Assembly: GCA_019117065.1 (NCBI GenBank)
Contig: DXAK01000049.1
Span: 1-64,000, forward strand
DNA length: 64,000 nucleotides
Origin: Candidatus Mediterraneibacter pullicola
GTDB taxonomy: Bacteria; Bacillota; Clostridia; Lachnospirales; Lachnospiraceae
Direction: 5' to 3'
Both the position numbers and the translations under genes were made by a program. Under the pieces are notes generated by a model. The model saw only the letters and a program-made list of their open reading frames with translations. It had not been told where the DNA came from and made no database searches. Shown in pieces: positions 1 to 64,000 of the stretch (positions within the stretch are counted from its first letter, which is position 1; the number at the start of each line of letters is the position of its first letter).

Positions 1-884
1 TCACTTAGCCTGCGCATCACTTTGTTGTAGGTAGTTACTTGCCACAGCGTAATCCCCATCACATAATCGAGAAAGACTTCTAGCGCATCTCCGCCCTGTC
101 TGCCGTCTTTCTGTATGCTCAGGAATCTTGCGCCCCTCATCACGCCCTTTAATCCGGACAACGCCTGCTTCAGCTCAGGAAATAAATTATCTATCTCCCT
201 GCGTCTTGCGATCTTCTTCCCGTTCTCGATCAGACTGACCGCTGTTCCTACCATGGACAATTCCACTGCACGTCCCATTTTTATGAAAAAATAAATTCCA
301 AGATTGACAATACATACGCCAAGAAACGTCATACCCGCCACATCGTTTCTAAGAATCAGGAAAAGGATGAGCGCACACAGTAAAATCACCTGAAGCACCC
401 GGTATATCCACGGAAACCGAAGCCGGTATTCATCAATGGCATCCATATATGCGGGAATAAAATAAGACGCGCTGCCCTTGCCAATGTCAAACAGACACTC
501 TTCTACCGCCTCACGCTCTTCGGCATTTTCCGAGAAAGCCCGGACACGCCTCTCAAAGATTCTACGCTCCTCCGGAGACATCTTGTTTTTCCTCAGCTTG
601 TGATACAGGATTTCCTCGCCCACGGAAGTATCGCATTGGTTGATTCGGCTGAACACTTCATTCATGGAAAGGTCGTTCCATGTAACATCGTCTACACCGC
701 TTCCGTCAGTCACCACGTCGTCATAATTTCTTACATTTTCCTCCCAGTCACGCGCTTTGGGCAGCGTTCCGAACTTGGTGTGTATGAGCCTTTTTCGCTT
801 GCGTTTTACATCCAGATATGAGATAAACCACATCGCCCACACGAAGGCGATCACACCCATGGCAACAAATATCGTCCGGATCAT
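1..884 (-). CDS. Membrane-bound MutS-related ATPase, N-terminal part (cut by window edge)
   Basis: The reading frame is open from an ATG at 884 to the window edge, about 294 codons, with AGAGGTG as ribosome site. Residues 1-22 form one membrane segment, followed by a basic stretch. Next comes a segment of the type DDVTWNDLSM...VGEEILYHKLR, which I recognise from the N-terminus of membrane-anchored MutS homologues of Firmicutes. Two further hydrophobic segments lie near residues 155-190. The catalytic MutS ATPase domain would lie beyond the window, so its Walker motifs cannot be checked. Members of this family are not mismatch-repair MutS1; their role is not established. It is divergent from the MATE gene. 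Family recognition rests on the N-terminal signature only. Confidence 0.72.
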   Translation of the reverse strand, partial: MIRTIFVAMGVIAFVWAMWFISYLDVKRKRKRLIHTKFGTLPKARDWEENVRNYDDVVTDGSGVDDVTWNDLSMNEVFSRINQCDTSVGEEILYHKLRKNKMSPEERRIFERRVRAFSENAEEREAVEECLFDIGKGSASYFIPAYMDAIDEYRLRFPWIYRVLQVILLCALILFLILRNDVAGMTFLGVCIVNLGIYFFIKMGRAVELSMVGTAVSLIENGKKIARRREIDNLFPELKQALSGLKGVMRGARFLSIQKDGRQGGDALEVFLDYVMGITLWQVTTYNKVMRRLS

Positions 885-974
885 CGCTCTCACCTCTTAC
901 TTTGTATTATCTTGTTAATACAATACTATTTGTAAGTATATTTGTCAACTTCCTGCTGCCACGCATGTTTTTGT

Positions 975-1003
975 TTGCACACGGTATTTTTTTGAGCTAT
1001 AAT
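975..1003 (+). promoter_or_regulatory. Sigma-A type promoter for the MATE gene
   Basis: TTGCAC (975-980), a 17-base spacer and a perfect TATAAT (998-1003) lie about 60 bases upstream of the MATE start. Confidence 0.65.
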
Positions 1004-1061
1004 TATTGGGCTGCACACCAGTTTTGGCGCTGTTGTTTATACATTAACGCAAAAGAAAGAA

Positions 1062-2426
1062 GTGATTGATTTGCAGGAAATACAAAACACAGAAAATCCC
1101 ATCATTGACGGGGTTATATGGAAACAGCTTCTATTCTTCTTTTTCCCAATTCTTATCGGTACATTTTTCCAGCAGCTCTACAATACTGTGGACTCAGTTA
1201 TTGTAGGGCAGTTTGTCGGAAAGGAGGCGCTCGCCGCCGTAGGCGGTTCGTCCGCCCAGATCACAGCGCTGGTAGTCGGATTTTTTACCGGTCTCTCCTC
1301 CGGCGCCACTGTGACGATCGCCCAGTTTTTCGGAGCGCGGGACCAAAAATCAGCTAACCGGGGACTGCATTGTGCCTATGCTATTGCGCTGACAGCCGGT
1401 GCAATCCTGACCATAGCAGGCATTGCCCTCACCCCCGGCATGCTCAGGCTGATGAATACCCCGGCGGATATCATAGAGGATTCTATTGTCTATCTACGCA
1501 TTTATTTTGGAGGTATCCTCTTTGTCCTTGTCTATAACATGGGCTCTGCCATCCTACGCGCGTCGGGAGATTCCAAAAGCCCTCTCTATTACCTGATCGC
1601 CTGCTGTGCTGTCAATATCGTTCTTGACATTCTCTTTGTGGTGGGGTTCCATATGGGGGTTATGGGCGCGGCAATCGCCACGCTGGCAGCGCAGGCAGTA
1701 AGCGCAGTACTGGTCACACTAAAACTGATGCGGTCAAAGGGAATCCTCTCCCTCTCTCTTAGAAAAATCCGCTTCCACGGCTCCATCTTGAAGCACCAGC
1801 TCCGCCTGGGACTTCCCACAGGATTTGAGTCTGTTCTGTTCGCCATTACAAACATTGCCATTCAATCTGCGGTCAATACCTTCGGAACAGATACCTCTGC
1901 CGCATGGTCCGCTTACGGGAAGCTGGACGCTGTCTTCTGGATGGTCAGCACCGCTTTTGGAATCTCAATTACCACCTTTGTCGGCCAGAATTTCGGCGCG
2001 GGAAAAACAGACCGCGTACGCCGCAGCGTCCTCGTCTGTCTCACCCTTGACCTCATTGTCTCCGCACTGCTTGTTCTCTTTCTTATCGCTGCCCGTTCCG
2101 TCCTGTTCCGGCTCTTTACTTCGGACGAGCATGTGATCCAAATCGGCTGTGATATGCTGGTTCTGATCACTCCATGGTATGTGGTCTATGTGTTTATCGA
2201 GGTTCTTGCCGGCGCCCTGCGCGGCGTGGGAGATGTGATTGTCCCTGTCATCATCACCCTGCTTGGCGTCTGCATTCTACGCATTATATGGCTTGCCGCC
2301 GTAATGAAAGTTTCTCCAACCATACCGGCAATCATCCTGAGTTATCCGGTGACATGGGTAATCACTGCCCTTGCGTTTATCTGTTATTATCTGTATAAAC
2401 GCAAATATCTCCAAAAGAATATCTGA
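1062..2426 (+). CDS. MATE family efflux transporter
   Basis: A 454-residue polytopic membrane protein with about 12 hydrophobic segments in two similar halves, the usual size for MATE exporters. The opening (WKQLLFFFFPILIGTFFQQLYNTVD) followed by IVGQFVGKEALAAVG is typical of the DinF/NorM-like branch that exports cationic drugs or metabolites using an H+ or Na+ gradient. The GTG at 1062 is the longest start; a TTG at 1071 with AAGAAGTG ahead of it is an alternative. The gene is single, with its own promoter and a shared terminator with the convergent histidine kinase. The substrate cannot be predicted. Confidence 0.9.
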   Translation: MIDLQEIQNTENPIIDGVIWKQLLFFFFPILIGTFFQQLYNTVDSVIVGQFVGKEALAAVGGSSAQITALVVGFFTGLSSGATVTIAQFFGARDQKSANRGLHCAYAIALTAGAILTIAGIALTPGMLRLMNTPADIIEDSIVYLRIYFGGILFVLVYNMGSAILRASGDSKSPLYYLIACCAVNIVLDILFVVGFHMGVMGAAIATLAAQAVSAVLVTLKLMRSKGILSLSLRKIRFHGSILKHQLRLGLPTGFESVLFAITNIAIQSAVNTFGTDTSAAWSAYGKLDAVFWMVSTAFGISITTFVGQNFGAGKTDRVRRSVLVCLTLDLIVSALLVLFLIAARSVLFRLFTSDEHVIQIGCDMLVLITPWYVVYVFIEVLAGALRGVGDVIVPVIITLLGVCILRIIWLAAVMKVSPTIPAIILSYPVTWVITALAFICYYLYKRKYLQKNI

Positions 2427-2430
2427 CATA

Positions 2431-2480
2431 AAAAGAAAGCGGTTTTATTCTCCTGAATTTAACCGCTTTCTTCTATTTTT
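2431..2480. terminator. Bidirectional intrinsic terminator
   Basis: The stem AGAAAGCGGTT / AACCGCTTTCT (2434-2444 with 2461-2471) has A-runs on one side and T-runs on the other. It lies between the convergent MATE and histidine-kinase genes and ends just inside the kinase 3' end. Confidence 0.8.
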
Positions 2481-3768
2481 ACATTTTCAGGCACGCTTTA
2501 AACTGGTCGCAGTCGATCTTAATGTCAAATTCTCCTCCAAGCGCCTTTGCGTAGGTGCTCACGATGGCAAGCCCCAGACCGTTACCGTCACTGGCTCTCG
2601 CCTTGTCCCCTCTGGCAAATCGCTCCACAATATCCTCCTTCGTAAAATCCATAGGATAGCCGGAAGTATTCGTGATCTCAAGACATTTTCTCCCGGTTTC
2701 CTCCACGGACGTCTTCACAAATACCCTCGTACCCTTGGCAGAATATTTCAGCGCGTTTTCAATCAGGTTCTGGCAGATTCTATACAGATAACCATTGTCC
2801 GTAACCAGTTCCGTATCTTCCGCGGTAAGCTGTGTCACAAACTCAAGTCCGCTCTCCTTAATTCTGTCATCCATGTCCGCAAATATCTGCTCGATCATCC
2901 TGTTTAGTTCCAGCTTCTCTGGATACAGTTCAATGTTCCCGCTGCTGGCCTTCGCCAGATTGAAGAGACTATTTATCATCTCTTTTAGCTTCTCCGCCCG
3001 GTCTGAGATCACATCCACATAATCCTGAACCACTCCGCTTAATTCTTCCTTTTTAATCAGCTCGAGGTAACCGATCATAGAGGTGAGTGGTGTTTTCAGA
3101 TCATGGGATACATTTGTGATGAGATCCACCCTGAGCTGATCGCTTCTAGATACCTTCTCCGCACTCTTGCGTTCGATCTCCAGCGCCTCCTCAAGACGTC
3201 TCTGCCCTTCCTCTAATACTTTGTCAATCCGAGCCTGATTGTGCTCCTCGATCTGCCCCATGAAAAGATCCAGTTCCCGCTTCATGAAGCGGATGAAAAT
3301 CCTGCACAGGATCAGGAACTGTATCAGCACAGTAAAAATCATAGCGTAACCCGCGGAATAATTATAGTACCAGCCCCCGCCGTTCCACACGCCGCCCGCC
3401 ATGAGATGCCACATATACCAGCAAGCACATAACAAGGCTGCCGCCCCGGTCAGAACCAGTCTCTTTCCCAACGTTTTCCCGGTCTCTTCTAATTCTGTAT
3501 ACGCATTTTCCTCCTGCGGCATCCACATGCCCGCATACCGGTCGTTTAATAGTCTGCGCCAGACAAGCGCCAGCCCTGTCCCCAGCAAAACATTGGCCAG
3601 GATAGTAAGGGCAATTGCCTCCCCGGTGGGATGCCATGTGCGGTACACAATGATTTCATAAAGAAGCACAATTGCCGCCAGAAGCAATATTGTCCCAAGT
3701 ACATACGCTCTGTAGGATTTTAAAAACGAAACGATCTTATGAATTGTATTTTTCCATTTTGTAGCCAA
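2479..3768 (-). CDS. Sensor histidine kinase (VanS-like)
   Basis: A 429-residue sensor kinase. Four hydrophobic segments occupy roughly residues 20-40, 48-70, 100-120 and 138-160. They are followed by a coiled-coil linker, a HisKA domain with the phospho-acceptor HDLKTPLTS, an N-box (NLIENALKYS) and a G-box (GNGLGLAIV) of the ATPase domain. It lacks a large extracellular loop, so it probably senses a membrane or intramembrane signal. It is co-transcribed with the upstream response regulator; the annotated ATG lies inside that gene, giving a 32-base overlap. Similarity to VanS-type kinases is by overall layout; the signal is unknown. Confidence 0.88.
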   Translation of the reverse strand: MATKWKNTIHKIVSFLKSYRAYVLGTILLLAAIVLLYEIIVYRTWHPTGEAIALTILANVLLGTGLALVWRRLLNDRYAGMWMPQEENAYTELEETGKTLGKRLVLTGAAALLCACWYMWHLMAGGVWNGGGWYYNYSAGYAMIFTVLIQFLILCRIFIRFMKRELDLFMGQIEEHNQARIDKVLEEGQRRLEEALEIERKSAEKVSRSDQLRVDLITNVSHDLKTPLTSMIGYLELIKKEELSGVVQDYVDVISDRAEKLKEMINSLFNLAKASSGNIELYPEKLELNRMIEQIFADMDDRIKESGLEFVTQLTAEDTELVTDNGYLYRICQNLIENALKYSAKGTRVFVKTSVEETGRKCLEITNTSGYPMDFTKEDIVERFARGDKARASDGNGLGLAIVSTYAKALGGEFDIKIDCDQFKACLKM

Positions 3769-4486
3769 TGCCCCACACCACCTTTACATATCTTGGTTTT
3801 TTCGTATCAATCTCAATTTTCTCCCGGATGTGCCTAATATGCACCATGACCGTATTTTCCACCGTATAGTCAGCCGACTCCTGCCAGACATTTTCATATA
3901 TCTGCTCCGAGGAAAACACTTGTCCCGGGTGTTCCATAAGAAGCTCCAGTATCTTGTATTCCGTGGCGGTCAGGCGTACCTCTTCGCCCTCCACAATCAC
4001 CACTCTCTGCCTCTTATCCAGAATTAGCCCGCCGTTGACGATCTGATCTTCCTCGCCCTTTGGCGTCTCTCCTCCCCACGCTCTGTATCTCCTTAGATGG
4101 GCCTTCACCCTTGCCATGAGCTCCGCTGGATTGTACGGCTTCTCCACATAGTCGTCGGCGCCAAGGACAAGCCCCGAGACTTTATCGCTCTCCTCCGTCT
4201 TGGCCGACAGGATGATTACCGGTATCCTCGACTTTTCCCTCAGCTTCATGAGAGCTGACAGGCCGTTGAGCCTCGGCATCATCACATCCAGCAGAATCAG
4301 GTCAATGTCGTGCTCCTCCATGGCGTCCAGCGCCTGCATCCCATCGTATGCCTTCACCACATCGTACCCCTCATATTTCAAAAGCTCGCTGATCGAATAA
4401 ACAATCTCCCTGTTGTCGTCCACCACGAGAATCGTTCCCTCCGCGGACTTTCCTGCTGCCGTTCTCTGCGTCTTTTTACTATCCAT
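3737..4486 (-). CDS. OmpR/PhoB family response regulator (VanR-like)
   Basis: A 249-residue protein. The receiver domain (about residues 18-135) carries the acidic pair DD, the phospho-acceptor Asp in LLDVMMPRLNG, a Thr/Ser position in ILSAK and the Lys of VEKPYNP. A winged-helix DNA-binding domain follows (about 150-245), ending in VWGIGYKME, typical of the OmpR class. About 16 polar residues precede the receiver domain. It is the first gene of a two-gene operon with the overlapping histidine kinase. A clear promoter lies 75 bases upstream. It is presumably autoregulated, as is common for this class, but no direct repeat was identified with confidence. Confidence 0.9.
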   Translation of the reverse strand: MDSKKTQRTAAGKSAEGTILVVDDNREIVYSISELLKYEGYDVVKAYDGMQALDAMEEHDIDLILLDVMMPRLNGLSALMKLREKSRIPVIILSAKTEESDKVSGLVLGADDYVEKPYNPAELMARVKAHLRRYRAWGGETPKGEEDQIVNGGLILDKRQRVVIVEGEEVRLTATEYKILELLMEHPGQVFSSEQIYENVWQESADYTVENTVMVHIRHIREKIEIDTKKPRYVKVVWGIGYKMEKYNS

Positions 4487-4559
4487 GCACGCCTCCTCTT
4501 ATTTCCCCGCCGCTTCCGCTATTTTTCCCGCGGCGCTCTCTCCTTTCTTGGCTAAAACT

Positions 4560-4588
4560 ATAATAGTGGAGAATTAAAAAAACCTCAA
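4560..4588 (-). promoter_or_regulatory. Promoter for the two-component operon
   Basis: Read on the minus strand: TTGAGG (4588-4583), a 17-base T-rich spacer and TATTAT (4565-4560), upstream of the response regulator start at 4486. Confidence 0.5.
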
Positions 4589-4662
4589 CGTAAATCTTAA
4601 AAATTTCTTATCACATACTAAAGCGTATACGTCCTTATCAAAAGAGATATGGAAACCCCGGA

Positions 4663-4713
4663 TATAAAACATGGGCTGATGCGACCCCTGTGGTCGGACA
4701 CCAGCCCATGTTT
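4663..4713 (-). terminator. Intrinsic terminator of the thiamine transporter gene
   Basis: A 12-bp perfect stem AAACATGGGCTG / CAGCCCATGTTT (4667-4678 with 4702-4713) contains an inner GACC/GGTC stem. On the minus strand it runs into TTTTAT. It lies 65 bases after the thiT stop codon. Confidence 0.75.
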
Positions 4714-4778
4714 GACATCCCCTTGAATTTTTGTTTAAAAAAGATAAAGCTGTCTGTAAAAAGCAAAATGGTTCTTCG

Positions 4779-5444
4779 CTATGATACAGCTGTCTGCTTT
4801 ACGCGGTTCAGCCCCTTTGCCGCTGCCGGAATGGAGATGATGATAATGGTGATAACCGCCTCCGCAAAAATATAGCTGTAATTGTACGCGATCGGATAGA
4901 TGCTGCGCAGCGACTGCGGGAAATTGTCCGGCATATAGTCCATCCAATACAGGTATCCGCCCAGCGCGTGGAAAGCGCCCCTTGCGACCACTGCCGCGAT
5001 ATAACCTTTGAGCAACCCGTGGTTCTGTTTTGCGAAGAATCCTGCCACTCCCAGCGCGGCAAACGCCAGTATGTAATCACAGCATACCTGAAAGAAAGAA
5101 AGCACATAGGGCTCTTGGATAAACTGAAGAATTCCGTAGGCAAGCCCTACCAGAACTCCCGTGCCCGCTCCGTACCAGTTTGCCACAAGCACGATAAACA
5201 GCATACTGCACAGAGTCACACTTCCTCCCCATGGCATATTCCATATCTTAAGATACGATGTGATGAACGCCAGCGCCATCGCCACTGCGCAGAATACAAG
5301 CTGTTTTGTGGTCAGTTTGTTCTTTGAGGAATGTTTCCCCGCAAAATAGACCGCCGCCAGAAACAACACGATCCCGGCGATAATGGTAATCGCATAGCCG
5401 GCGGTTGTAAGCCCGCCATCTGCGTTGACAAATAATTGTGACAT
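4779..5444 (-). CDS. thiT: Thiamine ECF transporter S-component (ThiT-like)
   Basis: A 221-residue membrane protein with six hydrophobic segments. It fits the ThiT family of substrate-binding S-components, which capture thiamine and work with the shared EcfA/A'/T energising module encoded elsewhere. Family features seen are SYLKIWNMPWGGSVTL in the first half and the aromatic-rich ARGAFHALGGYLYWMDY region, which in ThiT lines the thiamine site. The start at 5444 was chosen over an upstream in-frame ATG because AGGAGGG lies nine bases before it. A TPP riboswitch in the leader independently supports the substrate assignment. It is a single-gene unit with its own terminator. Confidence 0.92.
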   Translation of the reverse strand: MSQLFVNADGGLTTAGYAITIIAGIVLFLAAVYFAGKHSSKNKLTTKQLVFCAVAMALAFITSYLKIWNMPWGGSVTLCSMLFIVLVANWYGAGTGVLVGLAYGILQFIQEPYVLSFFQVCCDYILAFAALGVAGFFAKQNHGLLKGYIAAVVARGAFHALGGYLYWMDYMPDNFPQSLRSIYPIAYNYSYIFAEAVITIIIISIPAAAKGLNRVKQTAVS

Positions 5445-5489
5445 AATAAAAACCCTCCTGTTCTCAGATTGAAAACAAAAGGGCTCCAA

Positions 5490-5588
5490 AAGCACTCATA
5501 ACATACTCCTACGCTGGTATTATCCAGATCAGGTTATGGGTCGAAGTTTCAAACTTCCTCTCAGCCTGTCGCACAAGCTCCCCTTGTT
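5490..5588 (-). promoter_or_regulatory. TPP (THI-box) riboswitch
   Basis: On the minus strand the conserved THI elements appear in order: GGGGAGC, GGCTGAGA, the GACCC segment, ACCTGATCTGGATAATACC and AGCGTAGGA. The aptamer ends about 50 bases before the thiT start codon. The stretch between contains a short CTTTTGGAGCCC segment and the AGGAGGG ribosome site, so control is likely at translation initiation or premature termination; I could not settle which. Thiamine pyrophosphate binding represses thiT in this family. Confidence 0.95.
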
Positions 5589-5705
5589 ATCAATCCTATT
5601 TAATTGTAATTTTGTGTCGGATTTTATTGTAAATATCTCACGGCAGATTGTCAATAGCTATTTGTTCTGATCAGCCAATCCGGCAGATACTATACCTCAA
5701 TCGTA

Positions 5706-6914
5706 TCAATGCCCGGAACGTATAAAAGTCCGGCATTTGGCAAGATTCCTCCTTACCTTTTTTAGCATTTCCCCATGTGCAAATATCATAAGAGCTAAAA
5801 TTACCAGTAAATATAGGGGCAGCAGTGCAGCGCTGATATGATTTGCGATCAGCCCGAACACTGGCGGCATAAGGCAGGTCCCGACATAGGCAGACGCCAT
5901 TTGCACGCCAATCATAGCCTGTGATTTTTCCGCCCCAAAATGCTCCGGGGTAGAATGGATAATAGACGGATAGACCGGGGCGCATCCCAAACCAATCAGC
6001 ACCAGCCCTGCGAGAGCGCTCCCATTTCCAAACGGCAAAAGCAATAACAGAATGCCAGCTAAGATCCCTCCTTGTCCCAGCCGTATCATTTGCGTATCGT
6101 TAAACTTTAAGGTAAGGAATCCACTCAGCGCCCTGCCTGCTGTAATTCCCACGAAAAACAGGCTTGCAAAGCCAGCCGCTGTATCTGCCGACAGTCCGCG
6201 TCGCAGCACCAGATAGCTGCTCGCCCACAGCCCGGTTGTCTGTTCCAAAGCGCAGTAGCAGAAAAATGTCACCATAACTTCTTTTGCACCAGGTATATGA
6301 ATGATTTCAGGCAGAGAAAGCGGATTATTGCTTTCATCGCCGCTGTGATCGCCGGCTTTTACGTCCTGCTTTTGCTTCCATAACGGCAGACTGAACAGAA
6401 GGATCACAGTTAGTGCGATCTGGAGAAGCGCAATATACCGGTATCCCATATTCCATCCCTGCCCGCCAGACAAGGCATACCCCATCACATAAGGCCCCAG
6501 CGAAGCTCCGACCCCCCACATGCAGTGAAGCCAGCTCATGTGCCTGCTCTCATAGTGAAGCGCAACATAGTTGTTCAGAGAAGCGTCCACGCTTCCGGCG
6601 CCCAATCCATAAGGAATTGCCCACAAACACAGCGCTATGTAGGAATGGCTGATGGAAAAACCAAACAAAGCAGCCGCGGTCATAAGAACGCTGAACGCTG
6701 TAACCTTTCCCGTTCCAAATCTTCTTGTAAGCCGGTCACTCTGCAAACTGGAAATGATCGTACCTATCGCTATAATCATAGAAATTCCGCCTGCGTAAGA
6801 AACTGGCACAGAAAGCTCTTTATACATCGCCGGCCACGCAGAACCTAAAAGTGAATCCGGCAGTCCCAAACTGATAAAAGCCAGATAAATAATCGCTAGC
6901 AATAGTTGAAACAT
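5706..6914 (-). CDS. Major facilitator superfamily transporter
   Basis: A 402-residue protein with twelve predicted membrane segments. The start at 6914 follows AGGAGGG; an in-frame ATG further upstream lacks a ribosome site. The signature SDRLTRRFGTGKV after the second segment is the loop 2-3 motif of MFS carriers, and the early FISLGLPDSLLGSAWP is typical of the FucP/YfkF-like sugar or drug branch. It is transcribed divergently from an AraC-type regulator with a 122-base shared control region, so that regulator probably governs it. Substrate unknown; a sugar or glycoside is plausible because of the AraC partner but unproven. Confidence 0.85.
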   Translation of the reverse strand: MFQLLLAIIYLAFISLGLPDSLLGSAWPAMYKELSVPVSYAGGISMIIAIGTIISSLQSDRLTRRFGTGKVTAFSVLMTAAALFGFSISHSYIALCLWAIPYGLGAGSVDASLNNYVALHYESRHMSWLHCMWGVGASLGPYVMGYALSGGQGWNMGYRYIALLQIALTVILLFSLPLWKQKQDVKAGDHSGDESNNPLSLPEIIHIPGAKEVMVTFFCYCALEQTTGLWASSYLVLRRGLSADTAAGFASLFFVGITAGRALSGFLTLKFNDTQMIRLGQGGILAGILLLLLPFGNGSALAGLVLIGLGCAPVYPSIIHSTPEHFGAEKSQAMIGVQMASAYVGTCLMPPVFGLIANHISAALLPLYLLVILALMIFAHGEMLKKVRRNLAKCRTFIRSGH

Positions 6915-6965
6915 CGTATTTCCCTCCTGTGATTTCTTCATGAAAAGAATACCGTCAAACAGTAC

Positions 6966-6994
6966 TTGATACAACTTCTATTTCGCCATATAAT
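6966..6994 (+). promoter_or_regulatory. Promoter of the AraC-type regulator
   Basis: TTGATA (6966-6971), a 17-base spacer and perfect TATAAT (6989-6994) lie 43 bases before the AraC gene, in the region shared with the divergent MFS gene. Confidence 0.65.
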
Positions 6995-7036
6995 ATAACA
7001 AAACCGCCAATATAAAAGGAAAGAGGAAATAAATTT

Positions 7037-7933
7037 ATGGCATTACAAGAATGCGGATTAAATTTGAACAATGTATCAAAGGAACTGCGGCCACATGGGA
7101 CCATTGAATTTCCCTGTGCCGGTTATTCTTCATGCTATACCGAAGGGACACAGGATGTCATTCCATGGCACTGGCATGAAGAAATTGAAGTCATATATAT
7201 AAAGCAAGGGCAAATGAGGCTAAAAACATCTGCGTCATCCTTTACCCTAAACAAAGGAGATTTAGCAGTTATCAACTCCAACATCCTCCATTATGCTTCC
7301 GCAGTCTCTGAATGTACCTTACATTCCCTTGTTTTCAGCCCAACGCTGATTACCGGGAACAGCGATTCTGCGTTTGCAAAAAAATATGTTCATCCCCTCT
7401 TATCCTGTAATTCTTTCTCCGGATATCAGATTGATTCCACTGATAATGCAATGGTATCTGACTGGTTTATTCAGGCATTTGAAGCACTTATAAATGAGAA
7501 TTATGGTTTTGAATTTACTATCCGTGAAAATCTTTCCCGTATCTGTTTCTACCTTTACAGAAAATTTGAACCACAGATTGATATAAAATCTTCATCTTTA
7601 AATCAAGATAATATCCGTATTAGAAAAATGTTGGATTATATTCATAAGAATTTCGCTGACAATATATCCCTTATGGAAATCTCCGATACAGCAGATATTA
7701 GCGAGCGGGAATGTCTGCGCTGCTTTAAAAAGATACTTCAGATTTCCCCCATTCAATATTTATTGAAATACCGAGTTATGCAGGGGGCGGAAATGCTGCT
7801 TGCGAATCCTTCGGGCAGCATTTCAGAAATCGCAACCCACTGTGGTTTTGACAGCCCCAGCAATTTTGCAAAAATGTTTAAGCGTTTTTACAACTGTACC
7901 CCGAGAGAGTACAGAAAGATCAATATTAAATAA
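7037..7933 (+). CDS. AraC family transcriptional regulator with cupin sensor domain
   Basis: A 298-residue protein. An N-terminal cupin-like fold (about 20-110; the WHWHEEIEVIYI segment is its first beta-strand motif) is followed by a C-terminal pair of helix-turn-helix motifs (about 195-295). The second HTH ends in the AraC signature FDSPSNFAKMFKRFYNCTPREYR. The start has AAAGAGGAAA nearby. It is divergent from the MFS transporter and is probably its ligand-responsive activator. Codon and base use are more A+T-rich than in neighbouring genes, which may indicate later acquisition of this pair. The effector is unknown. Confidence 0.88.
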   Translation: MALQECGLNLNNVSKELRPHGTIEFPCAGYSSCYTEGTQDVIPWHWHEEIEVIYIKQGQMRLKTSASSFTLNKGDLAVINSNILHYASAVSECTLHSLVFSPTLITGNSDSAFAKKYVHPLLSCNSFSGYQIDSTDNAMVSDWFIQAFEALINENYGFEFTIRENLSRICFYLYRKFEPQIDIKSSSLNQDNIRIRKMLDYIHKNFADNISLMEISDTADISERECLRCFKKILQISPIQYLLKYRVMQGAEMLLANPSGSISEIATHCGFDSPSNFAKMFKRFYNCTPREYRKINIK

Positions 7934-8050
7934 ATAGCTGCAAAAGATCTTTCCTGTCCTTGCATCCTTTTTCCTGCGTGGCTCATTGTTTCACACAAAA
8001 AAACCGCCGACCCCAAGGCTTCCTTGTCCTTAAAATCAGCGATTCCTAAA

Positions 8051-8123
8051 TGCGCGATCAGGGGTTCGAACCCTGGACACCCTGATTAAGAGTCAGGTGC
8101 TCTGCCAGCTGAGCTAATCGCGC
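8051..8123 (-). tRNA. tRNA-Lys (anticodon CTT)
   Basis: Read on the minus strand, the acceptor arms GCGCGAT/ATCGCGC pair fully. The D-arm begins TAGCTCAGCTGG. The anticodon stem CCTGA/TCAGG encloses CTCTTAA, giving anticodon CTT. The T-stem CAGGG/CCCTG encloses TTCGAAC. The discriminator base is A and no CCA is encoded. Confidence 0.97.
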
Positions 8124-8165
8124 TTTTTGCTTGTTTCGCCGGGTGGTTCTCCCGACGCAAGTGAT

Positions 8166-8194
8166 ATTATATTACAGAGTGTACCACTTTGCAA
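8166..8194 (-). promoter_or_regulatory. Promoter of tRNA-Lys
   Basis: On the minus strand: TTGCAA (8194-8189), a 17-base spacer and perfect TATAAT (8171-8166), 43 bases upstream of the mature tRNA 5' end. Confidence 0.65.
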
Positions 8195-8501
8195 GCATTT
8201 TTTTCAGTTTTCTACCTTTTTATTTTCGCCCGTTCCTATCTCTATGCCCGCACCCGCTGTTTAATATCCTGCACACCTCCAGCAAAGATCTGCGGATACA
8301 CAGCAGGTGTTTATTCAGCGCCGGCCTGCAATAACACGCTTCTTTTACACAAGATTTCCAGCCTTTTTTCTTCATTATTATATTATCCTCCGGCTTATAT
8401 ATAAATTACTATATGCCCTTTTTTATCCGGATGTGCAAAAGGACAGATCCGAAAATCCGTTTACAGATTCCCATGCCTGTCCTGTTTCTTGTCCCCTTAC
8501 A
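8195..8501. other. Non-coding stretch between trmB and tRNA-Lys
   Basis: About 300 bases rich in T and C on the plus strand, lying downstream of trmB and upstream of the tRNA promoter. Short open frames here have no ribosome sites and no recognisable motifs. I see no clear terminator or structured RNA; the function, if any, is not evident. Confidence 0.5.
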
Positions 8502-9152
8502 TTATCTCCGCGCGGCGATCAATTTATTGATCGGGTTGCCCCGAGAAGAAAACTTTTCCTCATACTCCGTCATAATATTCCCTTTGTTCATTTCCACATG
8601 ACGGTGGAGATCATAGGTGAACGCGCGCAGTACCCACCCTGCTTCCCTTACCTGCTCCAAAGAAAAATTAAAAAGCCCTGTATTGTCCGTCTTAAACTCC
8701 ACAACTCCATCCGGCGCAAGCACGCTTTCATACCGTTTTAAAAATTCCACGGAAGTAAGGCGCCGTTTTGCATGCCTTGCTTTTGGCCACGGGTCAGAGA
8801 AGTTCAGGTATATCTTCTTCACCTCTCCCTCCGTAAACACATCCCCGATATTCCGGGCGTCCATGCAGACGAACCTTATATTTTTCAGATCATGGAACTC
8901 CTGTGTATCATACTTCTCGATGGCTCTTAAAAGTACACTCGAATACCTCTCGATCCCTATAAAATTAATATTCGGATATTTTTTCGCCATATTCAGGATG
9001 AAGCGTCCCTTTCCCATCCCTATCTCGATATGGACAGGGTTCTTATTGCCGAAAACCTGTTTCCAGCACCCTCTCTGGTCCTCTGGTCTTTTAATCACGT
9101 CATGGTGGGACTGTATCGTTCCCTCTGCCCTCGGTATGTTTCTCAATCGCAT
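8502..9152 (-). CDS. trmB: tRNA (guanine-N7-)-methyltransferase
   Basis: A 216-residue Rossmann-fold methyltransferase that makes m7G46 in tRNA using S-adenosylmethionine. The SAM-binding motif EIGMGKGRF lies near residue 42. The family signature NFSDPWPKARHAKRRL, which contains the catalytic Asp and basic tRNA-contact residues, follows at about 115-130, and a TDN segment near 155. Length and motif order match the bacterial TrmB family. It is a single gene upstream of tRNA-Lys and transcribed the same way. The gene downstream is the tRNA, but the distance suggests separate transcription. Confidence 0.96.
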   Translation of the reverse strand: MRLRNIPRAEGTIQSHHDVIKRPEDQRGCWKQVFGNKNPVHIEIGMGKGRFILNMAKKYPNINFIGIERYSSVLLRAIEKYDTQEFHDLKNIRFVCMDARNIGDVFTEGEVKKIYLNFSDPWPKARHAKRRLTSVEFLKRYESVLAPDGVVEFKTDNTGLFNFSLEQVREAGWVLRAFTYDLHRHVEMNKGNIMTEYEEKFSSRGNPINKLIAARR

Positions 9153-9354
9153 AACAAAATCTCCTGCTTTTTATATCTTGTTCCAAGAAAATAAATTCTC
9201 TCTTAAATATTATTATCATAACATGACAGACAGCTCTGGTCAAAAGCCCGCCTCATTTTTCCAAAAATATAAGGGCTGTTTTTTCTTGTAAAATCAGTGG
9301 AAACTATGTAAAATACATCCCCGTAAAGGCTTGGTTAAAATTAACGCACGCACC

Positions 9355-9382
9355 TTGCATTTTCATTTAAAAGGTGTATGAT
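9355..9382 (+). promoter_or_regulatory. Probable promoter of the V-ATPase operon
   Basis: TTGCAT (9355-9360), a 16-base spacer and TATGAT (9377-9382) lie about 40 bases before the first V-ATPase gene. The spacer is one base short of the optimum. Confidence 0.45.
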
Positions 9383-9420
9383 AAAGTATATTAGCGTTTT
9401 CTCAAGACAGGAGGCTTTTT

Positions 9421-9732
9421 ATGGAGTCTATTGTAAACAAATTGACAGAAATTGAGGATGCGGCATCCGCCATCGTCGCGCATGCCGAGGAGCAAAAGGA
9501 AGCGCTCGACAAGGAATACGAACAGAAGCGCAGAAATTTTGACACGGAGCTGGAGGAGCAGACGCAGGCGCGCCTTTCCAGTATACGCAGGGAACTGGAA
9601 AAGAACACTTCCGGCATCCTTGAGAGTCAGAGCGGTGCCAGCGAGGATATGATCCGCGCGCTAGAAAAAGAATATGAAGAAAAGCATACCGAGTATGCCC
9701 ATGAAATATTGCGCAGAATCACCGAGGTGTAG
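9421..9732 (+). CDS. ntpF: V-type ATPase peripheral-stalk subunit (G/H-type)
   Basis: A 103-residue protein, almost entirely charged and heptad-like (long runs of E, K, R, A and Q). It is the expected coiled-coil partner of subunit E in the peripheral stalk of V/A-type ATPases. It has no catalytic motif. The assignment rests on its position as first gene of the operon, its length and its coiled-coil character; sequence conservation in this subunit is always low. The symbol follows Enterococcus hirae naming. The next gene starts three bases after its stop, so the two are translated in tandem. AGGAGGC precedes the start. Confidence 0.75.
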   Translation: MESIVNKLTEIEDAASAIVAHAEEQKEALDKEYEQKRRNFDTELEEQTQARLSSIRRELEKNTSGILESQSGASEDMIRALEKEYEEKHTEYAHEILRRITEV

Positions 9733-9735
9733 CCT

Positions 9736-10782
9736 ATGGGAAACTTATTGGAATACAGCGGAATCGTGACGAAGATCCGAGGTATGGAGGCGAAGCTTCT
9801 GACGCCAGATCAATTCACAGAGATCGTAAATCTTGGCAGCGTTCCAGAAATTGTGGAATATCTCAAGAAAAATACCGCATACGCAGATGTCCTTGAGACA
9901 CTCGGGGAAGATCAGATACACAGAGGCAATATCGAAAAAGTGCTGACTCAGTCACTCTATCACGACTATACGAAGATCTATCGGTTCTGCAGACAGAAGC
10001 AGCGGCGTTTCATGAAACTGATCATGAAAAACTACGAGATTGACCTGATTAACTACTGCTTAAGGATTGTAATCAACCATTACCGGCAGCCCTTTGACCT
10101 GAATTATAAGCGGGCATTTTTTGACCGCTATTCGCAGATTTCCATAGAGAAACTCATCACATCGCGCACCACTGATGAGCTGGTGGAAAATCTAAAGGGA
10201 ACCGAGTATTACGCTCCCCTTAGGAAGCTAAAAGACTCTCAGGACGTCACGCTCTACGATTATAACCTGACTTTAGATCTTTACTTTTATATTTCCACAT
10301 GGAAAGAGCAGAAAAAGCTCCTAAAGAAAGCCGATCTTGAACTTTTTATGAGGGACCGCGGTTCCAAGATTGACCTTCTGAACCTGCAATGGATCTACAG
10401 AGCGAAGCAATACTATAATATGAAACCTGCAGATATTTATCTGATGCTCATACCGATCCACTACAAATTATCAACAGATCTGGTTAAAGAACTGGTTGAG
10501 GCGCCGGGTTACGAAGAATTCAAAAATGCTGTGGCAAAGACGAGTTATGCACGGCATTATAATTTTAACCAAGACCTGACCATTGAACGGATGTATGCGG
10601 ACTTTCTGCATCATCTGTATACAGTAGACCGCCGGCGGGATCCCTATTCTGTCGCCGCGATCAATACTTATCTCTTTTTAAAAGAAGAAGAAATCAAAAA
10701 GCTGACGACCGCCATGGAGTGTGTACGCTATAAGTTAAGCCCCGGCGAGACGTTTGCCTATGTTGGAGGTAAGACCCAATGA
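9736..10782 (+). CDS. ntpC: V-type ATPase subunit C
   Basis: A 348-residue soluble helical protein of the subunit C/AC39 family, which links the central rotor shaft to the membrane c-ring. Recognisable are the opening segment (YSGIVTKIRGMEAKLLT) and the repeated aromatic-rich helices ending in a KEEEIKKLTTAMECVRYKL segment typical of the family C-terminus, where the protein caps the ring. Length is normal. Its stop codon overlaps the start of subunit I by four bases (ATGA), so the two are translationally coupled. Second gene of the operon. Confidence 0.9.
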   Translation: MGNLLEYSGIVTKIRGMEAKLLTPDQFTEIVNLGSVPEIVEYLKKNTAYADVLETLGEDQIHRGNIEKVLTQSLYHDYTKIYRFCRQKQRRFMKLIMKNYEIDLINYCLRIVINHYRQPFDLNYKRAFFDRYSQISIEKLITSRTTDELVENLKGTEYYAPLRKLKDSQDVTLYDYNLTLDLYFYISTWKEQKKLLKKADLELFMRDRGSKIDLLNLQWIYRAKQYYNMKPADIYLMLIPIHYKLSTDLVKELVEAPGYEEFKNAVAKTSYARHYNFNQDLTIERMYADFLHHLYTVDRRRDPYSVAAINTYLFLKEEEIKKLTTAMECVRYKLSPGETFAYVGGKTQ

Positions 10783-12719
10783 TCGTAAAAATGAAATTCA
10801 TCAACATCTCCGGACCGCGGGGCGACATCGACCGCGTTACCGACCTGTATCTCTCACGCTATGAGATCCAGCTTGAATCCGCGCTGTCCGAGCTGAAAAC
10901 CGTAGACAACCTAAGGCCTTTCGTAGAACTCAACCCATACCGGGATGCACTGGGAAAGGCTGTACAGTTCGTTGGCTATCTTGCAAACGCCGACGATGTG
11001 GAGCCAGATACTTCCCTTGGTCTCGACGATATGTTTGAGGTTGTACGCAAGGCAAATGAGGATTATCAAGAGCTTCAGGAAAAGAAAGAGAAATTAAAGA
11101 AAAAGATCGACGAGCTTCGCGCGAAACAGCAGATTATCGCTCCCTTCCGCCCGTTAGACTGTGATCTCCACAAGGTGCTGCATTACCGTTACATCACTTA
11201 CCGCTTCGGCCGTATTGCCGTAGAGTTTTACCATAAAATGCAGAAGTATCTGATGGATGATCTGAAAGCTATCTTCGTAGAGGGGGAAAGAGACGATAGT
11301 TTCGTGTACGGGGCTTATTTTGTTTCCCCTGCCGAGACCCAGAAGGTGGACGCCGTATTCCGCTCTCTTCATTTTGAACGGATTGAACTAAAGGATGAAT
11401 TCGAAGGCACGCCTGCCTATGCCTACCAGTCTTTGGAACGGGAGATCGCAAGAGTCAATCTGGAGATAGAAGATATTGATAAACAAGCCGGGGAGATGCT
11501 CTCCGGCCGAGCGCCTCAGCTCATCGCGGCGCGCAACAGGCTGGAAGAACTATCCAACAACTTTGATGTGCGCAAACTTGCGGCGCGTATGGAAGATAAT
11601 AAGGAAGATTACTACATTCTCTGCGGATGGATGGCAGAGGATGATGTTGAAAAATTTGTAAAAGAGGTGGAGGACGACGACAAGGTCTTTGTCGTTGTGG
11701 AGGACGACCACAACGCCTACTTCGGGGAACCTCCCACCAAACTGGAGAACCCGAAGCTGTTCAAGCCTTTTGAAATGTTCGTCCAGATGTACGGCCTTCC
11801 CTCCCATAACGAATTTGATCCGACGGTATTCGTAGGGCTGACCTACTCGTTCATTTTCGGAGTCATGTTCGGCGATGTTGGACAAGGATTACTCCTTCTC
11901 ATCGGCGGAGCGCTCATCTATCACTTTAAGAGGGCGCCTCTGGCGGGAATCATTGCGACAGCGGGAGTATTTTCCACGCTCTTCGGGTTCTTGTTCGGCA
12001 GTATCTTTGGATTCGAGGATGTGTTGCCTGCCCTGTGGATACGACCTATCGACCACATGACCACCCTTCCCTTCCTCGGGAAACTGAACACGGTGTTCAT
12101 CGTGGCAGTCGCTTTCGGAATGTTGCTCATCGTGATTGCAATGGTGCTCCATATCTTTAACGCCGTAAGGAGCAAAGACATTGAGGGAACATGGTTTGAC
12201 CCGAACGGTGTGGCTGGACTAGTATTTTACATTGCGGTTGTTGTTACCATCGTTCTGTTTATGACAGGCAATCCTCTTCCGGGAGGAATCCTGATGGGAA
12301 TTATGTTCGGTGTACCTCTGATCCTCATCCTCTTCCGGGAACCGCTCACAAGAATCATTCAGAAACGGGCGGATAAGATGGAAACCGGCAAAGCAATGTT
12401 TCTCGTACAAGGATTTTTTGAGATGTTTGAAACCTTGCTGAGCTATTTCTCAAACACCATCTCCTTCATCCGTATCGGCGCTTTCGCGGTAAGCCACGCA
12501 GCGATCATGGAAGTCGTCCTGCAGCTTGCGGGAGCGGAAAGCGGACATCCAAACTGGCTAGGCGTTATTTTCGGCAACCTGTTTGTATGCGGGTTTGAGG
12601 GATTGATCGTGGGCATTCAGGTGCTCCGTCTGGAATATTACGAGATGTTCAGCCGGTTTTACAAAGGCAGCGGCCATTCATTTGAGCCATATACAAGAAA
12701 GAATACAAAGAAAAAATAA
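10779..12719 (+). CDS. ntpI: V-type ATPase subunit I (a-subunit, ion channel stator)
   Basis: A 646-residue two-part protein. The first ~340 residues are soluble and partly coiled-coil and form the stator arm. The rest has about seven or eight membrane segments. The segment SNTISFIRIGAFAVSHA contains the Arg (about residue 565) that faces the c-ring carboxylate and is essential for ion transfer in this family. The membrane region opens with FGVMFGDVGQGLLL, another family signature. It overlaps the subunit C gene by four bases. With subunit K it forms the ion path of the Vo motor. Confidence 0.94.
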   Translation: MIVKMKFINISGPRGDIDRVTDLYLSRYEIQLESALSELKTVDNLRPFVELNPYRDALGKAVQFVGYLANADDVEPDTSLGLDDMFEVVRKANEDYQELQEKKEKLKKKIDELRAKQQIIAPFRPLDCDLHKVLHYRYITYRFGRIAVEFYHKMQKYLMDDLKAIFVEGERDDSFVYGAYFVSPAETQKVDAVFRSLHFERIELKDEFEGTPAYAYQSLEREIARVNLEIEDIDKQAGEMLSGRAPQLIAARNRLEELSNNFDVRKLAARMEDNKEDYYILCGWMAEDDVEKFVKEVEDDDKVFVVVEDDHNAYFGEPPTKLENPKLFKPFEMFVQMYGLPSHNEFDPTVFVGLTYSFIFGVMFGDVGQGLLLLIGGALIYHFKRAPLAGIIATAGVFSTLFGFLFGSIFGFEDVLPALWIRPIDHMTTLPFLGKLNTVFIVAVAFGMLLIVIAMVLHIFNAVRSKDIEGTWFDPNGVAGLVFYIAVVVTIVLFMTGNPLPGGILMGIMFGVPLILILFREPLTRIIQKRADKMETGKAMFLVQGFFEMFETLLSYFSNTISFIRIGAFAVSHAAIMEVVLQLAGAESGHPNWLGVIFGNLFVCGFEGLIVGIQVLRLEYYEMFSRFYKGSGHSFEPYTRKNTKKK

Positions 12720-12761
12720 ACTACAATTTTTAAAACTATTTTTAATCAGGAGGATCCTACC

Positions 12762-13199
12762 ATGACTTTAGGAACAAAAATCGTATTTATTGCCGCTTTG
12801 ATCTTAAGCATCATCATTCCTTTCGGTTATTACCTGCTTGGGAAGGAAAAATCACGCAAACGCTACAAACGCGCGATCGGCTCCAATGTATTTTTCTTCT
12901 TCGGAGCTTTTGTGATAGCATCAATCATGCTGCTTGGCGGCCCGGACGTACAAGCCGCTGAATCTGCCGCATCTGATTCCGGCTTTGCCACAGGGCTTGG
13001 ATATCTGGCGGCAGCCCTCGTCACAGGCCTTTCCTGTATCGGCGGCGGTATCGCTGTTGCAAGCGCGGCAAGCGCGGCTCTTGGAGCAATCAGTGAAGAT
13101 TCCAGCGTACTGGGTAAATCCCTCATCTTTGTAGGACTCGCAGAAGGCGTATGCCTGTACGGACTAATTATCTCCTTCATGATATTAGGAAATCTGTAA
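12762..13199 (+). CDS. ntpK: V-type ATPase subunit K (c-ring proteolipid)
   Basis: A 145-residue hydrophobic protein. The C-terminal half is a helical hairpin: a glycine-rich helix (TGLSCIGGGIAVASAAS) and a helix with the ion-binding Glu in VGLAEGVCLYGL. The N-terminal half adds two more hydrophobic segments without a carboxylate, so each subunit has one ion site. The Gln and Ser/Thr residues that accompany the Glu in known Na+-binding rings are not evident, so I infer H+ coupling, with modest certainty. AGGAGG precedes the start; the gene follows subunit I after 42 bases. Confidence 0.88.
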   Translation: MTLGTKIVFIAALILSIIIPFGYYLLGKEKSRKRYKRAIGSNVFFFFGAFVIASIMLLGGPDVQAAESAASDSGFATGLGYLAAALVTGLSCIGGGIAVASAASAALGAISEDSSVLGKSLIFVGLAEGVCLYGLIISFMILGNL

Positions 13200-13252
13200 C
13201 ACCAGTCAGCCGTGCGGGAATCCGCGCAGACAAACGGAGAAAGAGGTTCACA

Positions 13253-13561
13253 ATGAAAATGTATCTTATCAGTGATAATGTAGACACCTACACTGGCATG
13301 CGCCTCGCAGGTGTTGACGGAGTCGTAGTTCATGAGCGCGACGAACTGAAAAAAGCTCTCGAAGACGTGCTTGCGGACAAAACCGTAGGCATTGTCCTTC
13401 TGACTGAGAAATTCGGTCGGGAATTCCCTGATATCATCGATACCTTCCGTCTGGAACGCAAGATGCCTCTCCTCGTGGAGATCCCGGACAGACACGGAAC
13501 CGGCCGTCAAAAGGACTTTATCACATCATATATCACGGAAGCCATCGGGTTGAAGCTGTAA
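13253..13561 (+). CDS. ntpG: V-type ATPase subunit F (central shaft)
   Basis: A 102-residue protein with the compact Rossmann-like layout of subunit F, which pairs with subunit D in the central rotor shaft. Typical features are the start (MYLISDNVDTYTGMRLAGV), the VGIVLLTEKF strand and a C-terminal helix. The start at 13253 was chosen because it follows AACGGAGAAAGAGG; an upstream in-frame ATG would overlap subunit K and has no ribosome site. The symbol follows E. hirae, where NtpG is the F-type shaft subunit. A 281-base gap with a nested inverted repeat follows it. Confidence 0.85.
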   Translation: MKMYLISDNVDTYTGMRLAGVDGVVVHERDELKKALEDVLADKTVGIVLLTEKFGREFPDIIDTFRLERKMPLLVEIPDRHGTGRQKDFITSYITEAIGLKL

Positions 13562-13579
13562 TTCCGCCCAGCCTATAAT

Positions 13580-13714
13580 GTCTGTCGTATTCTGTATCCT
13601 CTGCGGACTCTCTCCCGCTTGGGGAAAAACGCAGCGGTACATAAGACCGCGCAATACGCGGTCTTATGTACCGGCGTTTTTCACAGTCCTTATCGGACAC
13701 AGAATACGACAGAC
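13580..13714. repeat. 135-bp nested inverted repeat inside the V-ATPase operon
   Basis: Outer arms GTCTGTCGTATTCTGT (13580-13595) and its exact complement (13699-13714) enclose an inner, nearly perfect stem. AAAAACGC(A)GCGGTACATAAGACCGCG (13625-13651) faces CGCGGTCTTATGTACC plus GGCGTTTTT (13657-13681) across a CAATA loop. The segments between the outer and inner arms pair only partly. It holds no gene. The inner stem followed by TTTTT resembles an intrinsic terminator, so it could attenuate transcription between subunits F and E. The terminal arms also resemble a MITE. No target-site duplication is obvious. Confidence 0.85.
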
Positions 13715-13842
13715 CCGCAGCCGGAACTACAAGCAATAAGATATGCTTGCATCAGAAAAGGTATTTTTTAATCAAAAGCGGTATGCGTCAACCGGCAGAG
13801 ATATATTTTAATCAAACAGAAAACGTAAAGGAGGTATTCCTC

Positions 13843-14436
13843 TTGACAGTAGAAGAAAAAATTGCTCATCTGAAGACTACATCTATGGAACAGGCCCGGG
13901 CAGAGGGAAACGCCATCATCGACTCTCACCGCGAAGCTCTTGAAAAAGTCCTTGAGGATCACAAGGCGGAAGCCCTGCGCCAGTCCGAGACACGCATCAA
14001 GGCAGAGACGACCAATGCGAAGCTTTCTCTGAATCAGGCGTCTGCAAAGTCCCAGCTTGAGATCAAACGCCGTCAGGGAAAAGTCCAGCAGGAGCTGAAA
14101 GATAAAGTATTTAAAGAGGCCTTAGAGCTTGTGAAGGATTACATGAAAACAGAAGCCTACGATGATTTTCTCGTAAAATGTATCCGTAACGCAGAACGTT
14201 TCGCAGGGGATGAGGCTCTGATTGTCTATATCAATCCGTCCGACGAGAAAAGACGCCCTGATCTGGAAGACGCTACAGGTATTCACCTGACTATCAGTGC
14301 GGAAGACTTCATCGGAGGGATCCGTGCGGTCATTCGCAGCAGGAACATTCTGATCGACAATTCCTTCCGGACACAGCTGCGCAATGAGTATGACAAATTT
14401 ATCTTTTTGGGAGGTGACGGCAATGCCAGCGCTTAA
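13843..14436 (+). CDS. ntpE: V-type ATPase subunit E (peripheral stalk)
   Basis: A 197-residue protein. A long charged coiled coil (about 1-95) pairs with the G/H-type subunit, and a C-terminal globular part includes the LIVYINPSDE and GGIRAVI segments typical of subunit E. The start is a TTG at 13843, chosen because AAAGGAGG lies ten bases upstream and because coiled-coil homology begins there; upstream in-frame ATGs fall near or inside the inverted repeat. Its last 14 bases overlap the start of subunit A. The stalk it forms holds the A3B3 head against rotation. Confidence 0.88.
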   Translation: MTVEEKIAHLKTTSMEQARAEGNAIIDSHREALEKVLEDHKAEALRQSETRIKAETTNAKLSLNQASAKSQLEIKRRQGKVQQELKDKVFKEALELVKDYMKTEAYDDFLVKCIRNAERFAGDEALIVYINPSDEKRRPDLEDATGIHLTISAEDFIGGIRAVIRSRNILIDNSFRTQLRNEYDKFIFLGGDGNASA

Positions 14437-16195
14437 AACCGGAAAAATATACGGGATCAACGGGCCCGTCATCTACTTGAAAGGAAATACTGGATTCCGT
14501 ATGTCAGAAATGGTCTATGTGGGCGAAGAACAGCTAGTCGGCGAAGTCATTGCTCTGGACAAAGACATGACAACCATTCAGGTATACGAAGAGACATCTG
14601 GTCTCTGCCCCGGCGAAACCGTAACCGCAAGCGGAAGCCCTGTGTCTGTCACGCTTGCTCCGGGCATCCTGAATAACATTTTCGACGGTATCGAAAGACC
14701 TCTGGAGCGCATCGCAGATTCGGCAGGCGCCTTTATTACCCGTGGAGTGAGTGTAGACTTTCTTGACAGGAAAAAGAAATGGCAGACTCACATTACAGTG
14801 CAGAAAGGACAGTATCTCCACGGAGGGGACATCATAGCGGAAGTCCCTGAAACCCATGCCATCGTACACAAATGTATGGTTCCTCCGGATCTGGAAGGCA
14901 CAGTGGTCAGCGCCGTACCGGATGGGGATTATACCATCGAGGAGACACTCGTAACGCTGAAACTTCAGGACGGTTCGGAAAAAAAGCTGACCATGACGCA
15001 GCGCTGGCCCATCCGCACACCAAGGCCGACGCACCACCGTTTTCCCGCGTCTGTTCCACTTATAACGGGACAGCGTATCATTGATACAATGTTCCCCATC
15101 GCCAAGGGAGGCACCGCCGCTATCCCCGGTGGATTCGGAACTGGTAAGACCATGACACAGCATCAAATCGCAAAATGGGCGGACGCCGACATTATTATCT
15201 ATATCGGCTGCGGCGAGCGCGGGAACGAGATGACACAGGTGCTGGAAGAGTTCGGTGAGCTGACCGATCCAAAGACAGGCAATCCCCTGATGGATAGAAC
15301 CACACTGATCGCAAATACATCCAACATGCCCGTGGCTGCCCGCGAAGCAAGCATTTACACCGGGCTTACACTGGCGGAATATTACCGCGACATGGGCTAT
15401 GACGTAGCGATCATGGCGGATTCTACCTCAAGATGGGCAGAGGCTTTGCGCGAGCTGTCCGGCCGTCTGGAAGAGATGCCCGCGGAGGAAGGATTCCCCG
15501 CATATCTGGCATCCCGCCTGTCTGCTTTCTATGAGCGAGCCGGCATGATGCACAACCTAAACGGTACAGACGGATCCGTGACCATCATCGGCGCGGTATC
15601 CCCGCAGGGCGGTGATTTCTCTGAGCCTGTCACCCAGAATACGAAACGATTTGTGCGCTGTTTCTGGGGTCTGGACAAAAGCCTCGCCTACTCCAGACAT
15701 TTCCCGGCTATCCACTGGCTCACCAGTTACAGCGAATATTTGAACGATTTAAGCCACTGGTATCAGGACAATGTATCCCAGCAGTTTGTGGATTACAGAA
15801 ACCGCCTGATGGCGCTTCTCAATCAGGAAAGCAGCCTTCTGGAGATCGTAAAACTGATCGGAAGCGACGTACTCCCTGACGATCAAAAGCTAGTGCTGGA
15901 AATCGCGAGGGTCATCCGCCTCGGTTTCCTGCAGCAGAACGCATTTCACAAGGATGATACTTGTGTCTCCATGGAGAAGCAGTTCCTCATGATGGACACC
16001 ATCCTTTATCTTTATAAACAGGCGCGCACCCTCGTCACGATGGGACACCCCATGTCCGTGCTGAAAGCGGAAAATATCTTCGACCGCGTCATTGCGATCA
16101 AATATGACGTGCCTAATGACCGGCTTGAGATGTTCGCCCAGTATCACAGAGACATTGACGCATTCTATCAGAGAGTGCTCGAGAAAAACGCGTAA
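14423..16195 (+). CDS. ntpA: V-type ATPase catalytic subunit A
   Basis: A 590-residue catalytic subunit. The N-terminal beta-barrel is followed by the A-type non-homologous insert (about 110-190) that separates it from F1 beta. The Walker A motif GGFGTGKT lies near residues 236-243, where many relatives have GPFGSGKT. The GERGNE catalytic-Glu segment and the Walker B strand ([17 protein letters not shown]) follow. Length is typical. The start at 14423 is preceded by GGGAGGTG and overlaps subunit E by 14 bases. With subunit B it forms the A3B3 hexamer that hydrolyses or makes ATP. Confidence 0.97.
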
Positions 16196-16209
16196 GGAGG
16201 ACCGTGATT

Positions 16210-17595
16210 ATGTCAATAGAATATTTAGGCTTAAGCAGCATTAACGGCCCTCTCATTGCTCTTGAGGGCATACAGGACGCGTTCTATGATGAGATCGTAG
16301 AATTTGTTGTCGATGGAAATGAACGCAAGATCGGGCGTATCGTAGAGATTTACGAAGACAAAGCCGTCATTCAGGTTTTTGAGGGCTCTGAAAATATGTC
16401 CCTTAAAAATACCCACACCAAACTGACCGGGCACCCCTTGGAGATCGCTCTCTCCCCAGATATGCTGGGGCGTACCTTCAACGGTATCGGTCAGCCCATC
16501 GATGATCTAGGACCGATTGTCTCCACGCTGAAACGGGATGTAAACGGGCTTCCCCTAAACCCGGTGCGCCGCGAATATCCCCGCAACTATATCCACACCG
16601 GCATCTCTGCCATCGACGGACTGACAACCTTGATCCGCGGGCAGAAGCTGCCGATATTCTCGGGGAACGGTCTTCCCCACGACCAGCTGGCCGCGCAGAT
16701 CGTAAAGCAGGCATCCCTCGGGGAAAATTCCGATGAGAAATTCGCCATCGTGTTCGCCGCCATGGGCGTAAAACACGACGTCGCCGACTTTTTCCGCAAT
16801 ACGTTTGAGGAAAGCGGCGTTGCGGATCATGTTGCCATGTTCCTGAATCTGGCAAACGACCCTGTGGTAGAGCGTCTAATCACACCGAAAGTCGCTCTGA
16901 CCGTGGCGGAGTACCTTGCATTCGAGCAGAACATGCACATCCTGGTCATCCTAACGGATATGACTTCCTTCGCCGAGGCAATGCGTGAAGTCTCCTCTTC
17001 AAAGGGCGAGATCCCCAGCCGTAAAGGTTATCCGGGATATCTGTACAGTGAGCTTGCCACCATATATGAGCGCGCAGGCATCGTTCAAGGCGTGGACGGC
17101 TCTGTGACCCAGCTCCCCATCCTGACAATGCCCAACGACGACATCACTCATCCCATCCCCGACCTGACGGGCTATATCACGGAAGGGCAGATCGTGCTTG
17201 ACCGTCCTTTGCATGGGCAGTCCATCTATCCACCCATCAACATCCTGCCCTCCCTCTCTCGTCTAATGAAGGACGGTATCGGAGCCGGATACACAAGAGA
17301 GGACCATCAGGATCTGGCGAACCAGCTTTTCTCCGCCTACGCAAAGGTAGGAGACGCCAGAAACCTTGCCTCCGTTATCGGTGAGGACGAACTGTCTCCC
17401 ATAGATAAGAAATATCTGGAATTTGGAAAAGATTTTGAAGAAAGATATATCGGTCAGGGGCAGAACGAAAACCGCAGTATGGAGGAGACGCTGGACCTTG
17501 GCTGGGAGCTGCTTGGAAGACTTCCGAAGGAAGAGCTCGACCGGGTGGATACGAAAATATTGGAGAAATATTATAAACCAATGGAGGAAGAGTAA
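16210..17595 (+). CDS. ntpB: V-type ATPase regulatory subunit B
   Basis: A 461-residue non-catalytic partner of subunit A. It has the F1-alpha/V-B fold, with a degenerate P-loop region ([13 protein letters not shown]) in place of a Walker A, and the conserved [17 protein letters not shown] stretch near the catalytic interface that supplies the arginine finger. The start at 16210 was preferred over the GTG at 16204 because AAGGAGG is nine bases away instead of three. It directly follows subunit A. After it the operon is interrupted by a VOC-fold gene before subunit D. Confidence 0.96.
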
Positions 17596-17784
17596 TCATC
17601 GGCGGCTGTATTATTATTTTCGGAGGATAGTAACAATTCCATATACAGCACCCTCTTTCTGTCATTAGTTTAGGGGCGGTGGCAGTAATATTATACTATG
17701 CGGTATCTGCGCTATAAATAAACCGATACTCAAATATTGGGTTTAAAAATACCCTAATATCAGAAGATGAAGAATGGAGATTGT

Positions 17785-18168
17785 ATGAAGATCGAACACA
17801 TTGCGATGTATGTAAATAATTTGGAAAATGTAAAAAATTTTTTTGTAAATTATTTTAATGCTTCCGCAAATAATGGATATCACAATCGGACAACAAGCTT
17901 CCGATCCTATTTCTTGACATTTACGAACGGGGCAAGACTGGAGATCATGTCCAGACCCCAAATGGACGACAACGAAAAGACTGTCGCCCGGACAGGATAT
18001 ATACATCTTGCCTTCAGCGTAGGAAGTAAAGAACAGGTGGATGCTCTGACTGCCCGTCTTCAAAAGGACGGCTACGAGGTGATCAGCGGGCCGCGCACGA
18101 CCGGGGACGGCTACTATGAAAGCTGTATCATCGGACCTGAGGGCAACCAGATTGAAATTACAGTCTGA
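17785..18168 (+). CDS. VOC-fold (glyoxalase/dioxygenase-like) protein
   Basis: A 127-residue protein of the vicinal-oxygen-chelate superfamily with two beta-alpha-beta-beta-beta modules. Metal-ligand positions are visible: His of IEHIAMYV (residue 4), Glu of ARLEIMS, His of GYIHLAFSV and the C-terminal Glu of NQIEITV, the set used by glyoxalase I and relatives. The function could be lactoylglutathione lyase-like, epimerase or antibiotic-resistance type; the sequence does not decide. It sits between subunits B and D of the V-ATPase with A+T-rich DNA upstream, an unusual position suggesting a later insertion. The ribosome site (ATGGAG) is modest. Confidence 0.85.
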   Translation: MKIEHIAMYVNNLENVKNFFVNYFNASANNGYHNRTTSFRSYFLTFTNGARLEIMSRPQMDDNEKTVARTGYIHLAFSVGSKEQVDALTARLQKDGYEVISGPRTTGDGYYESCIIGPEGNQIEITV

Positions 18169-18237
18169 CGCCGCCGTTTCGTCTATATGTGATTCAGGCT
18201 ATACATCACCTAACTATGGATTGAAAGGAGGTATTTT

Positions 18238-18873
18238 ATGGATCCTCGCACATTTCCCACAAAAGGCAATCTGATGCTGGCGAAGAACTCTCTTGCTCTC
18301 GCAAAGCAGGGATATGACCTGATGGATAAAAAAAGAAATATTCTGATTCGTGAACTGATGGATCTGATCGATGAGGCGCGTAGTATTCAAGAGGAGATCG
18401 ATACAACCTTCACCTATGCCTATCAATGTCTCCAGCGCGCCAATATCGAAAACGGGATCAGTAACGTAGAGCTTCTCGCCTACACGGTACCTATCGAAAA
18501 TTCTATCACCATCCAGACGAGAAGTATTATGGGAACGGAAATCCCCCATGTGAAATATGTCCCGGACGCAGGAAAACCAACTTACGCTTTCAGTACCACA
18601 CGGGAATCTATCGACAAGGCAAGGGAAGCTTTTCGCAAGGTGAAGGATCTGACCGTGAAGCTGTCCATGGTGGAAAACGCCGCCTACCGTCTGGCAAGCA
18701 ATATTAAAAAGACACAGAAGCGGGCGAACGCGCTTCAGAATATCACGATTCCCATGTACTCCGATCTTGTGTACACCATCACAAATGCTTTGGAGGAAAA
18801 AGAAAGGGAAGAATTTACAAGACTTAAGGTCATAAAGAGAATGAAGCAGAAAAAGGAAAAACGCTCGGCATAA
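18238..18873 (+). CDS. ntpD: V-type ATPase subunit D (central shaft)
   Basis: A 211-residue protein made of two long antiparallel helices (about 1-75 and 125-205) with a central beta-containing segment, the standard layout of the rotor axle. The start region FPTKGNLMLAKNSLALAKQGYDLMDKKR-like segment is highly characteristic, and the KKTQKRANALQNI segment marks the C-terminal helix. AAAGGAGG precedes the start. It is the last gene of the V-ATPase operon and is followed by an intrinsic terminator. It pairs with subunit F to transmit rotation to the c-ring. Confidence 0.95.
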   Translation: MDPRTFPTKGNLMLAKNSLALAKQGYDLMDKKRNILIRELMDLIDEARSIQEEIDTTFTYAYQCLQRANIENGISNVELLAYTVPIENSITIQTRSIMGTEIPHVKYVPDAGKPTYAFSTTRESIDKAREAFRKVKDLTVKLSMVENAAYRLASNIKKTQKRANALQNITIPMYSDLVYTITNALEEKEREEFTRLKVIKRMKQKKEKRSA

Positions 18874-18890
18874 CGCCGGATGGATATGGC

Positions 18891-18934
18891 AAGCGAAAGA
18901 GGCGCCTAGGACTAAAGTCCGGGGCGTCGCTTTT
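18891..18934 (+). terminator. Terminator of the V-ATPase operon
   Basis: Nested stem: AAGCGA pairs with TCGCTT, GGCGCC with GGGGCG, and GGACT with AGTCC. It ends in TTTT, 18 bases after the subunit D stop. Confidence 0.8.
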
Positions 18935-18946
18935 ACTAAGACCGAT

Positions 18947-19576
18947 TCAATTATATTTTTCTAGCAGCCTGATAACACAGGCATAGACGATTTCATATAC
19001 AGATAGGAAAACATAATCTGCTCCCGCCTGCTTCATTGCTCTGCACTGTTTATCCGTGACATAGGTATATGGATAAACGCCGAACAGAAAAGGGAAAAAG
19101 GTATAGATAAAATCCTGAATATCACTTGCGGACATTTCCGGGAAAAACTTTTCCAAACACAATCTCACCTGACGCATAACCGCTCCATAGGATTTTTTAA
19201 ATTCTACAAGATTTTCCTCCCGGCTGTTGCTTTCCATGTCGTAATGGTTCATTGACAAAAGTTTGAGCAGCCGCTCTCTTTTTTCAAGCGTATGCGCAAG
19301 CGCGGATGAAAAGCCTTCCGCCGTCATTTCCTCATTTGTATCTTCGATTTTCTTTAAGCCGCCATACCACAAATCATACTCTTTTTGAAGCAAGGCAAGA
19401 AATATTTCCTCCCTTGTCTGAAAGTAGTTATAGATGGATGTCCGGGTAAAGGATGTTGCTTTACCGATTTCTTTGATCGTTATATCCTTAAAGCTCATCG
19501 TCTCATAAAGCTTTGCACAGGCATTGATAATTTCTTCTTTTCTTGAATTTGTCAGTTCTTCGGAGCCTTTAGGCAT
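18947..19576 (-). CDS. TetR/AcrR family transcriptional repressor
   Basis: A 209-residue repressor. The N-terminal HTH (about 12-58) has the TetR pattern INACAKLYETMSFKDITIKEI...SFTRTSIYNYFQTREEI. The C-terminal ligand-binding region is helical and unrecognised. It lies downstream of, and on the same strand as, a truncated aldo/keto reductase, 57 bases away. The promoter of that unit carries two 13-bp palindromes of similar sequence, the expected form of a TetR-type operator, so autoregulation is likely. Convergent with the V-ATPase operon. The inducer is unknown. Confidence 0.88.
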   Translation of the reverse strand: MPKGSEELTNSRKEEIINACAKLYETMSFKDITIKEIGKATSFTRTSIYNYFQTREEIFLALLQKEYDLWYGGLKKIEDTNEEMTAEGFSSALAHTLEKRERLLKLLSMNHYDMESNSREENLVEFKKSYGAVMRQVRLCLEKFFPEMSASDIQDFIYTFFPFLFGVYPYTYVTDKQCRAMKQAGADYVFLSVYEIVYACVIRLLEKYN

Positions 19577-19633
19577 AGTTTGGCCTCGCTTTCATTTCTC
19601 TTTCAATGCTTTGGAAAGAATTTTCACATTATG

Positions 19634-20545
19634 TTATGATTTCTTTTCATCCAGCAAAACGACGCCCTGTTCCGGATTTTTATCGATTGCTCCGACAATC
19701 GGATGAGGCACATATAATTCTTCCAGATACTCAACATCTGAATCTGTCAGTTTTATACCCAGCGCGCCGGCCGCATCCTCAATATACCTTTCTTTTGTTG
19801 CTCCTATGATTGGAGCGGTTACTCCCTTTTTCCATTGCCACGCAAGCGCGATCTGTGACATCTTGCAGCCGTAACGCTCTGCCAATTCTGCCACTCTTTT
19901 TACAATGCCGATATCCTGCTGTTCCATGCGGTCATATTTCCCCTGTGCCACACGGTCTGTTTTTCCCCTTAGGGTATCTGACTGCCAAGAGGCTCTTGCC
20001 AGATGTCCTCCGGCAAGCGGACTGTAAGGCATAAGCGATACATTCATCTGGCGGCAAATCGGGATCAGTTCGTGTTCATCCTCGCGGTACAGCAGATTGT
20101 AATGGTTTTCCATCGTTGAAAATTGAGTCCACCCATGCTCTTTTGCCGCAAGCTGCATATTGTAAAACTGATAGCCGTACATGGCAGACGCACCCAAAGC
20201 ACGGACTTTTCCCGCCTTGACCAGATCGTGTAGGGCTTCCATTGTTTCTTCGATCGGCGTGTCATAATCAAATCTGTGAATAATATACAAATCAAGATAA
20301 TCTGTCCCAAGACGGCTTAACGTACCGTCAATTTCCCGAAGAATTGCCTTTCGCGACAATCTGCCCTCATTAAAATAAACTTTAGACGCGATGACGACTT
20401 TATCCCTCGACACATTGTTTTTTATCGCCCGCCCGAGATATTCTTCACTCGTTCCGGAGGAATATCCGTTTGCAGTATCAAAGAAATTTACGCCGAGAGT
20501 CAGAGCGCGTTTTATAATTTCTTCACTAACAAATCCTCTATCCGC
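19634..20545 (-). pseudogene. Aldo/keto reductase, 5'-truncated
   Basis: The frame encodes most of an NADPH-dependent aldo/keto reductase. It includes the catalytic Asp and Tyr context (VNFFDTANGYSSGTSEEYLG), the catalytic Lys (VIASKVYF), the His of LYIIHRFD and the cofactor-binding C-terminus (IIGATKERY). The first 35 or so residues of the family (the first strand and GLG motif) are missing. Upstream the frame reaches a TGA at 20566 with no usable start. The first GTG (20413) lies after the catalytic Asp/Tyr and has no ribosome site, so any product would be inactive. The missing part has been replaced by a promoter-operator region, so a deletion is likely. A sequencing error alone would not restore the lost residues. 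Confidence 0.7.
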
Positions 20546-20553
20546 CTTTATTC

Positions 20554-20603
20554 TGACATCGTGTCATCAACTGTATTCTATCACTACGCTGACACTGTGT
20601 CAA
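20554..20603 (-). promoter_or_regulatory. Promoter with two TetR-type palindromic operators
   Basis: On the minus strand: TTGACA (20603-20598), a 17-base spacer and TAGAAT (20580-20575). A perfect 13-bp palindrome TGACACTGTGTCA (20590-20602) overlaps the -35 box. A second, TGACATCGTGTCA (20554-20566), lies just after the -10 box, with centres 36 bp apart. A repressor bound at either would block polymerase. The nearby TetR gene is the natural candidate. Confidence 0.75.
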
Positions 20604-20637
20604 TTCGTTTTAAGCCATGGAATAAAAGTTATACGCT

Positions 20638-20677
20638 GCAAAAAAACCTCTGTTTTGCCGCAGCTTAACAGAGGTTT
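20638..20677 (-). terminator. Terminator of the PTS/lactonase operon
   Basis: The stem AAACCTCTGTT / AACAGAGGTTT (20644-20654 with 20667-20677) runs on the minus strand into a T-run. It is 22 bases after the creatininase-family stop. Confidence 0.8.
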
Positions 20678-20699
20678 CCTTTTTCTTTTTTCCTATATG

Positions 20700-21434
20700 C
20701 TATGCTGGCGCTTCCCCCAGCGCCTCCCAGATGATCTGTGCGATATTGTCCGCAAATCTGCGGAACATCTTCTCGCCCTTTTCCTTTGTGGCGCAAGTCG
20801 GATCTCCATAAGTTCCCGAAACGCTCAGATCACCGATGGAGGTATTATCCATGCCGTAGAGTTTCGGACGCTTCGGATACTCTTCCTTCGCCCTCTCCAT
20901 ATGGACGAGCTCCTCTTTTGCCGCCAGCATCAGCGACGTCTCGAACTCGCAGGCGTGGAACATCCCTCCCCATGTAGGAGTTTCCATATATTCCGAATAT
21001 ATTTCGGACAATCCCGGATAGAACATCCCTAACACCTTCACATTCGTCTCATCCTGTACCTCCCGCACGGCATACTTCAGCGTCGAACCATTGGCCTCAT
21101 GGCCATTTAGAAAAACAAGCACCCGTATCCCATAACGCTCCACCGAACGAACCACGTCTTTTAGTGTCTCTTGTAGAATCTGCTGCCTTAAAGCCACCGT
21201 ACCCACACGGTCGCGCCAGCTCCACGAGTAGCTGAAGTTAATGCTCGGATACACAAGCGCGCCGGTCTTTTTGGCCGCCATATCCGCCAGAGTTTCCGCC
21301 AGATAAATATCCGTTCCCATGGGAAGATGATACCCGTGTTGTTCCGTTGAACCCACAGGCACGATTGCCACCGGAAACTTCCGGATACGCTCTTCAACCT
21401 CCTGCCATGTCATTTCCTGAACTCTATTTGCCAT
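20700..21434 (-). CDS. Creatininase-family amidohydrolase
   Basis: A 244-residue protein of the creatininase fold. Metal-ligand motifs visible are STEQHGYHLPMGTD (Glu, His, Asp), NGHEANG (His) and the Glu in HACEFETS. The family cleaves C-N amide bonds in small cyclic or formyl compounds (creatinine, 2-amino-5-formylamino products, keto-inositol ring opening). The start at 21434 was chosen for the TGGAGGCGG ribosome site; it overlaps the upstream aldolase gene by 11 bases. It is the last gene of the PTS operon, so it probably acts on a sugar-derived intermediate. The exact substrate cannot be predicted; creatininase itself is unlikely in this setting. Confidence 0.85.
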   Translation of the reverse strand: MANRVQEMTWQEVEERIRKFPVAIVPVGSTEQHGYHLPMGTDIYLAETLADMAAKKTGALVYPSINFSYSWSWRDRVGTVALRQQILQETLKDVVRSVERYGIRVLVFLNGHEANGSTLKYAVREVQDETNVKVLGMFYPGLSEIYSEYMETPTWGGMFHACEFETSLMLAAKEELVHMERAKEEYPKRPKLYGMDNTSIGDLSVSGTYGDPTCATKEKGEKMFRRFADNIAQIIWEALGEAPA

Positions 21435-22044
21435 ATCCTGCCGCCTCCATATATCTGCGGGCGGTCTTTCTAATGTCCGCAATGTCGTCTTTTCCCGCGT
21501 GTTTTGGGACCAGATTGCTTCCTGCCGCCACGCCCTTGAAGCCTGCCCGGTAAAATTCCGCCGCGTTTTCTGCAGTCACGCCTCCCACCGCCACATAATC
21601 CGTCTGTGGGAACGGTCCCTTGAGCGCCTTGATATATCCTTTTCCAAATGCGTCGGCGGGAAACAGCTTCAGAAGATGAATTCCGCAATTTACCGCCTCC
21701 TGAACCTCAGAGGGCGTCAGAACTCCCGGGAGCACCTCGATCCCTTTTCCTGCCGTATATTGAACAATTTCCCTGTCAAACCCCGGCGTCAATATATAGG
21801 GAATCCCCCACTGGGAAAGCACGTCGATTTCCCCGGTCTTTGTCACAGTACCCGCTCCTACTTGAACATCTGTATCCCGGAAATGCTTAAGCGCTCTGCA
21901 GATACATTCCATACCGTTTTCCCCGTCGCTTAAAGAAATTTCAAACCATCGCACACCCTCTTCCCTGAGCGCATCCATAATCAAAAGCACGTCGTCTGCC
22001 GCCACTTCCCTAATAATTGAAACAAATTTTACATTTTCTAACAT
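21424..22044 (-). CDS. KDPG/KHG-type aldolase
   Basis: A 206-residue TIM-barrel of the 2-keto-3-deoxy-6-phosphogluconate / 4-hydroxy-2-oxoglutarate aldolase family. Visible are the Glu of FEISLSDG, the GAGTV strand, the Schiff-base Lys in LLKLFPADAFG and the phosphate-binding GGV near the C-terminus. Enzymes of this type cleave 2-keto-3-deoxy sugar acids (phosphates) to pyruvate plus an aldehyde. In this operon it lies after a lactonase-like enzyme, consistent with breakdown of a sugar lactone or acid. No dehydratase that would make a 2-keto-3-deoxy acid is in the operon, so the substrate may be unusual. Overlaps the next gene by 11 bases. Confidence 0.88.
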   Translation of the reverse strand: MLENVKFVSIIREVAADDVLLIMDALREEGVRWFEISLSDGENGMECICRALKHFRDTDVQVGAGTVTKTGEIDVLSQWGIPYILTPGFDREIVQYTAGKGIEVLPGVLTPSEVQEAVNCGIHLLKLFPADAFGKGYIKALKGPFPQTDYVAVGGVTAENAAEFYRAGFKGVAAGSNLVPKHAGKDDIADIRKTARRYMEAAGYGK

Positions 22045-22092
22045 ACACTTCTCCTTGATGCTGCCACATAACTTTGTCCCTGCATCTGTATA

Positions 22093-23001
22093 TTAAAATA
22101 CCGCAAGCCACCGCTTTGGATTTTCCACAAAGATTTTCCTGATATCATCCTCACTCACGCCTTCATCTAAAAGGCGAGGGATGAATTTTGTCTTAATGTA
22201 CTTAAAGCCTGGGCCTCCGCCATACCCTTCCAGATAAGACGCGCGCCCCATATCCCCGGAGATGAGAAGCTGGTCTGCATACCCGTGAGCGATCAGTGAC
22301 TTGATCAGTCCCACTCTCACACTGTCCGGGTAATATTTTACCTTACCCGGCCCGTCAAACTGCACATAAATTCCCCTGTCCGCCAGTTTTAAGAGATAGT
22401 ATTCATCGGGGTTACGGTCCAGATGGCCGAGGGCTACCGTGGAAAAGTCCACGCCCTGCGCTTCCAGTATATCCAGCACTTCCATTCCCATCGTGCCTGC
22501 CTCCGTGTGTCCCCAGATCGGAGCGCCGCATCGCTTCTGCGCCTCCGCCGCCGCAATGGCTGTCTTTTTCTCCAAAGGATGGATCATGTTGTAATAAGTA
22601 CCGATTTTGATAAAGCCTGCGCGGATTCCCTCTCTGCCTTCAAGCACATCTCCTGCAAGAATACCGGCAATCTCCTCCATACTCTTTTCCTCCACCCAGT
22701 CCGGGTAATAAATATGTTTGTTAAATCCCGTGGTGGCAATTACATTTACCCCTGTCTCTTCGGACATCTTTTTGAGAAGAGGAAGATTTCTTCCGTAATC
22801 TAGAGTAGACGCTTCCACCAGTGTACATCCGCCCACCTCTTTAAAATTCTTCAGCTCTTTCACGCTGCTTTCGTAATCGCTCAGCTCTAGATCACGATCT
22901 TTCTGACATGCCGGCGGAACAGCATAAAGATGTTCGTGTGGGTATGTAAATCCCATTTTATCCGCCTCAATATCTCCACACACTGTTCTTGCGTATTTCA
23001 T
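22093..23001 (-). CDS. Phosphotriesterase-family hydrolase, probable phospho-sugar lactonase
   Basis: A 302-residue amidohydrolase-superfamily TIM-barrel. The binuclear metal ligands are visible: HxH in YPHEHLY, the bridging Lys in AGFIKIGT, His in WGHTEAG, His in LGHLDRNP and Asp in SGDMGR. From memory, characterised relatives in Listeria and Mycoplasma that also sit beside ascorbate-type PTS genes open 1,4-lactones of pentonate 5-phosphates (L-ribono or D-lyxono). That context match makes a phospho-lactonase role likely. The gene lies directly after the PTS IIC gene in the same operon. True phosphotriesterase activity is improbable. Confidence 0.85.
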   Translation of the reverse strand: MKYARTVCGDIEADKMGFTYPHEHLYAVPPACQKDRDLELSDYESSVKELKNFKEVGGCTLVEASTLDYGRNLPLLKKMSEETGVNVIATTGFNKHIYYPDWVEEKSMEEIAGILAGDVLEGREGIRAGFIKIGTYYNMIHPLEKKTAIAAAEAQKRCGAPIWGHTEAGTMGMEVLDILEAQGVDFSTVALGHLDRNPDEYYLLKLADRGIYVQFDGPGKVKYYPDSVRVGLIKSLIAHGYADQLLISGDMGRASYLEGYGGGPGFKYIKTKFIPRLLDEGVSEDDIRKIFVENPKRWLAVF

Positions 23002-23072
23002 TTTATCCCACCTTTCTCTTCATTAAAGGGAAGGGAACATCCTGCTCCCCTCCATCTGTACTCTGTATATCC

Positions 23073-24350
23073 TTACGCACCGGCAACCATACCGATAAGA
23101 GCCATCACCACGGCTACAATAATCGCGTCCGTAGATGCGAACCACAGCCCTTCCACGCCATAGACTGTCACGTCAATCAGTGGATAAGCCAGAGCCACAA
23201 TCAAAGTAAATAAAAATCCCAGAAGGAACGATGCCACTACACAGCCGCGTTTTCCGCCAAGCTTGTCGCCGAACACGCCTGCCGCGCCGCCCATGAAGAA
23301 CAGACCAATCACACCGGGGAGCACGACAACGCTCATCTGTGTCGTGATCAGTGTCGCAAGGATACCGCCGACCATCGCGCACAGGAATCCCACTGTCGTC
23401 GCCACCGGACCGCTCGCGTAGAAAATCGGAACATCCAGAGCCGGTCTTGCGCCCGGGATAAGTTTTTGGCTGATTCCCTTAAATGCAGGGATAATCTCGC
23501 CGAGGAACATACGCACGCCTTGAAGCAGTACAAGAACGCCAGCCACAAAAGTCATAGCCTGAATGATTGCGTACACGATCATATTCTGTCCGCCGGACAG
23601 CTCGGATACAACGTCGCTTCCTGCCATAATTGCCGTAAATATGTATACCACGATCATGACAATGCTCATAAGAATGGACATGTCCTTGAGGAAGTCGAAC
23701 TTGTCAGATACTTTTACCTTCTCCCATGTATCGTTCTCCTCATCGCGGTCCTTTTTCCCGATCAGCTTACCGATAAATCCGGTAAATACAATCAGTGAGC
23801 TTCCCCAGAATCCAAACGCCACCTCGTCGGTCTTGAGGATCTTCCTCGTGTACGGCTGCGCAATCGCCGGGAAAATCACCATACATAATCCTTCTACCAC
23901 GGAGCCGATGGCAATTGCCGTCCAGCCGTTGATTCCCATCTGGTCTAAGACGATCGCCATTGTTCCCGCAAAGGAAAACATCATATGCCCTGTCAGGAAG
24001 ATATATTTAAACGGTGTCAGCCTTGCCAAAATAATGTTGATCACAAATGACAGCAACATAATCATCGGCGTCTCAAAGCCAAGAACCGTCTGCACCGCCG
24101 CCACAAGAGAGTTATCCTCAGGAACGACGCCCGACATGCCAAAAGCCGCGTTGAACATGGTGCTGAACGGAGTCAGCGCCGATGAAATCAGGCTTGATCC
24201 CGCGGTCAAGATCAAGAATCCCAGCATTGTTTTCATTGTGCCTTGAATCACCGCTGACGGGCGGTTCTTCATTGCAATAAGACCAATCAGCGCGACCAGT
24301 CCAAGCACAACTGTCGGTTCACTCAAAAAATTCACAAAAAAGTTTACCAT
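23073..24350 (-). CDS. PTS membrane subunit IIC, ascorbate (UlaA/SgaT) type
   Basis: A 425-residue membrane permease with about ten hydrophobic segments. The stretch QGVRMFLGEIIPAFKGISQ, continuing KLIPGARPALD, aligns with the conserved MFVAEL...FNGISQRLIPGA region of E. coli UlaA, and the LTGHMMF segment also matches. The ascorbate-type family moves L-ascorbate or other sugar acids/lactones during phosphorylation. Substrate may differ here because the downstream enzymes (lactonase, aldolase, creatininase) are not the classical ulaDEF/G set. It follows the IIB gene after a 12-base gap. Confidence 0.9.
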   Translation of the reverse strand: MVNFFVNFLSEPTVVLGLVALIGLIAMKNRPSAVIQGTMKTMLGFLILTAGSSLISSALTPFSTMFNAAFGMSGVVPEDNSLVAAVQTVLGFETPMIMLLSFVINIILARLTPFKYIFLTGHMMFSFAGTMAIVLDQMGINGWTAIAIGSVVEGLCMVIFPAIAQPYTRKILKTDEVAFGFWGSSLIVFTGFIGKLIGKKDRDEENDTWEKVKVSDKFDFLKDMSILMSIVMIVVYIFTAIMAGSDVVSELSGGQNMIVYAIIQAMTFVAGVLVLLQGVRMFLGEIIPAFKGISQKLIPGARPALDVPIFYASGPVATTVGFLCAMVGGILATLITTQMSVVVLPGVIGLFFMGGAAGVFGDKLGGKRGCVVASFLLGFLFTLIVALAYPLIDVTVYGVEGLWFASTDAIIVAVVMALIGMVAGA

Positions 24351-24362
24351 AATATCCCTCCT

Positions 24363-24629
24363 TTATTCCTTTAAATATGGTTTGAATTTTTCCTCAATTT
24401 CCGCCTTGTCCACAAGATTGGTAATTGCCAGAACCGGGACATCTGCCTCAATTTGCTTTGCAATCTCGGAGGAAGCCACAATCAGATCGCAAGATTTTCC
24501 TTTGTATGAGCCCAGATCTGTCGCCTCGCCCTCCACTGTGACACCGTATTTTCTTCCGATTTCCTTGACGGACATCAGCAGCATCAGGCTTGTCCCAAAT
24601 CCCATCCCACAGACAGTTACTACTCTCAT
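24363..24629 (-). CDS. PTS subunit IIB, ascorbate (UlaB/SgaB) type
   Basis: An 88-residue cytoplasmic phosphocarrier. The active Cys at residue 7 lies in VCGMGFGTS, a typical P-loop-like IIB motif, followed by a DLIVASSEIA strand that matches the UlaB family. It accepts phosphate from the adjacent IIA and passes it to the sugar on the IIC permease. Its ATG overlaps the IIA stop codon (ATGA), so the two are translationally coupled. Confidence 0.9.
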   Translation of the reverse strand: MRVVTVCGMGFGTSLMLLMSVKEIGRKYGVTVEGEATDLGSYKGKSCDLIVASSEIAKQIEADVPVLAITNLVDKAEIEEKFKPYLKE

Positions 24630-25090
24630 TCTCTCGCCTCCTTTTCTATCAGTTCTATCAGCTCCTCATATGTATTTACAGCTGACAGCTTCTCGATCAT
24701 CTTGTCCGCTGCCAGCAGGGAACTCAAATCCTGAAGGAGTTCGATATGCCCATTGTCCGACACTCCTCCCAGAGCAAATACAATTTTTACGGGATCATTG
24801 CACGGATGCCGGAAATTCACCGGTTCTTTCAGTTTGACAAAGCTGATGCACGGTTCCTTTACATTTCCTCCCGGACGGGCATGAGGCATTGCCAGACCGG
24901 GTGCCATAACCATGTAGGGCCCCAGTTTCCTATAGGATTCAATCATTTCATTCACATATTGTTCTTCCACTTTTCCCGCCTCTACCAGAATTTTCCCGCT
25001 GTAGCGTATCACGTCCTCCGGTGATAAAAGCGCTGGAACTTCCAGCCTTACCATCTCTCTTGTAAGCATCTGCCTGAGTTTATTTTCCAT
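24626..25090 (-). CDS. PTS subunit IIA, mannitol/fructose (Ntr) type
   Basis: A 154-residue phosphocarrier of the IIA-Ntr/mannitol fold. The active-site His lies in GLAMPHARPG and is followed by the family strand SFVKLKEPVNF. It receives phosphate from HPr and donates it to IIB. The start at 25090 was chosen because the ATG lies within the end of the regulator gene (11-base overlap), with GGGGGAAT upstream. A similar IIA domain is fused at the C-terminus of the regulator, so the operon has two IIA-like modules, one catalytic and one sensory. Confidence 0.9.
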   Translation of the reverse strand: MENKLRQMLTREMVRLEVPALLSPEDVIRYSGKILVEAGKVEEQYVNEMIESYRKLGPYMVMAPGLAMPHARPGGNVKEPCISFVKLKEPVNFRHPCNDPVKIVFALGGVSDNGHIELLQDLSSLLAADKMIEKLSAVNTYEELIELIEKEARE

Positions 25091-26960
25091 AATATTCCCC
25101 CATATATTCTTCCATCTGTTCTGCGGTCCTGCTGGCAAGCAGTTCTTGTTTGTCGCTCTCGTTTAAGAACAAGCGGAAAAGATACTCCAATTCTTCCTTC
25201 ATCCGCTCGTCCCCTCTCTGAAAGCACCCCAGCACTACAAGCTTTACCTCTGTGCGCCCCCATATGACCGGTTCCTTAAGAAGGGCGAACACCAGAAAAC
25301 TCGCGCCTGCTATCAGTCCATGGGGCATTGCGATTCCCTCTGTGATCTCTGTGGATACAAGTTCTTCTCTGCCGAGGATTCCATTCGCCTCATGCCTTGA
25401 AATCATTCCCTTCTTTTCGCACAGACCGCAGAGATGCTCCAACAACTCCTGCTTTTCCATCCCCCGGTCTATCTGGAGGAAATATTTCTGCACCCCCCGG
25501 CAGTTCCAGCCCGGATGCCCATTAAGATTTCCCAGAAGCTGTTCCAGCGCAATCTGCTCTTTAATATCAAACACTGGAGAAAGTTCAATCCATGTTTTTC
25601 CCTTTAACTTTTCTCCGTTCGGAGTGAAGGTTGTAATATAAAAATCCGCTTCGGCTGGCACTGATTCCATCTCGTCCGCCGGATATATCCCTATGATTTC
25701 CAGCCGCTGATACTTATTCCTAAGCCTGCTCTCTAAAAGTTTTGCCGACCCGGCCCCGCTTCCGCAGATGATGGCGCATTTCCACTGTTTAGACTTGAGG
25801 TTCCTCTCAAGGTAAGACGCGAAGTGCATCCCAAGAAAACTGATTTCATATTTACTTAGGGAAAGCTTTGTCCATGCGGATATTTCCTCCGCCACTTCCA
25901 TAGCATAATAATACGCTGTCGGATAGGTTTCCAGCACATCGTTGTAAAAGAGGTTCTCTGTTTCCATACCCAGCAGATACCGGCTAAAATTAGAAGCAAT
26001 ATGGAGAATAAGTCCATTTACCAGAATATCATCCTGAAGCAGGTCTACCTTGTAATTGGCCTTAATTCTTTCGAATGCCCTCTGGGTAAGCTCTTGATAA
26101 AATTGAAGATTCTTTTCATCGATGGCATCAGCCAGCCCATTCTGCCAGAATGCCTGACGGTACACAAGGGCAAGATAGATCGTCTCAATTTCTTTATCCG
26201 CCTCCGGGCAATCTGCATATCCTGCAAGGTTCATAATGTGAAGCGCCGCGTCCATATCGCTTTGGAGATGCGCTGTCTGACTAATATTGGCAAAATAATC
26301 TGTCCGTATCGTTTTCCCTATTCTTATCCTGCCTGCCTGAGCAAACATATATCTTAAAAAGAACTTCTCATTTTCCGCGCTCTTTGCCACGGACTTTCTG
26401 GAAAGCTCCCCGTTGATATAGGTTTTAATCTGTTCAATCTGCACAGATGAAACGCCAAAAAGTTTCTGCGTTTTCTCCATTGAAAGATTTTCCAGAAGGT
26501 GGTACAAATAGTTTCGTATATGAATTTCATTTCCACTTATAAAAAAGCCCACATAAGGCTTATTAAGGAGCCTGAATCCCTGACGTCCCAGATTCTGCTC
26601 CGCCTTTTCCATGACCCGCGCCATACCCGGACGGCTGTAATGAAGCAGTTCTGCCAGATCATCCAGCTTACATGTCTGTTCCAAAAGAAGCCGGAATAAA
26701 ACCGCTGTCACTTCTTCATCCTCTTCTGATGATATGGCGTTTTTGAACCGGTCCCGGTCCGTAATCTCCAACTGGTATCCTCTTCCCATAAGTGTATGAA
26801 TAACAAATCCATACTCCTGCGCGCTGTCTTTTAGTTCTTTTATATAACGGATTACTGTTCTCGGACTGATTCCTGACATCTCTGCCAGCTCATGGGAATT
26901 TAAAAATTCTTTTGAGGTTTCAAGCATGACTTTTAATAAACATATATATTTTTTCTGCAT
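25080..26960 (-). CDS. PRD-domain transcriptional activator with PTS IIB and IIA modules (LicR/MtlR-like)
   Basis: A 626-residue regulator. Domains in order: an N-terminal HTH (about 5-65, SRTVIRYIKELKD-like), a central helical part with two PTS regulation domains (about 170-380), a IIB-like domain with Cys in IICGSGAGSAK (about 400-480) and a C-terminal IIA-like domain with His in IAMPHGLIAG (about 490-620). The PTS phosphorylates such proteins to switch them on or off according to substrate. The start at 26960 follows GGAAGG. It is the first gene of the operon and overlaps the IIA gene, so it probably activates its own operon when the PTS is busy with substrate. Confidence 0.92.
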   Translation of the reverse strand: MQKKYICLLKVMLETSKEFLNSHELAEMSGISPRTVIRYIKELKDSAQEYGFVIHTLMGRGYQLEITDRDRFKNAISSEEDEEVTAVLFRLLLEQTCKLDDLAELLHYSRPGMARVMEKAEQNLGRQGFRLLNKPYVGFFISGNEIHIRNYLYHLLENLSMEKTQKLFGVSSVQIEQIKTYINGELSRKSVAKSAENEKFFLRYMFAQAGRIRIGKTIRTDYFANISQTAHLQSDMDAALHIMNLAGYADCPEADKEIETIYLALVYRQAFWQNGLADAIDEKNLQFYQELTQRAFERIKANYKVDLLQDDILVNGLILHIASNFSRYLLGMETENLFYNDVLETYPTAYYYAMEVAEEISAWTKLSLSKYEISFLGMHFASYLERNLKSKQWKCAIICGSGAGSAKLLESRLRNKYQRLEIIGIYPADEMESVPAEADFYITTFTPNGEKLKGKTWIELSPVFDIKEQIALEQLLGNLNGHPGWNCRGVQKYFLQIDRGMEKQELLEHLCGLCEKKGMISRHEANGILGREELVSTEITEGIAMPHGLIAGASFLVFALLKEPVIWGRTEVKLVVLGCFQRGDERMKEELEYLFRLFLNESDKQELLASRTAEQMEEYMGEYYGK

Positions 26961-27100
26961 ACTGCCTGTTCCTTCCCCGCCACTTTCACAATCCCTGTTG
27001 TTATATTGATTATAGTGATGTCCAAATTTAAAGTCGATATACTTTTCTGGCACTTAGAAAATGCCATTTTAAAAATAAATCTTAAATGTCTGTCAAAATA

Positions 27101-27145
27101 AAAAAAGAGGCATCGGTCCAAACATTCCGATTTCCTCTCTTTAGA
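27101..27145 (-). terminator. Terminator of the birA-region unit
   Basis: The stem GAGG(C)ATCGG / CCGAT(TT)CCTC with flanking AAAGAG and CTCTTT runs on the minus strand into TTTTTTT. It lies 18 bases after the 115-residue gene. Confidence 0.75.
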
Positions 27146-27162
27146 CTTCCTATCCATTTTAC

Positions 27163-27510
27163 TCAGCGTTCCGGGCTTTGGGGCTGCATCTCTTCCCCCA
27201 GATAGAATACCCGGTAAAACACTTCCAGCGACTCAAAGAGCTCCCTCTTTGTATTCTGGAGTTCTTTGATCTTAAGCACGCTTCCGATCTCATCAAAGGC
27301 AAAATCATTCTCCTCGTGATCCACCTTCATCTCCAAATTTCCATCCCCGTCGAACACAAGCAGGAAAACACCGCCCACATCCTCCGTATACAATACGCAC
27401 ATGATCTTAATCTCTTCCTTGATACTTTCCGGAAGAGCGTCAAACTCCGGGTTTAGATAAAACTTCTGTTCATAAGCGCTCGCCGCGCACAATACTTTTT
27501 CCTCGTCCAT
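27163..27510 (-). CDS. Unrecognised small acidic protein
   Basis: A 115-residue soluble protein with no signal peptide or membrane segment. It is acidic and rich in Glu and Asp, with an alternating beta-like middle (VGGVFLLVFDGDGNLEMKV) and a helical C-terminus. I do not recognise a catalytic motif. It lies 79 bases downstream of birA on the same strand and ends in a terminator, so it is probably co-transcribed with birA. Base use matches its neighbours and AGAGAGGAAT precedes the ATG, supporting a real gene. Homologues would be expected in related Lachnospiraceae; no function is proposed. Confidence 0.7.
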   Translation of the reverse strand: MDEEKVLCAASAYEQKFYLNPEFDALPESIKEEIKIMCVLYTEDVGGVFLLVFDGDGNLEMKVDHEENDFAFDEIGSVLKIKELQNTKRELFESLEVFYRVFYLGEEMQPQSPER

Positions 27511-27589
27511 GTTATTCCTCTCTATGAAAACTTCCGCGAAAATTTACGCTCCAGACAGTTCGAAACAGCCTTACCAGTCCCTGCTTTCC

Positions 27590-28453
27590 CTATACATACC
27601 CATATACGCCCCGCACAGACACTTCACCCGCGCGGATCTTCTCCTCGGCGCCGTTCCCCCGGCGTACAATCAGTTCTCCCATAGGCGTAATGCCAAGCGC
27701 GTGCGCCCGGTACTGTTCTTTCTCCCCCAATATCAGCACATCCCGGTCCTTATTGACCAGCATCCTGCTGTAGGCATCCATCAGTCCAGACAGATCCTGC
27801 GTGCGCATAAAAATCCTATAATCTGCTTCCAGCCGTTCCATGACCGCCGCGATAACCGGAGCCCGCTCAATCCTCCGGCCGGACTCTATACGCAGGGATG
27901 TTGCCGTCTTACGGATCTTCTCAGGGAAATCTGCAATATTCACATTGATCCCCATGCCCACAACCACGTAATCAACCTTCCCCGCCCTGACATTCATCTC
28001 CGTGAGAATGCCTGCCAGTTTCTTCCCACTGATAATAATATCATTAGGCCACTTAATCTGCACCTGCATATTTCCAGTGCACAGATCCTGCAAACTTTCC
28101 GCCACGCTGCATGCGGCCACAAGCGTCAGCATGGGCGCTTTGTCCGGCTCGATATCCGGACGGAGCAAGATAGACATATAAATACCGCATCCTGCCGGGG
28201 ATTCCCACGAGCGTCCCCGCCTTCCGCGCCCTGCGGCCTGCTGTTCCGCCACGGCAAGCGTTCCGTGGGGAGCGCCTTCTCTGCCAAGCTGTTTGATGCG
28301 CAGATTCGTGGAGTCGGTCGCATCATAATATACAATATTTTTCCCCGCCCAGCGGGTATTCATAAGACCGGCTAACTCTTCCACTGTCATCACGTCCGGG
28401 CTGTCCATAATGTGATCATCTTTATTGTGCACCTCTTCCACCTTCCGGAGCAA
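27590..28453 (-). CDS. birA: Biotin-[acetyl-CoA-carboxylase] ligase without its HTH domain
   Basis: About 287 residues. The catalytic domain is complete: ATDSTN, the biotin-AMP loop GRGRRGRSWESP, KWPNDIII and the KLAGIL/VVGMGINVN segments, then the C-terminal SH3-like domain. It attaches biotin to acyl-CoA carboxylases. The N-terminal helix-turn-helix of bifunctional BirA is absent, yet residues just before the catalytic domain (VHNKDDHIMDSPDV) look like the end of that HTH domain, and upstream in-frame codons read EILKLLRK like its beginning. An internal deletion is therefore likely. The start is uncertain (TTG 28453, GTG codons or ATG 28408). Confidence 0.88.
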   Translation of the reverse strand: MLRKVEEVHNKDDHIMDSPDVMTVEELAGLMNTRWAGKNIVYYDATDSTNLRIKQLGREGAPHGTLAVAEQQAAGRGRRGRSWESPAGCGIYMSILLRPDIEPDKAPMLTLVAACSVAESLQDLCTGNMQVQIKWPNDIIISGKKLAGILTEMNVRAGKVDYVVVGMGINVNIADFPEKIRKTATSLRIESGRRIERAPVIAAVMERLEADYRIFMRTQDLSGLMDAYSRMLVNKDRDVLILGEKEQYRAHALGITPMGELIVRRGNGAEEKIRAGEVSVRGVYGYV

Positions 28454-28602
28454 TTTTAAAATTTCTAATTAAAAGCATTTTAACATATCGCTCCCTCATT
28501 AACAAACATTTTACTAAAACTTTGTGAAACGATGATAGCCCACTTTCAGGTTTCCATGCTAAATTGATGACCGTGACAAACAAAAAATTCAGGAGGAATT
28601 CT

Positions 28603-30201
28603 ATGAAAAAGAAAATTGTATGCTTAACATTGGCGTCCATAATGCTCATGCCAGGTCTTTTGACAGGATGCGCAAGCACACTGGCAGACACACCGGCCAA
28701 AGCCCATGCAGCAGCTTCGGCAGAAGGAAAAACACCCAAATATGTCTTTCTCTTTATCGGAGACGGTATGAGCTATCCACAGGTTCAGCTGACCAATTAT
28801 TTTAAGAGCGCAAACTCTTCTTCAGAAAACGCGGAAAAGATTACAGTGGAAGGCGAGGAAAAAACGGTTCTAAGCAGCCAGAACAACCTCCATATGATGA
28901 ACTTCCCTGTAGCGGGCTCCGCCCAGACTTATGACAGTACATCCTTCGCTCCGGATTCCGCTTCTACAGCAACATCCATTGCAACAGGGAATAAGACATG
29001 GAGCGGAAGTATCAACGTAAGCGAAGACTTTACAGAAGAGTATGAGACCATCGCGGAAAAGCTAAAAGCGCAAAAGGATTACAAGATCGGCGTTATCTCC
29101 AGCGTAAACTTAAACCATGCGACTCCGGCGGCATTCTACGCGCATCAGGCGTCCAGAAATGATTATTATGATATTGGCGTTGAGATGATTGAAAGCGGAT
29201 TTGATTATTTCGCAGGAGGAGCCCTTCTTGACCCTACAGGAGAAAATGAGGATCAAAAAGATCTTTACGACGCAGCAGAGGAAGCTGGATACAAAATCGT
29301 TAAAACTCAGGCAGAGGCAGACGCGCTCACATCCAACGACGGGAAAACGATCGTAATCGATGAGCATCTCGCCGACAGTGACGCGATGTCCTATGATATG
29401 GACTTAGAGGAAGGCCAGTGGGCTCTTGCAGATTATGTAGATAAGGGAATCGAAATGCTGGACAATGACACTGGTTTCTTCATGATGGTAGAGGGAGGCA
29501 AAATCGACTGGGCATGTCATGCAAATGACGCAGCCGCCACCATCAGCGATACGATCGCACTGGATAACGCGGTTGCGGAAGCAGTGGAATTTTATAATGA
29601 ACACCCAGAAGAGACTCTAATCTTAGTAACAGGCGACCATGAAACGGGAGGTCTCACCATCGGATACGCCGGAACAGACTACGACACCTTCCTTCAGAAT
29701 TTTAATAACCAGAAAATTTCCTATGCGAAATTCGATTCTGACTATGTGGCTGGTTATAAAGAGAACAAGACAGATTTCGACACAGTTATGAAAGATGTAA
29801 CAGAGCTGTTCGGGCTTCAGGCTCCGGTCTCCCATGAAACTTCCACACAGCAGAAGGACAGTGCGGACATGCACCCCGAATCCAACAATGACGGAAATCT
29901 GGTCATGACTCAGTATGAATATGATAAACTAAAAGAAGCGTACGATACAACTATGAGCAGGACAGGCGAGGAAGAAGAATTTGGTCAGGATGAGTATGTA
30001 AAATACGGCAGCTATGAGCCCCTGACTGTTACGATCACCCATATCCTGAACAACAAAAGCGGCGTCAATTTTGGTTCTTACGCCCATACGGGCCTTCCGG
30101 TGGAAGTATTCGCGCAGGGTGTAGGTCAGGAAAACTTTGAAGGGTATTATGACAACACAGATATTTATAAAAAAATGGCAGAATTGACAGGAGTAGAATA
30201 A
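28603..30201 (+). CDS. Alkaline phosphatase, lipoprotein
   Basis: A 532-residue secreted enzyme of the alkaline phosphatase superfamily. A lipobox (LLTGC, Cys about residue 20) marks it as membrane-anchored outside the cell. Metal and catalytic motifs are intact: FIGDGM (Asp), DSASTATSIATG (nucleophile Ser), NHATPAAFYAH, EGGKIDWACH (Glu, Asp, His), TGDHETGG (Asp, His) and YAHTGLPV (His). An additional Asp/Glu-rich stretch of about 100 residues lies before the last motif. The start at 28603 follows AGGAGGAATT. It precedes yibE by five bases. No confident Pho box was found upstream. It probably releases phosphate from external esters. Confidence 0.93.
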   Translation: MKKKIVCLTLASIMLMPGLLTGCASTLADTPAKAHAAASAEGKTPKYVFLFIGDGMSYPQVQLTNYFKSANSSSENAEKITVEGEEKTVLSSQNNLHMMNFPVAGSAQTYDSTSFAPDSASTATSIATGNKTWSGSINVSEDFTEEYETIAEKLKAQKDYKIGVISSVNLNHATPAAFYAHQASRNDYYDIGVEMIESGFDYFAGGALLDPTGENEDQKDLYDAAEEAGYKIVKTQAEADALTSNDGKTIVIDEHLADSDAMSYDMDLEEGQWALADYVDKGIEMLDNDTGFFMMVEGGKIDWACHANDAAATISDTIALDNAVAEAVEFYNEHPEETLILVTGDHETGGLTIGYAGTDYDTFLQNFNNQKISYAKFDSDYVAGYKENKTDFDTVMKDVTELFGLQAPVSHETSTQQKDSADMHPESNNDGNLVMTQYEYDKLKEAYDTTMSRTGEEEEFGQDEYVKYGSYEPLTVTITHILNNKSGVNFGSYAHTGLPVEVFAQGVGQENFEGYYDNTDIYKKMAELTGVE

Positions 30202-30206
30202 AACAG

Positions 30207-31391
30207 ATGAAGAGTATTTTTTTCAGCAAACAGAAAAACATGCTCCTGAGTATTGTCATAGGTATTCTTATGACGGCAGTCCTCATAGCCATCCCCACCG
30301 GCTATGAGGATGCTTTGATTTATCAGGGGTCAGAACGTGCCACCGGCATTGTAACAGAGGTGGATAATTCCGCGATCAAAAGCTCCGGGCTAATTCAGTC
30401 AGGAGAACAGTCCTGCGTGATGAGGATAGAGGACGGTACCTTCAAAGGGCAGGAGATCACCGGCGTGAACTTCCTAAGTGGTTCGCTGGAAAAAGATAAG
30501 ATCTTTAAAGTGGGAGACAGGGCGTTTGTAACGCTTAGCCTGAACGGGGAGGAGATTTCTTCCGCTGTGATAACCGACCATTTCCGGCTGGACAAGGAGC
30601 TCATCCTTCTGGCTGCCTTTGCGGTCTTTCTCATCGCTGTTGCGGGAAAGAACGGGTTTCAGGCGATTTTCTCATTTGCCATCACTATCCTGACCATATG
30701 GAAAATCCTTGTGCCTGCGTATTTAAACGGCTATTCCCCGATCTGGGCAGGAATCGCTGTTACGGTCTTCCTTACCCTGATTATTATCTTTTTCGTTTAC
30801 GGTATAGACCGGCGTACGATTACAGCGTCCCTTGGCGCGCTTCTCGGAATTTTAGCAACCTGTATTCTTGGAATGCTGTTTACGGATTTATTTCGGATCA
30901 ACGGAGCAGTCATGCCGGACTCAGAATCCCTTCTTTACAGCGGTTTCCAGCATCTGGATCTGACGGCTATCTTTATGAGCAGCATCTTCATCGGGGCCTC
31001 TGGCGCTATGATCGATCTGGCTGTGGATATCACCTCGGCTGTCCATGAAGTAGTGGAAAAAAAACCAGATATTTCATGGAAGGAAGCTGCCGGCTCAGGC
31101 ATGAACGTGGGGCGCGCAGCCATGGGCACCATGACTACAACGCTGCTTTTAGCATACTCGGGCGGATATATCACCCTGCTTATGGTGTTCATGGCACAGG
31201 GAACACCCATTGACCATATCCTGAATTATAAATATGTATCTGCGGAAATCCTTGACACAGTAGCAGGAAGCTTCGGACTTGTAACCGTGGCGCCCTTCAC
31301 CGCGTTGACGGCAGGCCTCATCCTCACCAAAAGGAAACACGCAATCTGGAAACAGTCTGCCGTTGAGAAAAATAGTGGGATGGCTTCTTAG
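30207..31391 (+). CDS. YibE/F-like membrane protein
   Basis: A 394-residue membrane protein. After one N-terminal membrane helix comes an extracytoplasmic beta-rich domain (about 40-125, ATGIVTEVDNS...GDRAFVTLSLNGEEI). About seven membrane segments follow, with the family-typical FIGASGAMIDLAVDITSAV and GRAAMGTMTTTLLLAYSGG motifs. The YibE/F family has no settled function; a role in transport or sensing across the membrane is possible. It is co-transcribed with the alkaline phosphatase gene. Its last codons form half of a perfect hairpin, and an insertion sequence begins 10 bases after the stop. Confidence 0.88.
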   Translation: MKSIFFSKQKNMLLSIVIGILMTAVLIAIPTGYEDALIYQGSERATGIVTEVDNSAIKSSGLIQSGEQSCVMRIEDGTFKGQEITGVNFLSGSLEKDKIFKVGDRAFVTLSLNGEEISSAVITDHFRLDKELILLAAFAVFLIAVAGKNGFQAIFSFAITILTIWKILVPAYLNGYSPIWAGIAVTVFLTLIIIFFVYGIDRRTITASLGALLGILATCILGMLFTDLFRINGAVMPDSESLLYSGFQHLDLTAIFMSSIFIGASGAMIDLAVDITSAVHEVVEKKPDISWKEAAGSGMNVGRAAMGTMTTTLLLAYSGGYITLLMVFMAQGTPIDHILNYKYVSAEILDTVAGSFGLVTVAPFTALTAGLILTKRKHAIWKQSAVEKNSGMAS

Positions 31392-31401
31392 CCATCCCAC
31401 T

Positions 31402-33095
31402 CAGACTGTAGACAAAGTTGGTGCTGGAGCTTAGCTCCAGCACCACTCTTTTTGCCAAAATATAAACTCCCATACTTTTTTATAAAGGATAAAAAAGGAT
31501 CTTGATTTTTTGTCCTGCCCTTCCCTTACATCCAGAATCTTTGCCAGCTTTTTCAGATTCATGCACGCAAAGGTCAGCCCGGCTTTCATCTTCATCCGGG
31601 CGTTGCCGATATATTGTGTGTATCGAAATCCATGCTGTTCTTTTGCGCTTCCGAACAATCTCTCAATAGTTTCTTTTCTCAGCATATAAATCTCTTTGTT
31701 CCCGAGTGTATAGCGGATGTCCTCGCTGGCTTCCAGATACTCTTCCCAAATGTGTCGGGAGATCATTTTTTCATGCTCTTTGCTTTCTGTGCATTCGGAA
31801 AGATAAGGACAGTTTTTACATATGCGTTTATCGCTCTTGTATTCTTTGTACCCCTCCCGGTTCGTTGTCCGATAAGTAAGGATCTGATCCGCCGGACAGA
31901 TATAGCAGTCATAGTATTCATCATAGACATACTCATATTTCTTAAAGAACCCATCTTTTGTCATGGGTCTTTTATACGGAAACAAAGGCTGTATCCCGTC
32001 CTTTAACAATTCTCTGGCGATTGCCGGAGTCTTGTATCCGGCATCCAATACCATCATCTTCATATCCAGATCTTTTATTTCGTCATACAAAGGCTTCCAT
32101 GTCCTGCTGTCATGTTCATTTCCTGGATGCACCGTATAGCCTAAGATCCACCCATGCTTGTCACATGCCGTCTCTATGCTGTATGCAAAAACATGTTTAT
32201 GTTCGCCTTTTCGGAACCAGCCGCTTTCCGGATCTGAAGTACTGCATTTTTGTGTCTTCGCCCCTTCCGAGATTTCATCCGGGGAACTGTCACCACCAGA
32301 AACGCCACCGCCTGCTGATGGCGGTGTATTTGAATCATCCTTCTTTTCTTTTAAAGGCTTCTTCCCGTGATTTTTACGGTCTTCATTGATTTCTTTTTTC
32401 AACTCTTCCTCATACCATAATGCCTCTTGAGATGCGATCCTCTTTCTCATTTTTTTACTGTTCGCACAGGCTTTTACATGGGTAGAATCTACAAACACAG
32501 TGGATGTATCTACCAGATGGAATTTCATGCATTGTTCCAGGATATGGGAAAAGATCTGTTCAAACAGATCCGTATCCTTAAAACGGCGGGTATAGTTTTT
32601 CCCAAAAGTAGAAAAGTGAGGAACCGGATCCAGCATATCCAGACCGAGAAACCAGCGGTAAGCTACATTCACTTCGATTTCTTTTATCGTCTGCCGCATA
32701 CTTTTAATGCCATAGAGATACTGGATAAAAGGGATTTTGATCAGCATCACCGGATCCATGCTCGGTCTTCCGTTATCTGCACAATACTTGTCTTCTACAA
32801 GATCGTAGATAAAGTTCCAGTCAATTGCCCGGTCAATCTTTCGGAGCATGTGATCCTTTGGTACCATGTCATCCATACTGAACATCATCATTTGTTCTCT
32901 TTTTTTATCGGCATCTCTTGTCATCATAAGCGGAACCTCCTTATAGGATAATTATACCATGTACGGAGAATGCACCGCTTAATTTTCGAGTTGATAAAAG
33001 GAATTTTTTCTTGATAAAAAGGGGGAAGATATTTGGAATGTTGATAACTATAGAAGAAAAGCCCCGGCGTAACCGGGGACTTTGTCTACAGTCTG
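31402..33095 (-). mobile_element. IS1182-like insertion sequence, complete
   Basis: 17-bp perfect terminal inverted repeats CAGACTGTAGACAAAGT (31402-31418) and its complement (33079-33095) bound a single transposase gene. Just inside the left end a perfect 11-bp hairpin (GGTGCTGGAGC with GCTCCAGCACC) is followed by CTCTTTTT on the plus strand. Inside the right end CCCCGG/CCGGGG is followed by a T-run on the minus strand. Both would stop transcription entering from outside. No target duplication is evident. Perfect hairpins also lie immediately outside both ends (31374-31401 and 33098-33122). Confidence 0.9.
31431..32927 (-). CDS. IS1182-family transposase
   Basis: A 498-residue DDE transposase. 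The N-terminal region (SMDDMVPKDHMLRKIDRAID) is the DUF772-like start of this family. Catalytic residues are Asp in FVDSTHVKA, Asp in VLDAGYKTPA and Glu in RKETIERLFGSAKEQHG. A Cys cluster (CKNCPYLSEC) lies between the last two. A low-complexity Gly/Ser/Pro/Asp insert (about residues 200-235) is unusual but in frame. The reading frame is intact, so the element may be active. The stop codon lies inside the left-end hairpin. Confidence in the family is high, in the exact subgroup lower. Confidence 0.93.
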   Translation of the reverse strand: MMTRDADKKREQMMMFSMDDMVPKDHMLRKIDRAIDWNFIYDLVEDKYCADNGRPSMDPVMLIKIPFIQYLYGIKSMRQTIKEIEVNVAYRWFLGLDMLDPVPHFSTFGKNYTRRFKDTDLFEQIFSHILEQCMKFHLVDTSTVFVDSTHVKACANSKKMRKRIASQEALWYEEELKKEINEDRKNHGKKPLKEKKDDSNTPPSAGGGVSGGDSSPDEISEGAKTQKCSTSDPESGWFRKGEHKHVFAYSIETACDKHGWILGYTVHPGNEHDSRTWKPLYDEIKDLDMKMMVLDAGYKTPAIARELLKDGIQPLFPYKRPMTKDGFFKKYEYVYDEYYDCYICPADQILTYRTTNREGYKEYKSDKRICKNCPYLSECTESKEHEKMISRHIWEEYLEASEDIRYTLGNKEIYMLRKETIERLFGSAKEQHGFRYTQYIGNARMKMKAGLTFACMNLKKLAKILDVREGQDKKSRSFFILYKKVWEFIFWQKEWCWS

Positions 33096-33149
33096 TATTA
33101 AGGCACCTTTATGGTGCCTTAATGATTATAAAAGGAGTGGAACAACGAA

Positions 33150-33902
33150 ATGAAGCATCTTGCCAAGGGAAATCCGGCTGACAAAGAATACATAGATATC
33201 AACAGGTGCCGGTGGAACCTGATCACGGGAAAGGGAATGCTTGAACGCTACCCAAGCGGCGGCTTTAAGATTATAGGCGATCTGATTCACAGGCATAATA
33301 AGGGTGATGAATACATCGCGCAGGACGGCCAGACACATGCCATACAAGAGTACTCCGGCCAGACCGGAAAGGGCAGATATGTCTGCGGATATATTGAGCT
33401 GGAAGAAAAGGACTGCTTTGTGCGCGTGCTCAGAAGGAAAAGAAGCCCTTTACTGGGTCTTCTGGCGCTTCTGGCGTTTTTGGCAGCTATTTTCTTTGCC
33501 GGTCTTTGGTTAGGACAAAAGGAAGAAAAGCCTTATCTGGACGAGACCGCGATTGCGTACAATATAGAAGGATTCGAAAACAAGGATCCAGAGCAGCTTA
33601 TGCTGCCGGGAATAGAGGAAATCCGTGTTGCTGAAAATGAAACAAAAGTTGAGTATGCGCTTTTCAATCCAAAGGGAAATATGTGCAATATCCAGTATAT
33701 TATAAAACTGACGGATAGTGGAGAAACCATATACTCCTCGAATCAGGTCAGTCCCGGATATGCCATTACCGAGTTTGACCTAAACCGCACATTTGAGAAG
33801 GGCGAGTATCCCATCACAGTAGAGATGAGAACCTATGACATCGGGGACGGGGAAACAAAGTACAACAGCGGTGTCATGGACGCAAAACTGATTGTCGAAT
33901 AG
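33150..33902 (+). CDS. Single-pass membrane protein, unknown (paralogue A)
   Basis: A 250-residue protein not recognised as a named family. The N-terminal ~95 residues are soluble and basic, then one membrane helix (about 101-123). A ~120-residue extracytoplasmic domain follows, beginning IAYNIEGFENKDPEQLMLPG and ending with a beta-rich VMDAKLIVE. This C-terminal domain is clearly homologous to that of the next gene (shared KDPEQ, NPxGNxCxxQYxI and two-strand KGEYxIxV patterns). AAAGGAGTGG precedes the start. The gene begins only 55 bases after the insertion sequence, so its native promoter may have been separated. Part of a three-gene cassette. Confidence 0.72.
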   Translation: MKHLAKGNPADKEYIDINRCRWNLITGKGMLERYPSGGFKIIGDLIHRHNKGDEYIAQDGQTHAIQEYSGQTGKGRYVCGYIELEEKDCFVRVLRRKRSPLLGLLALLAFLAAIFFAGLWLGQKEEKPYLDETAIAYNIEGFENKDPEQLMLPGIEEIRVAENETKVEYALFNPKGNMCNIQYIIKLTDSGETIYSSNQVSPGYAITEFDLNRTFEKGEYPITVEMRTYDIGDGETKYNSGVMDAKLIVE

Positions 33903-33912
33903 GAGAGCGATT

Positions 33913-34671
33913 ATGCAGTACAAATACATAGAGATTGCTGATGATGTAAAATCATATAAGATAGACGGCCAGACACTGCATTACCTGAAAAACTACGAAG
34001 AAGCAGTGGGTGGCGCGGAGATTTCATCCTATCTTTTTGGGGATGTGAAATCCGCAAAAAAGATAGGGGATAAGAAATCTACTCTTGATTTAGATAATTA
34101 TACTTTATCCGTTTTTCCATTGAAGTCCAAATTGAATTTCTTTGAGAAAATTGTCGGATATGTGCCGTGTATAGATGCGGAAGGGACGTCCGGCTGGCTC
34201 CGGATCGTTGGGAAATCAAAAGCGAAAATCCTTTCCCTGCTGCTGATGTTACTGCTGCTGGCAGGTGCGGCGGTTTATTTTCTCACGAACCGCGGCCCCG
34301 ATCTGGACGATGCGGCCGTTGCCTATGAAATGCCCGATTACATGGTCAATAAAGACCCGGAGCAGGTTCTTATTCCGGGATATGAAACCATAACAGTGGA
34401 TAAGGACAATATACACTCGGAAACAATTCTGGTGAACCCCGAGGGAAATCTCTGCTACATGCAGTATGAGATCCGCCTGACAGATACACAGGAAGTGATC
34501 TATCAGTCCGGTTTCTTAGAGCCCGGAAAAGCCATTCCCGGATTTGACCTAGACAGTGAGGTTGATAAGGGAGAGTATGACATAGAGGTGGTATTGAACA
34601 CATTTGACATAAACGAATATGAGCAGCCCTTAAATGGAGGTGTCATAGATGCTACGCTTCAAGTTGAGTAG
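33913..34671 (+). CDS. Single-pass membrane protein, unknown (paralogue B)
   Basis: A 252-residue protein with the same plan as its upstream neighbour: cytoplasmic N-terminal domain (about 1-100), membrane helix (about 107-128) and an outer domain whose strands match paralogue A. The N-terminal domains of the two proteins are not obviously alike, so only the outer domain is shared. The start at 33913 has AGGAGAG nearby. It overlaps the next gene by 23 bases. Function unknown; the arrangement suggests two inner-domain variants presenting a common outer domain, perhaps interacting with the lipoprotein encoded next. Confidence 0.72.
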   Translation: MQYKYIEIADDVKSYKIDGQTLHYLKNYEEAVGGAEISSYLFGDVKSAKKIGDKKSTLDLDNYTLSVFPLKSKLNFFEKIVGYVPCIDAEGTSGWLRIVGKSKAKILSLLLMLLLLAGAAVYFLTNRGPDLDDAAVAYEMPDYMVNKDPEQVLIPGYETITVDKDNIHSETILVNPEGNLCYMQYEIRLTDTQEVIYQSGFLEPGKAIPGFDLDSEVDKGEYDIEVVLNTFDINEYEQPLNGGVIDATLQVE

Positions 34672-35170
34672 TGTATTATTGGCGTTGATGCTCTCCATAG
34701 TCTTATCCGGGTGTTCAAAGACGGCCGGAGACACAATAGAAACAGTAGAAAATGGACAGACGTTTACTATGGATCAGATGTCCTTTACCCCAGAAGAGGA
34801 AGGAAGCGCGGCTATCATAGCACCGGACAGCCGCGTCCAGTATTACAATTATTATCCGGAATATGATGGGTACGAATACTACTTTGTTAAAGGAACTTTG
34901 AAAAACGAAGAAGATCAGAAAAAAGAGATCTCATCTTACTATGTAGAAAGCGAAACGTCAGGCAAACGGGCGGATGCAAAGCTGATTGTTACGAACGAAG
35001 ATAAGAGTGATTTTGTAAAGGGCATAGAAGCCCATGCGGAGGTAGATTTCTTTTTGATTACTTTTGTTGAAAAAGGGGGAGACAAACCGGATTCTTTCCG
35101 CATTTTTGGCGGGTCCAAAGGCGATGACACATGGGAAAATGAGATTCAGTACAGAACGGAATCGGAATAA
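34649..35170 (+). CDS. Small secreted lipoprotein, unknown
   Basis: A 173-residue lipoprotein: basic start, hydrophobic helix and lipobox (VLSGC, Cys about residue 22). The mature part is acidic and predicted mostly beta, with a Tyr-rich stretch (YYNYYPEYDGYEYYFVKG). It resembles generic DUF4352-like or immunoglobulin-like lipoprotein domains in layout, but I cannot assign a family. The start lies within the previous gene, showing translational coupling. Last gene of the three-gene cassette; no clear terminator follows. Confidence 0.7.
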   Translation: MLRFKLSSVLLALMLSIVLSGCSKTAGDTIETVENGQTFTMDQMSFTPEEEGSAAIIAPDSRVQYYNYYPEYDGYEYYFVKGTLKNEEDQKKEISSYYVESETSGKRADAKLIVTNEDKSDFVKGIEAHAEVDFFLITFVEKGGDKPDSFRIFGGSKGDDTWENEIQYRTESE

Positions 35171-35371
35171 CCCGTAGATGTTTTTGGACTGAAAAGCCGG
35201 ATTTTGAACTTCTTTTTTACTATAATATGGTTGATGTGACAAAGAAATATCGTGGAATTCCCCGTTTTGAATATGACGGGCGAAAGTTCAAAGTCTCTCT
35301 TCTTCTTGGAACAGTCCGGGAGGGCGGAGAAAAACCGGGGAAAGGCAGAGGGGAGAGAGCAATGAAATTCC
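35171..35371. other. Non-coding stretch before pfkA
   Basis: Two hundred bases with no well-supported gene. A 53-codon open frame (35227-35388) starts without a ribosome site and ends inside the pfkA promoter; I do not consider it a gene. No terminator is evident for the preceding lipoprotein gene. Confidence 0.45.
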
Positions 35372-35434
35372 TTGTTCCGCCCCGATAAATAGAGTATAAT
35401 AATAAGCAGTCGGAGAATGCCGGCTGCTTATTTT
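35372..35434 (+). promoter_or_regulatory. pfkA promoter with leader hairpin
   Basis: TTGTTC (35372-35377), a 17-base spacer and perfect TATAAT (35395-35400). Transcription would start inside or just before a hairpin AATAAGCAGTCGG / CCGGCTGCTTATT (35400-35431) that ends in TTTT. This is either an early attenuator or a 5'-end stabilising stem. The pfkA start lies 47 bases further on. Confidence 0.6.
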
Positions 35435-35480
35435 GATCTGGGTATAAGCAAAGCCGGAAGGATAAAGGAGGAAGAGCGAT

Positions 35481-36557
35481 ATGTTACGAATTGGAATGCT
35501 GACAAGCGGTGGAGACTGTCAGGCGCTAAACGCGGCGATGCGCGGGGTTGTAAAGGGCATCTGCTCTAAGCGCAGTGATGTTGAGATCTACGGCTTTAAA
35601 GATGGATACAAGGGGCTTATATATGCGGACTTCAGTATGCTTACATCCAAAGATTTTTCGGGAATCCTGACAAGGGGAGGAACGATTCTCGGCACATCGC
35701 GGCAGCCGTTTAAGTTGATGAGGGTGCCGGACAAAGACGGGATTGATAAGGTTGAGGCGATGAAGCATACATACCATAAGCTGAATTTGAACTGCCTTGT
35801 CATCTTAGGCGGCAATGGAACACATAAGACGGCGAATCTTTTGAGAGAAGAGGGATTAAATGTTATCACCCTGCCTAAAACTATCGACAACGATCTCTGG
35901 GGGACAGAGATGACCTTCGGATTCCAGAGTGCGGTGGACATTGCGACGGATACCATCGACCGTATCCATACGACAGCAACATCTCATAGCCGCGTGTTTA
36001 TCATTGAAGTCATGGGCCATAAGGTAGGACATGTTACCCTGCACGCAGGCATTGCGGGCGGAGCGGATATTATCCTCCTGCCCGAGATTCCCTATGATAT
36101 TAAATCAATCACAAAGGTGATTGAGGGACGCTCCAAAGCGGGAAAGCCGTTTACCATCCTTGCTGTGGCGGAGGGCGCCATCTCCAAAGCGGACGCCAAG
36201 CTGAAAAAAAAGGAGTACAAAGAGAAACTGGCACGGCGCAAATATCCGTCTATCGCGTATGAACTAGCTGAGAAGATTCAGAAAGAGACGGACAAAGAAG
36301 TTCGCATCACTGTACCGGGACACACACAGCGGGGCGGAGACCCTTGTGCTTATGACCGTGTCTTTGCCACAAGAGTTGGAGCGAAGGCGGCGGAATTGAT
36401 TTTGGAAGAGAAGTACGGATATATGGTCGCTATGAAAGGCGGTGAGACGACAAAAGTGCCCCTTGAAGAAGTGGCCGGCAAACTAAAGACCGTAGATCCT
36501 AAATGTGGTCTGATCAAAGAAGCTAGGATGATTGGCATTAGCTTTGGAGATGAGTAA
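35481..36557 (+). CDS. pfkA: 6-phosphofructokinase (clostridial group-III-like)
   Basis: A 358-residue phosphofructokinase. It phosphorylates fructose 6-phosphate in glycolysis. The N-terminal MLTSGGDCQALNAAMRG loop binds the phosphate donor. The donor motif is GGNGTHKTAN: Gly at the E. coli 104 position (ATP type) but Asn at position 103. The catalytic motif PKTIDNDLWGT carries Lys at the 124 position as in PPi-dependent and mixed-group enzymes. A fructose-6-P contact (MGHKVGHVTLHAG) and PGHTQRGG follow. The combination Gly104/Lys124 is typical of ATP-using group III enzymes, but PPi use cannot be excluded. AAAGGAGG precedes the start. It leads the dnaX-ybaB-recR set. Confidence 0.93.
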   Translation: MLRIGMLTSGGDCQALNAAMRGVVKGICSKRSDVEIYGFKDGYKGLIYADFSMLTSKDFSGILTRGGTILGTSRQPFKLMRVPDKDGIDKVEAMKHTYHKLNLNCLVILGGNGTHKTANLLREEGLNVITLPKTIDNDLWGTEMTFGFQSAVDIATDTIDRIHTTATSHSRVFIIEVMGHKVGHVTLHAGIAGGADIILLPEIPYDIKSITKVIEGRSKAGKPFTILAVAEGAISKADAKLKKKEYKEKLARRKYPSIAYELAEKIQKETDKEVRITVPGHTQRGGDPCAYDRVFATRVGAKAAELILEEKYGYMVAMKGGETTKVPLEEVAGKLKTVDPKCGLIKEARMIGISFGDE

Positions 36558-36586
36558 GAAACTTAGAGGTAAAAGAGGTGTGATAC

Positions 36587-38176
36587 ATGTCATATACGGC
36601 ACTTTACAGAAAGTTCCGCCCCGCGGAGTTTGCGGATGTCAAGGGGCAGGATCATATCATTAAGACATTACAGAATCAGATTAAGGCGAACCGTATTGGG
36701 CATGCGTATCTATTCTGTGGAACAAGGGGAACGGGAAAAACCACTGTGGCAAAGATATTTGCAAAAGCGGTAAACTGTGAACACCCGGTGGATGGAAGCC
36801 CCTGCGGGGAATGTAAGATGTGCAGATCTATTGCAGCGGGGACTTCTATGAATGTGATCGAGATCGACGCCGCGTCCAACAACGGCGTGGATAATATCAG
36901 GGAGATCCGGGAAGAAGTGGCGTACCGTCCGACGGAAGGGCGGTACAAAGTCTACATCATCGACGAGGTGCATATGCTCTCCATAGGAGCTTTCAACGCA
37001 CTTCTTAAAACTCTCGAAGAACCGCCAGAATATGTGATCTTCATTCTGGCGACCACGGAGGTGCACAAGATCCCCATTACCATCTTGTCCCGGTGCCAGC
37101 ACTATGATTTTAAACGTATCAGTATCGGGACGATTACAGACCGGATGAGAGAACTGATGGATGCAGAGCATGTTGAAGTAGAGGAGCGGGCTCTTAAGTA
37201 TATCGCGAAGACGGCGGACGGTTCCATGCGTGATGCCTTAAGTCTCCTTGACCAGTGTATCGCCTTCTATCTGGGGCAGCGGCTCACTTACGACAATGTG
37301 CTGGAGGTGCTGGGCGCGGTGGACACGGATGTATTCAGCCAGCTTTTGCGCAAAGTGATCGTAAGAGATGTGTCCGGCGTGCTGGATGTGGTGGATGATC
37401 TTGTCATGCAGGGGCGGGAACTGAGCCAGCTTTCTGCTGATTTTACATGGTATCTGCGGAACTTGCTTCTCGTAAAGACTTCTGATAATATAGAGGATGT
37501 TCTGGATGTATCGACAGAAAATATGGAGCAGCTCAAGGAAGAAGCGCAGATGGTGGAAGCAGATATGCTGTTCCGCTATATCCGCATTTTCTCTGAGCTG
37601 TCGGGACAGTTAAGATATGCTACACAGAAGCGTGTTATGCTGGAAGTGGCGCTTATTAAGCTGTGTACCCCTGCCATGGAGCCGGATCAGGATTCCCTTC
37701 TAGAGCGCGTACGAGCTGTGGAAGAAAAGGTAGAGCGGGGCATTGTGCCTGAAGGGAATCCGGCAGAGCGGATGGCCTATGCAAACGGTGACAGCGGGGA
37801 AGGCGCCGGACATTCACCGGGCGAAGCCGGGAAAAGACCTGAACTTCCCAGTGCGGTCCCAGAAGATGTGCAGGAGGTTGTCAAGAACTTCCGGTCCATC
37901 GCAGGGGAGGCTTCTGGGATGATCCGAAGTTATCTGAAGAAGGCAAGGCTAAGCCTCGGCGGTGACAACCGCTTGCTTATCGTGCTCCCCGACGCCTTGG
38001 CGTCGGGGGTGGTCGGAAGAGAGGATCATGTAGAGGAGCTTGAGAAGCTGATCGAAGAGAGGATTGGCAAGAAGGTAGAAGTGGAAGTCCGCCATGTGGA
38101 GGAAGGAAGGCATTTTGAGGATACATTTGTTGATATAGAACAGAAGATCAATATGGAGATAACAGTGGAGGATTAG
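36587..38176 (+). CDS. dnaX: DNA polymerase III subunit gamma/tau
   Basis: A 529-residue AAA+ clamp-loader ATPase. Walker A GTRGTGKT (residues 45-52), a four-Cys zinc site (C..HPVDGSPCGECKMC), Walker B (YIIDEVHML), sensor 1 (ILATTEVHKI) and the SRC arginine-finger motif are all present. The C-terminal part (about 370-529) is a charged linker plus a domain of the tau type. I looked for the A AAA AAG slippery site used in E. coli to make gamma and did not find one. A 22-bp perfect palindrome lies in the 3' part. It is tightly followed by ybaB and recR, a conserved bacterial order. Confidence 0.97.
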   Translation: MSYTALYRKFRPAEFADVKGQDHIIKTLQNQIKANRIGHAYLFCGTRGTGKTTVAKIFAKAVNCEHPVDGSPCGECKMCRSIAAGTSMNVIEIDAASNNGVDNIREIREEVAYRPTEGRYKVYIIDEVHMLSIGAFNALLKTLEEPPEYVIFILATTEVHKIPITILSRCQHYDFKRISIGTITDRMRELMDAEHVEVEERALKYIAKTADGSMRDALSLLDQCIAFYLGQRLTYDNVLEVLGAVDTDVFSQLLRKVIVRDVSGVLDVVDDLVMQGRELSQLSADFTWYLRNLLLVKTSDNIEDVLDVSTENMEQLKEEAQMVEADMLFRYIRIFSELSGQLRYATQKRVMLEVALIKLCTPAMEPDQDSLLERVRAVEEKVERGIVPEGNPAERMAYANGDSGEGAGHSPGEAGKRPELPSAVPEDVQEVVKNFRSIAGEASGMIRSYLKKARLSLGGDNRLLIVLPDALASGVVGREDHVEELEKLIEERIGKKVEVEVRHVEEGRHFEDTFVDIEQKINMEITVED

Positions 38177-38177
38177 T

Positions 38178-38531
38178 ATGGCTAAGCGTGGAGGATTCCC
38201 GGGCGGAGGGATGCCGGGAAATATGGCAAATCTGATGAAGCAGGCGCAGCGCATGCAGCGCCAGATGGAGGAACAGCAGAAAGAACTTGAAGCGAAGGAA
38301 TTTACAGCGGCAGCAGGCGGCGGAGCAGTCGAAGTGACTGTATCCGGCAAGAGGGAAGTCTTAAAAGTAAAATTAGCTGAGGAAGTCGTTGATCCTGAGG
38401 ATATTGAGATGCTTGAGGATCTGATCGTGGCAGCGGCTAATGAAGCGCTCCGTCAGGTGGATGAAGAGACCGGCAGCGCAATGTCCAAGCTCACGGGCGG
38501 ACTTGGCGGCGGGATACCGGGGATGTTCTGA
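38178..38531 (+). CDS. ybaB: YbaB/EbfC family nucleoid-associated protein
   Basis: A 117-residue dimeric DNA-binding protein. The N-terminal Gly/Met-rich stretch ([20 protein letters not shown]) and the [21 protein letters not shown] core are typical of the family. Its exact role is uncertain; it coats DNA and influences transcription. It starts one base after the dnaX stop and overlaps recR by one base, the universal dnaX-ybaB-recR arrangement, so all three are co-translated. Confidence 0.95.
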
Positions 38532-39127
38532 TGGATTATTACAGTAATCAGATTAGCCGGCTTATTGAAGAATTTTCGAGACTGCCGGGGATTGGAAGCA
38601 AGTCCGCACAGAGGCTGGCGTTCCATATCATCAATATGCCGGTAGACCAGGTGGAAGGTCTGGCCCGCTCTATTGTGGAAGCGCGGGAAAATGTCAGATA
38701 CTGCGGGGTGTGCTGTACTCTGACCGACAAAGATGTATGCCCGATCTGCAGCAATCCGGACAGGGATAAAAAGACGATCATGGTCGTGGAAACGCCGAGA
38801 GATCTGGCGGCATATGAGAAAACAGGGAAGTACAACGGTGTGTATCACGTGCTTCACGGGGCGATTTCGCCGATGCTCGGGATCGGGCCGGGGGATATCC
38901 GTCTGAAAGAATTGATGGAACGTCTCCAAGGAGATGTGGACGAGGTGATTATCGCGACCAACTCCAGCCTTGAAGGCGAAACCACAGCGATGTATATCAG
39001 CAAGCTCATCAAACCTGTGGGCATCAAGGTGAGCAGGATTGCCAGCGGGGTTCCCGTGGGCGGTGATCTGGAGTACATTGATGAGGTTACGCTTCTGCGC
39101 GCTTTGGAAGGCAGGACAGAACTGTAA
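38531..39127 (+). CDS. recR: Recombination mediator RecR
   Basis: A 198-residue protein of RecFOR recombination repair. The N-terminal helix-hairpin-helix ([14 protein letters not shown]) is followed by a C4 zinc finger ([16 protein letters not shown], about 57-72). A Toprim domain with VVETPRDL and GDIRLKEL comes next, and a Walker-B-like C-terminal part ([13 protein letters not shown]). It helps load RecA on gapped DNA with RecO. Length is exactly typical. Its ATG overlaps the ybaB stop. Confidence 0.98.
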
Positions 39128-39206
39128 TATAAAGGTTGTAAACAAGAGACAGGAGCATGCCGCCCTCTTTTTCATAGGAGGACGGCATGTGTTGAAAGAG
39201 GGGCCT

Positions 39207-40322
39207 ATGGCAAAGAAAAAAATAACGTCCTCAGATGTGGCCAAGCGGGCGGGCGTGTCTCAGGCCACGGTGTCGATGGTGCTGAACAAAAAGTATAATG
39301 TATCTTTTTCCAAGGACGTTGTCCGCAGAGTCGAAGAGGCGGCGGCAGAGCTGGGCTATGTGCTGCCAAAGCGGAAGGCGTATCATGAGGAACGTAAGGA
39401 GAAACTTCTTGTAGTCATCAGCCCGAACCTGACGAACCCTTATTATGTGATGCTGCTTCAGGGGATCGAATCCCGGGCGGCAGAGCAGGGATTTGGGATC
39501 TTTGTGTGCAACACACAGCGCGATCTGAAACTGGAAGAGCGGTATCTTAAAATGATTTCCTCATTGCATCCCCACGGGGTCATCTATATGTGCAATCCGA
39601 GCCGCTGCTTTATGGGGCAGGTAGAAAAGATATCGGGCAAAATTCCTGTAGTAGTCATCAACAATCAGGATGAACGGCTGGACGTAGACGCGGTAGATCT
39701 CGATAACTCGAAACTGGGCCGGATGATGGCAAGACATCTGCTGGAGCTGGGACACCGGGAGGTGGCTTATATCGCGCCCCCGCTTACCGCAAGGCAGAAA
39801 CAGCGCTCAAGAAGGGTGGAGGGTTTCCTAAAGGAATTCCAAAACGCAGGACTGGGAAACCACGTGGTTATCAAAGCGGCGGATGAGCAGATTGATAAAG
39901 ATATGCCGGGGATCGATTCGGAATATCGTATCGGGTATGACCTGACGAGGGAGCTTATGGAAGAACGGCAGGATCTGACCGCCATTGTAGGCCTGAATGA
40001 TATGATCGCATTTGGTATCATGGACGCCCTGCATGACATGAAATATAAAGTTCCGGGGGATATATCCGTGATGGGATGTGACAATACTTTGTTTGCGAAA
40101 GTAAAGAGGGTATCGCTTACCACAATCGAACACTTCGTGATCTACAAGGGGATGGATGCCTGCGACATCATTATGAAAAAGATCCAGTCCCACAGAAAAC
40201 GATACACAGAGATTGAACCTGTGAGTATCTATCACGTAGAATATGAGCCGAAAGTTGTTGTGCGTGGGACAACGTCTTATCCACGGTCTGAAAAAAGAAA
40301 ATTTAATAAAAATAAGCTGTAA
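39207..40322 (+). CDS. LacI family transcriptional regulator
   Basis: A 371-residue repressor. The HTH (about 5-25, TSSDVAKRAGVSQATVSMVLN) and hinge helix precede a periplasmic-binding-protein-like sensor domain (about 60-345) with AIVGLNDMIAFGIMDAL typical of the family. The start at 39207 was selected because homology begins MAKKKITSSDVAKRAG; AGAGGGG lies just upstream. A hairpin CATGCCG...CGGCATG (39156-39189) lies between recR and this gene. It is upstream of the transaldolase/transketolase genes and may control them, but no LacI-type palindrome was found in the 246 bases between. Confidence 0.9.
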   Translation: MAKKKITSSDVAKRAGVSQATVSMVLNKKYNVSFSKDVVRRVEEAAAELGYVLPKRKAYHEERKEKLLVVISPNLTNPYYVMLLQGIESRAAEQGFGIFVCNTQRDLKLEERYLKMISSLHPHGVIYMCNPSRCFMGQVEKISGKIPVVVINNQDERLDVDAVDLDNSKLGRMMARHLLELGHREVAYIAPPLTARQKQRSRRVEGFLKEFQNAGLGNHVVIKAADEQIDKDMPGIDSEYRIGYDLTRELMEERQDLTAIVGLNDMIAFGIMDALHDMKYKVPGDISVMGCDNTLFAKVKRVSLTTIEHFVIYKGMDACDIIMKKIQSHRKRYTEIEPVSIYHVEYEPKVVVRGTTSYPRSEKRKFNKNKL

Positions 40323-40496
40323 TATTAGTAATAAAAATAAGGCGTTTGTTTTCGGTGTAAGAAAAGAGTGCGAAATAGTGGGAAATATAATCGGATATTC
40401 AAAAAATCAATTGTGAGGTATTAACTAATATAAATAAAATATAGATAATAAGAGCAATTATAAAGATAATTTTTTTATTTATAATTTTTGGTGTTA

Positions 40497-40525
40497 TTGA
40501 CCTGTGTTTTTCTAACCGATATAAT
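40497..40525 (+). promoter_or_regulatory. Promoter of the transaldolase-transketolase operon
   Basis: TTGACC (40497-40502), a 17-base spacer and perfect TATAAT (40520-40525), 43 bases before the transaldolase ATG. The upstream 170 bases are very A+T-rich and include an inverted repeat AATTATAAA/TTTATAATT (40456-40487) that may end the LacI transcript or act as an UP-like region. Confidence 0.7.
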
Positions 40526-40568
40526 CAAGACAGCAATAAGCGTTTTTATATTTAAGGAGGAACACGAA

Positions 40569-41222
40569 ATGAAATTCTTTATCGACACAGCAAATGTAGA
40601 GGATATTAGAAAGGCGAATGATATGGGGGTGATCTGTGGGGTTACGACAAACCCATCTCTCATTGCCAAGGAAGGCCGTGTATTTGAGGAGGTAATCGCA
40701 GAGATCGCATCCATCGTTGACGGACCTATCAGCGGAGAGGTGAAAGCTACAACAACCGACGCGGAGGGCATGATAAAAGAGGGACGAGAGATCGCGAAGA
40801 TCCATCCGAACATGGTTGTTAAGATCCCCATGACAGTGGAAGGACTTAAGGCAGTGAAAGTCCTTGCAGCTGAGGGAATCAAGACAAATGTCACACTGAT
40901 ATTCACCGCGAATCAGGCTCTTCTGGCGGCAAGAGCGGGCGCTGCATATGTTTCTCCTTTCCTTGGACGCCTGGATGACATTTCTGTGAGAGGAGTCGAC
41001 CTGATCTCGGAGATTGCAGAGATCTTTGCAGTAGCGGGCATTGATACTGAGATCATTGCTGCCAGCGTGCGCAACACAATACACGTTACAGACTGTGCGC
41101 TGGCGGGAGCTGATATAGCTACAGTTCCGTACAAGGTAATTGAGCAGATGACGCATCATCCGCTGACAGATGCGGGAATCAAAAAATTCCAAGAGGACTA
41201 TAGGGCGGTCTTCGGTGAATAA
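40569..41222 (+). CDS. tal: Transaldolase, short (TalC/FSA-like) type
   Basis: A 217-residue TIM-barrel of the small transaldolase / fructose-6-phosphate aldolase subfamily. Visible are the opening [14 protein letters not shown], the Asn of [12 protein letters not shown], the Schiff-base Lys in VVKIPMT and the FLGRLDD loop. It transfers dihydroxyacetone units in the non-oxidative pentose phosphate pathway; sequence alone does not exclude FSA activity. TAAGGAGG precedes the start. Next genes encode both halves of transketolase, so the operon provides a complete non-oxidative pentose cycle for nucleotide precursor supply. Confidence 0.94.
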
Positions 41223-41241
41223 CTTATACAAGGAGGCAATC

Positions 41242-42078
41242 ATGGACAAGTTAAAGCTGATGAAAACGGCAAATGAGATCCGCAAGAGTATTGTAACAGC
41301 AGTTCATAGCGCCAAGGCAGGGCATCCGGGCGGATCACTGTCTGCGGCAGATATCTTTACATATTTATATTTTGAGGAGATGAATATTGATCCTGCGGAT
41401 CCCAAAAAAGCAGATCGCGACCGTTTTGTCCTGTCGAAAGGACATACGGCTCCGGGACTCTACTCTGCTTTGGCACAGAGAGGATATTTCCCGAAGGAAG
41501 ATCTTAAGACACTCCGTCACACAGGATCCTATCTTCAGGGACATCCTGACATGAAACATATTCCGGGCGTGGATATGTCGTCAGGATCTCTCGGACAGGG
41601 AATCTCCGCTGCGGTGGGCATGGCCATCGCGGCAAAGCTCTCAGGAGCGGATTACAGAGTGTATACTATGCTCGGCGACGGAGAGATCCAAGAGGGACAA
41701 GTGTGGGAGGCGTCTATGCTGGCGGCGCATAAGAAACTGGACAACCTTGTAGTCATTGTGGACAACAACAATCTTCAGATCGACGGCGCAATCGACGAGG
41801 TCAACTCGCCATATCCCATCGACAAGAAGTTTGAGGCGTTCAATTTCCATGTGATCAATATAGATGGAAATGATTTTGATCAGATCGACGCTGCGTTTAA
41901 AGAGGCAAGGACAGTGAAGGGACAGCCTACGGCGATCATCGCCAAGACGCTCAAGGGCAAGGGAGTTTCCTATATGGAAGGTCAGGCAGGATGGCACGGA
42001 AAAGCTCCTAATGATGAAGAATATAAGATCGCTATGGAAGAACTGGAAAAGGCAGGTGAAGCGTTATGTCAGATGTAA
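41242..42078 (+). CDS. tktA: Transketolase, N-terminal (TPP-binding) subunit
   Basis: A 278-residue protein equal to the first domain of transketolase. It has the AGHPGGSLSAADI and SKGHTAPGLY segments and the thiamine diphosphate motif GDGEIQEG ... NNLQID. Split transketolases in Firmicutes and archaea use two polypeptides. Its C-terminal codons overlap the second subunit by 13 bases, so equal production is expected. It needs the neighbouring subunit for activity. AAGGAGG precedes the start. Confidence 0.95.
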   Translation: MDKLKLMKTANEIRKSIVTAVHSAKAGHPGGSLSAADIFTYLYFEEMNIDPADPKKADRDRFVLSKGHTAPGLYSALAQRGYFPKEDLKTLRHTGSYLQGHPDMKHIPGVDMSSGSLGQGISAAVGMAIAAKLSGADYRVYTMLGDGEIQEGQVWEASMLAAHKKLDNLVVIVDNNNLQIDGAIDEVNSPYPIDKKFEAFNFHVINIDGNDFDQIDAAFKEARTVKGQPTAIIAKTLKGKGVSYMEGQAGWHGKAPNDEEYKIAMEELEKAGEALCQM

Positions 42079-43004
42079 AAAAGATCGCGACAAGAGACAG
42101 TTACGGAAATGCGCTGGCGCAGCTTGGAACAGAGCATGAGGACGTGGTTGTGCTGGACGCTGATTTAGCGGCAGCGACAAAGACCGGTGTGTTTAAGAAA
42201 GCGCATCCAGAGCGCTTCATTGACTGCGGGATCGCAGAGAGCAATATGATGGGCGTGGCGGCAGGTCTTGCGGCGGCGGGAAAGGTTCCATTCGCAAGCT
42301 CGTTTGCCATGTTTGCGGCGGGGCGTGCATTTGAGCAGGTGCGAAACTCTATCGGATATCCCCATCTTAACGTAAAGATCGGCGCTACCCATGCCGGAAT
42401 CTCTGTGGGCGAAGACGGGGCAACCCACCAGTGCAATGAGGATATCGCGCTAATGCGCACGATCCCGGGCATGGTTGTCATCAATCCGTCCGATGATGTA
42501 GAAGCACAGGCGGCGGTGCGCGCGGCATATGAGCATGAGGGACCGGTGTACTTAAGATTCGGGCGTCTTGCCGTTCCGGTTATCAACGATAAGCCGGATT
42601 ACAAATTTGAGCTTGGAAAAGGCGTTGTGTTAAGAGAAGGGAAAGACGTGACGGTCATCGCCACGGGTCTGCCGGTAAACAACTGCCTTGAGGCGGCAGA
42701 AAAGCTGGCGGCAGATGGCATCGATGCTAAAGTTATCAACATCCATACCATCAAACCTCTGGATGAGGAGCTGATTGTTTCGGCGGCAAAAGAGACAGGG
42801 AAAGTCGTTACAGTTGAGGAGCATTCCGTTATCGGCGGACTGGGAAGCGCAGTGTGTGAAGTGCTCTCAGAGAAAGCTCCGACACGGGTGCTCAAAATAG
42901 GCGTGAACGATACCTTCGGCGAATCGGGACCGGCGGCAGAGCTGCTGAAAAAATACGGGTTAGATACAGACAGTATTTACGAGAAAGTGAAAGCATTTGT
43001 GTAA
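42066..43004 (+). CDS. tktB: Transketolase, C-terminal subunit
   Basis: A 312-residue protein with the pyrimidine-binding and C-terminal domains of transketolase. It has the catalytic-Glu region (DCGIAESNMMGVAAGLA), GATHAGISVGEDGATHQ and the C-terminal strand VITVEEHS-like segment. It completes the active site with the N-terminal subunit. Its stop codon overlaps the first base of the dispersed element described next. Symbols tktA/tktB are used for the two halves and do not mean the E. coli isozymes. Confidence 0.95.
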   Translation: MSDVKKIATRDSYGNALAQLGTEHEDVVVLDADLAAATKTGVFKKAHPERFIDCGIAESNMMGVAAGLAAAGKVPFASSFAMFAAGRAFEQVRNSIGYPHLNVKIGATHAGISVGEDGATHQCNEDIALMRTIPGMVVINPSDDVEAQAAVRAAYEHEGPVYLRFGRLAVPVINDKPDYKFELGKGVVLREGKDVTVIATGLPVNNCLEAAEKLAADGIDAKVINIHTIKPLDEELIVSAAKETGKVVTVEEHSVIGGLGSAVCEVLSEKAPTRVLKIGVNDTFGESGPAAELLKKYGLDTDSIYEKVKAFV

Positions 43005-43364
43005 CAGTGTGGCTGTTGCAAAATACATCTTTCTTCCATAGATAGTATACCAAGAGTATTTTAAACTTTATTTTCCATAACATACGATATCCGCAGTCTA
43101 TGATTGCATCGCGGCTTCGGGGCCGCTGTGCTCTGCTTGCCGCTCACGCAACATAGACCTGCGGATATCTTGTTTTTTGGAAACGGAAATTTCAATATAC
43201 GCTTGGTTATTCCTCTGTATAAAAAAGATGAATTTGCACCAACACCCCACAACGACAGGTTCTTCCGATTGGTACACGTTACCGGAAACGGTTTTGCGAT
43301 AGGAGATACTCCGGGAACCTATACTACCACTAGGAAAAAGATGTATCTTGCAGCACCCCACTGT
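43004..43364. repeat. Dispersed TIR element, copy 1 (MITE-like)
   Basis: About 361 bp. The left end ACAGTG..TGTTGCAAAATACATCT and the inverted right end (AGATGTATCTTGCAGCACCCCACTGT read on plus) form imperfect terminal repeats of roughly 35 bp. A hairpin core at 43086-43169 has arms GATATCCGCAG..CTATG and CATAG..CTGCGGATATC. Copy 2 (52829-53158) matches it along both flanks and the core; copy 3 (63612-63779) matches the core and one flank in inverted orientation. No transposase is encoded. The rest of this 449-base gap, up to 43453, contains only the next gene's leader with AGCAGAGGTG. Confidence 0.85.
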
Positions 43365-43453
43365 TTTTGTCGAACTTATCTGACAGTAACTGATAAATTC
43401 AGCTATTTCCATGTGCTATGCTTAGGAAAAATTTTGAGCAGAGGTGAGTATAA

Positions 43454-44674
43454 ATGGAAAGACAGTTACCGAAAAATGTGCGTCAGATCGGCAATGTGAG
43501 CGACACGCCAAAGATTTATGTGGAGGATTATGTGGATACATTTTTTGCCCAGTTGTGCGAAAAATGTGAGAAGTCAGGGAAGGGCCCGATGGGAGCGTTC
43601 CTCGTGGGCGATATCCAGCAGGGAGACAATGAGGAATATGTATACATATATGGAGCGATTCAGATGCACGACCTAAAAATGTCGGGCAGCGAATATGTGC
43701 TGGATGAAGATACGTGGAAGCACGCATACGAGGACTGCAAACAATATTTTGAGGACGGGGAGATGTTAGGATGGTTTGTGGCGCACCCAGGAGTTCCGCT
43801 TATCCCGGATGCTTCCACGGTGAAGCTCCACAAGAAATCATTTCCCAAGAAAAACACCGTCTTTATTATGAAAGACCCGGTGGAAAAAGAAGAAACCTAC
43901 TATGTGCATAAAATGAATGATCTGATGGAGATTGGAGGGCATTACACGTATTACGAAAAAAATCCGTGTATGCAAAACTATATGATCTCCAGTCGAAAAA
44001 AAAATGGGGTATTTTCCACGGAGACTGTTGAGGACAGAGCTGCGAAGGACTTTCGTGATCTGGTTAGAAAACGGGGGGAGCGTCGAAAAGGAAGACAGAC
44101 AGGAAGTCTGATGTACGCGGCGGGTGCAGGGCTTGTGCTCGTGCTGCTTGTAATGGGTGTATCCTTAATCAATAGTTTTGACAGAATGAAGTCTGTACAG
44201 GATACGTTAAATGCCATCTCAGGAAATACAGACAGTATCGAAGCGCGGGAGACAAGCGGAACTGTGACTGCTGTGACCGAGGAGCAGGCGGGGAATGTGG
44301 TAGCCGGTGAGGGACAAGCCTCTGATAACGGGGAGGACAGCGATGCGAATAATTCGGATGTTGATAGTGGGGATTCAGCGGATGAGGCAGATCCGCAGGA
44401 TATAGATACCCCGGATACACAGGACGCAGACAAGACAGACGGGTCTGACAGCGCGGCAGGGACGGCACAAGGAACGGGAACGGATGGACAGGCCTCTGCT
44501 GTGTCAGGGGGGAACGGAAGCGACGGTGTATATATTGTGGAGGAAGGCGACACCCTTGCGATTATAAGCAGGAAAATGTACGGAGATCTCTCGCATGTAG
44601 ACGCGATCTGTAAGATGAACGGCATCGAAAACGGGAATTTGATTTATGTCGGACAAAAATTGCTATTACCATAA
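43454..44674 (+). CDS. MPN/JAMM-like domain protein with transmembrane helix and LysM
   Basis: A 406-residue protein. Residues ~20-180 resemble a JAB/MPN fold: GAFLVG strand, a YIYGAI strand and LGWFVAHPGVPLIPD in the place of the metal motif GWYHSHPG...S..D. The first His is replaced by Val, so metal binding is probably lost. A basic segment, a membrane helix (about 219-240), a ~115-residue Asp/Glu/Ser/Gly-rich linker and a C-terminal LysM (VYIVEEGDTLAIIS...LIYVGQKLLLP) follow. Topology predicts the MPN-like domain inside and LysM bound to peptidoglycan outside. The MPN call is my structural inference; the LysM is certain. Followed by two other membrane genes. Confidence 0.8.
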   Translation: MERQLPKNVRQIGNVSDTPKIYVEDYVDTFFAQLCEKCEKSGKGPMGAFLVGDIQQGDNEEYVYIYGAIQMHDLKMSGSEYVLDEDTWKHAYEDCKQYFEDGEMLGWFVAHPGVPLIPDASTVKLHKKSFPKKNTVFIMKDPVEKEETYYVHKMNDLMEIGGHYTYYEKNPCMQNYMISSRKKNGVFSTETVEDRAAKDFRDLVRKRGERRKGRQTGSLMYAAGAGLVLVLLVMGVSLINSFDRMKSVQDTLNAISGNTDSIEARETSGTVTAVTEEQAGNVVAGEGQASDNGEDSDANNSDVDSGDSADEADPQDIDTPDTQDADKTDGSDSAAGTAQGTGTDGQASAVSGGNGSDGVYIVEEGDTLAIISRKMYGDLSHVDAICKMNGIENGNLIYVGQKLLLP

Positions 44675-44744
44675 AATCATGGTACAATCATTGTGCAAAG
44701 CGTGATCCGCTATTTGTGTGAAAACCGAAAATAAGGGGAGTTAT

Positions 44745-45941
44745 ATGTCGCAAAAGAAAAAAACACGTTTTAAGATCCTGACATCCCCGGATGATCTAAG
44801 TGAGATAAAGAACAAAGTAAGAAGGTTCCGCCTTAGAAAACTGCGGAAGATACTTGTTCCGGCGGTACTTATTATCCTCGCCGCGTGCGGTACATATCTT
44901 CTTTTGAAGAATCAGACTTATGCTCAGGCACGGACGGCCCGGGAGTATGTTGCCGATATTTCAGATACGAGCAGTTATGCCCGCTTTGGGGATGGGATCA
45001 TCCGATATAACAGGGACGGGGTTGTTTACTTAAATAAAAAGAATGAAGAACAGTGGATACAGCCTGCGCAGATACAGAATCCGGTCATTGTTGTCAAGGA
45101 GAATGCGTTTGCCGTGGCTGACAATGGCGGAAACAATATTATGGTATTTACAGAGGAAGGGCTTAAAGGAGAGATAGAGACGACGCTTCCGATTGAGAAA
45201 ATCGCTATTTCCGATCAGGGAATTATCAGCGCGGTGTTAAGAGATGAAAACTCTCCGAAAATCATCTCTTATGACGCTACAGGAAATATCCTCGTAGAGC
45301 AGAAAACAACAGTGGGGACAACCGGATATCCGGCGGCGTTGGAGTTGTCGGGTGATGGCAGGCTGCTGGCAGTATCCTACCTGTATACGGAGGGAGCGGT
45401 GATCAAGTCCCGTGTAGTCTTTTATAATTTTGGCGAAACAGGGCAGGGGAAGCCAGATAATATTGTGTCGTCCGCTGAGTATGAGGACACTGTGGCGGCA
45501 GAGGTTTTCTTTATGGGCGAGGACCGCGCTGTTGTGGTGGGAGATAACCGTTTTATCATTTATAAGGGGAAGGAAGAGCCACAGAAGGAAAAGGAGATCA
45601 CAATCGATCAGGAGATACAGAGCGTTTTCCACTCGGATCAGTATATCGGATTTGTTCTTTTAAACAGGGATAAATCAGGGTATGAGGTCCGGCTGTATAA
45701 CCGCCTTGGAGAGCAGATTCTCAACAGACCGATTCCCGCAAAATATGATAATGTGAAGATGGATGGTGATGAGATTCTTATGTATGACGGGACAAGCTGT
45801 TGTATTGTGACAGCCACCGGCATTATCAAATTCAGCGGAGATATTAAGATTAACGCACTGGAAATGTTCCGCGCGCCGGGACTAAACAGATACTATGTGA
45901 TGAGCGTAGATGAATTAAGGATAATTTATCTGACGAAATAG
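44745..45941 (+). CDS. DUF5711-type membrane-anchored beta-propeller-like protein
   Basis: A 398-residue protein. A basic cytoplasmic start (about 1-45) and one membrane helix (about 46-64) are followed by a ~330-residue outer domain of repeated four-strand units (patterns such as NAFAVADNGGNNIMVF and RLLAVSYLY), suggesting a WD40/YncE-like propeller. I associate it with DUF5711 of Lachnospiraceae; function unknown. The start at 44745 follows AAGGGGAG. It lies between the MPN/LysM gene and cvpA-like gene on the same strand, so an envelope-related operon is likely. Confidence 0.75.
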   Translation: MSQKKKTRFKILTSPDDLSEIKNKVRRFRLRKLRKILVPAVLIILAACGTYLLLKNQTYAQARTAREYVADISDTSSYARFGDGIIRYNRDGVVYLNKKNEEQWIQPAQIQNPVIVVKENAFAVADNGGNNIMVFTEEGLKGEIETTLPIEKIAISDQGIISAVLRDENSPKIISYDATGNILVEQKTTVGTTGYPAALELSGDGRLLAVSYLYTEGAVIKSRVVFYNFGETGQGKPDNIVSSAEYEDTVAAEVFFMGEDRAVVVGDNRFIIYKGKEEPQKEKEITIDQEIQSVFHSDQYIGFVLLNRDKSGYEVRLYNRLGEQILNRPIPAKYDNVKMDGDEILMYDGTSCCIVTATGIIKFSGDIKINALEMFRAPGLNRYYVMSVDELRIIYLTK

Positions 45942-45949
45942 GAGACGCT

Positions 45950-46768
45950 ATGAATAATTGGCTTTTGATTATTGTTGCAACTATATTTATTATTTGTATA
46001 GTAGTAGGGTATATAAAAGGATTTTTAAAACTGGGGGTATCGTTGCTGTCGACAGTTGTGACACTTGTTTTGGTACTGTTCCTTTCCCCGTATGTGGCAG
46101 ACGCGCTGGTGAAATATACGCCTGTGGATGATTTTATCCAGAAGAAGGCCGTGGAATCGTTCATGCCTGATATTACGGACGAACAGCTTGCGCAGCTAGA
46201 TGTGGAGGGGACCCCGCTGGCAGAACTTAGCCGGGAGCAGCTTCAAAATCTTAATGATCTAGATTGGGAGATGTATGGGATCACAGCGGAAGATATCTTG
46301 AATATTATCGGGGAGATCCCGAAGGATATACAGATTAGCCAGATTGAGGACGCGTCTCTGCCGCAGTTTCTCAAGGATGAACTCATAGAAAATAATAACA
46401 ATACGATTTACTCAGAGCTGGGAGTGCAGAACTTTCCCCAGTATGTGGCGGCATATCTGTCAAGGCTGATTCTGAATCTGGTGTCATTCCTTGTAACATT
46501 CCTGCTGGCGATCATCATTGTCAAAGCGCTGATGTTCGCGGTGAATATTATCGGAGAGCTGCCGGTGCTTGGGATGATTAACCATATTGCAGGCGGCGCC
46601 CTTGGCCTTGTGTTGGCGGTTGTTGTTGTGTGGCTGGGATTTCTTGTTATGACGCTTGCTTACACGACGGAAGCTGGAACGGCGTGTTTTGAAATGGTAG
46701 AAAAAAGTACCATTCTGAGATTTCTATATGAGACAAACCCGCTGCTTATCTGGCTATTGGGATTTTAA
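45950..46768 (+). CDS. CvpA family membrane protein
   Basis: A 272-residue protein with four or five membrane segments. The first two (about 3-22 and 28-50) contain the family motif GYIKGFLKLGVSLLS, and the last two (about 180-240) complete the CvpA/colicin V production fold. A ~110-residue soluble loop lies between, longer than usual. CvpA proteins affect envelope and secretion phenotypes without a known biochemical role. It starts eight bases after the DUF5711 gene, with GGAGACG as ribosome site. Confidence 0.85.
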   Translation: MNNWLLIIVATIFIICIVVGYIKGFLKLGVSLLSTVVTLVLVLFLSPYVADALVKYTPVDDFIQKKAVESFMPDITDEQLAQLDVEGTPLAELSREQLQNLNDLDWEMYGITAEDILNIIGEIPKDIQISQIEDASLPQFLKDELIENNNNTIYSELGVQNFPQYVAAYLSRLILNLVSFLVTFLLAIIIVKALMFAVNIIGELPVLGMINHIAGGALGLVLAVVVVWLGFLVMTLAYTTEAGTACFEMVEKSTILRFLYETNPLLIWLLGF

Positions 46769-46784
46769 CGACATAAAAAATATG

Positions 46785-46813
46785 TTGACACTTTCCCGGG
46801 AATGTGGTATTTT
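46785..46813 (+). promoter_or_regulatory. Promoter of tRNA-Ala
   Basis: TTGACA (46785-46790), a 17-base spacer and TATTTT (46808-46813), 25 bases before the mature tRNA. Confidence 0.6.
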
Positions 46814-46837
46814 AAAAAAGTTCTCGGGAACATTTTT

Positions 46838-46910
46838 GGGGGATTAGCTCAGTTGGGAGAGCGCCTGCCTTGCAAGCAGGAGGTCACGAGTTCGACTCTC
46901 GTATTCTCCA
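46838..46910 (+). tRNA. tRNA-Ala (anticodon TGC)
   Basis: The acceptor arms GGGGGAT/ATTCTCC pair with two G-T wobbles. The D-arm begins TAGCTCAGTTGG. The anticodon stem CCTGC/GCAGG encloses CTTGCAA (anticodon TGC). The T-arm has TTCGACT. Discriminator A; no CCA encoded. It is outside any rRNA operon in this window. Confidence 0.97.
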
Positions 46911-46929
46911 TGTAAAACTTAAGCACTGC

Positions 46930-46993
46930 AAAAGAAAAGAAGGAAGTGTCTGTTCATGCTTGCATGAGGACAGACACTTGCTTCTTTTCTTTT
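46930..46993 (+). terminator. Long-stem terminator after tRNA-Ala
   Basis: AAAAGAAAAGAAG plus GAAGTGTCTGT pairs with ACAGACACTTG plus CTTCTTTTCTTTT, about 24 bp, with an inner CATGC/GCATG stem. The stem is much longer than a normal terminator but ends in a T-rich run 20 bases after the tRNA. Confidence 0.8.
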
Positions 46994-47221
46994 ATAGGGC
47001 GAAGCCCGTGAGCGAAAAAGGCAGAGCCTTTTGAGCTCGCAGCGCTTAAAAGAGTAAGCGCGGCCCGTGGGGGAAAAAGCCTATCATTTCAAACAGCTTT
47101 ACCACTCTTTTTCTATTGCCCGCCTTTTTATAACACGCTATAATTAGTGTAAAGTATACAGACGGATGGGGGCGTCTGCATTTCACACAGAGATACGGCA
47201 TACTACGGCAGGAAGGTACAG
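46994..47221. other. Non-coding stretch with a chain of small hairpins
   Basis: Between 46996 and 47088 short stems follow each other: GGGCgaaGCCC, AAAAGGCagaGCCTTTT enclosed by GAGC/GCTC, and GCGCTTaaaagagtAAGCGC. The remainder up to the next gene holds no open frame and only a ribosome site (AGGAAGG). It may be a repeated palindromic unit or a structured RNA. Confidence 0.5.
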
Positions 47222-48322
47222 ATGATGAAAAGATGTTCCCGGGGAGCGGCAGGAAACGGACAGAGTATAAAAATAAGGCTGGCGGCAGCAGCCAATTTGT
47301 TGATTTTGAGCGCCATACTTATGATAGCGGCAGCTAGGATCCCTAAGTTTGCCGAGTGGTATTCTGAGACGATATATTCTTTTCTGGTGGGGACTGTGGG
47401 AAGACTCTATGGGATATTTCCTTTTTCAGTGTCAGAGCTCTTTTTTTATATACTAATTTTAATGTTTTTTATATCGCTGGTTTTTGCCGTGATAAAAAGA
47501 AAGCGGGAGTTTTTTTTGGAGTGGCTGTCCGTGATTCTTCTAACGGCGGGGGTTCTCGTATTTCTCTATACTGTATGCTGCGGGATCAATTATCACAGAA
47601 AATCTTTTTCTGAGGAAGCGGGAATCGTAACATACACATATAGCGCGAATGAGCTGAGTGAGATCTGCGTCTGGCTGACAGAGGAGGTGAATTCGCTAGC
47701 TGGGGAAATAGAGCGGGATGGAGACGGCGTAATGAAATTAAGCGCCCCAGAGGGAGTGGGCGCTGTCAGCGCGATGCAGGCGTTGGCAGAAGATTTCCCC
47801 GAGCTTGAAGGTTACTATCCGTTGCCGAAAAAACTGATTATTTCTGAGCTATTATCCTATCAGAATTTGACGGGGATCTACTCGCCATTTACGGTGGAAG
47901 CTAATTATAATGGGGATATGACGGTTTATAATATCCCATTTACCGCATGTCATGAGCTGTCACATCTGCGGGGGTTCATGCAGGAGGAAGAGGCAAATTT
48001 TATCGCGTTTCTGGCATGTATCGGATCAGAGCGCGCAGATTTCAGATACAGCGGATATCTGTCAGGATGGATATATTGTATGAATACTTTATATCGGATC
48101 GACTACGAAAGCTGGAGCAGAATCCGTTCGCTTTTAGATAAAAAGGTGGAGAAGGATCTGGCGGCTAACAATGTATTTTGGGAGAAATACGAAGGAACGC
48201 TCGCGGAGATAACGGACAAGGTCAACGATACATATTTAAAAGTAAACGGTCAGGTGGACGGCGTGCAAAGTTATAACAGAATGGTGGATCTGATTGTGGC
48301 CTATTTCGGCAAAAAGTATTAG
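47222..48322 (+). CDS. DUF3810-type membrane protein with HExxH-like motif
   Basis: A 366-residue protein. Three membrane segments lie at about 23-42, 72-92 and 100-120, then a large extracytoplasmic domain. The motif CHELSHLRGF followed by EEEANFIAF at about 241-258 is a zinc-metallopeptidase HExxH...E pattern (HELSH). This matches DUF3810, a family with predicted but untested protease function. Two adjacent ATG codons (47222, 47225) are possible starts with AGGAAGG upstream. It lies 40 bases before a lipoprotein gene. Confidence 0.82.
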   Translation: MMKRCSRGAAGNGQSIKIRLAAAANLLILSAILMIAAARIPKFAEWYSETIYSFLVGTVGRLYGIFPFSVSELFFYILILMFFISLVFAVIKRKREFFLEWLSVILLTAGVLVFLYTVCCGINYHRKSFSEEAGIVTYTYSANELSEICVWLTEEVNSLAGEIERDGDGVMKLSAPEGVGAVSAMQALAEDFPELEGYYPLPKKLIISELLSYQNLTGIYSPFTVEANYNGDMTVYNIPFTACHELSHLRGFMQEEEANFIAFLACIGSERADFRYSGYLSGWIYCMNTLYRIDYESWSRIRSLLDKKVEKDLAANNVFWEKYEGTLAEITDKVNDTYLKVNGQVDGVQSYNRMVDLIVAYFGKKY

Positions 48323-48363
48323 GGCGTTTGCTTTATTGGAGAGGATAAAAGGAGGAAAAAAAT

Positions 48364-49170
48364 ATGAAAACACAAAGAAAGAAATGGACGGCGGCAGCAA
48401 TGGCGGCAGCAATGGCTGTGATGTCATTAACAGCATGCGGGACAAAGGCAACACCGGAGAATCTTTTCAGAGACATGAACAAACGCGCTTCGGAGGTGGA
48501 CTCCCTGCGTATGAACATGAAGCTGGATATGAACATTGAGGCGGCGGGAGAGAGCGTAAGCATGGGCATGGACTTTGCCATGGAGGCGACTTCAGATCCT
48601 GAGATGTCATCAGCAAAAGGCGTAGGCAGTGTTGGCTGGGGCGGTATTGATACGTCTACGGAGATCGAGACATATTCAGAAAAACAAGGCGATGAGTATA
48701 TTGTATACACAAAGAGTGAAAACGGCTGGACAGTGCAGAAGGAAGATTCCGCGGGGATGAGCACGGATATCGGAGTTGTATCGGAAGATATTGAGAAGTT
48801 TGCCAGCCAGTTCGAGCTGGACAAGAATCTTGTCCAGGTGAACGGAGAGGATTGTTTCCAGCTTACGGGAACCATTACGGGAGAGTTCCTGTCGGAATTT
48901 ATGGGAGAAGATATGCTAAGCTCCTTTGCAGGGTTAGGGCTGGATGAAGACGGGCTGGCTGATATAAGCATGCCGTGTACGATTGATGTGTATAAGGAGA
49001 GTATCCTGCCTGCGCGCATGACCTTTGACATGGGAGAAGCTCTTCTTCCGATCCTAGAGGCTGCCGGGCTGGATGCGGCAGAATGTACGGTGGAAATGAC
49101 ATTTCTGGACTATGATGCTGTAGGGGAAATTGTGATTCCTGAGGAAGCGCTGGAAGCCGCGGGATCATGA
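48364..49170 (+). CDS. Lipoprotein, LppX/DUF6612-like
   Basis: A 268-residue lipoprotein: signal helix with lipobox (SLTAC, Cys about residue 21). The mature domain is acidic and beta-strand rich and is introduced by a helical segment (NLFRDMNKRASEVDSLRMNMKLDMNIEA split around residue 40) typical of LolA/LppX-like folds that hold a lipid or other hydrophobic molecule. Family naming is tentative. AAAAGGAGG precedes the start. A terminator follows at 49231. Confidence 0.72.
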   Translation: MKTQRKKWTAAAMAAAMAVMSLTACGTKATPENLFRDMNKRASEVDSLRMNMKLDMNIEAAGESVSMGMDFAMEATSDPEMSSAKGVGSVGWGGIDTSTEIETYSEKQGDEYIVYTKSENGWTVQKEDSAGMSTDIGVVSEDIEKFASQFELDKNLVQVNGEDCFQLTGTITGEFLSEFMGEDMLSSFAGLGLDEDGLADISMPCTIDVYKESILPARMTFDMGEALLPILEAAGLDAAECTVEMTFLDYDAVGEIVIPEEALEAAGS

Positions 49171-49230
49171 CAGATGGGGAGACAGGGCTTATAGAGAGTG
49201 TATATATTACATGCTTTGAGTAAGGATGAC

Positions 49231-49265
49231 AAGGGGGATGATGTAAAATCGTCTCCCCTCTTTTT
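49231..49265 (+). terminator. Terminator after the lipoprotein gene
   Basis: The stem AGGGGGATGAT / ATCGTCTCCCCT with a TAAA-type loop is followed by CTTTTT. Confidence 0.78.
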
Positions 49266-49285
49266 CGCTTTCAAGATTTATGTAT

Positions 49286-49344
49286 TTTACTCTGCTTTTA
49301 AAATGTGATAGAATAAGTGTGGCTCTGCCGCGCGGGCAGAGTAT
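49286..49344 (+). promoter_or_regulatory. Promoter and leader hairpin of the hydratase gene
   Basis: TTTACT (49286-49291), a 17-base spacer and TAGAAT (49309-49314). Shortly after the predicted start of transcription comes the hairpin CTCTGCC gcgc GGGCAGAG followed by TATTTT, an arrangement similar to the pfkA leader. Confidence 0.5.
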
Positions 49345-49443
49345 TTTCTGTCACGGGACAATATGCAGGAACTGTTCACGATAGCGATGCGCGGCATAGA
49401 GATATCCGGATTATATTATAAAGATTTGAGAAGGAGGATTTAT

Positions 49444-51717
49444 ATGATTAGATTATATGAGAACGGCGTTTATTTGTTAAACGGAACCGAGATCGTAGAA
49501 GATACAAGGAATGTACAGGTTCCTGTGTCAAAGGAAGAAGCGGCGAAGAATACGATGGCGTACGGCATCTTAAAAGAGCATAATACTTCCGACAATATGG
49601 ACAACCTTCAGATTAAGTTTGATAAACTGACGTCCCATGATATTACGTTTGTTGGTATCATTCAGACGGCGAGAGCTTCTGGTTTACAGAAGTTTCCGAT
49701 TCCATATGTGCTGACGAACTGCCACAATAGTTTGTGCGCGGTGGGCGGTACGATCAATGAGGACGATCACATGTTTGGATTGACATGCGCGAAGAAATAT
49801 GGCGGGGTCTATGTTCCGCCCCATCAGGCGGTCATCCATCAGTTTGCCCGTGAAATGCTGGCAGGGGGCGGTAAGATGATCCTCGGATCAGACAGCCATA
49901 CCCGTTACGGCGCTTTGGGAACAATGGCGATGGGCGAAGGGGGACCGGAGCTTGTCAAGCAGCTTCTCAACAAGACCTATGATATCAAGATGCCGGGTGT
50001 GATTGCAATCTATCTCGACGGTGAACCGGCAAAAGGCGTAGGTCCGCAGGACGTTGCGCTGGCAATTATTGGAGCAACATTTAAAAATGGTTATGTAAAC
50101 AATAAAGTGATGGAATTTGTAGGACCGGGCGTTAAAAACTTAAGCGCTGACTTCCGTATCGGTATCGACGTCATGACGACAGAGACCACATGCTTGTCCT
50201 CCATCTGGACGACAGATGAAAAGATTCAGGAGTTCTATGAGATCCACGGAAGAAGCGGGGACTATAAGGAACTGAATCCGGGAGCGGCTGCGTATTACGA
50301 CGGATGCGTATATGTGAACTTGAGCGAGATCAAGCCTATGATCGCTATGCCGTTCCATCCGAGCAACGTATATACTATCGATGAACTGAACGAGAATTTA
50401 AAAGATATCCTTCACGACGTAGAGCAGAAAGCGCTGGTAAGTCTGGACGGCGCAGTGGAGTATTCTCTTCAGGACAAGATCCGCGATGGCAGATTCTATG
50501 TAGATCAGGGAATTATCGCAGGCTGCGCAGGCGGCGGATTTGAGAATATCTGCGAGGCGGCAGACATTATCAAGGGACATAATATCGGATCAGACGTGTT
50601 TACATTCAGTGTATATCCGGCAAGTACTCCTATCTATATGGAATTAGTAAAGAATGGGGTTGTGGCTGACCTGATGGAAGCAGGAACCGTAGTTAAGACA
50701 GCGTTCTGCGGACCGTGCTTCGGTGCAGGTGACACACCGGCTAACAATGCGTTCTCTATCCGTCATACGACAAGGAACTTCCCGAACAGAGAGGGAAGCA
50801 AGCTCCAGAGCGGACAGATCTCTTCCGTTGCGCTTATGGACGCGCGTTCCATTGCTGCGACAGCGGCGAACAAGGGATTCCTTACACCGGCTACAGCCAT
50901 GGATGTGGAGTACAAGGGACAGAAATACCACTTTGACAGCAATATTTATGCAAACCGTGTGTTTGACAGCAAGGGAATAGCTGATCCGGAGGTGGAGATC
51001 CAGTTCGGGCCCAATATCAAAGACTGGCCGGAGATGTCGGCGCTTCCGGAGAATCTGATCATAAAAGTTGTATCTGAGATTCATGATCCGGTCACGACTA
51101 CGGACGAGCTGATCCCGTCGGGAGAGACATCTTCTTACCGTTCGAATCCGCTGGGGCTTGCAGAGTTCGCGCTCTCAAGGAAAGATCCGGCGTATGTGGG
51201 ACGGGCAAAAGAGGTGCAGAAGGCGCAGAAAGCCATTGAGGCAGGGACATGCCCGCTGGATGCGCTGGAGGAATTGCATCCGGTGATGGATACAATCCAA
51301 AAGACATATCCAAATGTCGGAGAAGGGAATATTGGCGTGGGAAGTACCATCTTCGCGGTAAAGCCGGGAGACGGATCCGCCCGTGAGCAGGCGGCCTCCT
51401 GTCAGAAAGTTCTGGGCGGTTGGGCGAACATTGCCATAGAGTACGCAACAAAACGTTACCGGTCGAACCTTATCAACTGGGGAATGCTGCCGTTCCTGAC
51501 TGACGCGGATCATGAAGCGCTTCCATTTAAGAACGGGGATTATATCTTTGTGCCAGATGTAAGAAAAGCAGTGGAAGAAAAGGCAGATACTGTTAAGGCT
51601 TATGTAGTAGGAGATGAGTTAAAAGAGATCAGCTTAAGACTTGGCGATCTGACAGATGTTGAGCGGCAGATCATCTTAGACGGCTGTCTGATCAATTACT
51701 ATAAAGCGACAATGTAA
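49444..51717 (+). CDS. Aconitase-family hydratase (YbhJ-like)
   Basis: A 757-residue protein of the aconitase/homoaconitase superfamily. The 4Fe-4S ligands are placed at [12 protein letters not shown] and [12 protein letters not shown] (the CxxC pair). Substrate-site motifs include GSDSHTRYG, typical of aconitases, and a swivel-domain region near the C-terminus. It resembles E. coli YbhJ, a putative hydratase of unknown substrate, more than AcnA or AcnB. The start at 49444 has AGGAGG upstream; an earlier in-frame ATG lacks one. It precedes argF by 101 bases on the same strand. Classical citrate-isocitrate activity is uncertain. Confidence 0.85.
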
Positions 51718-51818
51718 GTCGAAACCGCAAGACAGCCCGCAGGTACATGATTATTACGGCAGAAGCACCCGCTGTGATTCATGGATTATTATTAGGAAGA
51801 CAGAGAGGGATAGATAAA

Positions 51819-52811
51819 ATGAATTTAAAAGGACGAAACTTTCTGACACTGAAAGACTTTACGCCGGAAGAGATTATTTATCTTCTGGATCTCGCTGCTG
51901 ATTTGAAGGATAAGAAGAAAAAAGGCGTTCCTGTCGATCACTGGCGAGGGAGAAATGTGGCCCTGCTCTTTGAGAAAGACAGCACGCGCACCCGCTGTGC
52001 ATTTGAGGTCGCTGCCCATGATATGGGAATGGGGACAACCTATCTTGGCCCAACAGGATCCCAGATGGGAAAAAAAGAGAGCATTGAAGATACTGCGAGA
52101 GTGCTGGGCCGTATGTACGACGGCATTGAGTACCGCGGCTTTGGTCAGGAGATCGTCGAGGAGCTTGCAAAGAATGCGGGCGTTCCAGTGTGGAATGGCC
52201 TGACAAACGAGTATCATCCGACGCAGATGCTGGCGGATATGCTGACGATTCGTGAAAACTTTGGGAAGCTAGAAGGGCTGAAGCTGGTCTACATGGGCGA
52301 CGCCCGCTATAATATGGGAAATTCCCTCATGATTGCATGTACAAAGCTGGGGCTTCATTTTGTCGCTTGTACGACAGAAGACTATTTCCCCAACGAAGAA
52401 CTGGTTGAGGAATGCCGCAAGTACGCGGAAGAATCGGGCGGGTCAGTGACACTTGCTTGCGATGTCCAAGAGGGAACAAAGGATGCCGATATCATTTACA
52501 CGGATGTATGGGTATCTATGGGAGAGCCGGATGAAGTGTGGGAGAAACGGATCCGGGAGCTGACGCCGTACAAGGTCACGAAAGATGTGATGGCGAATGC
52601 GAAGAAGGACGCTATCTTCCTGCATTGCCTGCCCGCTTTCCATGATCTGAAGACAAAGATCGGAAAAGAGATGGGAGAGAGGTTTGGCATCACAGATATG
52701 GAAGTGACCGATGAAGTGTTTGAATCTGCACAGTCTAAAGTGTTTGATGAAGCAGAGAACAGAATGCACACGATCAAGGCGGTTATGGCGGCGACGCTGG
52801 GGATGGATTAG
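51819..52811 (+). CDS. argF: Ornithine carbamoyltransferase
   Basis: A 330-residue transferase that makes citrulline from ornithine and carbamoyl phosphate. The carbamoyl-phosphate motif STRTR (about residue 57), the HPTQ motif ([12 protein letters not shown]), the ornithine-binding SMGE and the HCLPAFHD catalytic Cys motif are complete. The start at 51819 is the ATG with AGAGGGA upstream. Whether it is anabolic or catabolic (arginine deiminase pathway) cannot be decided; no arcA or arcC is adjacent. A dispersed element lies between it and the convergent map gene. Confidence 0.96.
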
Positions 52812-52828
52812 AGGAAATATATTCTAAA

Positions 52829-53158
52829 ACTTTTGTAAAATACACCTTTCTTCTACAGATAACCTGCTAAGAGTATTTTAAACTTTATTTTCCATAACAT
52901 ATGATGTCCGCAGTCTGTGACTGCATCGCGGTTTCGACGCTATTAAGCGATGCCGGCCGCTCATGCAGCATAGTACTGCGGATATCTTGTCTTTCTTCTT
53001 ATGTTGTCCTGCGTCCTTTTGGCATGACCGCAGTTTTTCTTTCGGTAATAGTTTTCTTATATCCGCCCAGATCTTTGAAGTAGAGCGGAATGGTTTTGTG
53101 ATAGAACCCACCCCGGCAATATATACTATCTCTGGAAGAAAAATATATTTTGCACCTC
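52829..53158. repeat. Dispersed TIR element, copy 2 (MITE-like)
   Basis: About 330 bp, filling the gap between the convergent argF and map genes. The left end TTGTAAAATACACCTTTCTTC and the right end (GGAAGAAAAATATATTTTGCAC) are imperfect inverted repeats. The first ~75 bases match copy 1 nearly base for base, including AAGAGTATTTTAAACTTTA. The hairpin core at 52903-52986 is 84 bases long, like copy 1. The middle right part differs more, but the last ~70 bases align again. No gene is encoded. Confidence 0.85.
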
Positions 53159-53161
53159 AGC

Positions 53162-54025
53162 TTATTTTGTCAGTACTTCGATCCCGTCCTCCTTTACGAG
53201 CACCATATACTCGATCTGTGCGGAAAGTCCGTCGTCGATGGTGTATACGGTCCATCCGTTATCTTCGTCAACAAAGAAATCAGGGCTCCCCTCGTTGATC
53301 ATCGGTTCGATGGTGAACATCATACCCGGTACAAGAAGCATCTCGCTTCCTTTGGGTGTTACATAACTCACGAAAGGATCTTCATGGAATGCAAGTCCGA
53401 TGCCATGTCCGCCAATTTCTTCAACTACTGAGTATCCGTTTGCTTTGGCATGGCTGTTGATGGCCTCTGCGATATCGCCAAGATGCCCCCACGGTTTGGC
53501 AGCGGCGAGTCCGCGCTCTACGCACTCTTCCGTAACGCGGATGAGGCGCTCCGCCCGTTGGGAGATCTTACCCATTTTGAACATACGGGACGCATCCGAA
53601 AAATAACCATCAAGAATTGTGGACACATCTACGTTAATAATATCTCCTTCATGAAGAATGATATTTTCATCAGGAATGCCGTGGCATATTTCATTATTAA
53701 GAGAAGTACATACGCTCTTTGGAAAGCCCTGATAGTCAAGGGGGGCGGGAATACCGCCGTGTTCGACCGTGAAGTCGTAAACGATCTTGTCAATCTCCGC
53801 TGTGCTCATGCCGACGCGGATATGTTTTGCCACTTCGTCCAGAACGGCTGTGTTAAGAGACGCGCTTTTTCTGATCATCTCAATCTGCGCGGGGGTCTTG
53901 AGCAGATCGCGTGTAGGTACAATTTCTCCTCTCTCCTTGTGAAGAAGTATTTTTTCTTCAATGGGCATGTGGCATTTTTTATATTTTTTGCCGCTCCCGC
54001 ACCAGCAAAGGTCATTTCTTTCCAT
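53162..54025 (-). CDS. map: Methionine aminopeptidase with N-terminal SEC-C zinc motif
   Basis: A 287-residue type I methionine aminopeptidase that removes the initiator Met. Metal ligands are present: Asp in INVDVSTIL, Asp in YFSDASRMF, His in IGGHGIGLAFHED, Glu in FTIEPM and Glu in AQIEYM. Residues 1-20 form a SEC-C zinc motif (CWCGSGKKYKKCH), found fused to Map in many clostridia and thought to aid ribosome binding. The start at 54025 has AGAGGAG at good spacing; an ATG three codons upstream is too close. Its stop lies at the edge of dispersed element copy 2. Confidence 0.97.
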   Translation of the reverse strand: MERNDLCWCGSGKKYKKCHMPIEEKILLHKERGEIVPTRDLLKTPAQIEMIRKSASLNTAVLDEVAKHIRVGMSTAEIDKIVYDFTVEHGGIPAPLDYQGFPKSVCTSLNNEICHGIPDENIILHEGDIINVDVSTILDGYFSDASRMFKMGKISQRAERLIRVTEECVERGLAAAKPWGHLGDIAEAINSHAKANGYSVVEEIGGHGIGLAFHEDPFVSYVTPKGSEMLLVPGMMFTIEPMINEGSPDFFVDEDNGWTVYTIDDGLSAQIEYMVLVKEDGIEVLTK

Positions 54026-54045
54026 GAATAACATCTCCTCTAATT

Positions 54046-55281
54046 TTAAAATTTGTGGATGAACAGCCCGCTTCTAAGCTTGGGCTCAAACCACGTGGAT
54101 TTGGGAGGCATGAGCAATCCGTGATCCGCGATCCTTAAAAGTTCGTCCATGGATGTGGGATACATGGAAAATGCAATCCCGCCGGATTCATCTGCCGCCT
54201 GCTCCAGAGCGGAGAATCCTTTGATTTCTCCAATAAAGCGGATGCGGGGATCAGTCTTTGGATCATGGATGCCCAGAACCGGGGCAAGAATATGATCCTG
54301 AAGGATGGATACGTCCAGTCCTTTGACAGGATCATCCGATATCAGGGCAGGTTTTGCCGAAAGCCGGTACCATGCGCCCCCGCAGTAGATACCGAAGTCT
54401 CCTTTACGGGATGGGCGCAGAGGCTTGTTTCCTGTCCCTATGATATTAAATCCGTCTTTTATCTTATCAAAAAAACTCTCGGTTGTATACCCGTTCTTAT
54501 CCGTGACTATGCGGTCATATCCATAGATCTTCAGTTCATCAGAAGGGAAGAGTACGCTTAAGAAGAAGTTATATTCCTCCATGCTGGAGCTGTTCGGGTC
54601 AGCGGATTTTCTTGCCAATCCAACCTTCACGGCGGACGCTGCCCTGTGATGCCCGTCTGCGATATAGAGATGATTCATTTGCCCGCACAGGCGGGAGATA
54701 TCTGCAATGTCCTCAGCAGATTGTATTTTCCAGACTTGGTGGCGGATGCCGTCTTCGCTTGTGAAGTCGTATAAAGCCGGGCCATGGCTGATCCTGTTTA
54801 GAATATGGCGTAGGTCTTCGTCCGGGCGATGGGTGAGGAAGATTGGGCCGGTCTGGGCGCTGCATGCGTCAATGTGCCGTATGCGGTCCTGCTCCTTTGT
54901 CTCGAGCGTGTTCTCATGCCTTAAGATGACCCCGTTTAAGTAATCATCAATGGAAGCGCATCCGACAAGCCCGGTCTGGGTTCTTCCCTTCATGGTGAGG
55001 GCATAGACATAGTAGCAGTCAGTCTCATCCTGTATAAAAGAGCCGTCCCATATCATCTTATCTAATGTATGCCGGGCGGTTTCATAAACTTTTTTAGAAT
55101 AAATGTCAGTTCCTTCTGGAAGAAGGGTTTCAGCACGGTCGATCTTCAGGAATGACATTGGCTTAGCCTCGACGATTCTGCGGGCCTCTCTGCTGTCATA
55201 TACGTCATATGGAAGAGCGGCGATAGAAGAAGCCAGATCTTGTGCCGGGCGAAATGCCCGGAAAGGGCGGATGATGCTCAT
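54046..55281 (-). CDS. DUF1015 family protein
   Basis: A 411-residue cytoplasmic protein of DUF1015, found in clostridia, often near serine biosynthesis genes. Family marks seen are the opening IRPFRAFRP and AALPYDVYDSREAR, the LYIADGHHRAASA segment (Asp-Gly-His-His, suggestive of a nucleotide or metal site) and a C-terminal PPKSTWFEPKLRSGL. The biochemical role is not known. It lies 20 bases upstream of map on the same strand, so the two are probably co-transcribed. GGAGACTTTT precedes the start. Confidence 0.88.
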   Translation of the reverse strand: MSIIRPFRAFRPAQDLASSIAALPYDVYDSREARRIVEAKPMSFLKIDRAETLLPEGTDIYSKKVYETARHTLDKMIWDGSFIQDETDCYYVYALTMKGRTQTGLVGCASIDDYLNGVILRHENTLETKEQDRIRHIDACSAQTGPIFLTHRPDEDLRHILNRISHGPALYDFTSEDGIRHQVWKIQSAEDIADISRLCGQMNHLYIADGHHRAASAVKVGLARKSADPNSSSMEEYNFFLSVLFPSDELKIYGYDRIVTDKNGYTTESFFDKIKDGFNIIGTGNKPLRPSRKGDFGIYCGGAWYRLSAKPALISDDPVKGLDVSILQDHILAPVLGIHDPKTDPRIRFIGEIKGFSALEQAADESGGIAFSMYPTSMDELLRIADHGLLMPPKSTWFEPKLRSGLFIHKF

Positions 55282-55490
55282 AAAAGTCTCCTTTTCTGCG
55301 GTTTAAGGTTATAACAGTGAGATAACTCTGAAGTAAATCAGATTTGTCTCCTGCCAAATATTTGTAACAAGGACATTCTAACACAGAAATCAGTCTTCTG
55401 CCACCGCGCGATCCGACAAAAACCGCTATTTCCCCTTGCTCATAGGGAAAAAATATAGTAGTATTAAGACTCAAAGGAGAGATAAATATT

Positions 55491-56024
55491 ATGTGGTATT
55501 GGATTGTAATGATCATGCTTGCCATCGGCAGCATTATAATGCTGGCAGTGTCATTTGCAGGAATAAAGAGGAGAAATGATATGGCGGTAAACGTAAGGCC
55601 GCAGGGCCGCGGATATGGTGATGACGAGCTCAGCCGCAGGCCAAGGAAGGAAGCTGCCAAGGAGAGTCAGGACCGCCCCCGCAAAAAAGTCAGAAGACAG
55701 TGGAAAATCATATTGGAAGATATTGACAGTTGGGATAAATATACTTTTACTTTTTATGATTCCGTCGGGATCGGGAGAGGAAACGACGGTAGCATGTACG
55801 AGAAATATCTGCCGCTCATGAGAGACGGCAGGATTTCCAAGGTGCACTGCGCCATTATTCACAGGGGCGACAGTCTGTATCTGAAGGATGAAGGTTCGAG
55901 AAACGGAACATTCTTAAATGGAGAGCGTTTGAACGGTCCGGTGGTGCTCCAGAGAGACGACATTATCGGGCTTGGCGAGACAAGGCTGGAAGTGCAGAGG
56001 ATACTTAGGGAGAGCCAGCAGTAA
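55491..56024 (+). CDS. Membrane-anchored FHA domain protein
   Basis: A 177-residue protein. One N-terminal membrane helix (about 2-22) precedes a basic linker (about 25-68) and a C-terminal FHA domain (about 75-170). Phosphothreonine-binding residues are recognisable: GRGNDGS after the second strand, SKVHCAI (Ser and His) and EGSRNGTFLNG. It should bind Ser/Thr-phosphorylated partners at the membrane, but no Ser/Thr kinase is in this window. Preceded by AAAGGAGAG. It is the first of a run of plus-strand genes. Confidence 0.9.
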   Translation: MWYWIVMIMLAIGSIIMLAVSFAGIKRRNDMAVNVRPQGRGYGDDELSRRPRKEAAKESQDRPRKKVRRQWKIILEDIDSWDKYTFTFYDSVGIGRGNDGSMYEKYLPLMRDGRISKVHCAIIHRGDSLYLKDEGSRNGTFLNGERLNGPVVLQRDDIIGLGETRLEVQRILRESQQ

Positions 56025-56095
56025 TCCAGATTTGTCACAGAAGGGGCCGGATGTACATATACTAGGCATATAATGTCTGTCTGGGAGTGAAGAAC

Positions 56096-56512
56096 ATGAA
56101 TGAAAAAATGCCTTATTATATGGCATATCCGGTGCCATTTTCATATGATGATGAGAGAACTGAGAGAATGGATATCGAATATTTAAGGAGCATGTATCCT
56201 GATCTGCCGAAACGTATTCTTCCCTATGTTGAGGAGGAGTGCGACCGCATGGAGTATGAGAACAGCATGGTGTATGACCAGTATCCGGATAAGCTGCAGC
56301 TGAAGCTGATGTGCGGGCGGGTCTGCGGCAATGTGTGCCGGCATGAGAGGCTTAATATTATTTCTTCAGATGAGAGAAGCGGTATGGATGACGGGAGACA
56401 GGGGGCGGATATGGAAGCACAGTCTATACGGGATCTTGTGGAAGTAATGCTTTTTCAGGAGATCTACCGGCGCAGATGCGACCATCGCAGAAGGTGCAGA
56501 AGGCTGTACTGA
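56096..56512 (+). CDS. Unrecognised Cys/Arg-rich small protein
   Basis: A 138-residue protein without a membrane segment. A Tyr/Asp-rich start, the segment LPKRILPYVEEECDRMEYENSM-like region (about 38-60) and a Cys cluster (CGRVCGNVCRHE about 73-84) precede a C-terminal half ending in a dense Arg/Cys tail (YRRRCDHRRRCRRLY). I do not recognise the family; such short ECDRMEYE-type proteins recur in Lachnospiraceae genomes by my recollection. The start at 56096 has GGGAGTGAAG. Metal or nucleic-acid binding is conceivable but not shown. Confidence 0.65.
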   Translation: MNEKMPYYMAYPVPFSYDDERTERMDIEYLRSMYPDLPKRILPYVEEECDRMEYENSMVYDQYPDKLQLKLMCGRVCGNVCRHERLNIISSDERSGMDDGRQGADMEAQSIRDLVEVMLFQEIYRRRCDHRRRCRRLY

Positions 56513-56625
56513 CAACAGGGAGAAAGGCGCCTTCACCGTGGGGAGTTCCACGGCGGTGCGTGCCCTATGGCGGCGCTCCTTATGGATATGGATGAAAAAA
56601 CTTTACGAGACAGAAGGAAAAATAT

Positions 56626-57192
56626 ATGAAGAAAAATCTTATTTTTATAGGCATGCCCGCGGTCGGAAAGAGCACGGTCGGCATTGTGGTGGCGAAAAGA
56701 CTCGGTATGCGGTTTATCGATACGGACCTTCTTATTCAAGAGCAGGAAGGCAAGTTGCTAAGAGAGATCATTGCCGAGTCAGGGGTGGACGAATTCCTAG
56801 AGATTGAGAATCGGGTGAATGCGTCTGTGAAGGCTCAGAATGCCGTTATCTCACCGGGGGGAAGCGTGGTCTACTGTAAAGAAGCCATGGAACATTTTAA
56901 AAAGATTGGAACGGTCGTATATTTAAAAGTTTCTTATCAGACAATAAAGAGGCGGATACGTAATCCGAAAAAGAGGGGCGTTGTGCTGCGTGAAGGGCAG
57001 ACTTTTAAGGATCTGTACAACGAGCGCGTCCCGTATTTTGAAAAGTATGCGGACATTACAGTGTGCGAGGATGGATGCCGTATTGAGGAAACTATAGAAA
57101 ATGTTTTGAAAGCGGTAAAAAAACGCGGGAATAGGGCGAGAAGAAGGCGCAGATTCCCAAAGAACTTGACAATCAGTCAGGATTCAAAGTAA
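56626..57192 (+). CDS. Shikimate-kinase-like P-loop kinase
   Basis: A 188-residue P-loop kinase of shikimate-kinase type. The Walker A GMPAVGKST (9-17), the DTD motif near residue 33, a lid with KKRGVVLREGQ and the ERVPYFEKYAD C-terminal motif are clear. Two substrate-site features of genuine AroK differ: the FRxxE motif that gives the shikimate-binding Arg reads FLEIE, and GGG reads PGGS. The C-terminus is extended by a basic tail (RARRRRRF). Either shikimate is bound differently or the substrate is another polyol. No other aromatic biosynthesis genes are nearby. Confidence 0.8.
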   Translation: MKKNLIFIGMPAVGKSTVGIVVAKRLGMRFIDTDLLIQEQEGKLLREIIAESGVDEFLEIENRVNASVKAQNAVISPGGSVVYCKEAMEHFKKIGTVVYLKVSYQTIKRRIRNPKKRGVVLREGQTFKDLYNERVPYFEKYADITVCEDGCRIEETIENVLKAVKKRGNRARRRRRFPKNLTISQDSK

Positions 57193-57272
57193 AATAGGGA
57201 TTTGGAAAAGGCTGAATAGATGAGACGGAAAATACAGATTATGATAAAATAGAATCTAAATCGAGGTGCGAA

Positions 57273-58565
57273 ATGGAACAATATATCATCAAAGGCGGGA
57301 ATCCGCTTGTAGGCGAGGTTGAGATCGGAGGCGCGAAGAACGCGGCTCTTGCAATTCTCGCAGCAGCGATTATGACAGATGAGACAGTTCTGATCGACAA
57401 TCTGCCGGATGTCAATGATGTAAATGTAATGTTGGAAGCGATCAGCGGGATCGGAGCCATGGTACAGCGCATCGATAGACACACCGTGAAGATCAACGGC
57501 AGCACGATCGGTGATTTTAATATCGAATATGACTATATTAAGAAGATCCGTGCGTCTTACTATCTGCTTGGCGCCCTGCTTGGAAAGTATAGGCGTGCTG
57601 AGGTTGCGCTGCCCGGCGGATGCAATATTGGGAGCAGACCCATCGACCAGCATTTGAAAGGTTTCCGCGCCCTTGGAGCGGACGTGGATATCGAGCATGG
57701 TAAGATCGTAGCCGAGTCGGAGAAGCTTAGAGGGACCCATCTGTATTTTGATGTAGTGTCTGTGGGAGCGACGATCAATGTGATGATGGCGGCGGCAATG
57801 GCTGACGGCATGACTATCATGGAAAACGTGGCAAAAGAGCCTCATGTGGTTGATGTGGCAAACTTTTTAAACAGCATGGGAGCGAACATCAGGGGAGCAG
57901 GAACGGATGTGATCAAAATCCGGGGCGTTAGATCCCTTCATAAGACAGAATACTCCATTATTCCAGATCAGATCGAGGCGGGGACGTTCATGTTCGCCGC
58001 CGCGGCGACAAAGGGAGATATCACGGTGATGAACGTGATTCCGAAGCATTTGGATGCAACGATCTCAAAACTGGTGGATATTGGGTGCGAGGTTGAGGAG
58101 TTTGACGACGCGGTCCGCGTGGTCGCAAAAGGAAGGCTTTGCAGTACGCAGGTTAAGACGCTTCCTTACCCGGGATACCCGACAGATATGCAGCCGCAGA
58201 TCGGGGTAGCTCTTGCGCTTGCAAACGGAACAAGTACCATTACGGAGAGTATCTTTGAGAATCGTTTTAAATATCTCGGTGAACTGGCCCGCATGGGCGC
58301 TCAGGTCAAGGTAGAGGGAAACTCTGCCACTATAGAAGGCGTGGAGAAATTCTCGGCAGCCCGGGTGAGTGCTCCGGACTTAAGGGCGGGAGCGGCACTG
58401 TGTATCGCGGGACTTGCGGCAGAAGGCATCACGATTGTGGATGATATCGTATATATCCAGAGAGGCTACGAGCGGTTCGAAGAGAAATTAAGAAGCCTTG
58501 GCGGCATGATTGAGAAAGTCACCAGTGAAAAGGACATTCAGAAGTTCAAGTTGAAAGTGGGCTGA
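57273..58565 (+). CDS. murA: UDP-N-acetylglucosamine 1-carboxyvinyltransferase
   Basis: A 430-residue EPSP-synthase-fold enzyme that adds enolpyruvate to UDP-GlcNAc, the first committed step of peptidoglycan synthesis in the cytoplasm. The active-site Cys (about residue 117) lies in LPGGCNIGSRPID, the Lys-Asn pair in GAKNAAL, and the RAGAALCIAGL and DDIVYIQRGYERFEEKL segments close the protein. Because the Cys is present, fosfomycin sensitivity is expected. Many Firmicutes have two murA genes; which copy this is cannot be told. It ends in a terminator. Confidence 0.96.
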   Translation: MEQYIIKGGNPLVGEVEIGGAKNAALAILAAAIMTDETVLIDNLPDVNDVNVMLEAISGIGAMVQRIDRHTVKINGSTIGDFNIEYDYIKKIRASYYLLGALLGKYRRAEVALPGGCNIGSRPIDQHLKGFRALGADVDIEHGKIVAESEKLRGTHLYFDVVSVGATINVMMAAAMADGMTIMENVAKEPHVVDVANFLNSMGANIRGAGTDVIKIRGVRSLHKTEYSIIPDQIEAGTFMFAAAATKGDITVMNVIPKHLDATISKLVDIGCEVEEFDDAVRVVAKGRLCSTQVKTLPYPGYPTDMQPQIGVALALANGTSTITESIFENRFKYLGELARMGAQVKVEGNSATIEGVEKFSAARVSAPDLRAGAALCIAGLAAEGITIVDDIVYIQRGYERFEEKLRSLGGMIEKVTSEKDIQKFKLKVG

Positions 58566-58588
58566 TCATAGAATAGGCAGAAGATTTA

Positions 58589-58617
58589 GGCAGGACAGAA
58601 TACGGTCCTGCCCTTCT
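58589..58617 (+). terminator. Terminator after murA
   Basis: The stem GGCAGGAC / GTCCTGCC (58589-58596 with 58605-58612) is followed by CTTCTTAT; the T-run is weak. Confidence 0.6.
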
Positions 58618-58655
58618 TATATCGTAAGTGAGATACACAAGGAGCACAAAAGAGG

Positions 58656-60194
58656 ATGGAGACGAACAGATACGACAGGAAAAAGCGGGAAGAGCTGCGC
58701 CGCAGGCGGCGGCTTCAGGTGCGCCGCCAGATCACGCTGCTGGCGGGAGCGGGAGTATTGGCTGTGGCAGCGTCTGCGGTTATTATTGCCAGAATATGGC
58801 AGGGAAACCGCGCGGAAGATGTAAAGGTTGTGATCGCATCTGGGTATGAGCAGTTTCTAAGTGAGGCCATCTCTGTGGATGAGACAGCGGAGGCGCCTGA
58901 TGCAGGCAGCGCAAAAGAAACTGCTGCCATGAATGACACGGAAGGGGCGGAATTGTCAGGGGAACAGGGTTGCGCATTTGCCCAGTGGATATCAGAACAG
59001 TATCCGGAAGCTATGCGAACAGGGTTGCCTGAGGCTGTCTTGGACGGCACCTTTACTTCGGATGATGCTTACCATGTTCTGGGACAGACGCTTCATGTTC
59101 TCTCAGACAGGTATCAGGGAAAACTAAAGAACGCTGATACAGCAAGGAAATATGGCATTTATGTAAAAGACAGGGAAATTCCCGGAACCGCTGCCGGTGA
59201 AAGTGCGGACAGCGGAGAAAAAGCAGAAGGCCGGCCAGTCAGGATCAGCGTGGCAGGGGACCTCTGTCTGGAGGAGGATGGATTTGTTCTGGATAAATAT
59301 GATGAGGTTCAAGACCTAGAGCAGTGCATTTCTCCAGAGGTTTTAGAAACCGTCCGGAGCGCGGATATCTTCTACTTGAATCATGAATACACGGTGAGTG
59401 AGAGAGGAGAACCTCTGGAAGGGAAATATTATACCTTCCGGGCAAAGCCAGAGCGCATGGCGCTTCTGGAAGAGATGGGAACGGATCTGGTATCTCTTGC
59501 AAATAATCATATCTACGATTATGGGGAAGAAGCCATGGTGGATACGATGGATTATCTTAAGGAGGCGGGTATCCCTTATGTGGGAGGCGGACGTGATCTT
59601 AAGGAGGCGGAGAGACCTTCCTACTTTATTGTAAACGGCATGAAAATTGGTTTCGTTGCTGCAAGCAATGCGGAAAAGATTCATTATACACCTTCGGCGG
59701 GGGAAAGCTCGGCGGGGATACTCGAAGCTTATGATACAGCATTGTTTAGCCAAGTGATACAAAAGGCGTCAAAAGAGTGCGATTATCTGATCGCATATAT
59801 ACATTGGGGGCCTGAGGATGAGAACCAGTATGCTGCCTATCAGACCAAACAAGGCAAAGAATTTTTGGATTCTGGGGCAGATATTGTGGTCGGAGGGCAT
59901 CCTCATGTGCTTCAGGGAATCGAATACATAGACGGCAAACCAGTCGTATACAGTATGGGAGATTTCTGGTTTAATGACGAGACAAAATATACGGGACTTC
60001 TCAACCTTGAGATTTCCCCGGAAGGTCTTGAGAAGATGTGGTTTACACCTTGTCTGCAGACCGGGCTGACCACTCAGTATATAAGCGGCGCTCAGAAACA
60101 GAGGGAAATGTACGATTTTCTTCAGGGATTATCCCCAAACGCGCAGATAGACGATGAGGGTGTTATCACGGAAAATCAGAGAATACTCTATTAA
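58656..60194 (+). CDS. CapA family (PGA_cap) metallophosphatase-like protein
   Basis: A 512-residue protein with a very basic start, one membrane helix (about 27-47) and a ~140-residue linker/helical domain. A CapA domain follows (about 195-460). Motifs typical of the calcineurin-like CapA fold are VAGDLCLEE, FYLNHEYTVSE, SLANNHIYDYG, IHWGPEDENQY and VGGHPHVLQG. CapA proteins take part in polyglutamate capsule synthesis in Bacillus, but most homologues lie outside capsule loci and their function is open. No capBC genes are here. The ribosome site (AAGAGG) is modest. A separate promoter for metK follows. Confidence 0.88.
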   Translation: METNRYDRKKREELRRRRRLQVRRQITLLAGAGVLAVAASAVIIARIWQGNRAEDVKVVIASGYEQFLSEAISVDETAEAPDAGSAKETAAMNDTEGAELSGEQGCAFAQWISEQYPEAMRTGLPEAVLDGTFTSDDAYHVLGQTLHVLSDRYQGKLKNADTARKYGIYVKDREIPGTAAGESADSGEKAEGRPVRISVAGDLCLEEDGFVLDKYDEVQDLEQCISPEVLETVRSADIFYLNHEYTVSERGEPLEGKYYTFRAKPERMALLEEMGTDLVSLANNHIYDYGEEAMVDTMDYLKEAGIPYVGGGRDLKEAERPSYFIVNGMKIGFVAASNAEKIHYTPSAGESSAGILEAYDTALFSQVIQKASKECDYLIAYIHWGPEDENQYAAYQTKQGKEFLDSGADIVVGGHPHVLQGIEYIDGKPVVYSMGDFWFNDETKYTGLLNLEISPEGLEKMWFTPCLQTGLTTQYISGAQKQREMYDFLQGLSPNAQIDDEGVITENQRILY

Positions 60195-60221
60195 AGGAAA
60201 ATGAAAAAACGCGAAAGGGTA

Positions 60222-60250
60222 TTGACATTTTTTTATTTCCAATGTAAAGT
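60222..60250 (+). promoter_or_regulatory. Promoter of the SAM-controlled metK unit
   Basis: TTGACA (60222-60227), a 17-base spacer and TAAAGT (60245-60250), upstream of the SAM-I riboswitch. Confidence 0.6.
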
Positions 60251-60283
60251 CATGTACTGGAACAAATTAAACAACAAGACTTT

Positions 60284-60434
60284 CTCTTATTCAGAGCAGT
60301 GGAGATACAAAGGATCTGTGAAGCTGCGGCAACCCCTTATCCGTATAAGGAAGGTGCCAACCTGAGCGAGTGATCGAACAATAAGAGGATTGTTAAGATA
60401 GATTGACAGTCCGCTTATGCGGGCTGTTTCTTAT
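60284..60434 (+). promoter_or_regulatory. SAM-I (S-box) riboswitch with terminator
   Basis: The closing stem CTCTTAT(T) / (A)ATAAGAG (60284-60291 with 60380-60387) encloses the S-box core: CAGAGCAGTGGAG, a GATCTGTGAAGC kink-turn segment, the invariant GCGGCAACC and the AAGGTGCCAACCTG stem. Downstream, ACAGTCCGC ttat GCGGGCTGT followed by TTTCTT (60406-60432) is the regulated terminator, and AACAAT/ATTGTT next to the closing stem may take part in switching. With S-adenosylmethionine bound, metK is turned off. Confidence 0.96.
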
Positions 60435-60535
60435 ATCATAGGAAAGCGCTATGATATAAAAAGTACTCTATTCTAGAAATCCGAAAGAGAAAGTTATGCC
60501 GCGGCAGATGCGGCGGTTCAAGGAAAGGAGATATG

Positions 60536-61723
60536 ATGGATAAGTTATTATTTACGTCAGAATCAGTGACAGAAGGACACCCAGACAAGATGTGCGATCA
60601 GATCTCAGACGCTATACTGGATGCGCTGATGGAGCAGGATCCCATGAGCCGTGTGGCATGTGAGACATGCTGTACTACAGGAATGGTGATGGTCATGGGA
60701 GAGATCACAACAAACGCATATGTAGATATTCCAAAGATTGTTCGTCATACAGTGCGTGAGATCGGATATACAAGAGGGAAATATGGCTTTGATGCAGATA
60801 CATGCGGGGTGATTACCACGATTGACGAGCAGTCGGCGGATATTGCTCTAGGAGTTGACAAGGCCCTTGAAGCGAAAGAACATAAGATGTCAGAGAATGA
60901 TATTGAGGCAATCGGAGCAGGGGATCAGGGAATGATGTTCGGATATGCGTCCGATGAGACGGAGGAGTACATGCCCTACCCCATCGCCATGGCGCACAAG
61001 CTTGCCCGCCGGCTGACAGAAATTAGGAAGGATGGGACACTTCCTTATCTCAGGCCTGATGGAAAGACACAGGTGACGGTAGAGTACGATGAGGAAGGTA
61101 TCCCGAAGCGGCTGGACGCTGTTGTACTTTCCACACAGCACGACCCGGAAGTGTCACAGGAGCAGATCCATGCAGATATTGAGAAATATGTATTTGACGC
61201 CGTGCTTCCGGCGGACATGGTGGACAGCGAGACAAAGTTCTTCATCAACCCGACAGGGCGCTTCGTGATCGGCGGGCCTCATGGGGACAGCGGATTGACA
61301 GGGCGTAAGATCATTGTAGACACTTACGGCGGTATGGCACGCCACGGCGGCGGCGCATTCTCTGGGAAGGACTGTACGAAGGTAGACCGCTCCGCGGCGT
61401 ATGCGGCACGTTACGCGGCAAAGAATATCGTGGCGGCAGGGCTCGCGAAGAAGTGCGAGATCCAGCTTTCCTATGCCATCGGAGTGGCGCAGCCCACGTC
61501 CATATCTGTGGATACATTCGGCACGGGAAAAGTGTCTGATAATCAGCTGGTCGAGATTGTGAGGGAGAATTTCGACCTTCGACCGGCGGGAATTATCCGC
61601 ATGCTGGATCTGCGCAGACCGATCTATAAGCAGACAGCAGCTTACGGGCATTTCGGCCGTCATGATCTGGATCTTCCGTGGGAGCGGCTGGACAAGGCTG
61701 ACGATCTGAAAAAATATTTATAA
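60536..61723 (+). CDS. metK: S-adenosylmethionine synthetase
   Basis: A 395-residue enzyme that makes SAM from methionine and ATP. Signatures [28 protein letters not shown] and [23 protein letters not shown] are all intact, and length is typical. The second of two adjacent ATGs (60536) has better spacing from AAGGAG. The SAM-I riboswitch in the leader gives feedback control by its product. A low-GC terminator follows. Confidence 0.98.
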
Positions 61724-61741
61724 AAAATAGAGAATAAAGGG

Positions 61742-61795
61742 AAGTCATTTTAAAGTGATAAAAAATAAAGAAAAATCATTTTAAAATGACTTTTT
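61742..61795 (+). terminator. Terminator of metK
   Basis: The stem AAGTCATTTTAAA / TTTAAAATGACTT (13 bp, 24-base A-rich loop) is followed by TTTCTT. Confidence 0.7.
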
Positions 61796-61871
61796 CTTGA
61801 AAAAAATTATATTTCTGCTACTCTATACATAACTTCGGAGATTGGATTTTAAGAAGAGAAAGGAGCATCCT

Positions 61872-62927
61872 ATGAAGCTCAGAACGAAACTTATTATTGT
61901 ATTTGCCTCTGTTATGATCCTGCCGGGTACATTTACCTCTGTGGCGATGAAGACATTCGCGCCGGAGCGTGTAAATGAAATGCAGCAAGTGTATCTCACC
62001 GCGGTCTTCCTGACTACGGGGCTTCTTGTATATTGGATCTACCGGAGTATCTCAGTGCCTCTGGCAAAGCTGCAAAAAGCAGCGCGCAACATCCGAGAGG
62101 GGAATCTAGATTTTGAGATTCATCAGGAGTCGGAAGACGAGATTGGCCAGCTATGTCAGGATTTTGAGGAGATGCGCTTAAGGCTGAAGGCAAACGCAGA
62201 GGAGAAGGTGGCGTTTGACCGGGAGAACAAAGAGCTTATCAGCAATATTTCCCATGATCTTAAGACCCCTATTACGGCAATCAAAGGCTATGTGGAGGGG
62301 ATTATGGACGGGGTGGCGGACACGCCGGAAAAGATGGACAGATATATCAAGACAATATATAATAAAGCTAATGAGATGGACCTTCTTATCAATGAACTGA
62401 CACTTTACTCTAAGATCGACACGAACAGGATCCCATATAATTTCGCCACCATATCGGCGAGAGATTATTTTGAGGACTGTGCGGAAGATCTCCACATGGA
62501 GCTGGAGTCAAAGGGAGTGGATTTCTCCTACCGCAATACTATGGAGGAGGACGCTAAGGTGATCGTAGATCCCGAACAGCTTCGAAGGGTCATCAACAAC
62601 ATCGTGTCTAATTCCCTGAAATATATGGACAAGCCGAAAGGCAGAGTCACGATGGAGCTAAAGGATGTGGGAGATTTCATTCAGATAGAGCTGGGCGATA
62701 ACGGGAAAGGAATCGCCGCCAAAGATCTTCCGTATATCTTCGACCGCTTCTACCGTACCGACGCTTCTAGGAATTCTTCCAAAGGCGGCAGCGGCATCGG
62801 TCTTTCGATCGTGAAGAAGATCGTCGAGGAGCACGGCGGCAATATCTGGGCGACCAGTGAAGAGGGCGCTGGTACGACAATGTATTTTGTAATAAGAAAA
62901 TATCAGGAGGTACCGATTGATGAGTAA
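61872..62927 (+). CDS. Sensor histidine kinase with HAMP domain
   Basis: A 351-residue kinase. Two membrane segments (about 7-27 and 40-58) flank a very short outer loop of about a dozen residues, then a HAMP domain (about 55-110), HisKA with ISHDLKTPITAIKGYV, an N-box (NNIVSNSLKYM) and G-boxes (GDNGKGI, GGSGIGLSIV). The small loop suggests sensing inside or near the membrane. The start at 61872 follows AAAGGAG. Unusually the kinase precedes its regulator; the two overlap by eight bases (ATGAGTAA). It follows metK after its terminator, so it has a separate transcript. Confidence 0.92.
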   Translation: MKLRTKLIIVFASVMILPGTFTSVAMKTFAPERVNEMQQVYLTAVFLTTGLLVYWIYRSISVPLAKLQKAARNIREGNLDFEIHQESEDEIGQLCQDFEEMRLRLKANAEEKVAFDRENKELISNISHDLKTPITAIKGYVEGIMDGVADTPEKMDRYIKTIYNKANEMDLLINELTLYSKIDTNRIPYNFATISARDYFEDCAEDLHMELESKGVDFSYRNTMEEDAKVIVDPEQLRRVINNIVSNSLKYMDKPKGRVTMELKDVGDFIQIELGDNGKGIAAKDLPYIFDRFYRTDASRNSSKGGSGIGLSIVKKIVEEHGGNIWATSEEGAGTTMYFVIRKYQEVPIDE

Positions 62928-63612
62928 GCGTATTCTGATTGTAGAAGACGAGGAAAGTATTGCGGATCTGGAGAAAGATTATCTGGAACTGAGTAATTTC
63001 GAGGTGGAAGTGGCAAATGACGGAAATATGGGATTGCAGAAAGGACTTGGAGAAGACTTTGATCTGATTATCCTTGACTTGATGCTGCCCGGTGTGGATG
63101 GGTTTGAGATCTGCCGCCAGATCAGGGATCAGAAAAACACTCCCATTATCATGGTGTCGGCTAAAAAAGACGACATTGACAAGATTAGAGGTCTTGGACT
63201 GGGAGCTGACGATTATATGACAAAACCATTCAGCCCCAGTGAATTAGTTGCGAGGGTAAAGGCGCATCTTGCCCGTTATGAGAGACTGATTGGAAGCAAT
63301 GTAGAGGAGAACGAAGTCATTGAGATCCGCGGTCTGAGGATAGACACTACTGCGAGACGTGTGTGGGTAGGAGGAGAGGAACGCTCATTTACGACAAAGG
63401 AGTTCGATCTGCTGTCATTTCTTGCGAGGCATCCGAATCATGTGTACACGAAGGAAGAGCTATTCCGGGAGATCTGGGATATGGAATCCATTGGAGATAT
63501 CGCCACCGTTACGGTGCATATTAAGAAGATAAGAGAGAAGATCGAGTATGACACATCCCATCCTCAGTATATTGAGACCATATGGGGAGTGGGATACCGA
63601 TTTAAAGTATAG
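62920..63612 (+). CDS. OmpR/PhoB family response regulator
   Basis: A 230-residue regulator. The receiver domain (about 1-120) has the acidic pair in VEDEE, phospho-Asp in IILDLMLPGVDG, the Ser in MVSAK and the Lys of MTKPFSP. A winged helix (about 130-228) ends in IETIWGVGYRFKV. The ATG at 62920 was chosen over a TTG one codon earlier because AGGAGG is at a suitable distance. It is partnered with the preceding kinase. Its stop codon abuts a copy of the dispersed hairpin element. Nearby K+ transporter genes are sometimes two-component targets, but no link is shown. Confidence 0.93.
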   Translation: MSKRILIVEDEESIADLEKDYLELSNFEVEVANDGNMGLQKGLGEDFDLIILDLMLPGVDGFEICRQIRDQKNTPIIMVSAKKDDIDKIRGLGLGADDYMTKPFSPSELVARVKAHLARYERLIGSNVEENEVIEIRGLRIDTTARRVWVGGEERSFTTKEFDLLSFLARHPNHVYTKEELFREIWDMESIGDIATVTVHIKKIREKIEYDTSHPQYIETIWGVGYRFKV

Positions 63613-63779
63613 CTGTTGTGGAAGATATCCACAGAACTATGTTGCGTGAACCGCAAGCAGGGCGCAGCGACCCTAAAGCCGTCATGTAATCACAGTTCTG
63701 TGGATATCTTATGTTATGGCAGGCGAAGCTCCCAATATTCTCCATCGGTTATCTGTATAAAAAAATATATTTTACAACG
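63612..63779. repeat. Dispersed TIR element, copy 3 (partial, inverted)
   Basis: About 168 bp, starting at the last base of the response regulator stop. A short GCTGTTG remnant is joined directly to the hairpin core (63624-63708, 85 bases; arms GATATCCACAGAAC and GTTCTGTGGATATC). After the core come ATGTTATGG and GGTTATCTGTATAAAAAAATATATTTTACAAC, matching the left flank of copies 1 and 2 in inverted orientation. The other ~180-base arm is missing, so this copy is deleted. Confidence 0.8.
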
Positions 63780-63898
63780 ATTTTGGCATTTTCTTTACCC
63801 CTTCATTGCTTGCCATTCAGGGGGCTGCGTGATAGTATAGATTATGCCTTGATACGGCTGAAATAAGCCGGGCTAGAAAGGTAAGGAGAACATTAGAT

Positions 63899-64000
63899 AT
63901 GGTGGACGAACAAAGAAAAAGCGCAAGGAAAATTAGGTTTAGTACAGTACAGATCGTTGCGCTTGGTTTTTTTGGCGTGATATTTTTAGGGGGTGTCCTC
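63899..64000 (+). CDS. TrkH/KtrB-type potassium transporter, N-terminus (cut by window edge)
   Basis: 34 codons from an ATG with AAGGAGAA upstream. A basic start (DEQRKSARKIRF) leads into STVQIVALGFFGVIFLGGVL, which resembles the first membrane helix of TrkH/KtrB proteins (QILALGF...GTLLL). These proteins form K+ (or Na+) uptake channels with a cytoplasmic TrkA/KtrA partner. The assignment is based on this short stretch only, so it is tentative. The 119 bases before it contain a small GGCTgaaataAGCC hairpin but no full K+- or c-di-AMP-type riboswitch that I could recognise. Confidence 0.6.
   Translation, partial: MVDEQRKSARKIRFSTVQIVALGFFGVIFLGGVL

Follow-up and report, generated by a model that had tools for sequence, protein, structure and literature searches.

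The pfk gene at 35481..36557 (+ strand) of the window, the 64,000-nucleotide stretch of Candidatus Mediterraneibacter pullicola DNA that was analysed, was found by translation of its open reading frame to encode a 358-aa protein of the PFK-A family of phosphofructokinases. Judged by its sequence, what sets the protein apart is the combination of Asn at position 103 with loss of Arg171, a trait of a whole clade that an earlier note on this DNA had half noticed. Our preferred reading, to which we assign a probability of about 0.58, is that the product is an active ATP- or GTP-dependent fructose 6-phosphate (F6P) kinase of the PFK-A family with a rearranged phosphate site.

Residues were numbered by alignment to E. 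coli PfkA (NC_000913 pfkA). The Asn at 103, Gly at 104 and Lys at 124 described in the earlier note were confirmed, as Asn112, Gly113 and Lys133, and two further active-site changes that it had overlooked were found: position 108 is Thr117, and position 171, an Arg in E. coli, is His180. With coordinates calculated as 35481+3(n-1), the donor-site loop (codons 112-117, N G T H K T, equivalent to E. coli D103-G108) lies at 35814..35831, the Lys133 codon at 35877..35879 and the His180 codon at 36018..36020, all on the + strand. R72 (R74 in the window protein), T125, D127, D129, R162, M169, E222, R243, H249 and R252 were all kept; the catalytic base, D127, and the F6P ligands correspond to D136, R171, M178, E231, R275, H281 and R284 in the protein's own numbering. 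The match to Pfam PF00365 reached 343.4 bits, the cut-off being 30.9. An AlphaFold model built from a shallow alignment (80-92% identity) was of low confidence (mean pLDDT 63.7) and was drawn on for fold class alone, the metal and phosphate geometry discussed below being predicted from residues; its best PDB matches were PFK-A enzymes of both the ATP and the PPi types.

These residues were shared across 127 clade sequences, namely the window protein, 80 loci (the best 80 of 463 confirmed), 44 sequences from a class-level sample (44 of 46 matches at 54-72% identity, G225 and G154 being left out), Collinsella aerofaciens (64% identical to the window protein) and Parabacteroides distasonis (48%). 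The clade thus spans Lachnospiraceae, other families of the same class, Collinsella and Parabacteroides. N103, G104, K107, K124 and R72 were fixed in 127/127 sequences, position 41 was Tyr or Phe in 127/127, position 108 was Thr or Ser, and position 171 was His in 122 and Asn in 5. Purifying selection on the gene was strong, with a median pN/pS of 0.065 across 77 orthologues (gap-free comparison, at least 78% identity) and a median dN/dS of 0.017 in the 18 of them for which dS was measurable; N112, G113, K116, K133 and H180 did not vary among the 77. Since the Asn/Gly/Lys triplet at 103/104/124 was invariant throughout the clade and the gene is under such selection, the triplet is not a product of chance. 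A single branch separated the clade from all other sequences, with support of 100/99 in a 66-row tree and of 100/98 when 15 site columns were masked and the PPi outgroup was omitted. The trees omit six group III paralogues with lost catalytic residues (L167, L168, L171, L175, L180 and L184), which the residue counts include. The trees gave no firm branching order at the deep fork, where the canonical enzymes, the N103 clade and the D103 clade part, and no claim is made that the D103 clade is sister to the N103 clade. The annotated records of the Collinsella and Parabacteroides members both read 'ATP-dependent', as a broad sequence model would give, and no characterised clade member was found in open-licence PMC full text among the matches listed.

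The loss of D103 and R171 could instead mark a weak or non-catalytic paralogue that regulates the canonical enzyme within a hetero-oligomer, and a clade III enzyme of Pseudoclostridium thermosuccinogenes was inactive in the assays described in its report (PMC6543838). This reading seems very improbable. The base D127, T125, D129 and the F6P ligands R162, M169, E222, R243 and R252 were invariant in 127/127 clade sequences, with H249 being His in 122 and Tyr in 5, and together with the low pN/pS this argues against a decayed pseudoenzyme; the degenerate-looking group III paralogues L168, L171, L175, L180 and L184 have lost other residues. The residues that we take to form the canonical effector site (R54, D59, R154, E187 and K211) were mostly changed, R54 being kept in 2/127 sequences while D59 was replaced by Gly, R154 by His and E187 by Asp in 127/127. 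These changes make E. coli-like control by ADP and PEP unlikely for the clade enzymes.

The window protein passed NCBIfam NF002872 (ATP-dependent 6-phosphofructokinase; 370.4 versus a cut-off of 253), a broad model that was also passed by an Arthrobacter protein annotated as PPi-dependent. It did not pass TIGR02482 (canonical ATP PfkA; 278.8 versus 371.35), having K124 and N103 instead of G124 and D103, or TIGR02483 (mixed-substrate group III; 368.6 versus 430.55). The latter cut-off was also failed by three other clade members tested (L101, L186 and L187) and by two K124 proteins without N103 (L183 and L188), and was passed by one Streptomyces, one Arthrobacter and one D103-clade protein. Asp104, expected of a PPi-dependent PFK, is Gly113 here, and Ile108, expected of an ADP-dependent PFK-A, is Thr117. 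K124, a mark of clade III in the wider sense, is present; the N103 clade is well supported in the tree, and its K124 groups and canonical PfkA branch without a firm order at the deep fork. On these scores and residues the protein is best classed as a K124-bearing PFK-A that lies outside TIGR02483 by cut-off.

Three donor positions, 104, 124 and 108, are named in PMC12203962. Position 104 is described as Gly in ATP enzymes and as Asp, which blocks nucleotide binding, in PPi enzymes (PMC12203962, PMC11609450); Lys124 is shared by PPi enzymes and the Trypanosoma brucei ATP enzyme, and so is not an indicator by itself; and position 108 is Gly in all solved ATP structures and always larger in PPi enzymes (PMC12203962). 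At 104/124/108 the window protein has G/K/T, which is ATP-like, undecided and not ATP-like, respectively. The earlier note had read a mixed ATP/PPi signature: the residues are real, but G104/K124 is already known from clade III, where PMC6543838 associates it with ATP use, and K124 is not diagnostic of the donor. The Gly at 104, where PPi enzymes carry the blocking Asp, and the printed link between clade III G/K enzymes and ATP use favour a nucleotide donor, and it counts against ATP that two of the three published positions (K124 and Thr/Ser108) are not ATP-like.

The same two residues, K133 and Thr117, are PPi-like, and the enzyme would be a reversible PPi-dependent PFK if K124, together with the larger side chain at 108, seated PPi despite G104. 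We regard this as unlikely, as the protein lacks Asp104, which blocks ATP and fixes the register of PPi, and replacement of that Asp by Gly switched the donor of the Entamoeba histolytica enzyme from PPi to ATP, according to PMC11609450. The PPi-type PFKs of the same genome (NF010675/PRK14072) resemble the window protein in N103, K124 and Thr108, but are longer, at about 410 aa compared with 358 aa, and carry D104 and R171 where it has G104 and H171; one copy (L003) was 31% identical to it over residues 8-318. Use of another donor (ADP, GTP only or polyphosphate), or of another acceptor such as sedoheptulose 7-phosphate, is quite improbable. An ADP-using PFK-A was first reported in 2024, with Ile at 108 as its mark (PMC11609450), and position 108 is here neither Gly nor Ile. 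That cyanobacterial enzyme is, like the window protein, a short PFK-A with G104, formerly placed in group 3; its motif is GGDGSxxI, whereas that of the N103 clade is GGNG(T/S)xx(T/S), and the lack of Ile argues against ADP. Unchanged F6P ligands argue against another acceptor.

The inactive P. thermosuccinogenes enzyme, CDQ83_10650, shares K124 and G104 with the window protein, but clade III/group III enzymes have D/E103 and R171 where the window protein has N103 and H171. Its inactivity with ATP, GTP and PPi counts against the ATP reading, and ADP does not appear in the assay description (PMC6543838). That the window protein is of the same kind was considered and set aside: the Gly117/Lys137 numbering of CDQ83_10650 fits the D103-clade proteins L225-L227, in which G104 is residue 117, better than the window protein, in which it is residue 113. 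By residue numbering, with start codons inspected in some clade members, CDQ83_10650 is probably of the D103 kind.

Group III relatives with K124 were also sampled outside the clade (37-48% identical to the window protein), and those of the D103/G104/K124 type showed the reverse arrangement of arginines. D103/G104/K124 was found in 18 of 29 other loci compared (16 of the D103 clade plus the Ilyobacter and Pseudoalteromonas records); R171 was kept in 18/18 of these and R72 lost in 18/18. Two actinobacterial E103/K124 enzymes and two D104/K124 enzymes retained both. Trp occupied position 41 in both sampled D104/K124 enzymes (L182 and L183), which, set against the Tyr/Phe41 of the clade, favours a nucleotide donor. 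This argument is weak, since Trp41 was also present in the two actinobacterial E103/K124 enzymes, the Streptomyces type of which we take to be ATP-dependent. As a separate observation, seven class-level group III paralogues (L167, L168, L169, L171, L175, L180 and L184) had lost or altered catalytic residues, for example D127 replaced by Glu in L167, L169, L175 and L180, and may be pseudoenzymes or have new specificities.

Canonical ATP PfkA, as in E. coli and in the copy on contig C11 of the same genome, shares with the window protein PF00365, G104, the base D127, the F6P ligands and R72; in the latter, D103, G108, G124 and R171 are all replaced, and the effector-site residues are mostly lost. 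In E. coli PfkA, D103 reportedly serves Mg2+, and R72 and R171 the transition state, as Berger and Evans are said to have described in 1992. If the clade enzymes are active nucleotide-dependent kinases, Lys124 would hold the transferred or beta phosphate, standing in for the transition-state R171, now His or Asn; Mg2+ would do without the side chain of Asp103, being bound probably by D129 and the phosphates; and G104 would leave space for the alpha-phosphate of the nucleotide. The donor, the exchange of roles between K124 and R171 and the mode of metal binding are all put forward here as predictions. As the N103 clade keeps R72 without R171 and the D103 relatives keep R171 without R72, K124 may render one arginine dispensable; it does not force the loss of one, since the four sampled E103 or D104 enzymes with K124 retain both. 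A bolder proposal is tentative and rather unlikely. It would make the N103/H171 clade a catalytic class of PFK-A so far unrecognised, with K124 in place of R171, rearranged metal binding, and either a donor preference (for instance for ADP, for GTP alone or for both ATP and PPi) or an acceptor foreign to characterised group III enzymes.

The check for another pfk gene suggested by the earlier note brought the PF00365 genes of the genome to five, four of them besides the window pfk. The canonical ATP-type PFK passed TIGR02482 and has D103, G104 and G124, while three PPi-type PFKs passed NF010675 and have GGNDS and K124. The window pfk thus supplies an extra PFK, probably regulated differently from the canonical ATP-type enzyme. 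The genome also carries a single gene for an H+-PPase, two for PPDK that score above the curated cut-off, and one for a DHHA2-domain protein of the family II PPase type. This PPi economy, with one H+-PPase, two PPDK and three PPi-type PFK genes, is consistent with a PPi-dependent window enzyme; the presence of three PPi-type PFK genes already argues against it. The three PPi-type paralogues (L003-L005, on contigs C30, C21 and C3) lie in a genome of 2.25 Mb; L004 and L005 each adjoin closely similar glycosyltransferase-like genes, which suggests that their surroundings are a duplicated segment. The motif of the canonical PfkA (L001) is PGTIDLD, not PGTIDND.

Among 47 clade-bearing genomes, in which the other PFK genes were typed by place, score and length, the canonical ATP-type gene was present in 37 and absent in 10. 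Its absence from 10 genomes favours a nucleotide donor for the clade enzyme, as does G312 (96% complete), in which the clade gene was the only PF00365 match; the argument from G312 is weakened in that it is one genome, that two of 21 genomes in its family had no PF00365 match at all (true absence or assembly gaps), and that the search excludes PfkB-type kinases. Against the ATP reading, six of the 10 genomes carried a D103 group III gene, and seven clade genomes that were 99-100% complete had only the clade gene and the canonical ATP-type gene, a pattern also compatible with a PPi role. G146 and G046 (both 100% complete) had only a PPi-type gene besides the clade gene, its GGNDS being confirmed by sequence; these two genomes and G312 argue against a non-catalytic partner of the canonical enzyme. 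G131 had the clade gene, the canonical ATP-type gene and a D104 group III gene (L183). Genome co-occurrence, tried as a guide to the donor, was not decisive.

Downstream of pfk, after 29 bases, lie dnaX, ybaB and recR (36587..39127, + strand), followed by a transaldolase/FSA-family gene and a split transketolase gene (40563..43004, + strand) that form part of a block kept in close relatives. The order pfk-dnaX-ybaB-recR-lacI-tal-tktN-tktC was complete in 49 of the 80 loci compared, which are the best 80 of 463 confirmed, and was found with the window's upstream genes added in two more; dnaX followed pfk in 79 of these 80, some loci ending at a contig edge. Among 13 more distant loci, dnaX-ybaB-recR lay beside pfk only in three of the window's family (L234, L235 and L237, in the last of which pfk follows recR); a transketolase gene was nearby in one (L236) and the whole block in none, L228 being a 3.5-kb contig. 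The linkage of pfk to dnaX-ybaB-recR and the pentose phosphate block thus marks the family to which the window belongs and is no general trait of the clade. The block in close relatives, with its transaldolase-like and transketolase genes, could hint at sedoheptulose 7-phosphate as acceptor, but the TAL/FSA-family gene within it means that no kinase for that sugar phosphate is required, and the distant loci speak against it as well. A sedoheptulose pathway for want of transaldolase was ruled out, since this gene, the only TAL/FSA gene of the genome (40575-41210), lies inside the window. Its reading frame (40563-41222) carries the NCBIfam TIGR00875 name fructose-6-phosphate aldolase, with Glu and Phe at two FSA positions that we take to be Gln59 and Tyr131 in E. 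coli FSA; these residues would make the product a transaldolase.

The V-ATPase that the earlier note had placed in the same window was confirmed as a V/A-type ATPase cluster, five of whose subunits were checked (9736-18870). The proposed link to pfk did not hold, as the cluster lies about 16.6 kb upstream and pfk sits in the dnaX-ybaB-recR and non-oxidative pentose phosphate block. In the pfk leader, a 13-bp hairpin comes immediately after a TATAAT -10-like box (35395..35432, + strand); a consensus promoter scan gave no site at 35395..35432, and Rfam gave no match at 34900-36700. A stem of 12 or 13 pairs came directly after TATAAT in 41 of the 59 leaders with that box (81 leaders examined), and at several pairs both partners had changed, pair 3 from T-A to A-T, pair 5 from A-T to G-C, and pairs 6 and 13 from G-C to A-T. 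The hairpin may stabilise or attenuate the pfk-dnaX-ybaB-recR transcript. Further upstream are a DDE transposase gene whose reading frame is open (31431-32927) and three ORFs (33150-35170), the first and third without a Pfam or NCBIfam match and the second without an NCBIfam match. Among 80 relatives (the best 80 of 463), the first and second ORFs lay beside pfk in only 3 each and the third in only 2.

That groups with K124 have lost either R72 or R171, in reciprocal fashion, opens the way PFK stabilises its transition state to a direct mutational test, and the donor used at the PFK step sets the ATP yield and the reversibility of glycolysis. A full-length orthologue with at least 85% identity was present in 34 of the 36 other genomes sampled from the window's genus, the two without one being 86% (G003) and 79% (G017) complete. 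With this distribution, the enzyme is a standing component of sugar metabolism in these gut Lachnospiraceae.

Follow-up and report, generated by a model that had tools for sequence, protein, structure and literature searches.

Dispersed tail-to-tail hairpin modules at gene 3' ends in Mediterraneibacter, a candidate terminator-like repeat

REP and REPIN sequences, which go with RAYT, are extragenic palindromes, as are the repeats described here. The kinds nearest to these repeats are SPRITE and BOX, both known from the pneumococcus (PMC3049150). The excerpted text of that article presents SPRITE as dispersed and gene-free, with a hairpin and a T-rich tract, lying near 3' ends and enriched between convergent genes; it records no established target duplication and proposes co-option as terminators. 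BOX is presented there as a modular composite repeat with structured RNA, terminal inverted repeats and no transposase of its own. The repeats of the present study resemble the two in these respects. They were found in a window of 64,000 nucleotides from Candidatus Mediterraneibacter pullicola (contig DXAK01000049.1, positions 1 to 64,000), which is the whole stretch analysed. A sequence-only reading of this window had described three copies of a MITE-like element that encodes no protein and sits at the 3' ends of genes. The repeat family is real and larger than first noted. The "MITE" is made up of two structured modules. Module A is the hairpin seen in the window. Module B, a 186-nt hairpin that had been overlooked, is found more widely and covaries more strongly than A. 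Both modules follow one plan, an AT-rich leader of about 30 nt, then a long hairpin (about 84 nt in A, about 186 nt in B), then a T-rich tail.

All three window copies are recovered by a covariance model of module A, with matches at 43066-43189 (+, 138.2 bits), 52883-53006 (+, 104.6 bits) and 63604-63728 (-, 88.3 bits). The model was built from 34 sequences that include copies 1 and 2 and leave out copy 3. As had been claimed, each copy lies at a gene 3' end; the preceding ORFs stop at 43004, 52811 and 63612, and their Pfam matches (transketolase, Asp/Orn carbamoyltransferase and response regulator) agree with the genes named. The conserved end AAAATAC begins 15 nt past the first stop in copy 1 and 25 nt past the second in copy 2. 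Module A of copy 1 (43013..43250, +) retains both arms, with the leader from ~43017, the hairpin core at ~43086-43169 and the second arm to ~43245. It is sense to the transketolase ORF 42066-43004. In copy 2, module A (52830..53006, +; leader from ~52834, hairpin core ~52903-52986) is sense to the carbamoyltransferase ORF 51747-52811. Both copies terminate in shrunken remnants of module B with an outer leader. The remnant of copy 1 (43256..43363, B sense strand minus) is seen in BLAST matches at 43256-43287 and 43287-43351 and weakly by the B model (E 0.009). That of copy 2 (53054..53153, minus strand; B model E 1.2e-12) is sense to the convergent ORF 53162-54034(-), a peptidase M24 by Pfam, and the copy finishes 10 nt short of the stop of this ORF. 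Copy 3 (63604..63779, minus strand, hairpin core ~63625-63708) is a reversed module A that has lost its left arm. It is antisense to the response-regulator ORF 62917-63612 and thus an exception to the sense-strand rule described below. A possible further B remnant, the inner hairpin only, lies at 4660..4720 (+, 18.8 bits, E 0.0094) between ORFs 3737-4486(-) and 4779-5495(-).

RNA folding gave -83.4 kcal/mol for copy 1 (z -9.1) and -57.8 kcal/mol for copy 2 (z -6.4), and for each copy 0 of 200 shuffles did as well. No gene-like ORF was recognised over the copies, in line with the protein-free description; a few ORFs of 104-131 aa in the mechanical ORF list overlap them and were judged on their look. 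No Rfam 15 covariance model matched A or B, either in the window at the gathering threshold or in four A and/or B loci at E up to 1, and a search of the open-access literature found no description of these repeats. Among other structured features of the window, Rfam places a TPP riboswitch at 5487-5594 (minus strand) and a SAM riboswitch at 60284-60387 (plus strand). A 31-nt inverted repeat, 87% complementary with a 16-nt spacer, is found at 46923-47000, just behind tRNA-Ala (46837-46911).

Many copies per genome had been predicted, and many were found. Copy 1 has 34 BLAST matches in its own genome (G000), which include reverse-strand self-matches of the same palindrome. The A model gives 56 two-strand matches there, counted as 29 distinct loci. 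Just past the window end, on the window's contig, lies another A locus with a weak score of 50.6 bits (G000:C27:66801-66922). Module A occurs in 10 of 58 congeneric genomes, with 29 loci in G000, at least 35 in G015, 6 in G021, 2 in G012 and 1 or 2 in each of the other six. Module B occurs in 45 of the 58 under strict filters (E to 0.001) and in 34 by BLAST. Outside the genus, B was seen in only 2 of 249 sampled genera, in one genome each, with the loops kept and the stems different. Most records bearing the B motif are titled as Mediterraneibacter from chicken gut; a few carry the labels Lachnoclostridium, Ruminococcus or Lachnospiraceae. A first A-core pattern had no match among the genome contigs searched. 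Carriage of B by viruses was considered and rejected, as viral contigs gave no exact match to the B motif. Two variants were also observed. G028 (one contig, 2.7 Mb) has at least 45 B-model matches with a best E of only 1.5e-21; its copies would be a large, more distant B subfamily. In G021, two loci (L313, L316) carry A-type hairpins with other stems, enclosed by inverted repeats with CTTTGTC/GACAAAG-like ends (by eye).

The fullest element of the clade, seen in L002, L033 and eight others, measures 511-526 bp between conserved ends and reads leader, module A, linker, opposite-facing module B, leader. In other members of the genus, B is found without A, singly or as tail-to-tail pairs; in L088 such a B pair is contained in 580 bp bounded by inverted ends of this same type. 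The largest unit, of about 510-580 bp, is thus two modules set tail-to-tail. Across elements the length between ends varies from 217 to 526 bp, and L282 is reduced to little beyond two leaders back to back. Paired inverted ends AAAATACATCTTTCTTATACAGATAA are present in many copies. The ends align at AAAATACATC, and the 5-6 bases beyond it differ between copies. All 20 two-module units, 15 A-B and 5 B-B, face tail-to-tail. Because of this invariant arrangement, the "terminal inverted repeats" are better read as two leaders, one for each of the facing RNA modules.

The repeats are dispersed. One unit with an identical linker was found at unrelated loci of G015, G000 and G012. Empty orthologous sites, proposed earlier as a check, exist: behind tkt, read by eye in 30 species, the element is missing in 28, and versions of it are present in G000 and G015. 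The element-free tkt sites hold a RAYT-type palindrome in eight species and another short hairpin in others. On the 3' side of the carbamoyltransferase gene, again in 30 species, the full element is found only in G000 and a bare A core in G077; the other 28 have no element within the stretch read, of up to 257 nt, which in G017 was ended by the contig end. Some positions are shared: A-type hairpins lie at common positions in G077 and G078 and in G069 and G009, and G021 and G015 share one behind a gene ending EKLF or EKLL, as judged from the upstream codons.

An ordinary family of decayed MITEs, once moved by a transposase recognising TGCAAAATACATCTTTCTTATACAGATAA and surviving at 3' ends since insertions elsewhere are harmful, with functionless hairpins, would explain the inverted ends, the lack of a gene, the dispersal and the linker identity. 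The family is indeed short, non-coding, bounded by inverted repeats and present in many copies. The excerpted PMC3049150 also reports that pneumococcal repeats and IS elements are enriched between convergent genes. Target-site duplications are another mark of MITEs, and the earlier reading had proposed to define them. None is seen above chance: direct repeats of 3-9 bp do not exceed the expectation from other pairs in the 22 elements that retain both outer ends, nor in 29 elements when some internal ends are included. The end pattern is present in only 3 of 58 genomes, where the loci read are A/B elements or remnants, while B is present in 45. Loops that are kept while stems change sequence, and a strand preference, also speak against functionless hairpins. 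No transposase-carrying element with shared ends was found among the loci read, in which some of the ends were inspected. We consider a decayed MITE family rather unlikely. The MITE-like traits of the first description (no transposase, dispersal, inverted ends, copy number, presence in relatives, gene 3' ends) hold, and a standard MITE is not supported. Inverted B pairs 1-6 kb apart were also considered as ends of large transposons and rejected. No transposase-like pattern was recognised in the ORF lists and repeats of L081, L084 and L085 or in the repeats of L082, L083 and L087; in L081 each B lies behind the stop of its own ORF.

Palindromes of REP/REPIN type could instead be moved by a RAYT (Y1 transposase), and Y1_Tnp matches are present in 49 of the 58 genomes, the window genome included. 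None of 20 Y1_Tnp loci examined holds A or B, and B occurs in draft genomes with no detected Y1_Tnp, such as G065, G072, G074 and G078. The RAYT-like gene of the window genome has another palindrome, CGGGGACGTAGTAAAAT...ATTTTACTACGTCCCCG, on both sides. With a different REP beside the RAYT of the genus, RAYT was rejected as the mobiliser of A and B, and this origin is very improbable. The gene in question is single (L259, G000:C12:14000-18500; ORF 1623-2447, minus strand; 274 aa, Y1_Tnp match), and its flanking palindrome is the one found behind tkt in eight congeneric genomes.

In both hairpins the loops are conserved and the stems vary in sequence and covary. For module B, 55 copies were aligned and RNAalifold gave a hairpin of 64 pairs. 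Of the alignment cells, 96.0% are paired, and 47 of the 64 pairs are altered on both sides, including all 20 pairs of the outer stem. The covariation score is 0.523, compared with 0.175 for shuffles and 0.076-0.116 for slid partners; since these very sequences gave the structure, it has an advantage over slid versions on cells paired. Covariation of A among close species is modest, at 6 of 25 pairs. Across ten genomes (22 sequences) both-sided changes are seen in 14 of 18 predicted pairs, with stems that include GATATCCGCAG, GATGCCCACCG and AATCCCCTCTG. Within a copy, the arms resemble each other more than arms taken from different copies do (27.6 vs 24.8; 0 of 5000 permutations), which fits either an RNA function or template switching or conversion. 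In a DNA palindrome, covariation can also be obtained through these last two processes, and by itself it is therefore no proof of RNA function. The tails differ in strength. T is found in 27-32 of 34 copies of A at six of seven positions after the stem, and at 35-87% over ten tail positions of B. The tail is thus strong in A and weaker in B, where it is a poor one for an intrinsic terminator.

The conserved loops raise the question of a binding partner. The modules may act post-transcriptionally: a protein or RNA would recognise the loop motifs and protect, process or localise the 3' end, with termination as a secondary effect. The near invariance of internal-loop strings of B, such as AAGTGAGAG and CTTTGAGGTA, is consistent with this. 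So is the motif that A and B have in common, CGCTCTAC followed by CGCTC(T)CAC on the sense strand of each. However, this motif is borderline, as 48 of 1000 shuffles equal it; in G000 copies its first part is often CTCTACTTG or CTCTGCTTG, and the partner is hypothetical. A mainly post-transcriptional role is unlikely. A broader proposal is that A and B together make up a single new class of structured RNA in 3' UTRs, with different folds and a common paired loop motif (CGCUCUAC ... CGCUC(U)CAC) for a putative partner after stop codons. The class would spread in tail-to-tail form, as a gene-end cassette that works in both directions and replaces native terminators. The shared motif suggests such a common partner, borderline as it is. 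We put this unified class forward as possible but doubtful.

A sense ORF ends just upstream in 57 of 63 evaluable copies of A and 54 of 66 of B, leaving 6 and 12 copies without one. Copies with only a sense ORF outnumber those with only an antisense ORF by 35 to 2 for A and 42 to 6 for B. These counts come from an ORF heuristic, in which overlapping ORFs were removed and an ORF of at least 80 aa had to end -30 to 150 nt from the hairpin, at loci chosen because they matched. Five of 68 A copies too near an edge and 11 edge occurrences of B were left out. Because the copies share descent, p-values on the strand counts would overstate. Such a preference relative to the upstream gene is not expected of passive insertion. 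It is a better argument for an RNA role than covariation, although it rests on the heuristic and on copies of common descent. Of 37 A loci entered, 35 had a recognised core; among these 19 are convergent, 14 tandem (11 forward), 1 called divergent and 1 undetermined. As a baseline, the window has 57 pairs of neighbouring ORFs, of which 5 are convergent, and one of these 5 holds copy 2. The element ends abut stop codons. In convergent pairs the distances on the two sides are 25 and 10 nt in L006, 5 and 5 in L280 and -2 and 11 in L040. Often both convergent stops lie no more than about 25 nt from the element, so that another terminator would have little room.

Termination is judged the likeliest role of the modules because of the sense strand, the place behind the stop, the long hairpin, the T-rich tail and the little room left otherwise. 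We lean, by a modest preference, towards non-autonomous dispersed repeats of Mediterraneibacter whose working part is a structured RNA module behind the stop codon, a terminator-like gene end. The mRNA would enter the module through the leader, the hairpin would fold and the transcript would be ended or protected, so the repeat would act as a large terminator-like gene end. A tail-to-tail unit would fit between convergent genes and block transcription from either side, which would make its insertion harmless or useful. Movement would depend on a mobiliser supplied from elsewhere. Copy number, structure, covariation, tail-to-tail pairing and 3'-end position are observed directly, sense orientation is backed by an ORF heuristic, and transcription, termination and movement are inferred. 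The idea that elements as a rule inserted into native terminator loops was rejected, as flank complementarity is not beyond chance (permutation p 0.23 in 34 rows, 0.27 in the 22 with both outer ends). Such insertion is a possibility at single sites that resemble it: tkt (AACAGTGTGG...CCCCACTGTTTTT), L003, L033 and L282.

The repeats thus look like mobile or once-mobile gene-end signals. If this is right, they are a gene-end part belonging to an RNA family without an Rfam match, which in common gut bacteria occupies the 3' ends of tens of genes per genome. The tkt orthologues, which have ordinary hairpins in most species and the element in two, would form a natural series for terminator replacement. 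They would also test whether a selfish repeat persists by doing a terminator's job.

Comparison with known systems places A and B closest to the pneumococcal repeats. Palindromic structured-RNA candidates in PMC8040213 are likewise mostly terminator-like and from gut bacteria; the examples named in the excerpted text, to which this comparison applies, are in Bacteroidetes, and overlap is possible. REPs measure 20-40 bp according to partial source text and in this genus flank RAYT, whereas the A and B hairpins are far longer and were absent from the 20 Y1_Tnp loci examined. BOX, compared by its description in the excerpted PMC3049150, is built as boxA-boxB(n)-boxC with target duplications, whereas A and B are self-contained hairpins that face each other at 3' ends. 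SPRITE belongs to another genus and, in the same excerpted text, consists of a simple duplex of 18 bp that has AAAA/TTTT at its ends; set apart by description only, A and B differ in their two long modules, conserved internal loops, ~30-nt leaders and tail-to-tail pairing. In kind, not in sequence family, A and B agree with SPRITE and BOX: a dispersed hairpin with a T-rich tract, near 3' ends and enriched between convergent genes. The best reading is a dispersed repeat, non-autonomous and of the BOX/SPRITE kind, with hairpins that would serve as gene-end terminators.
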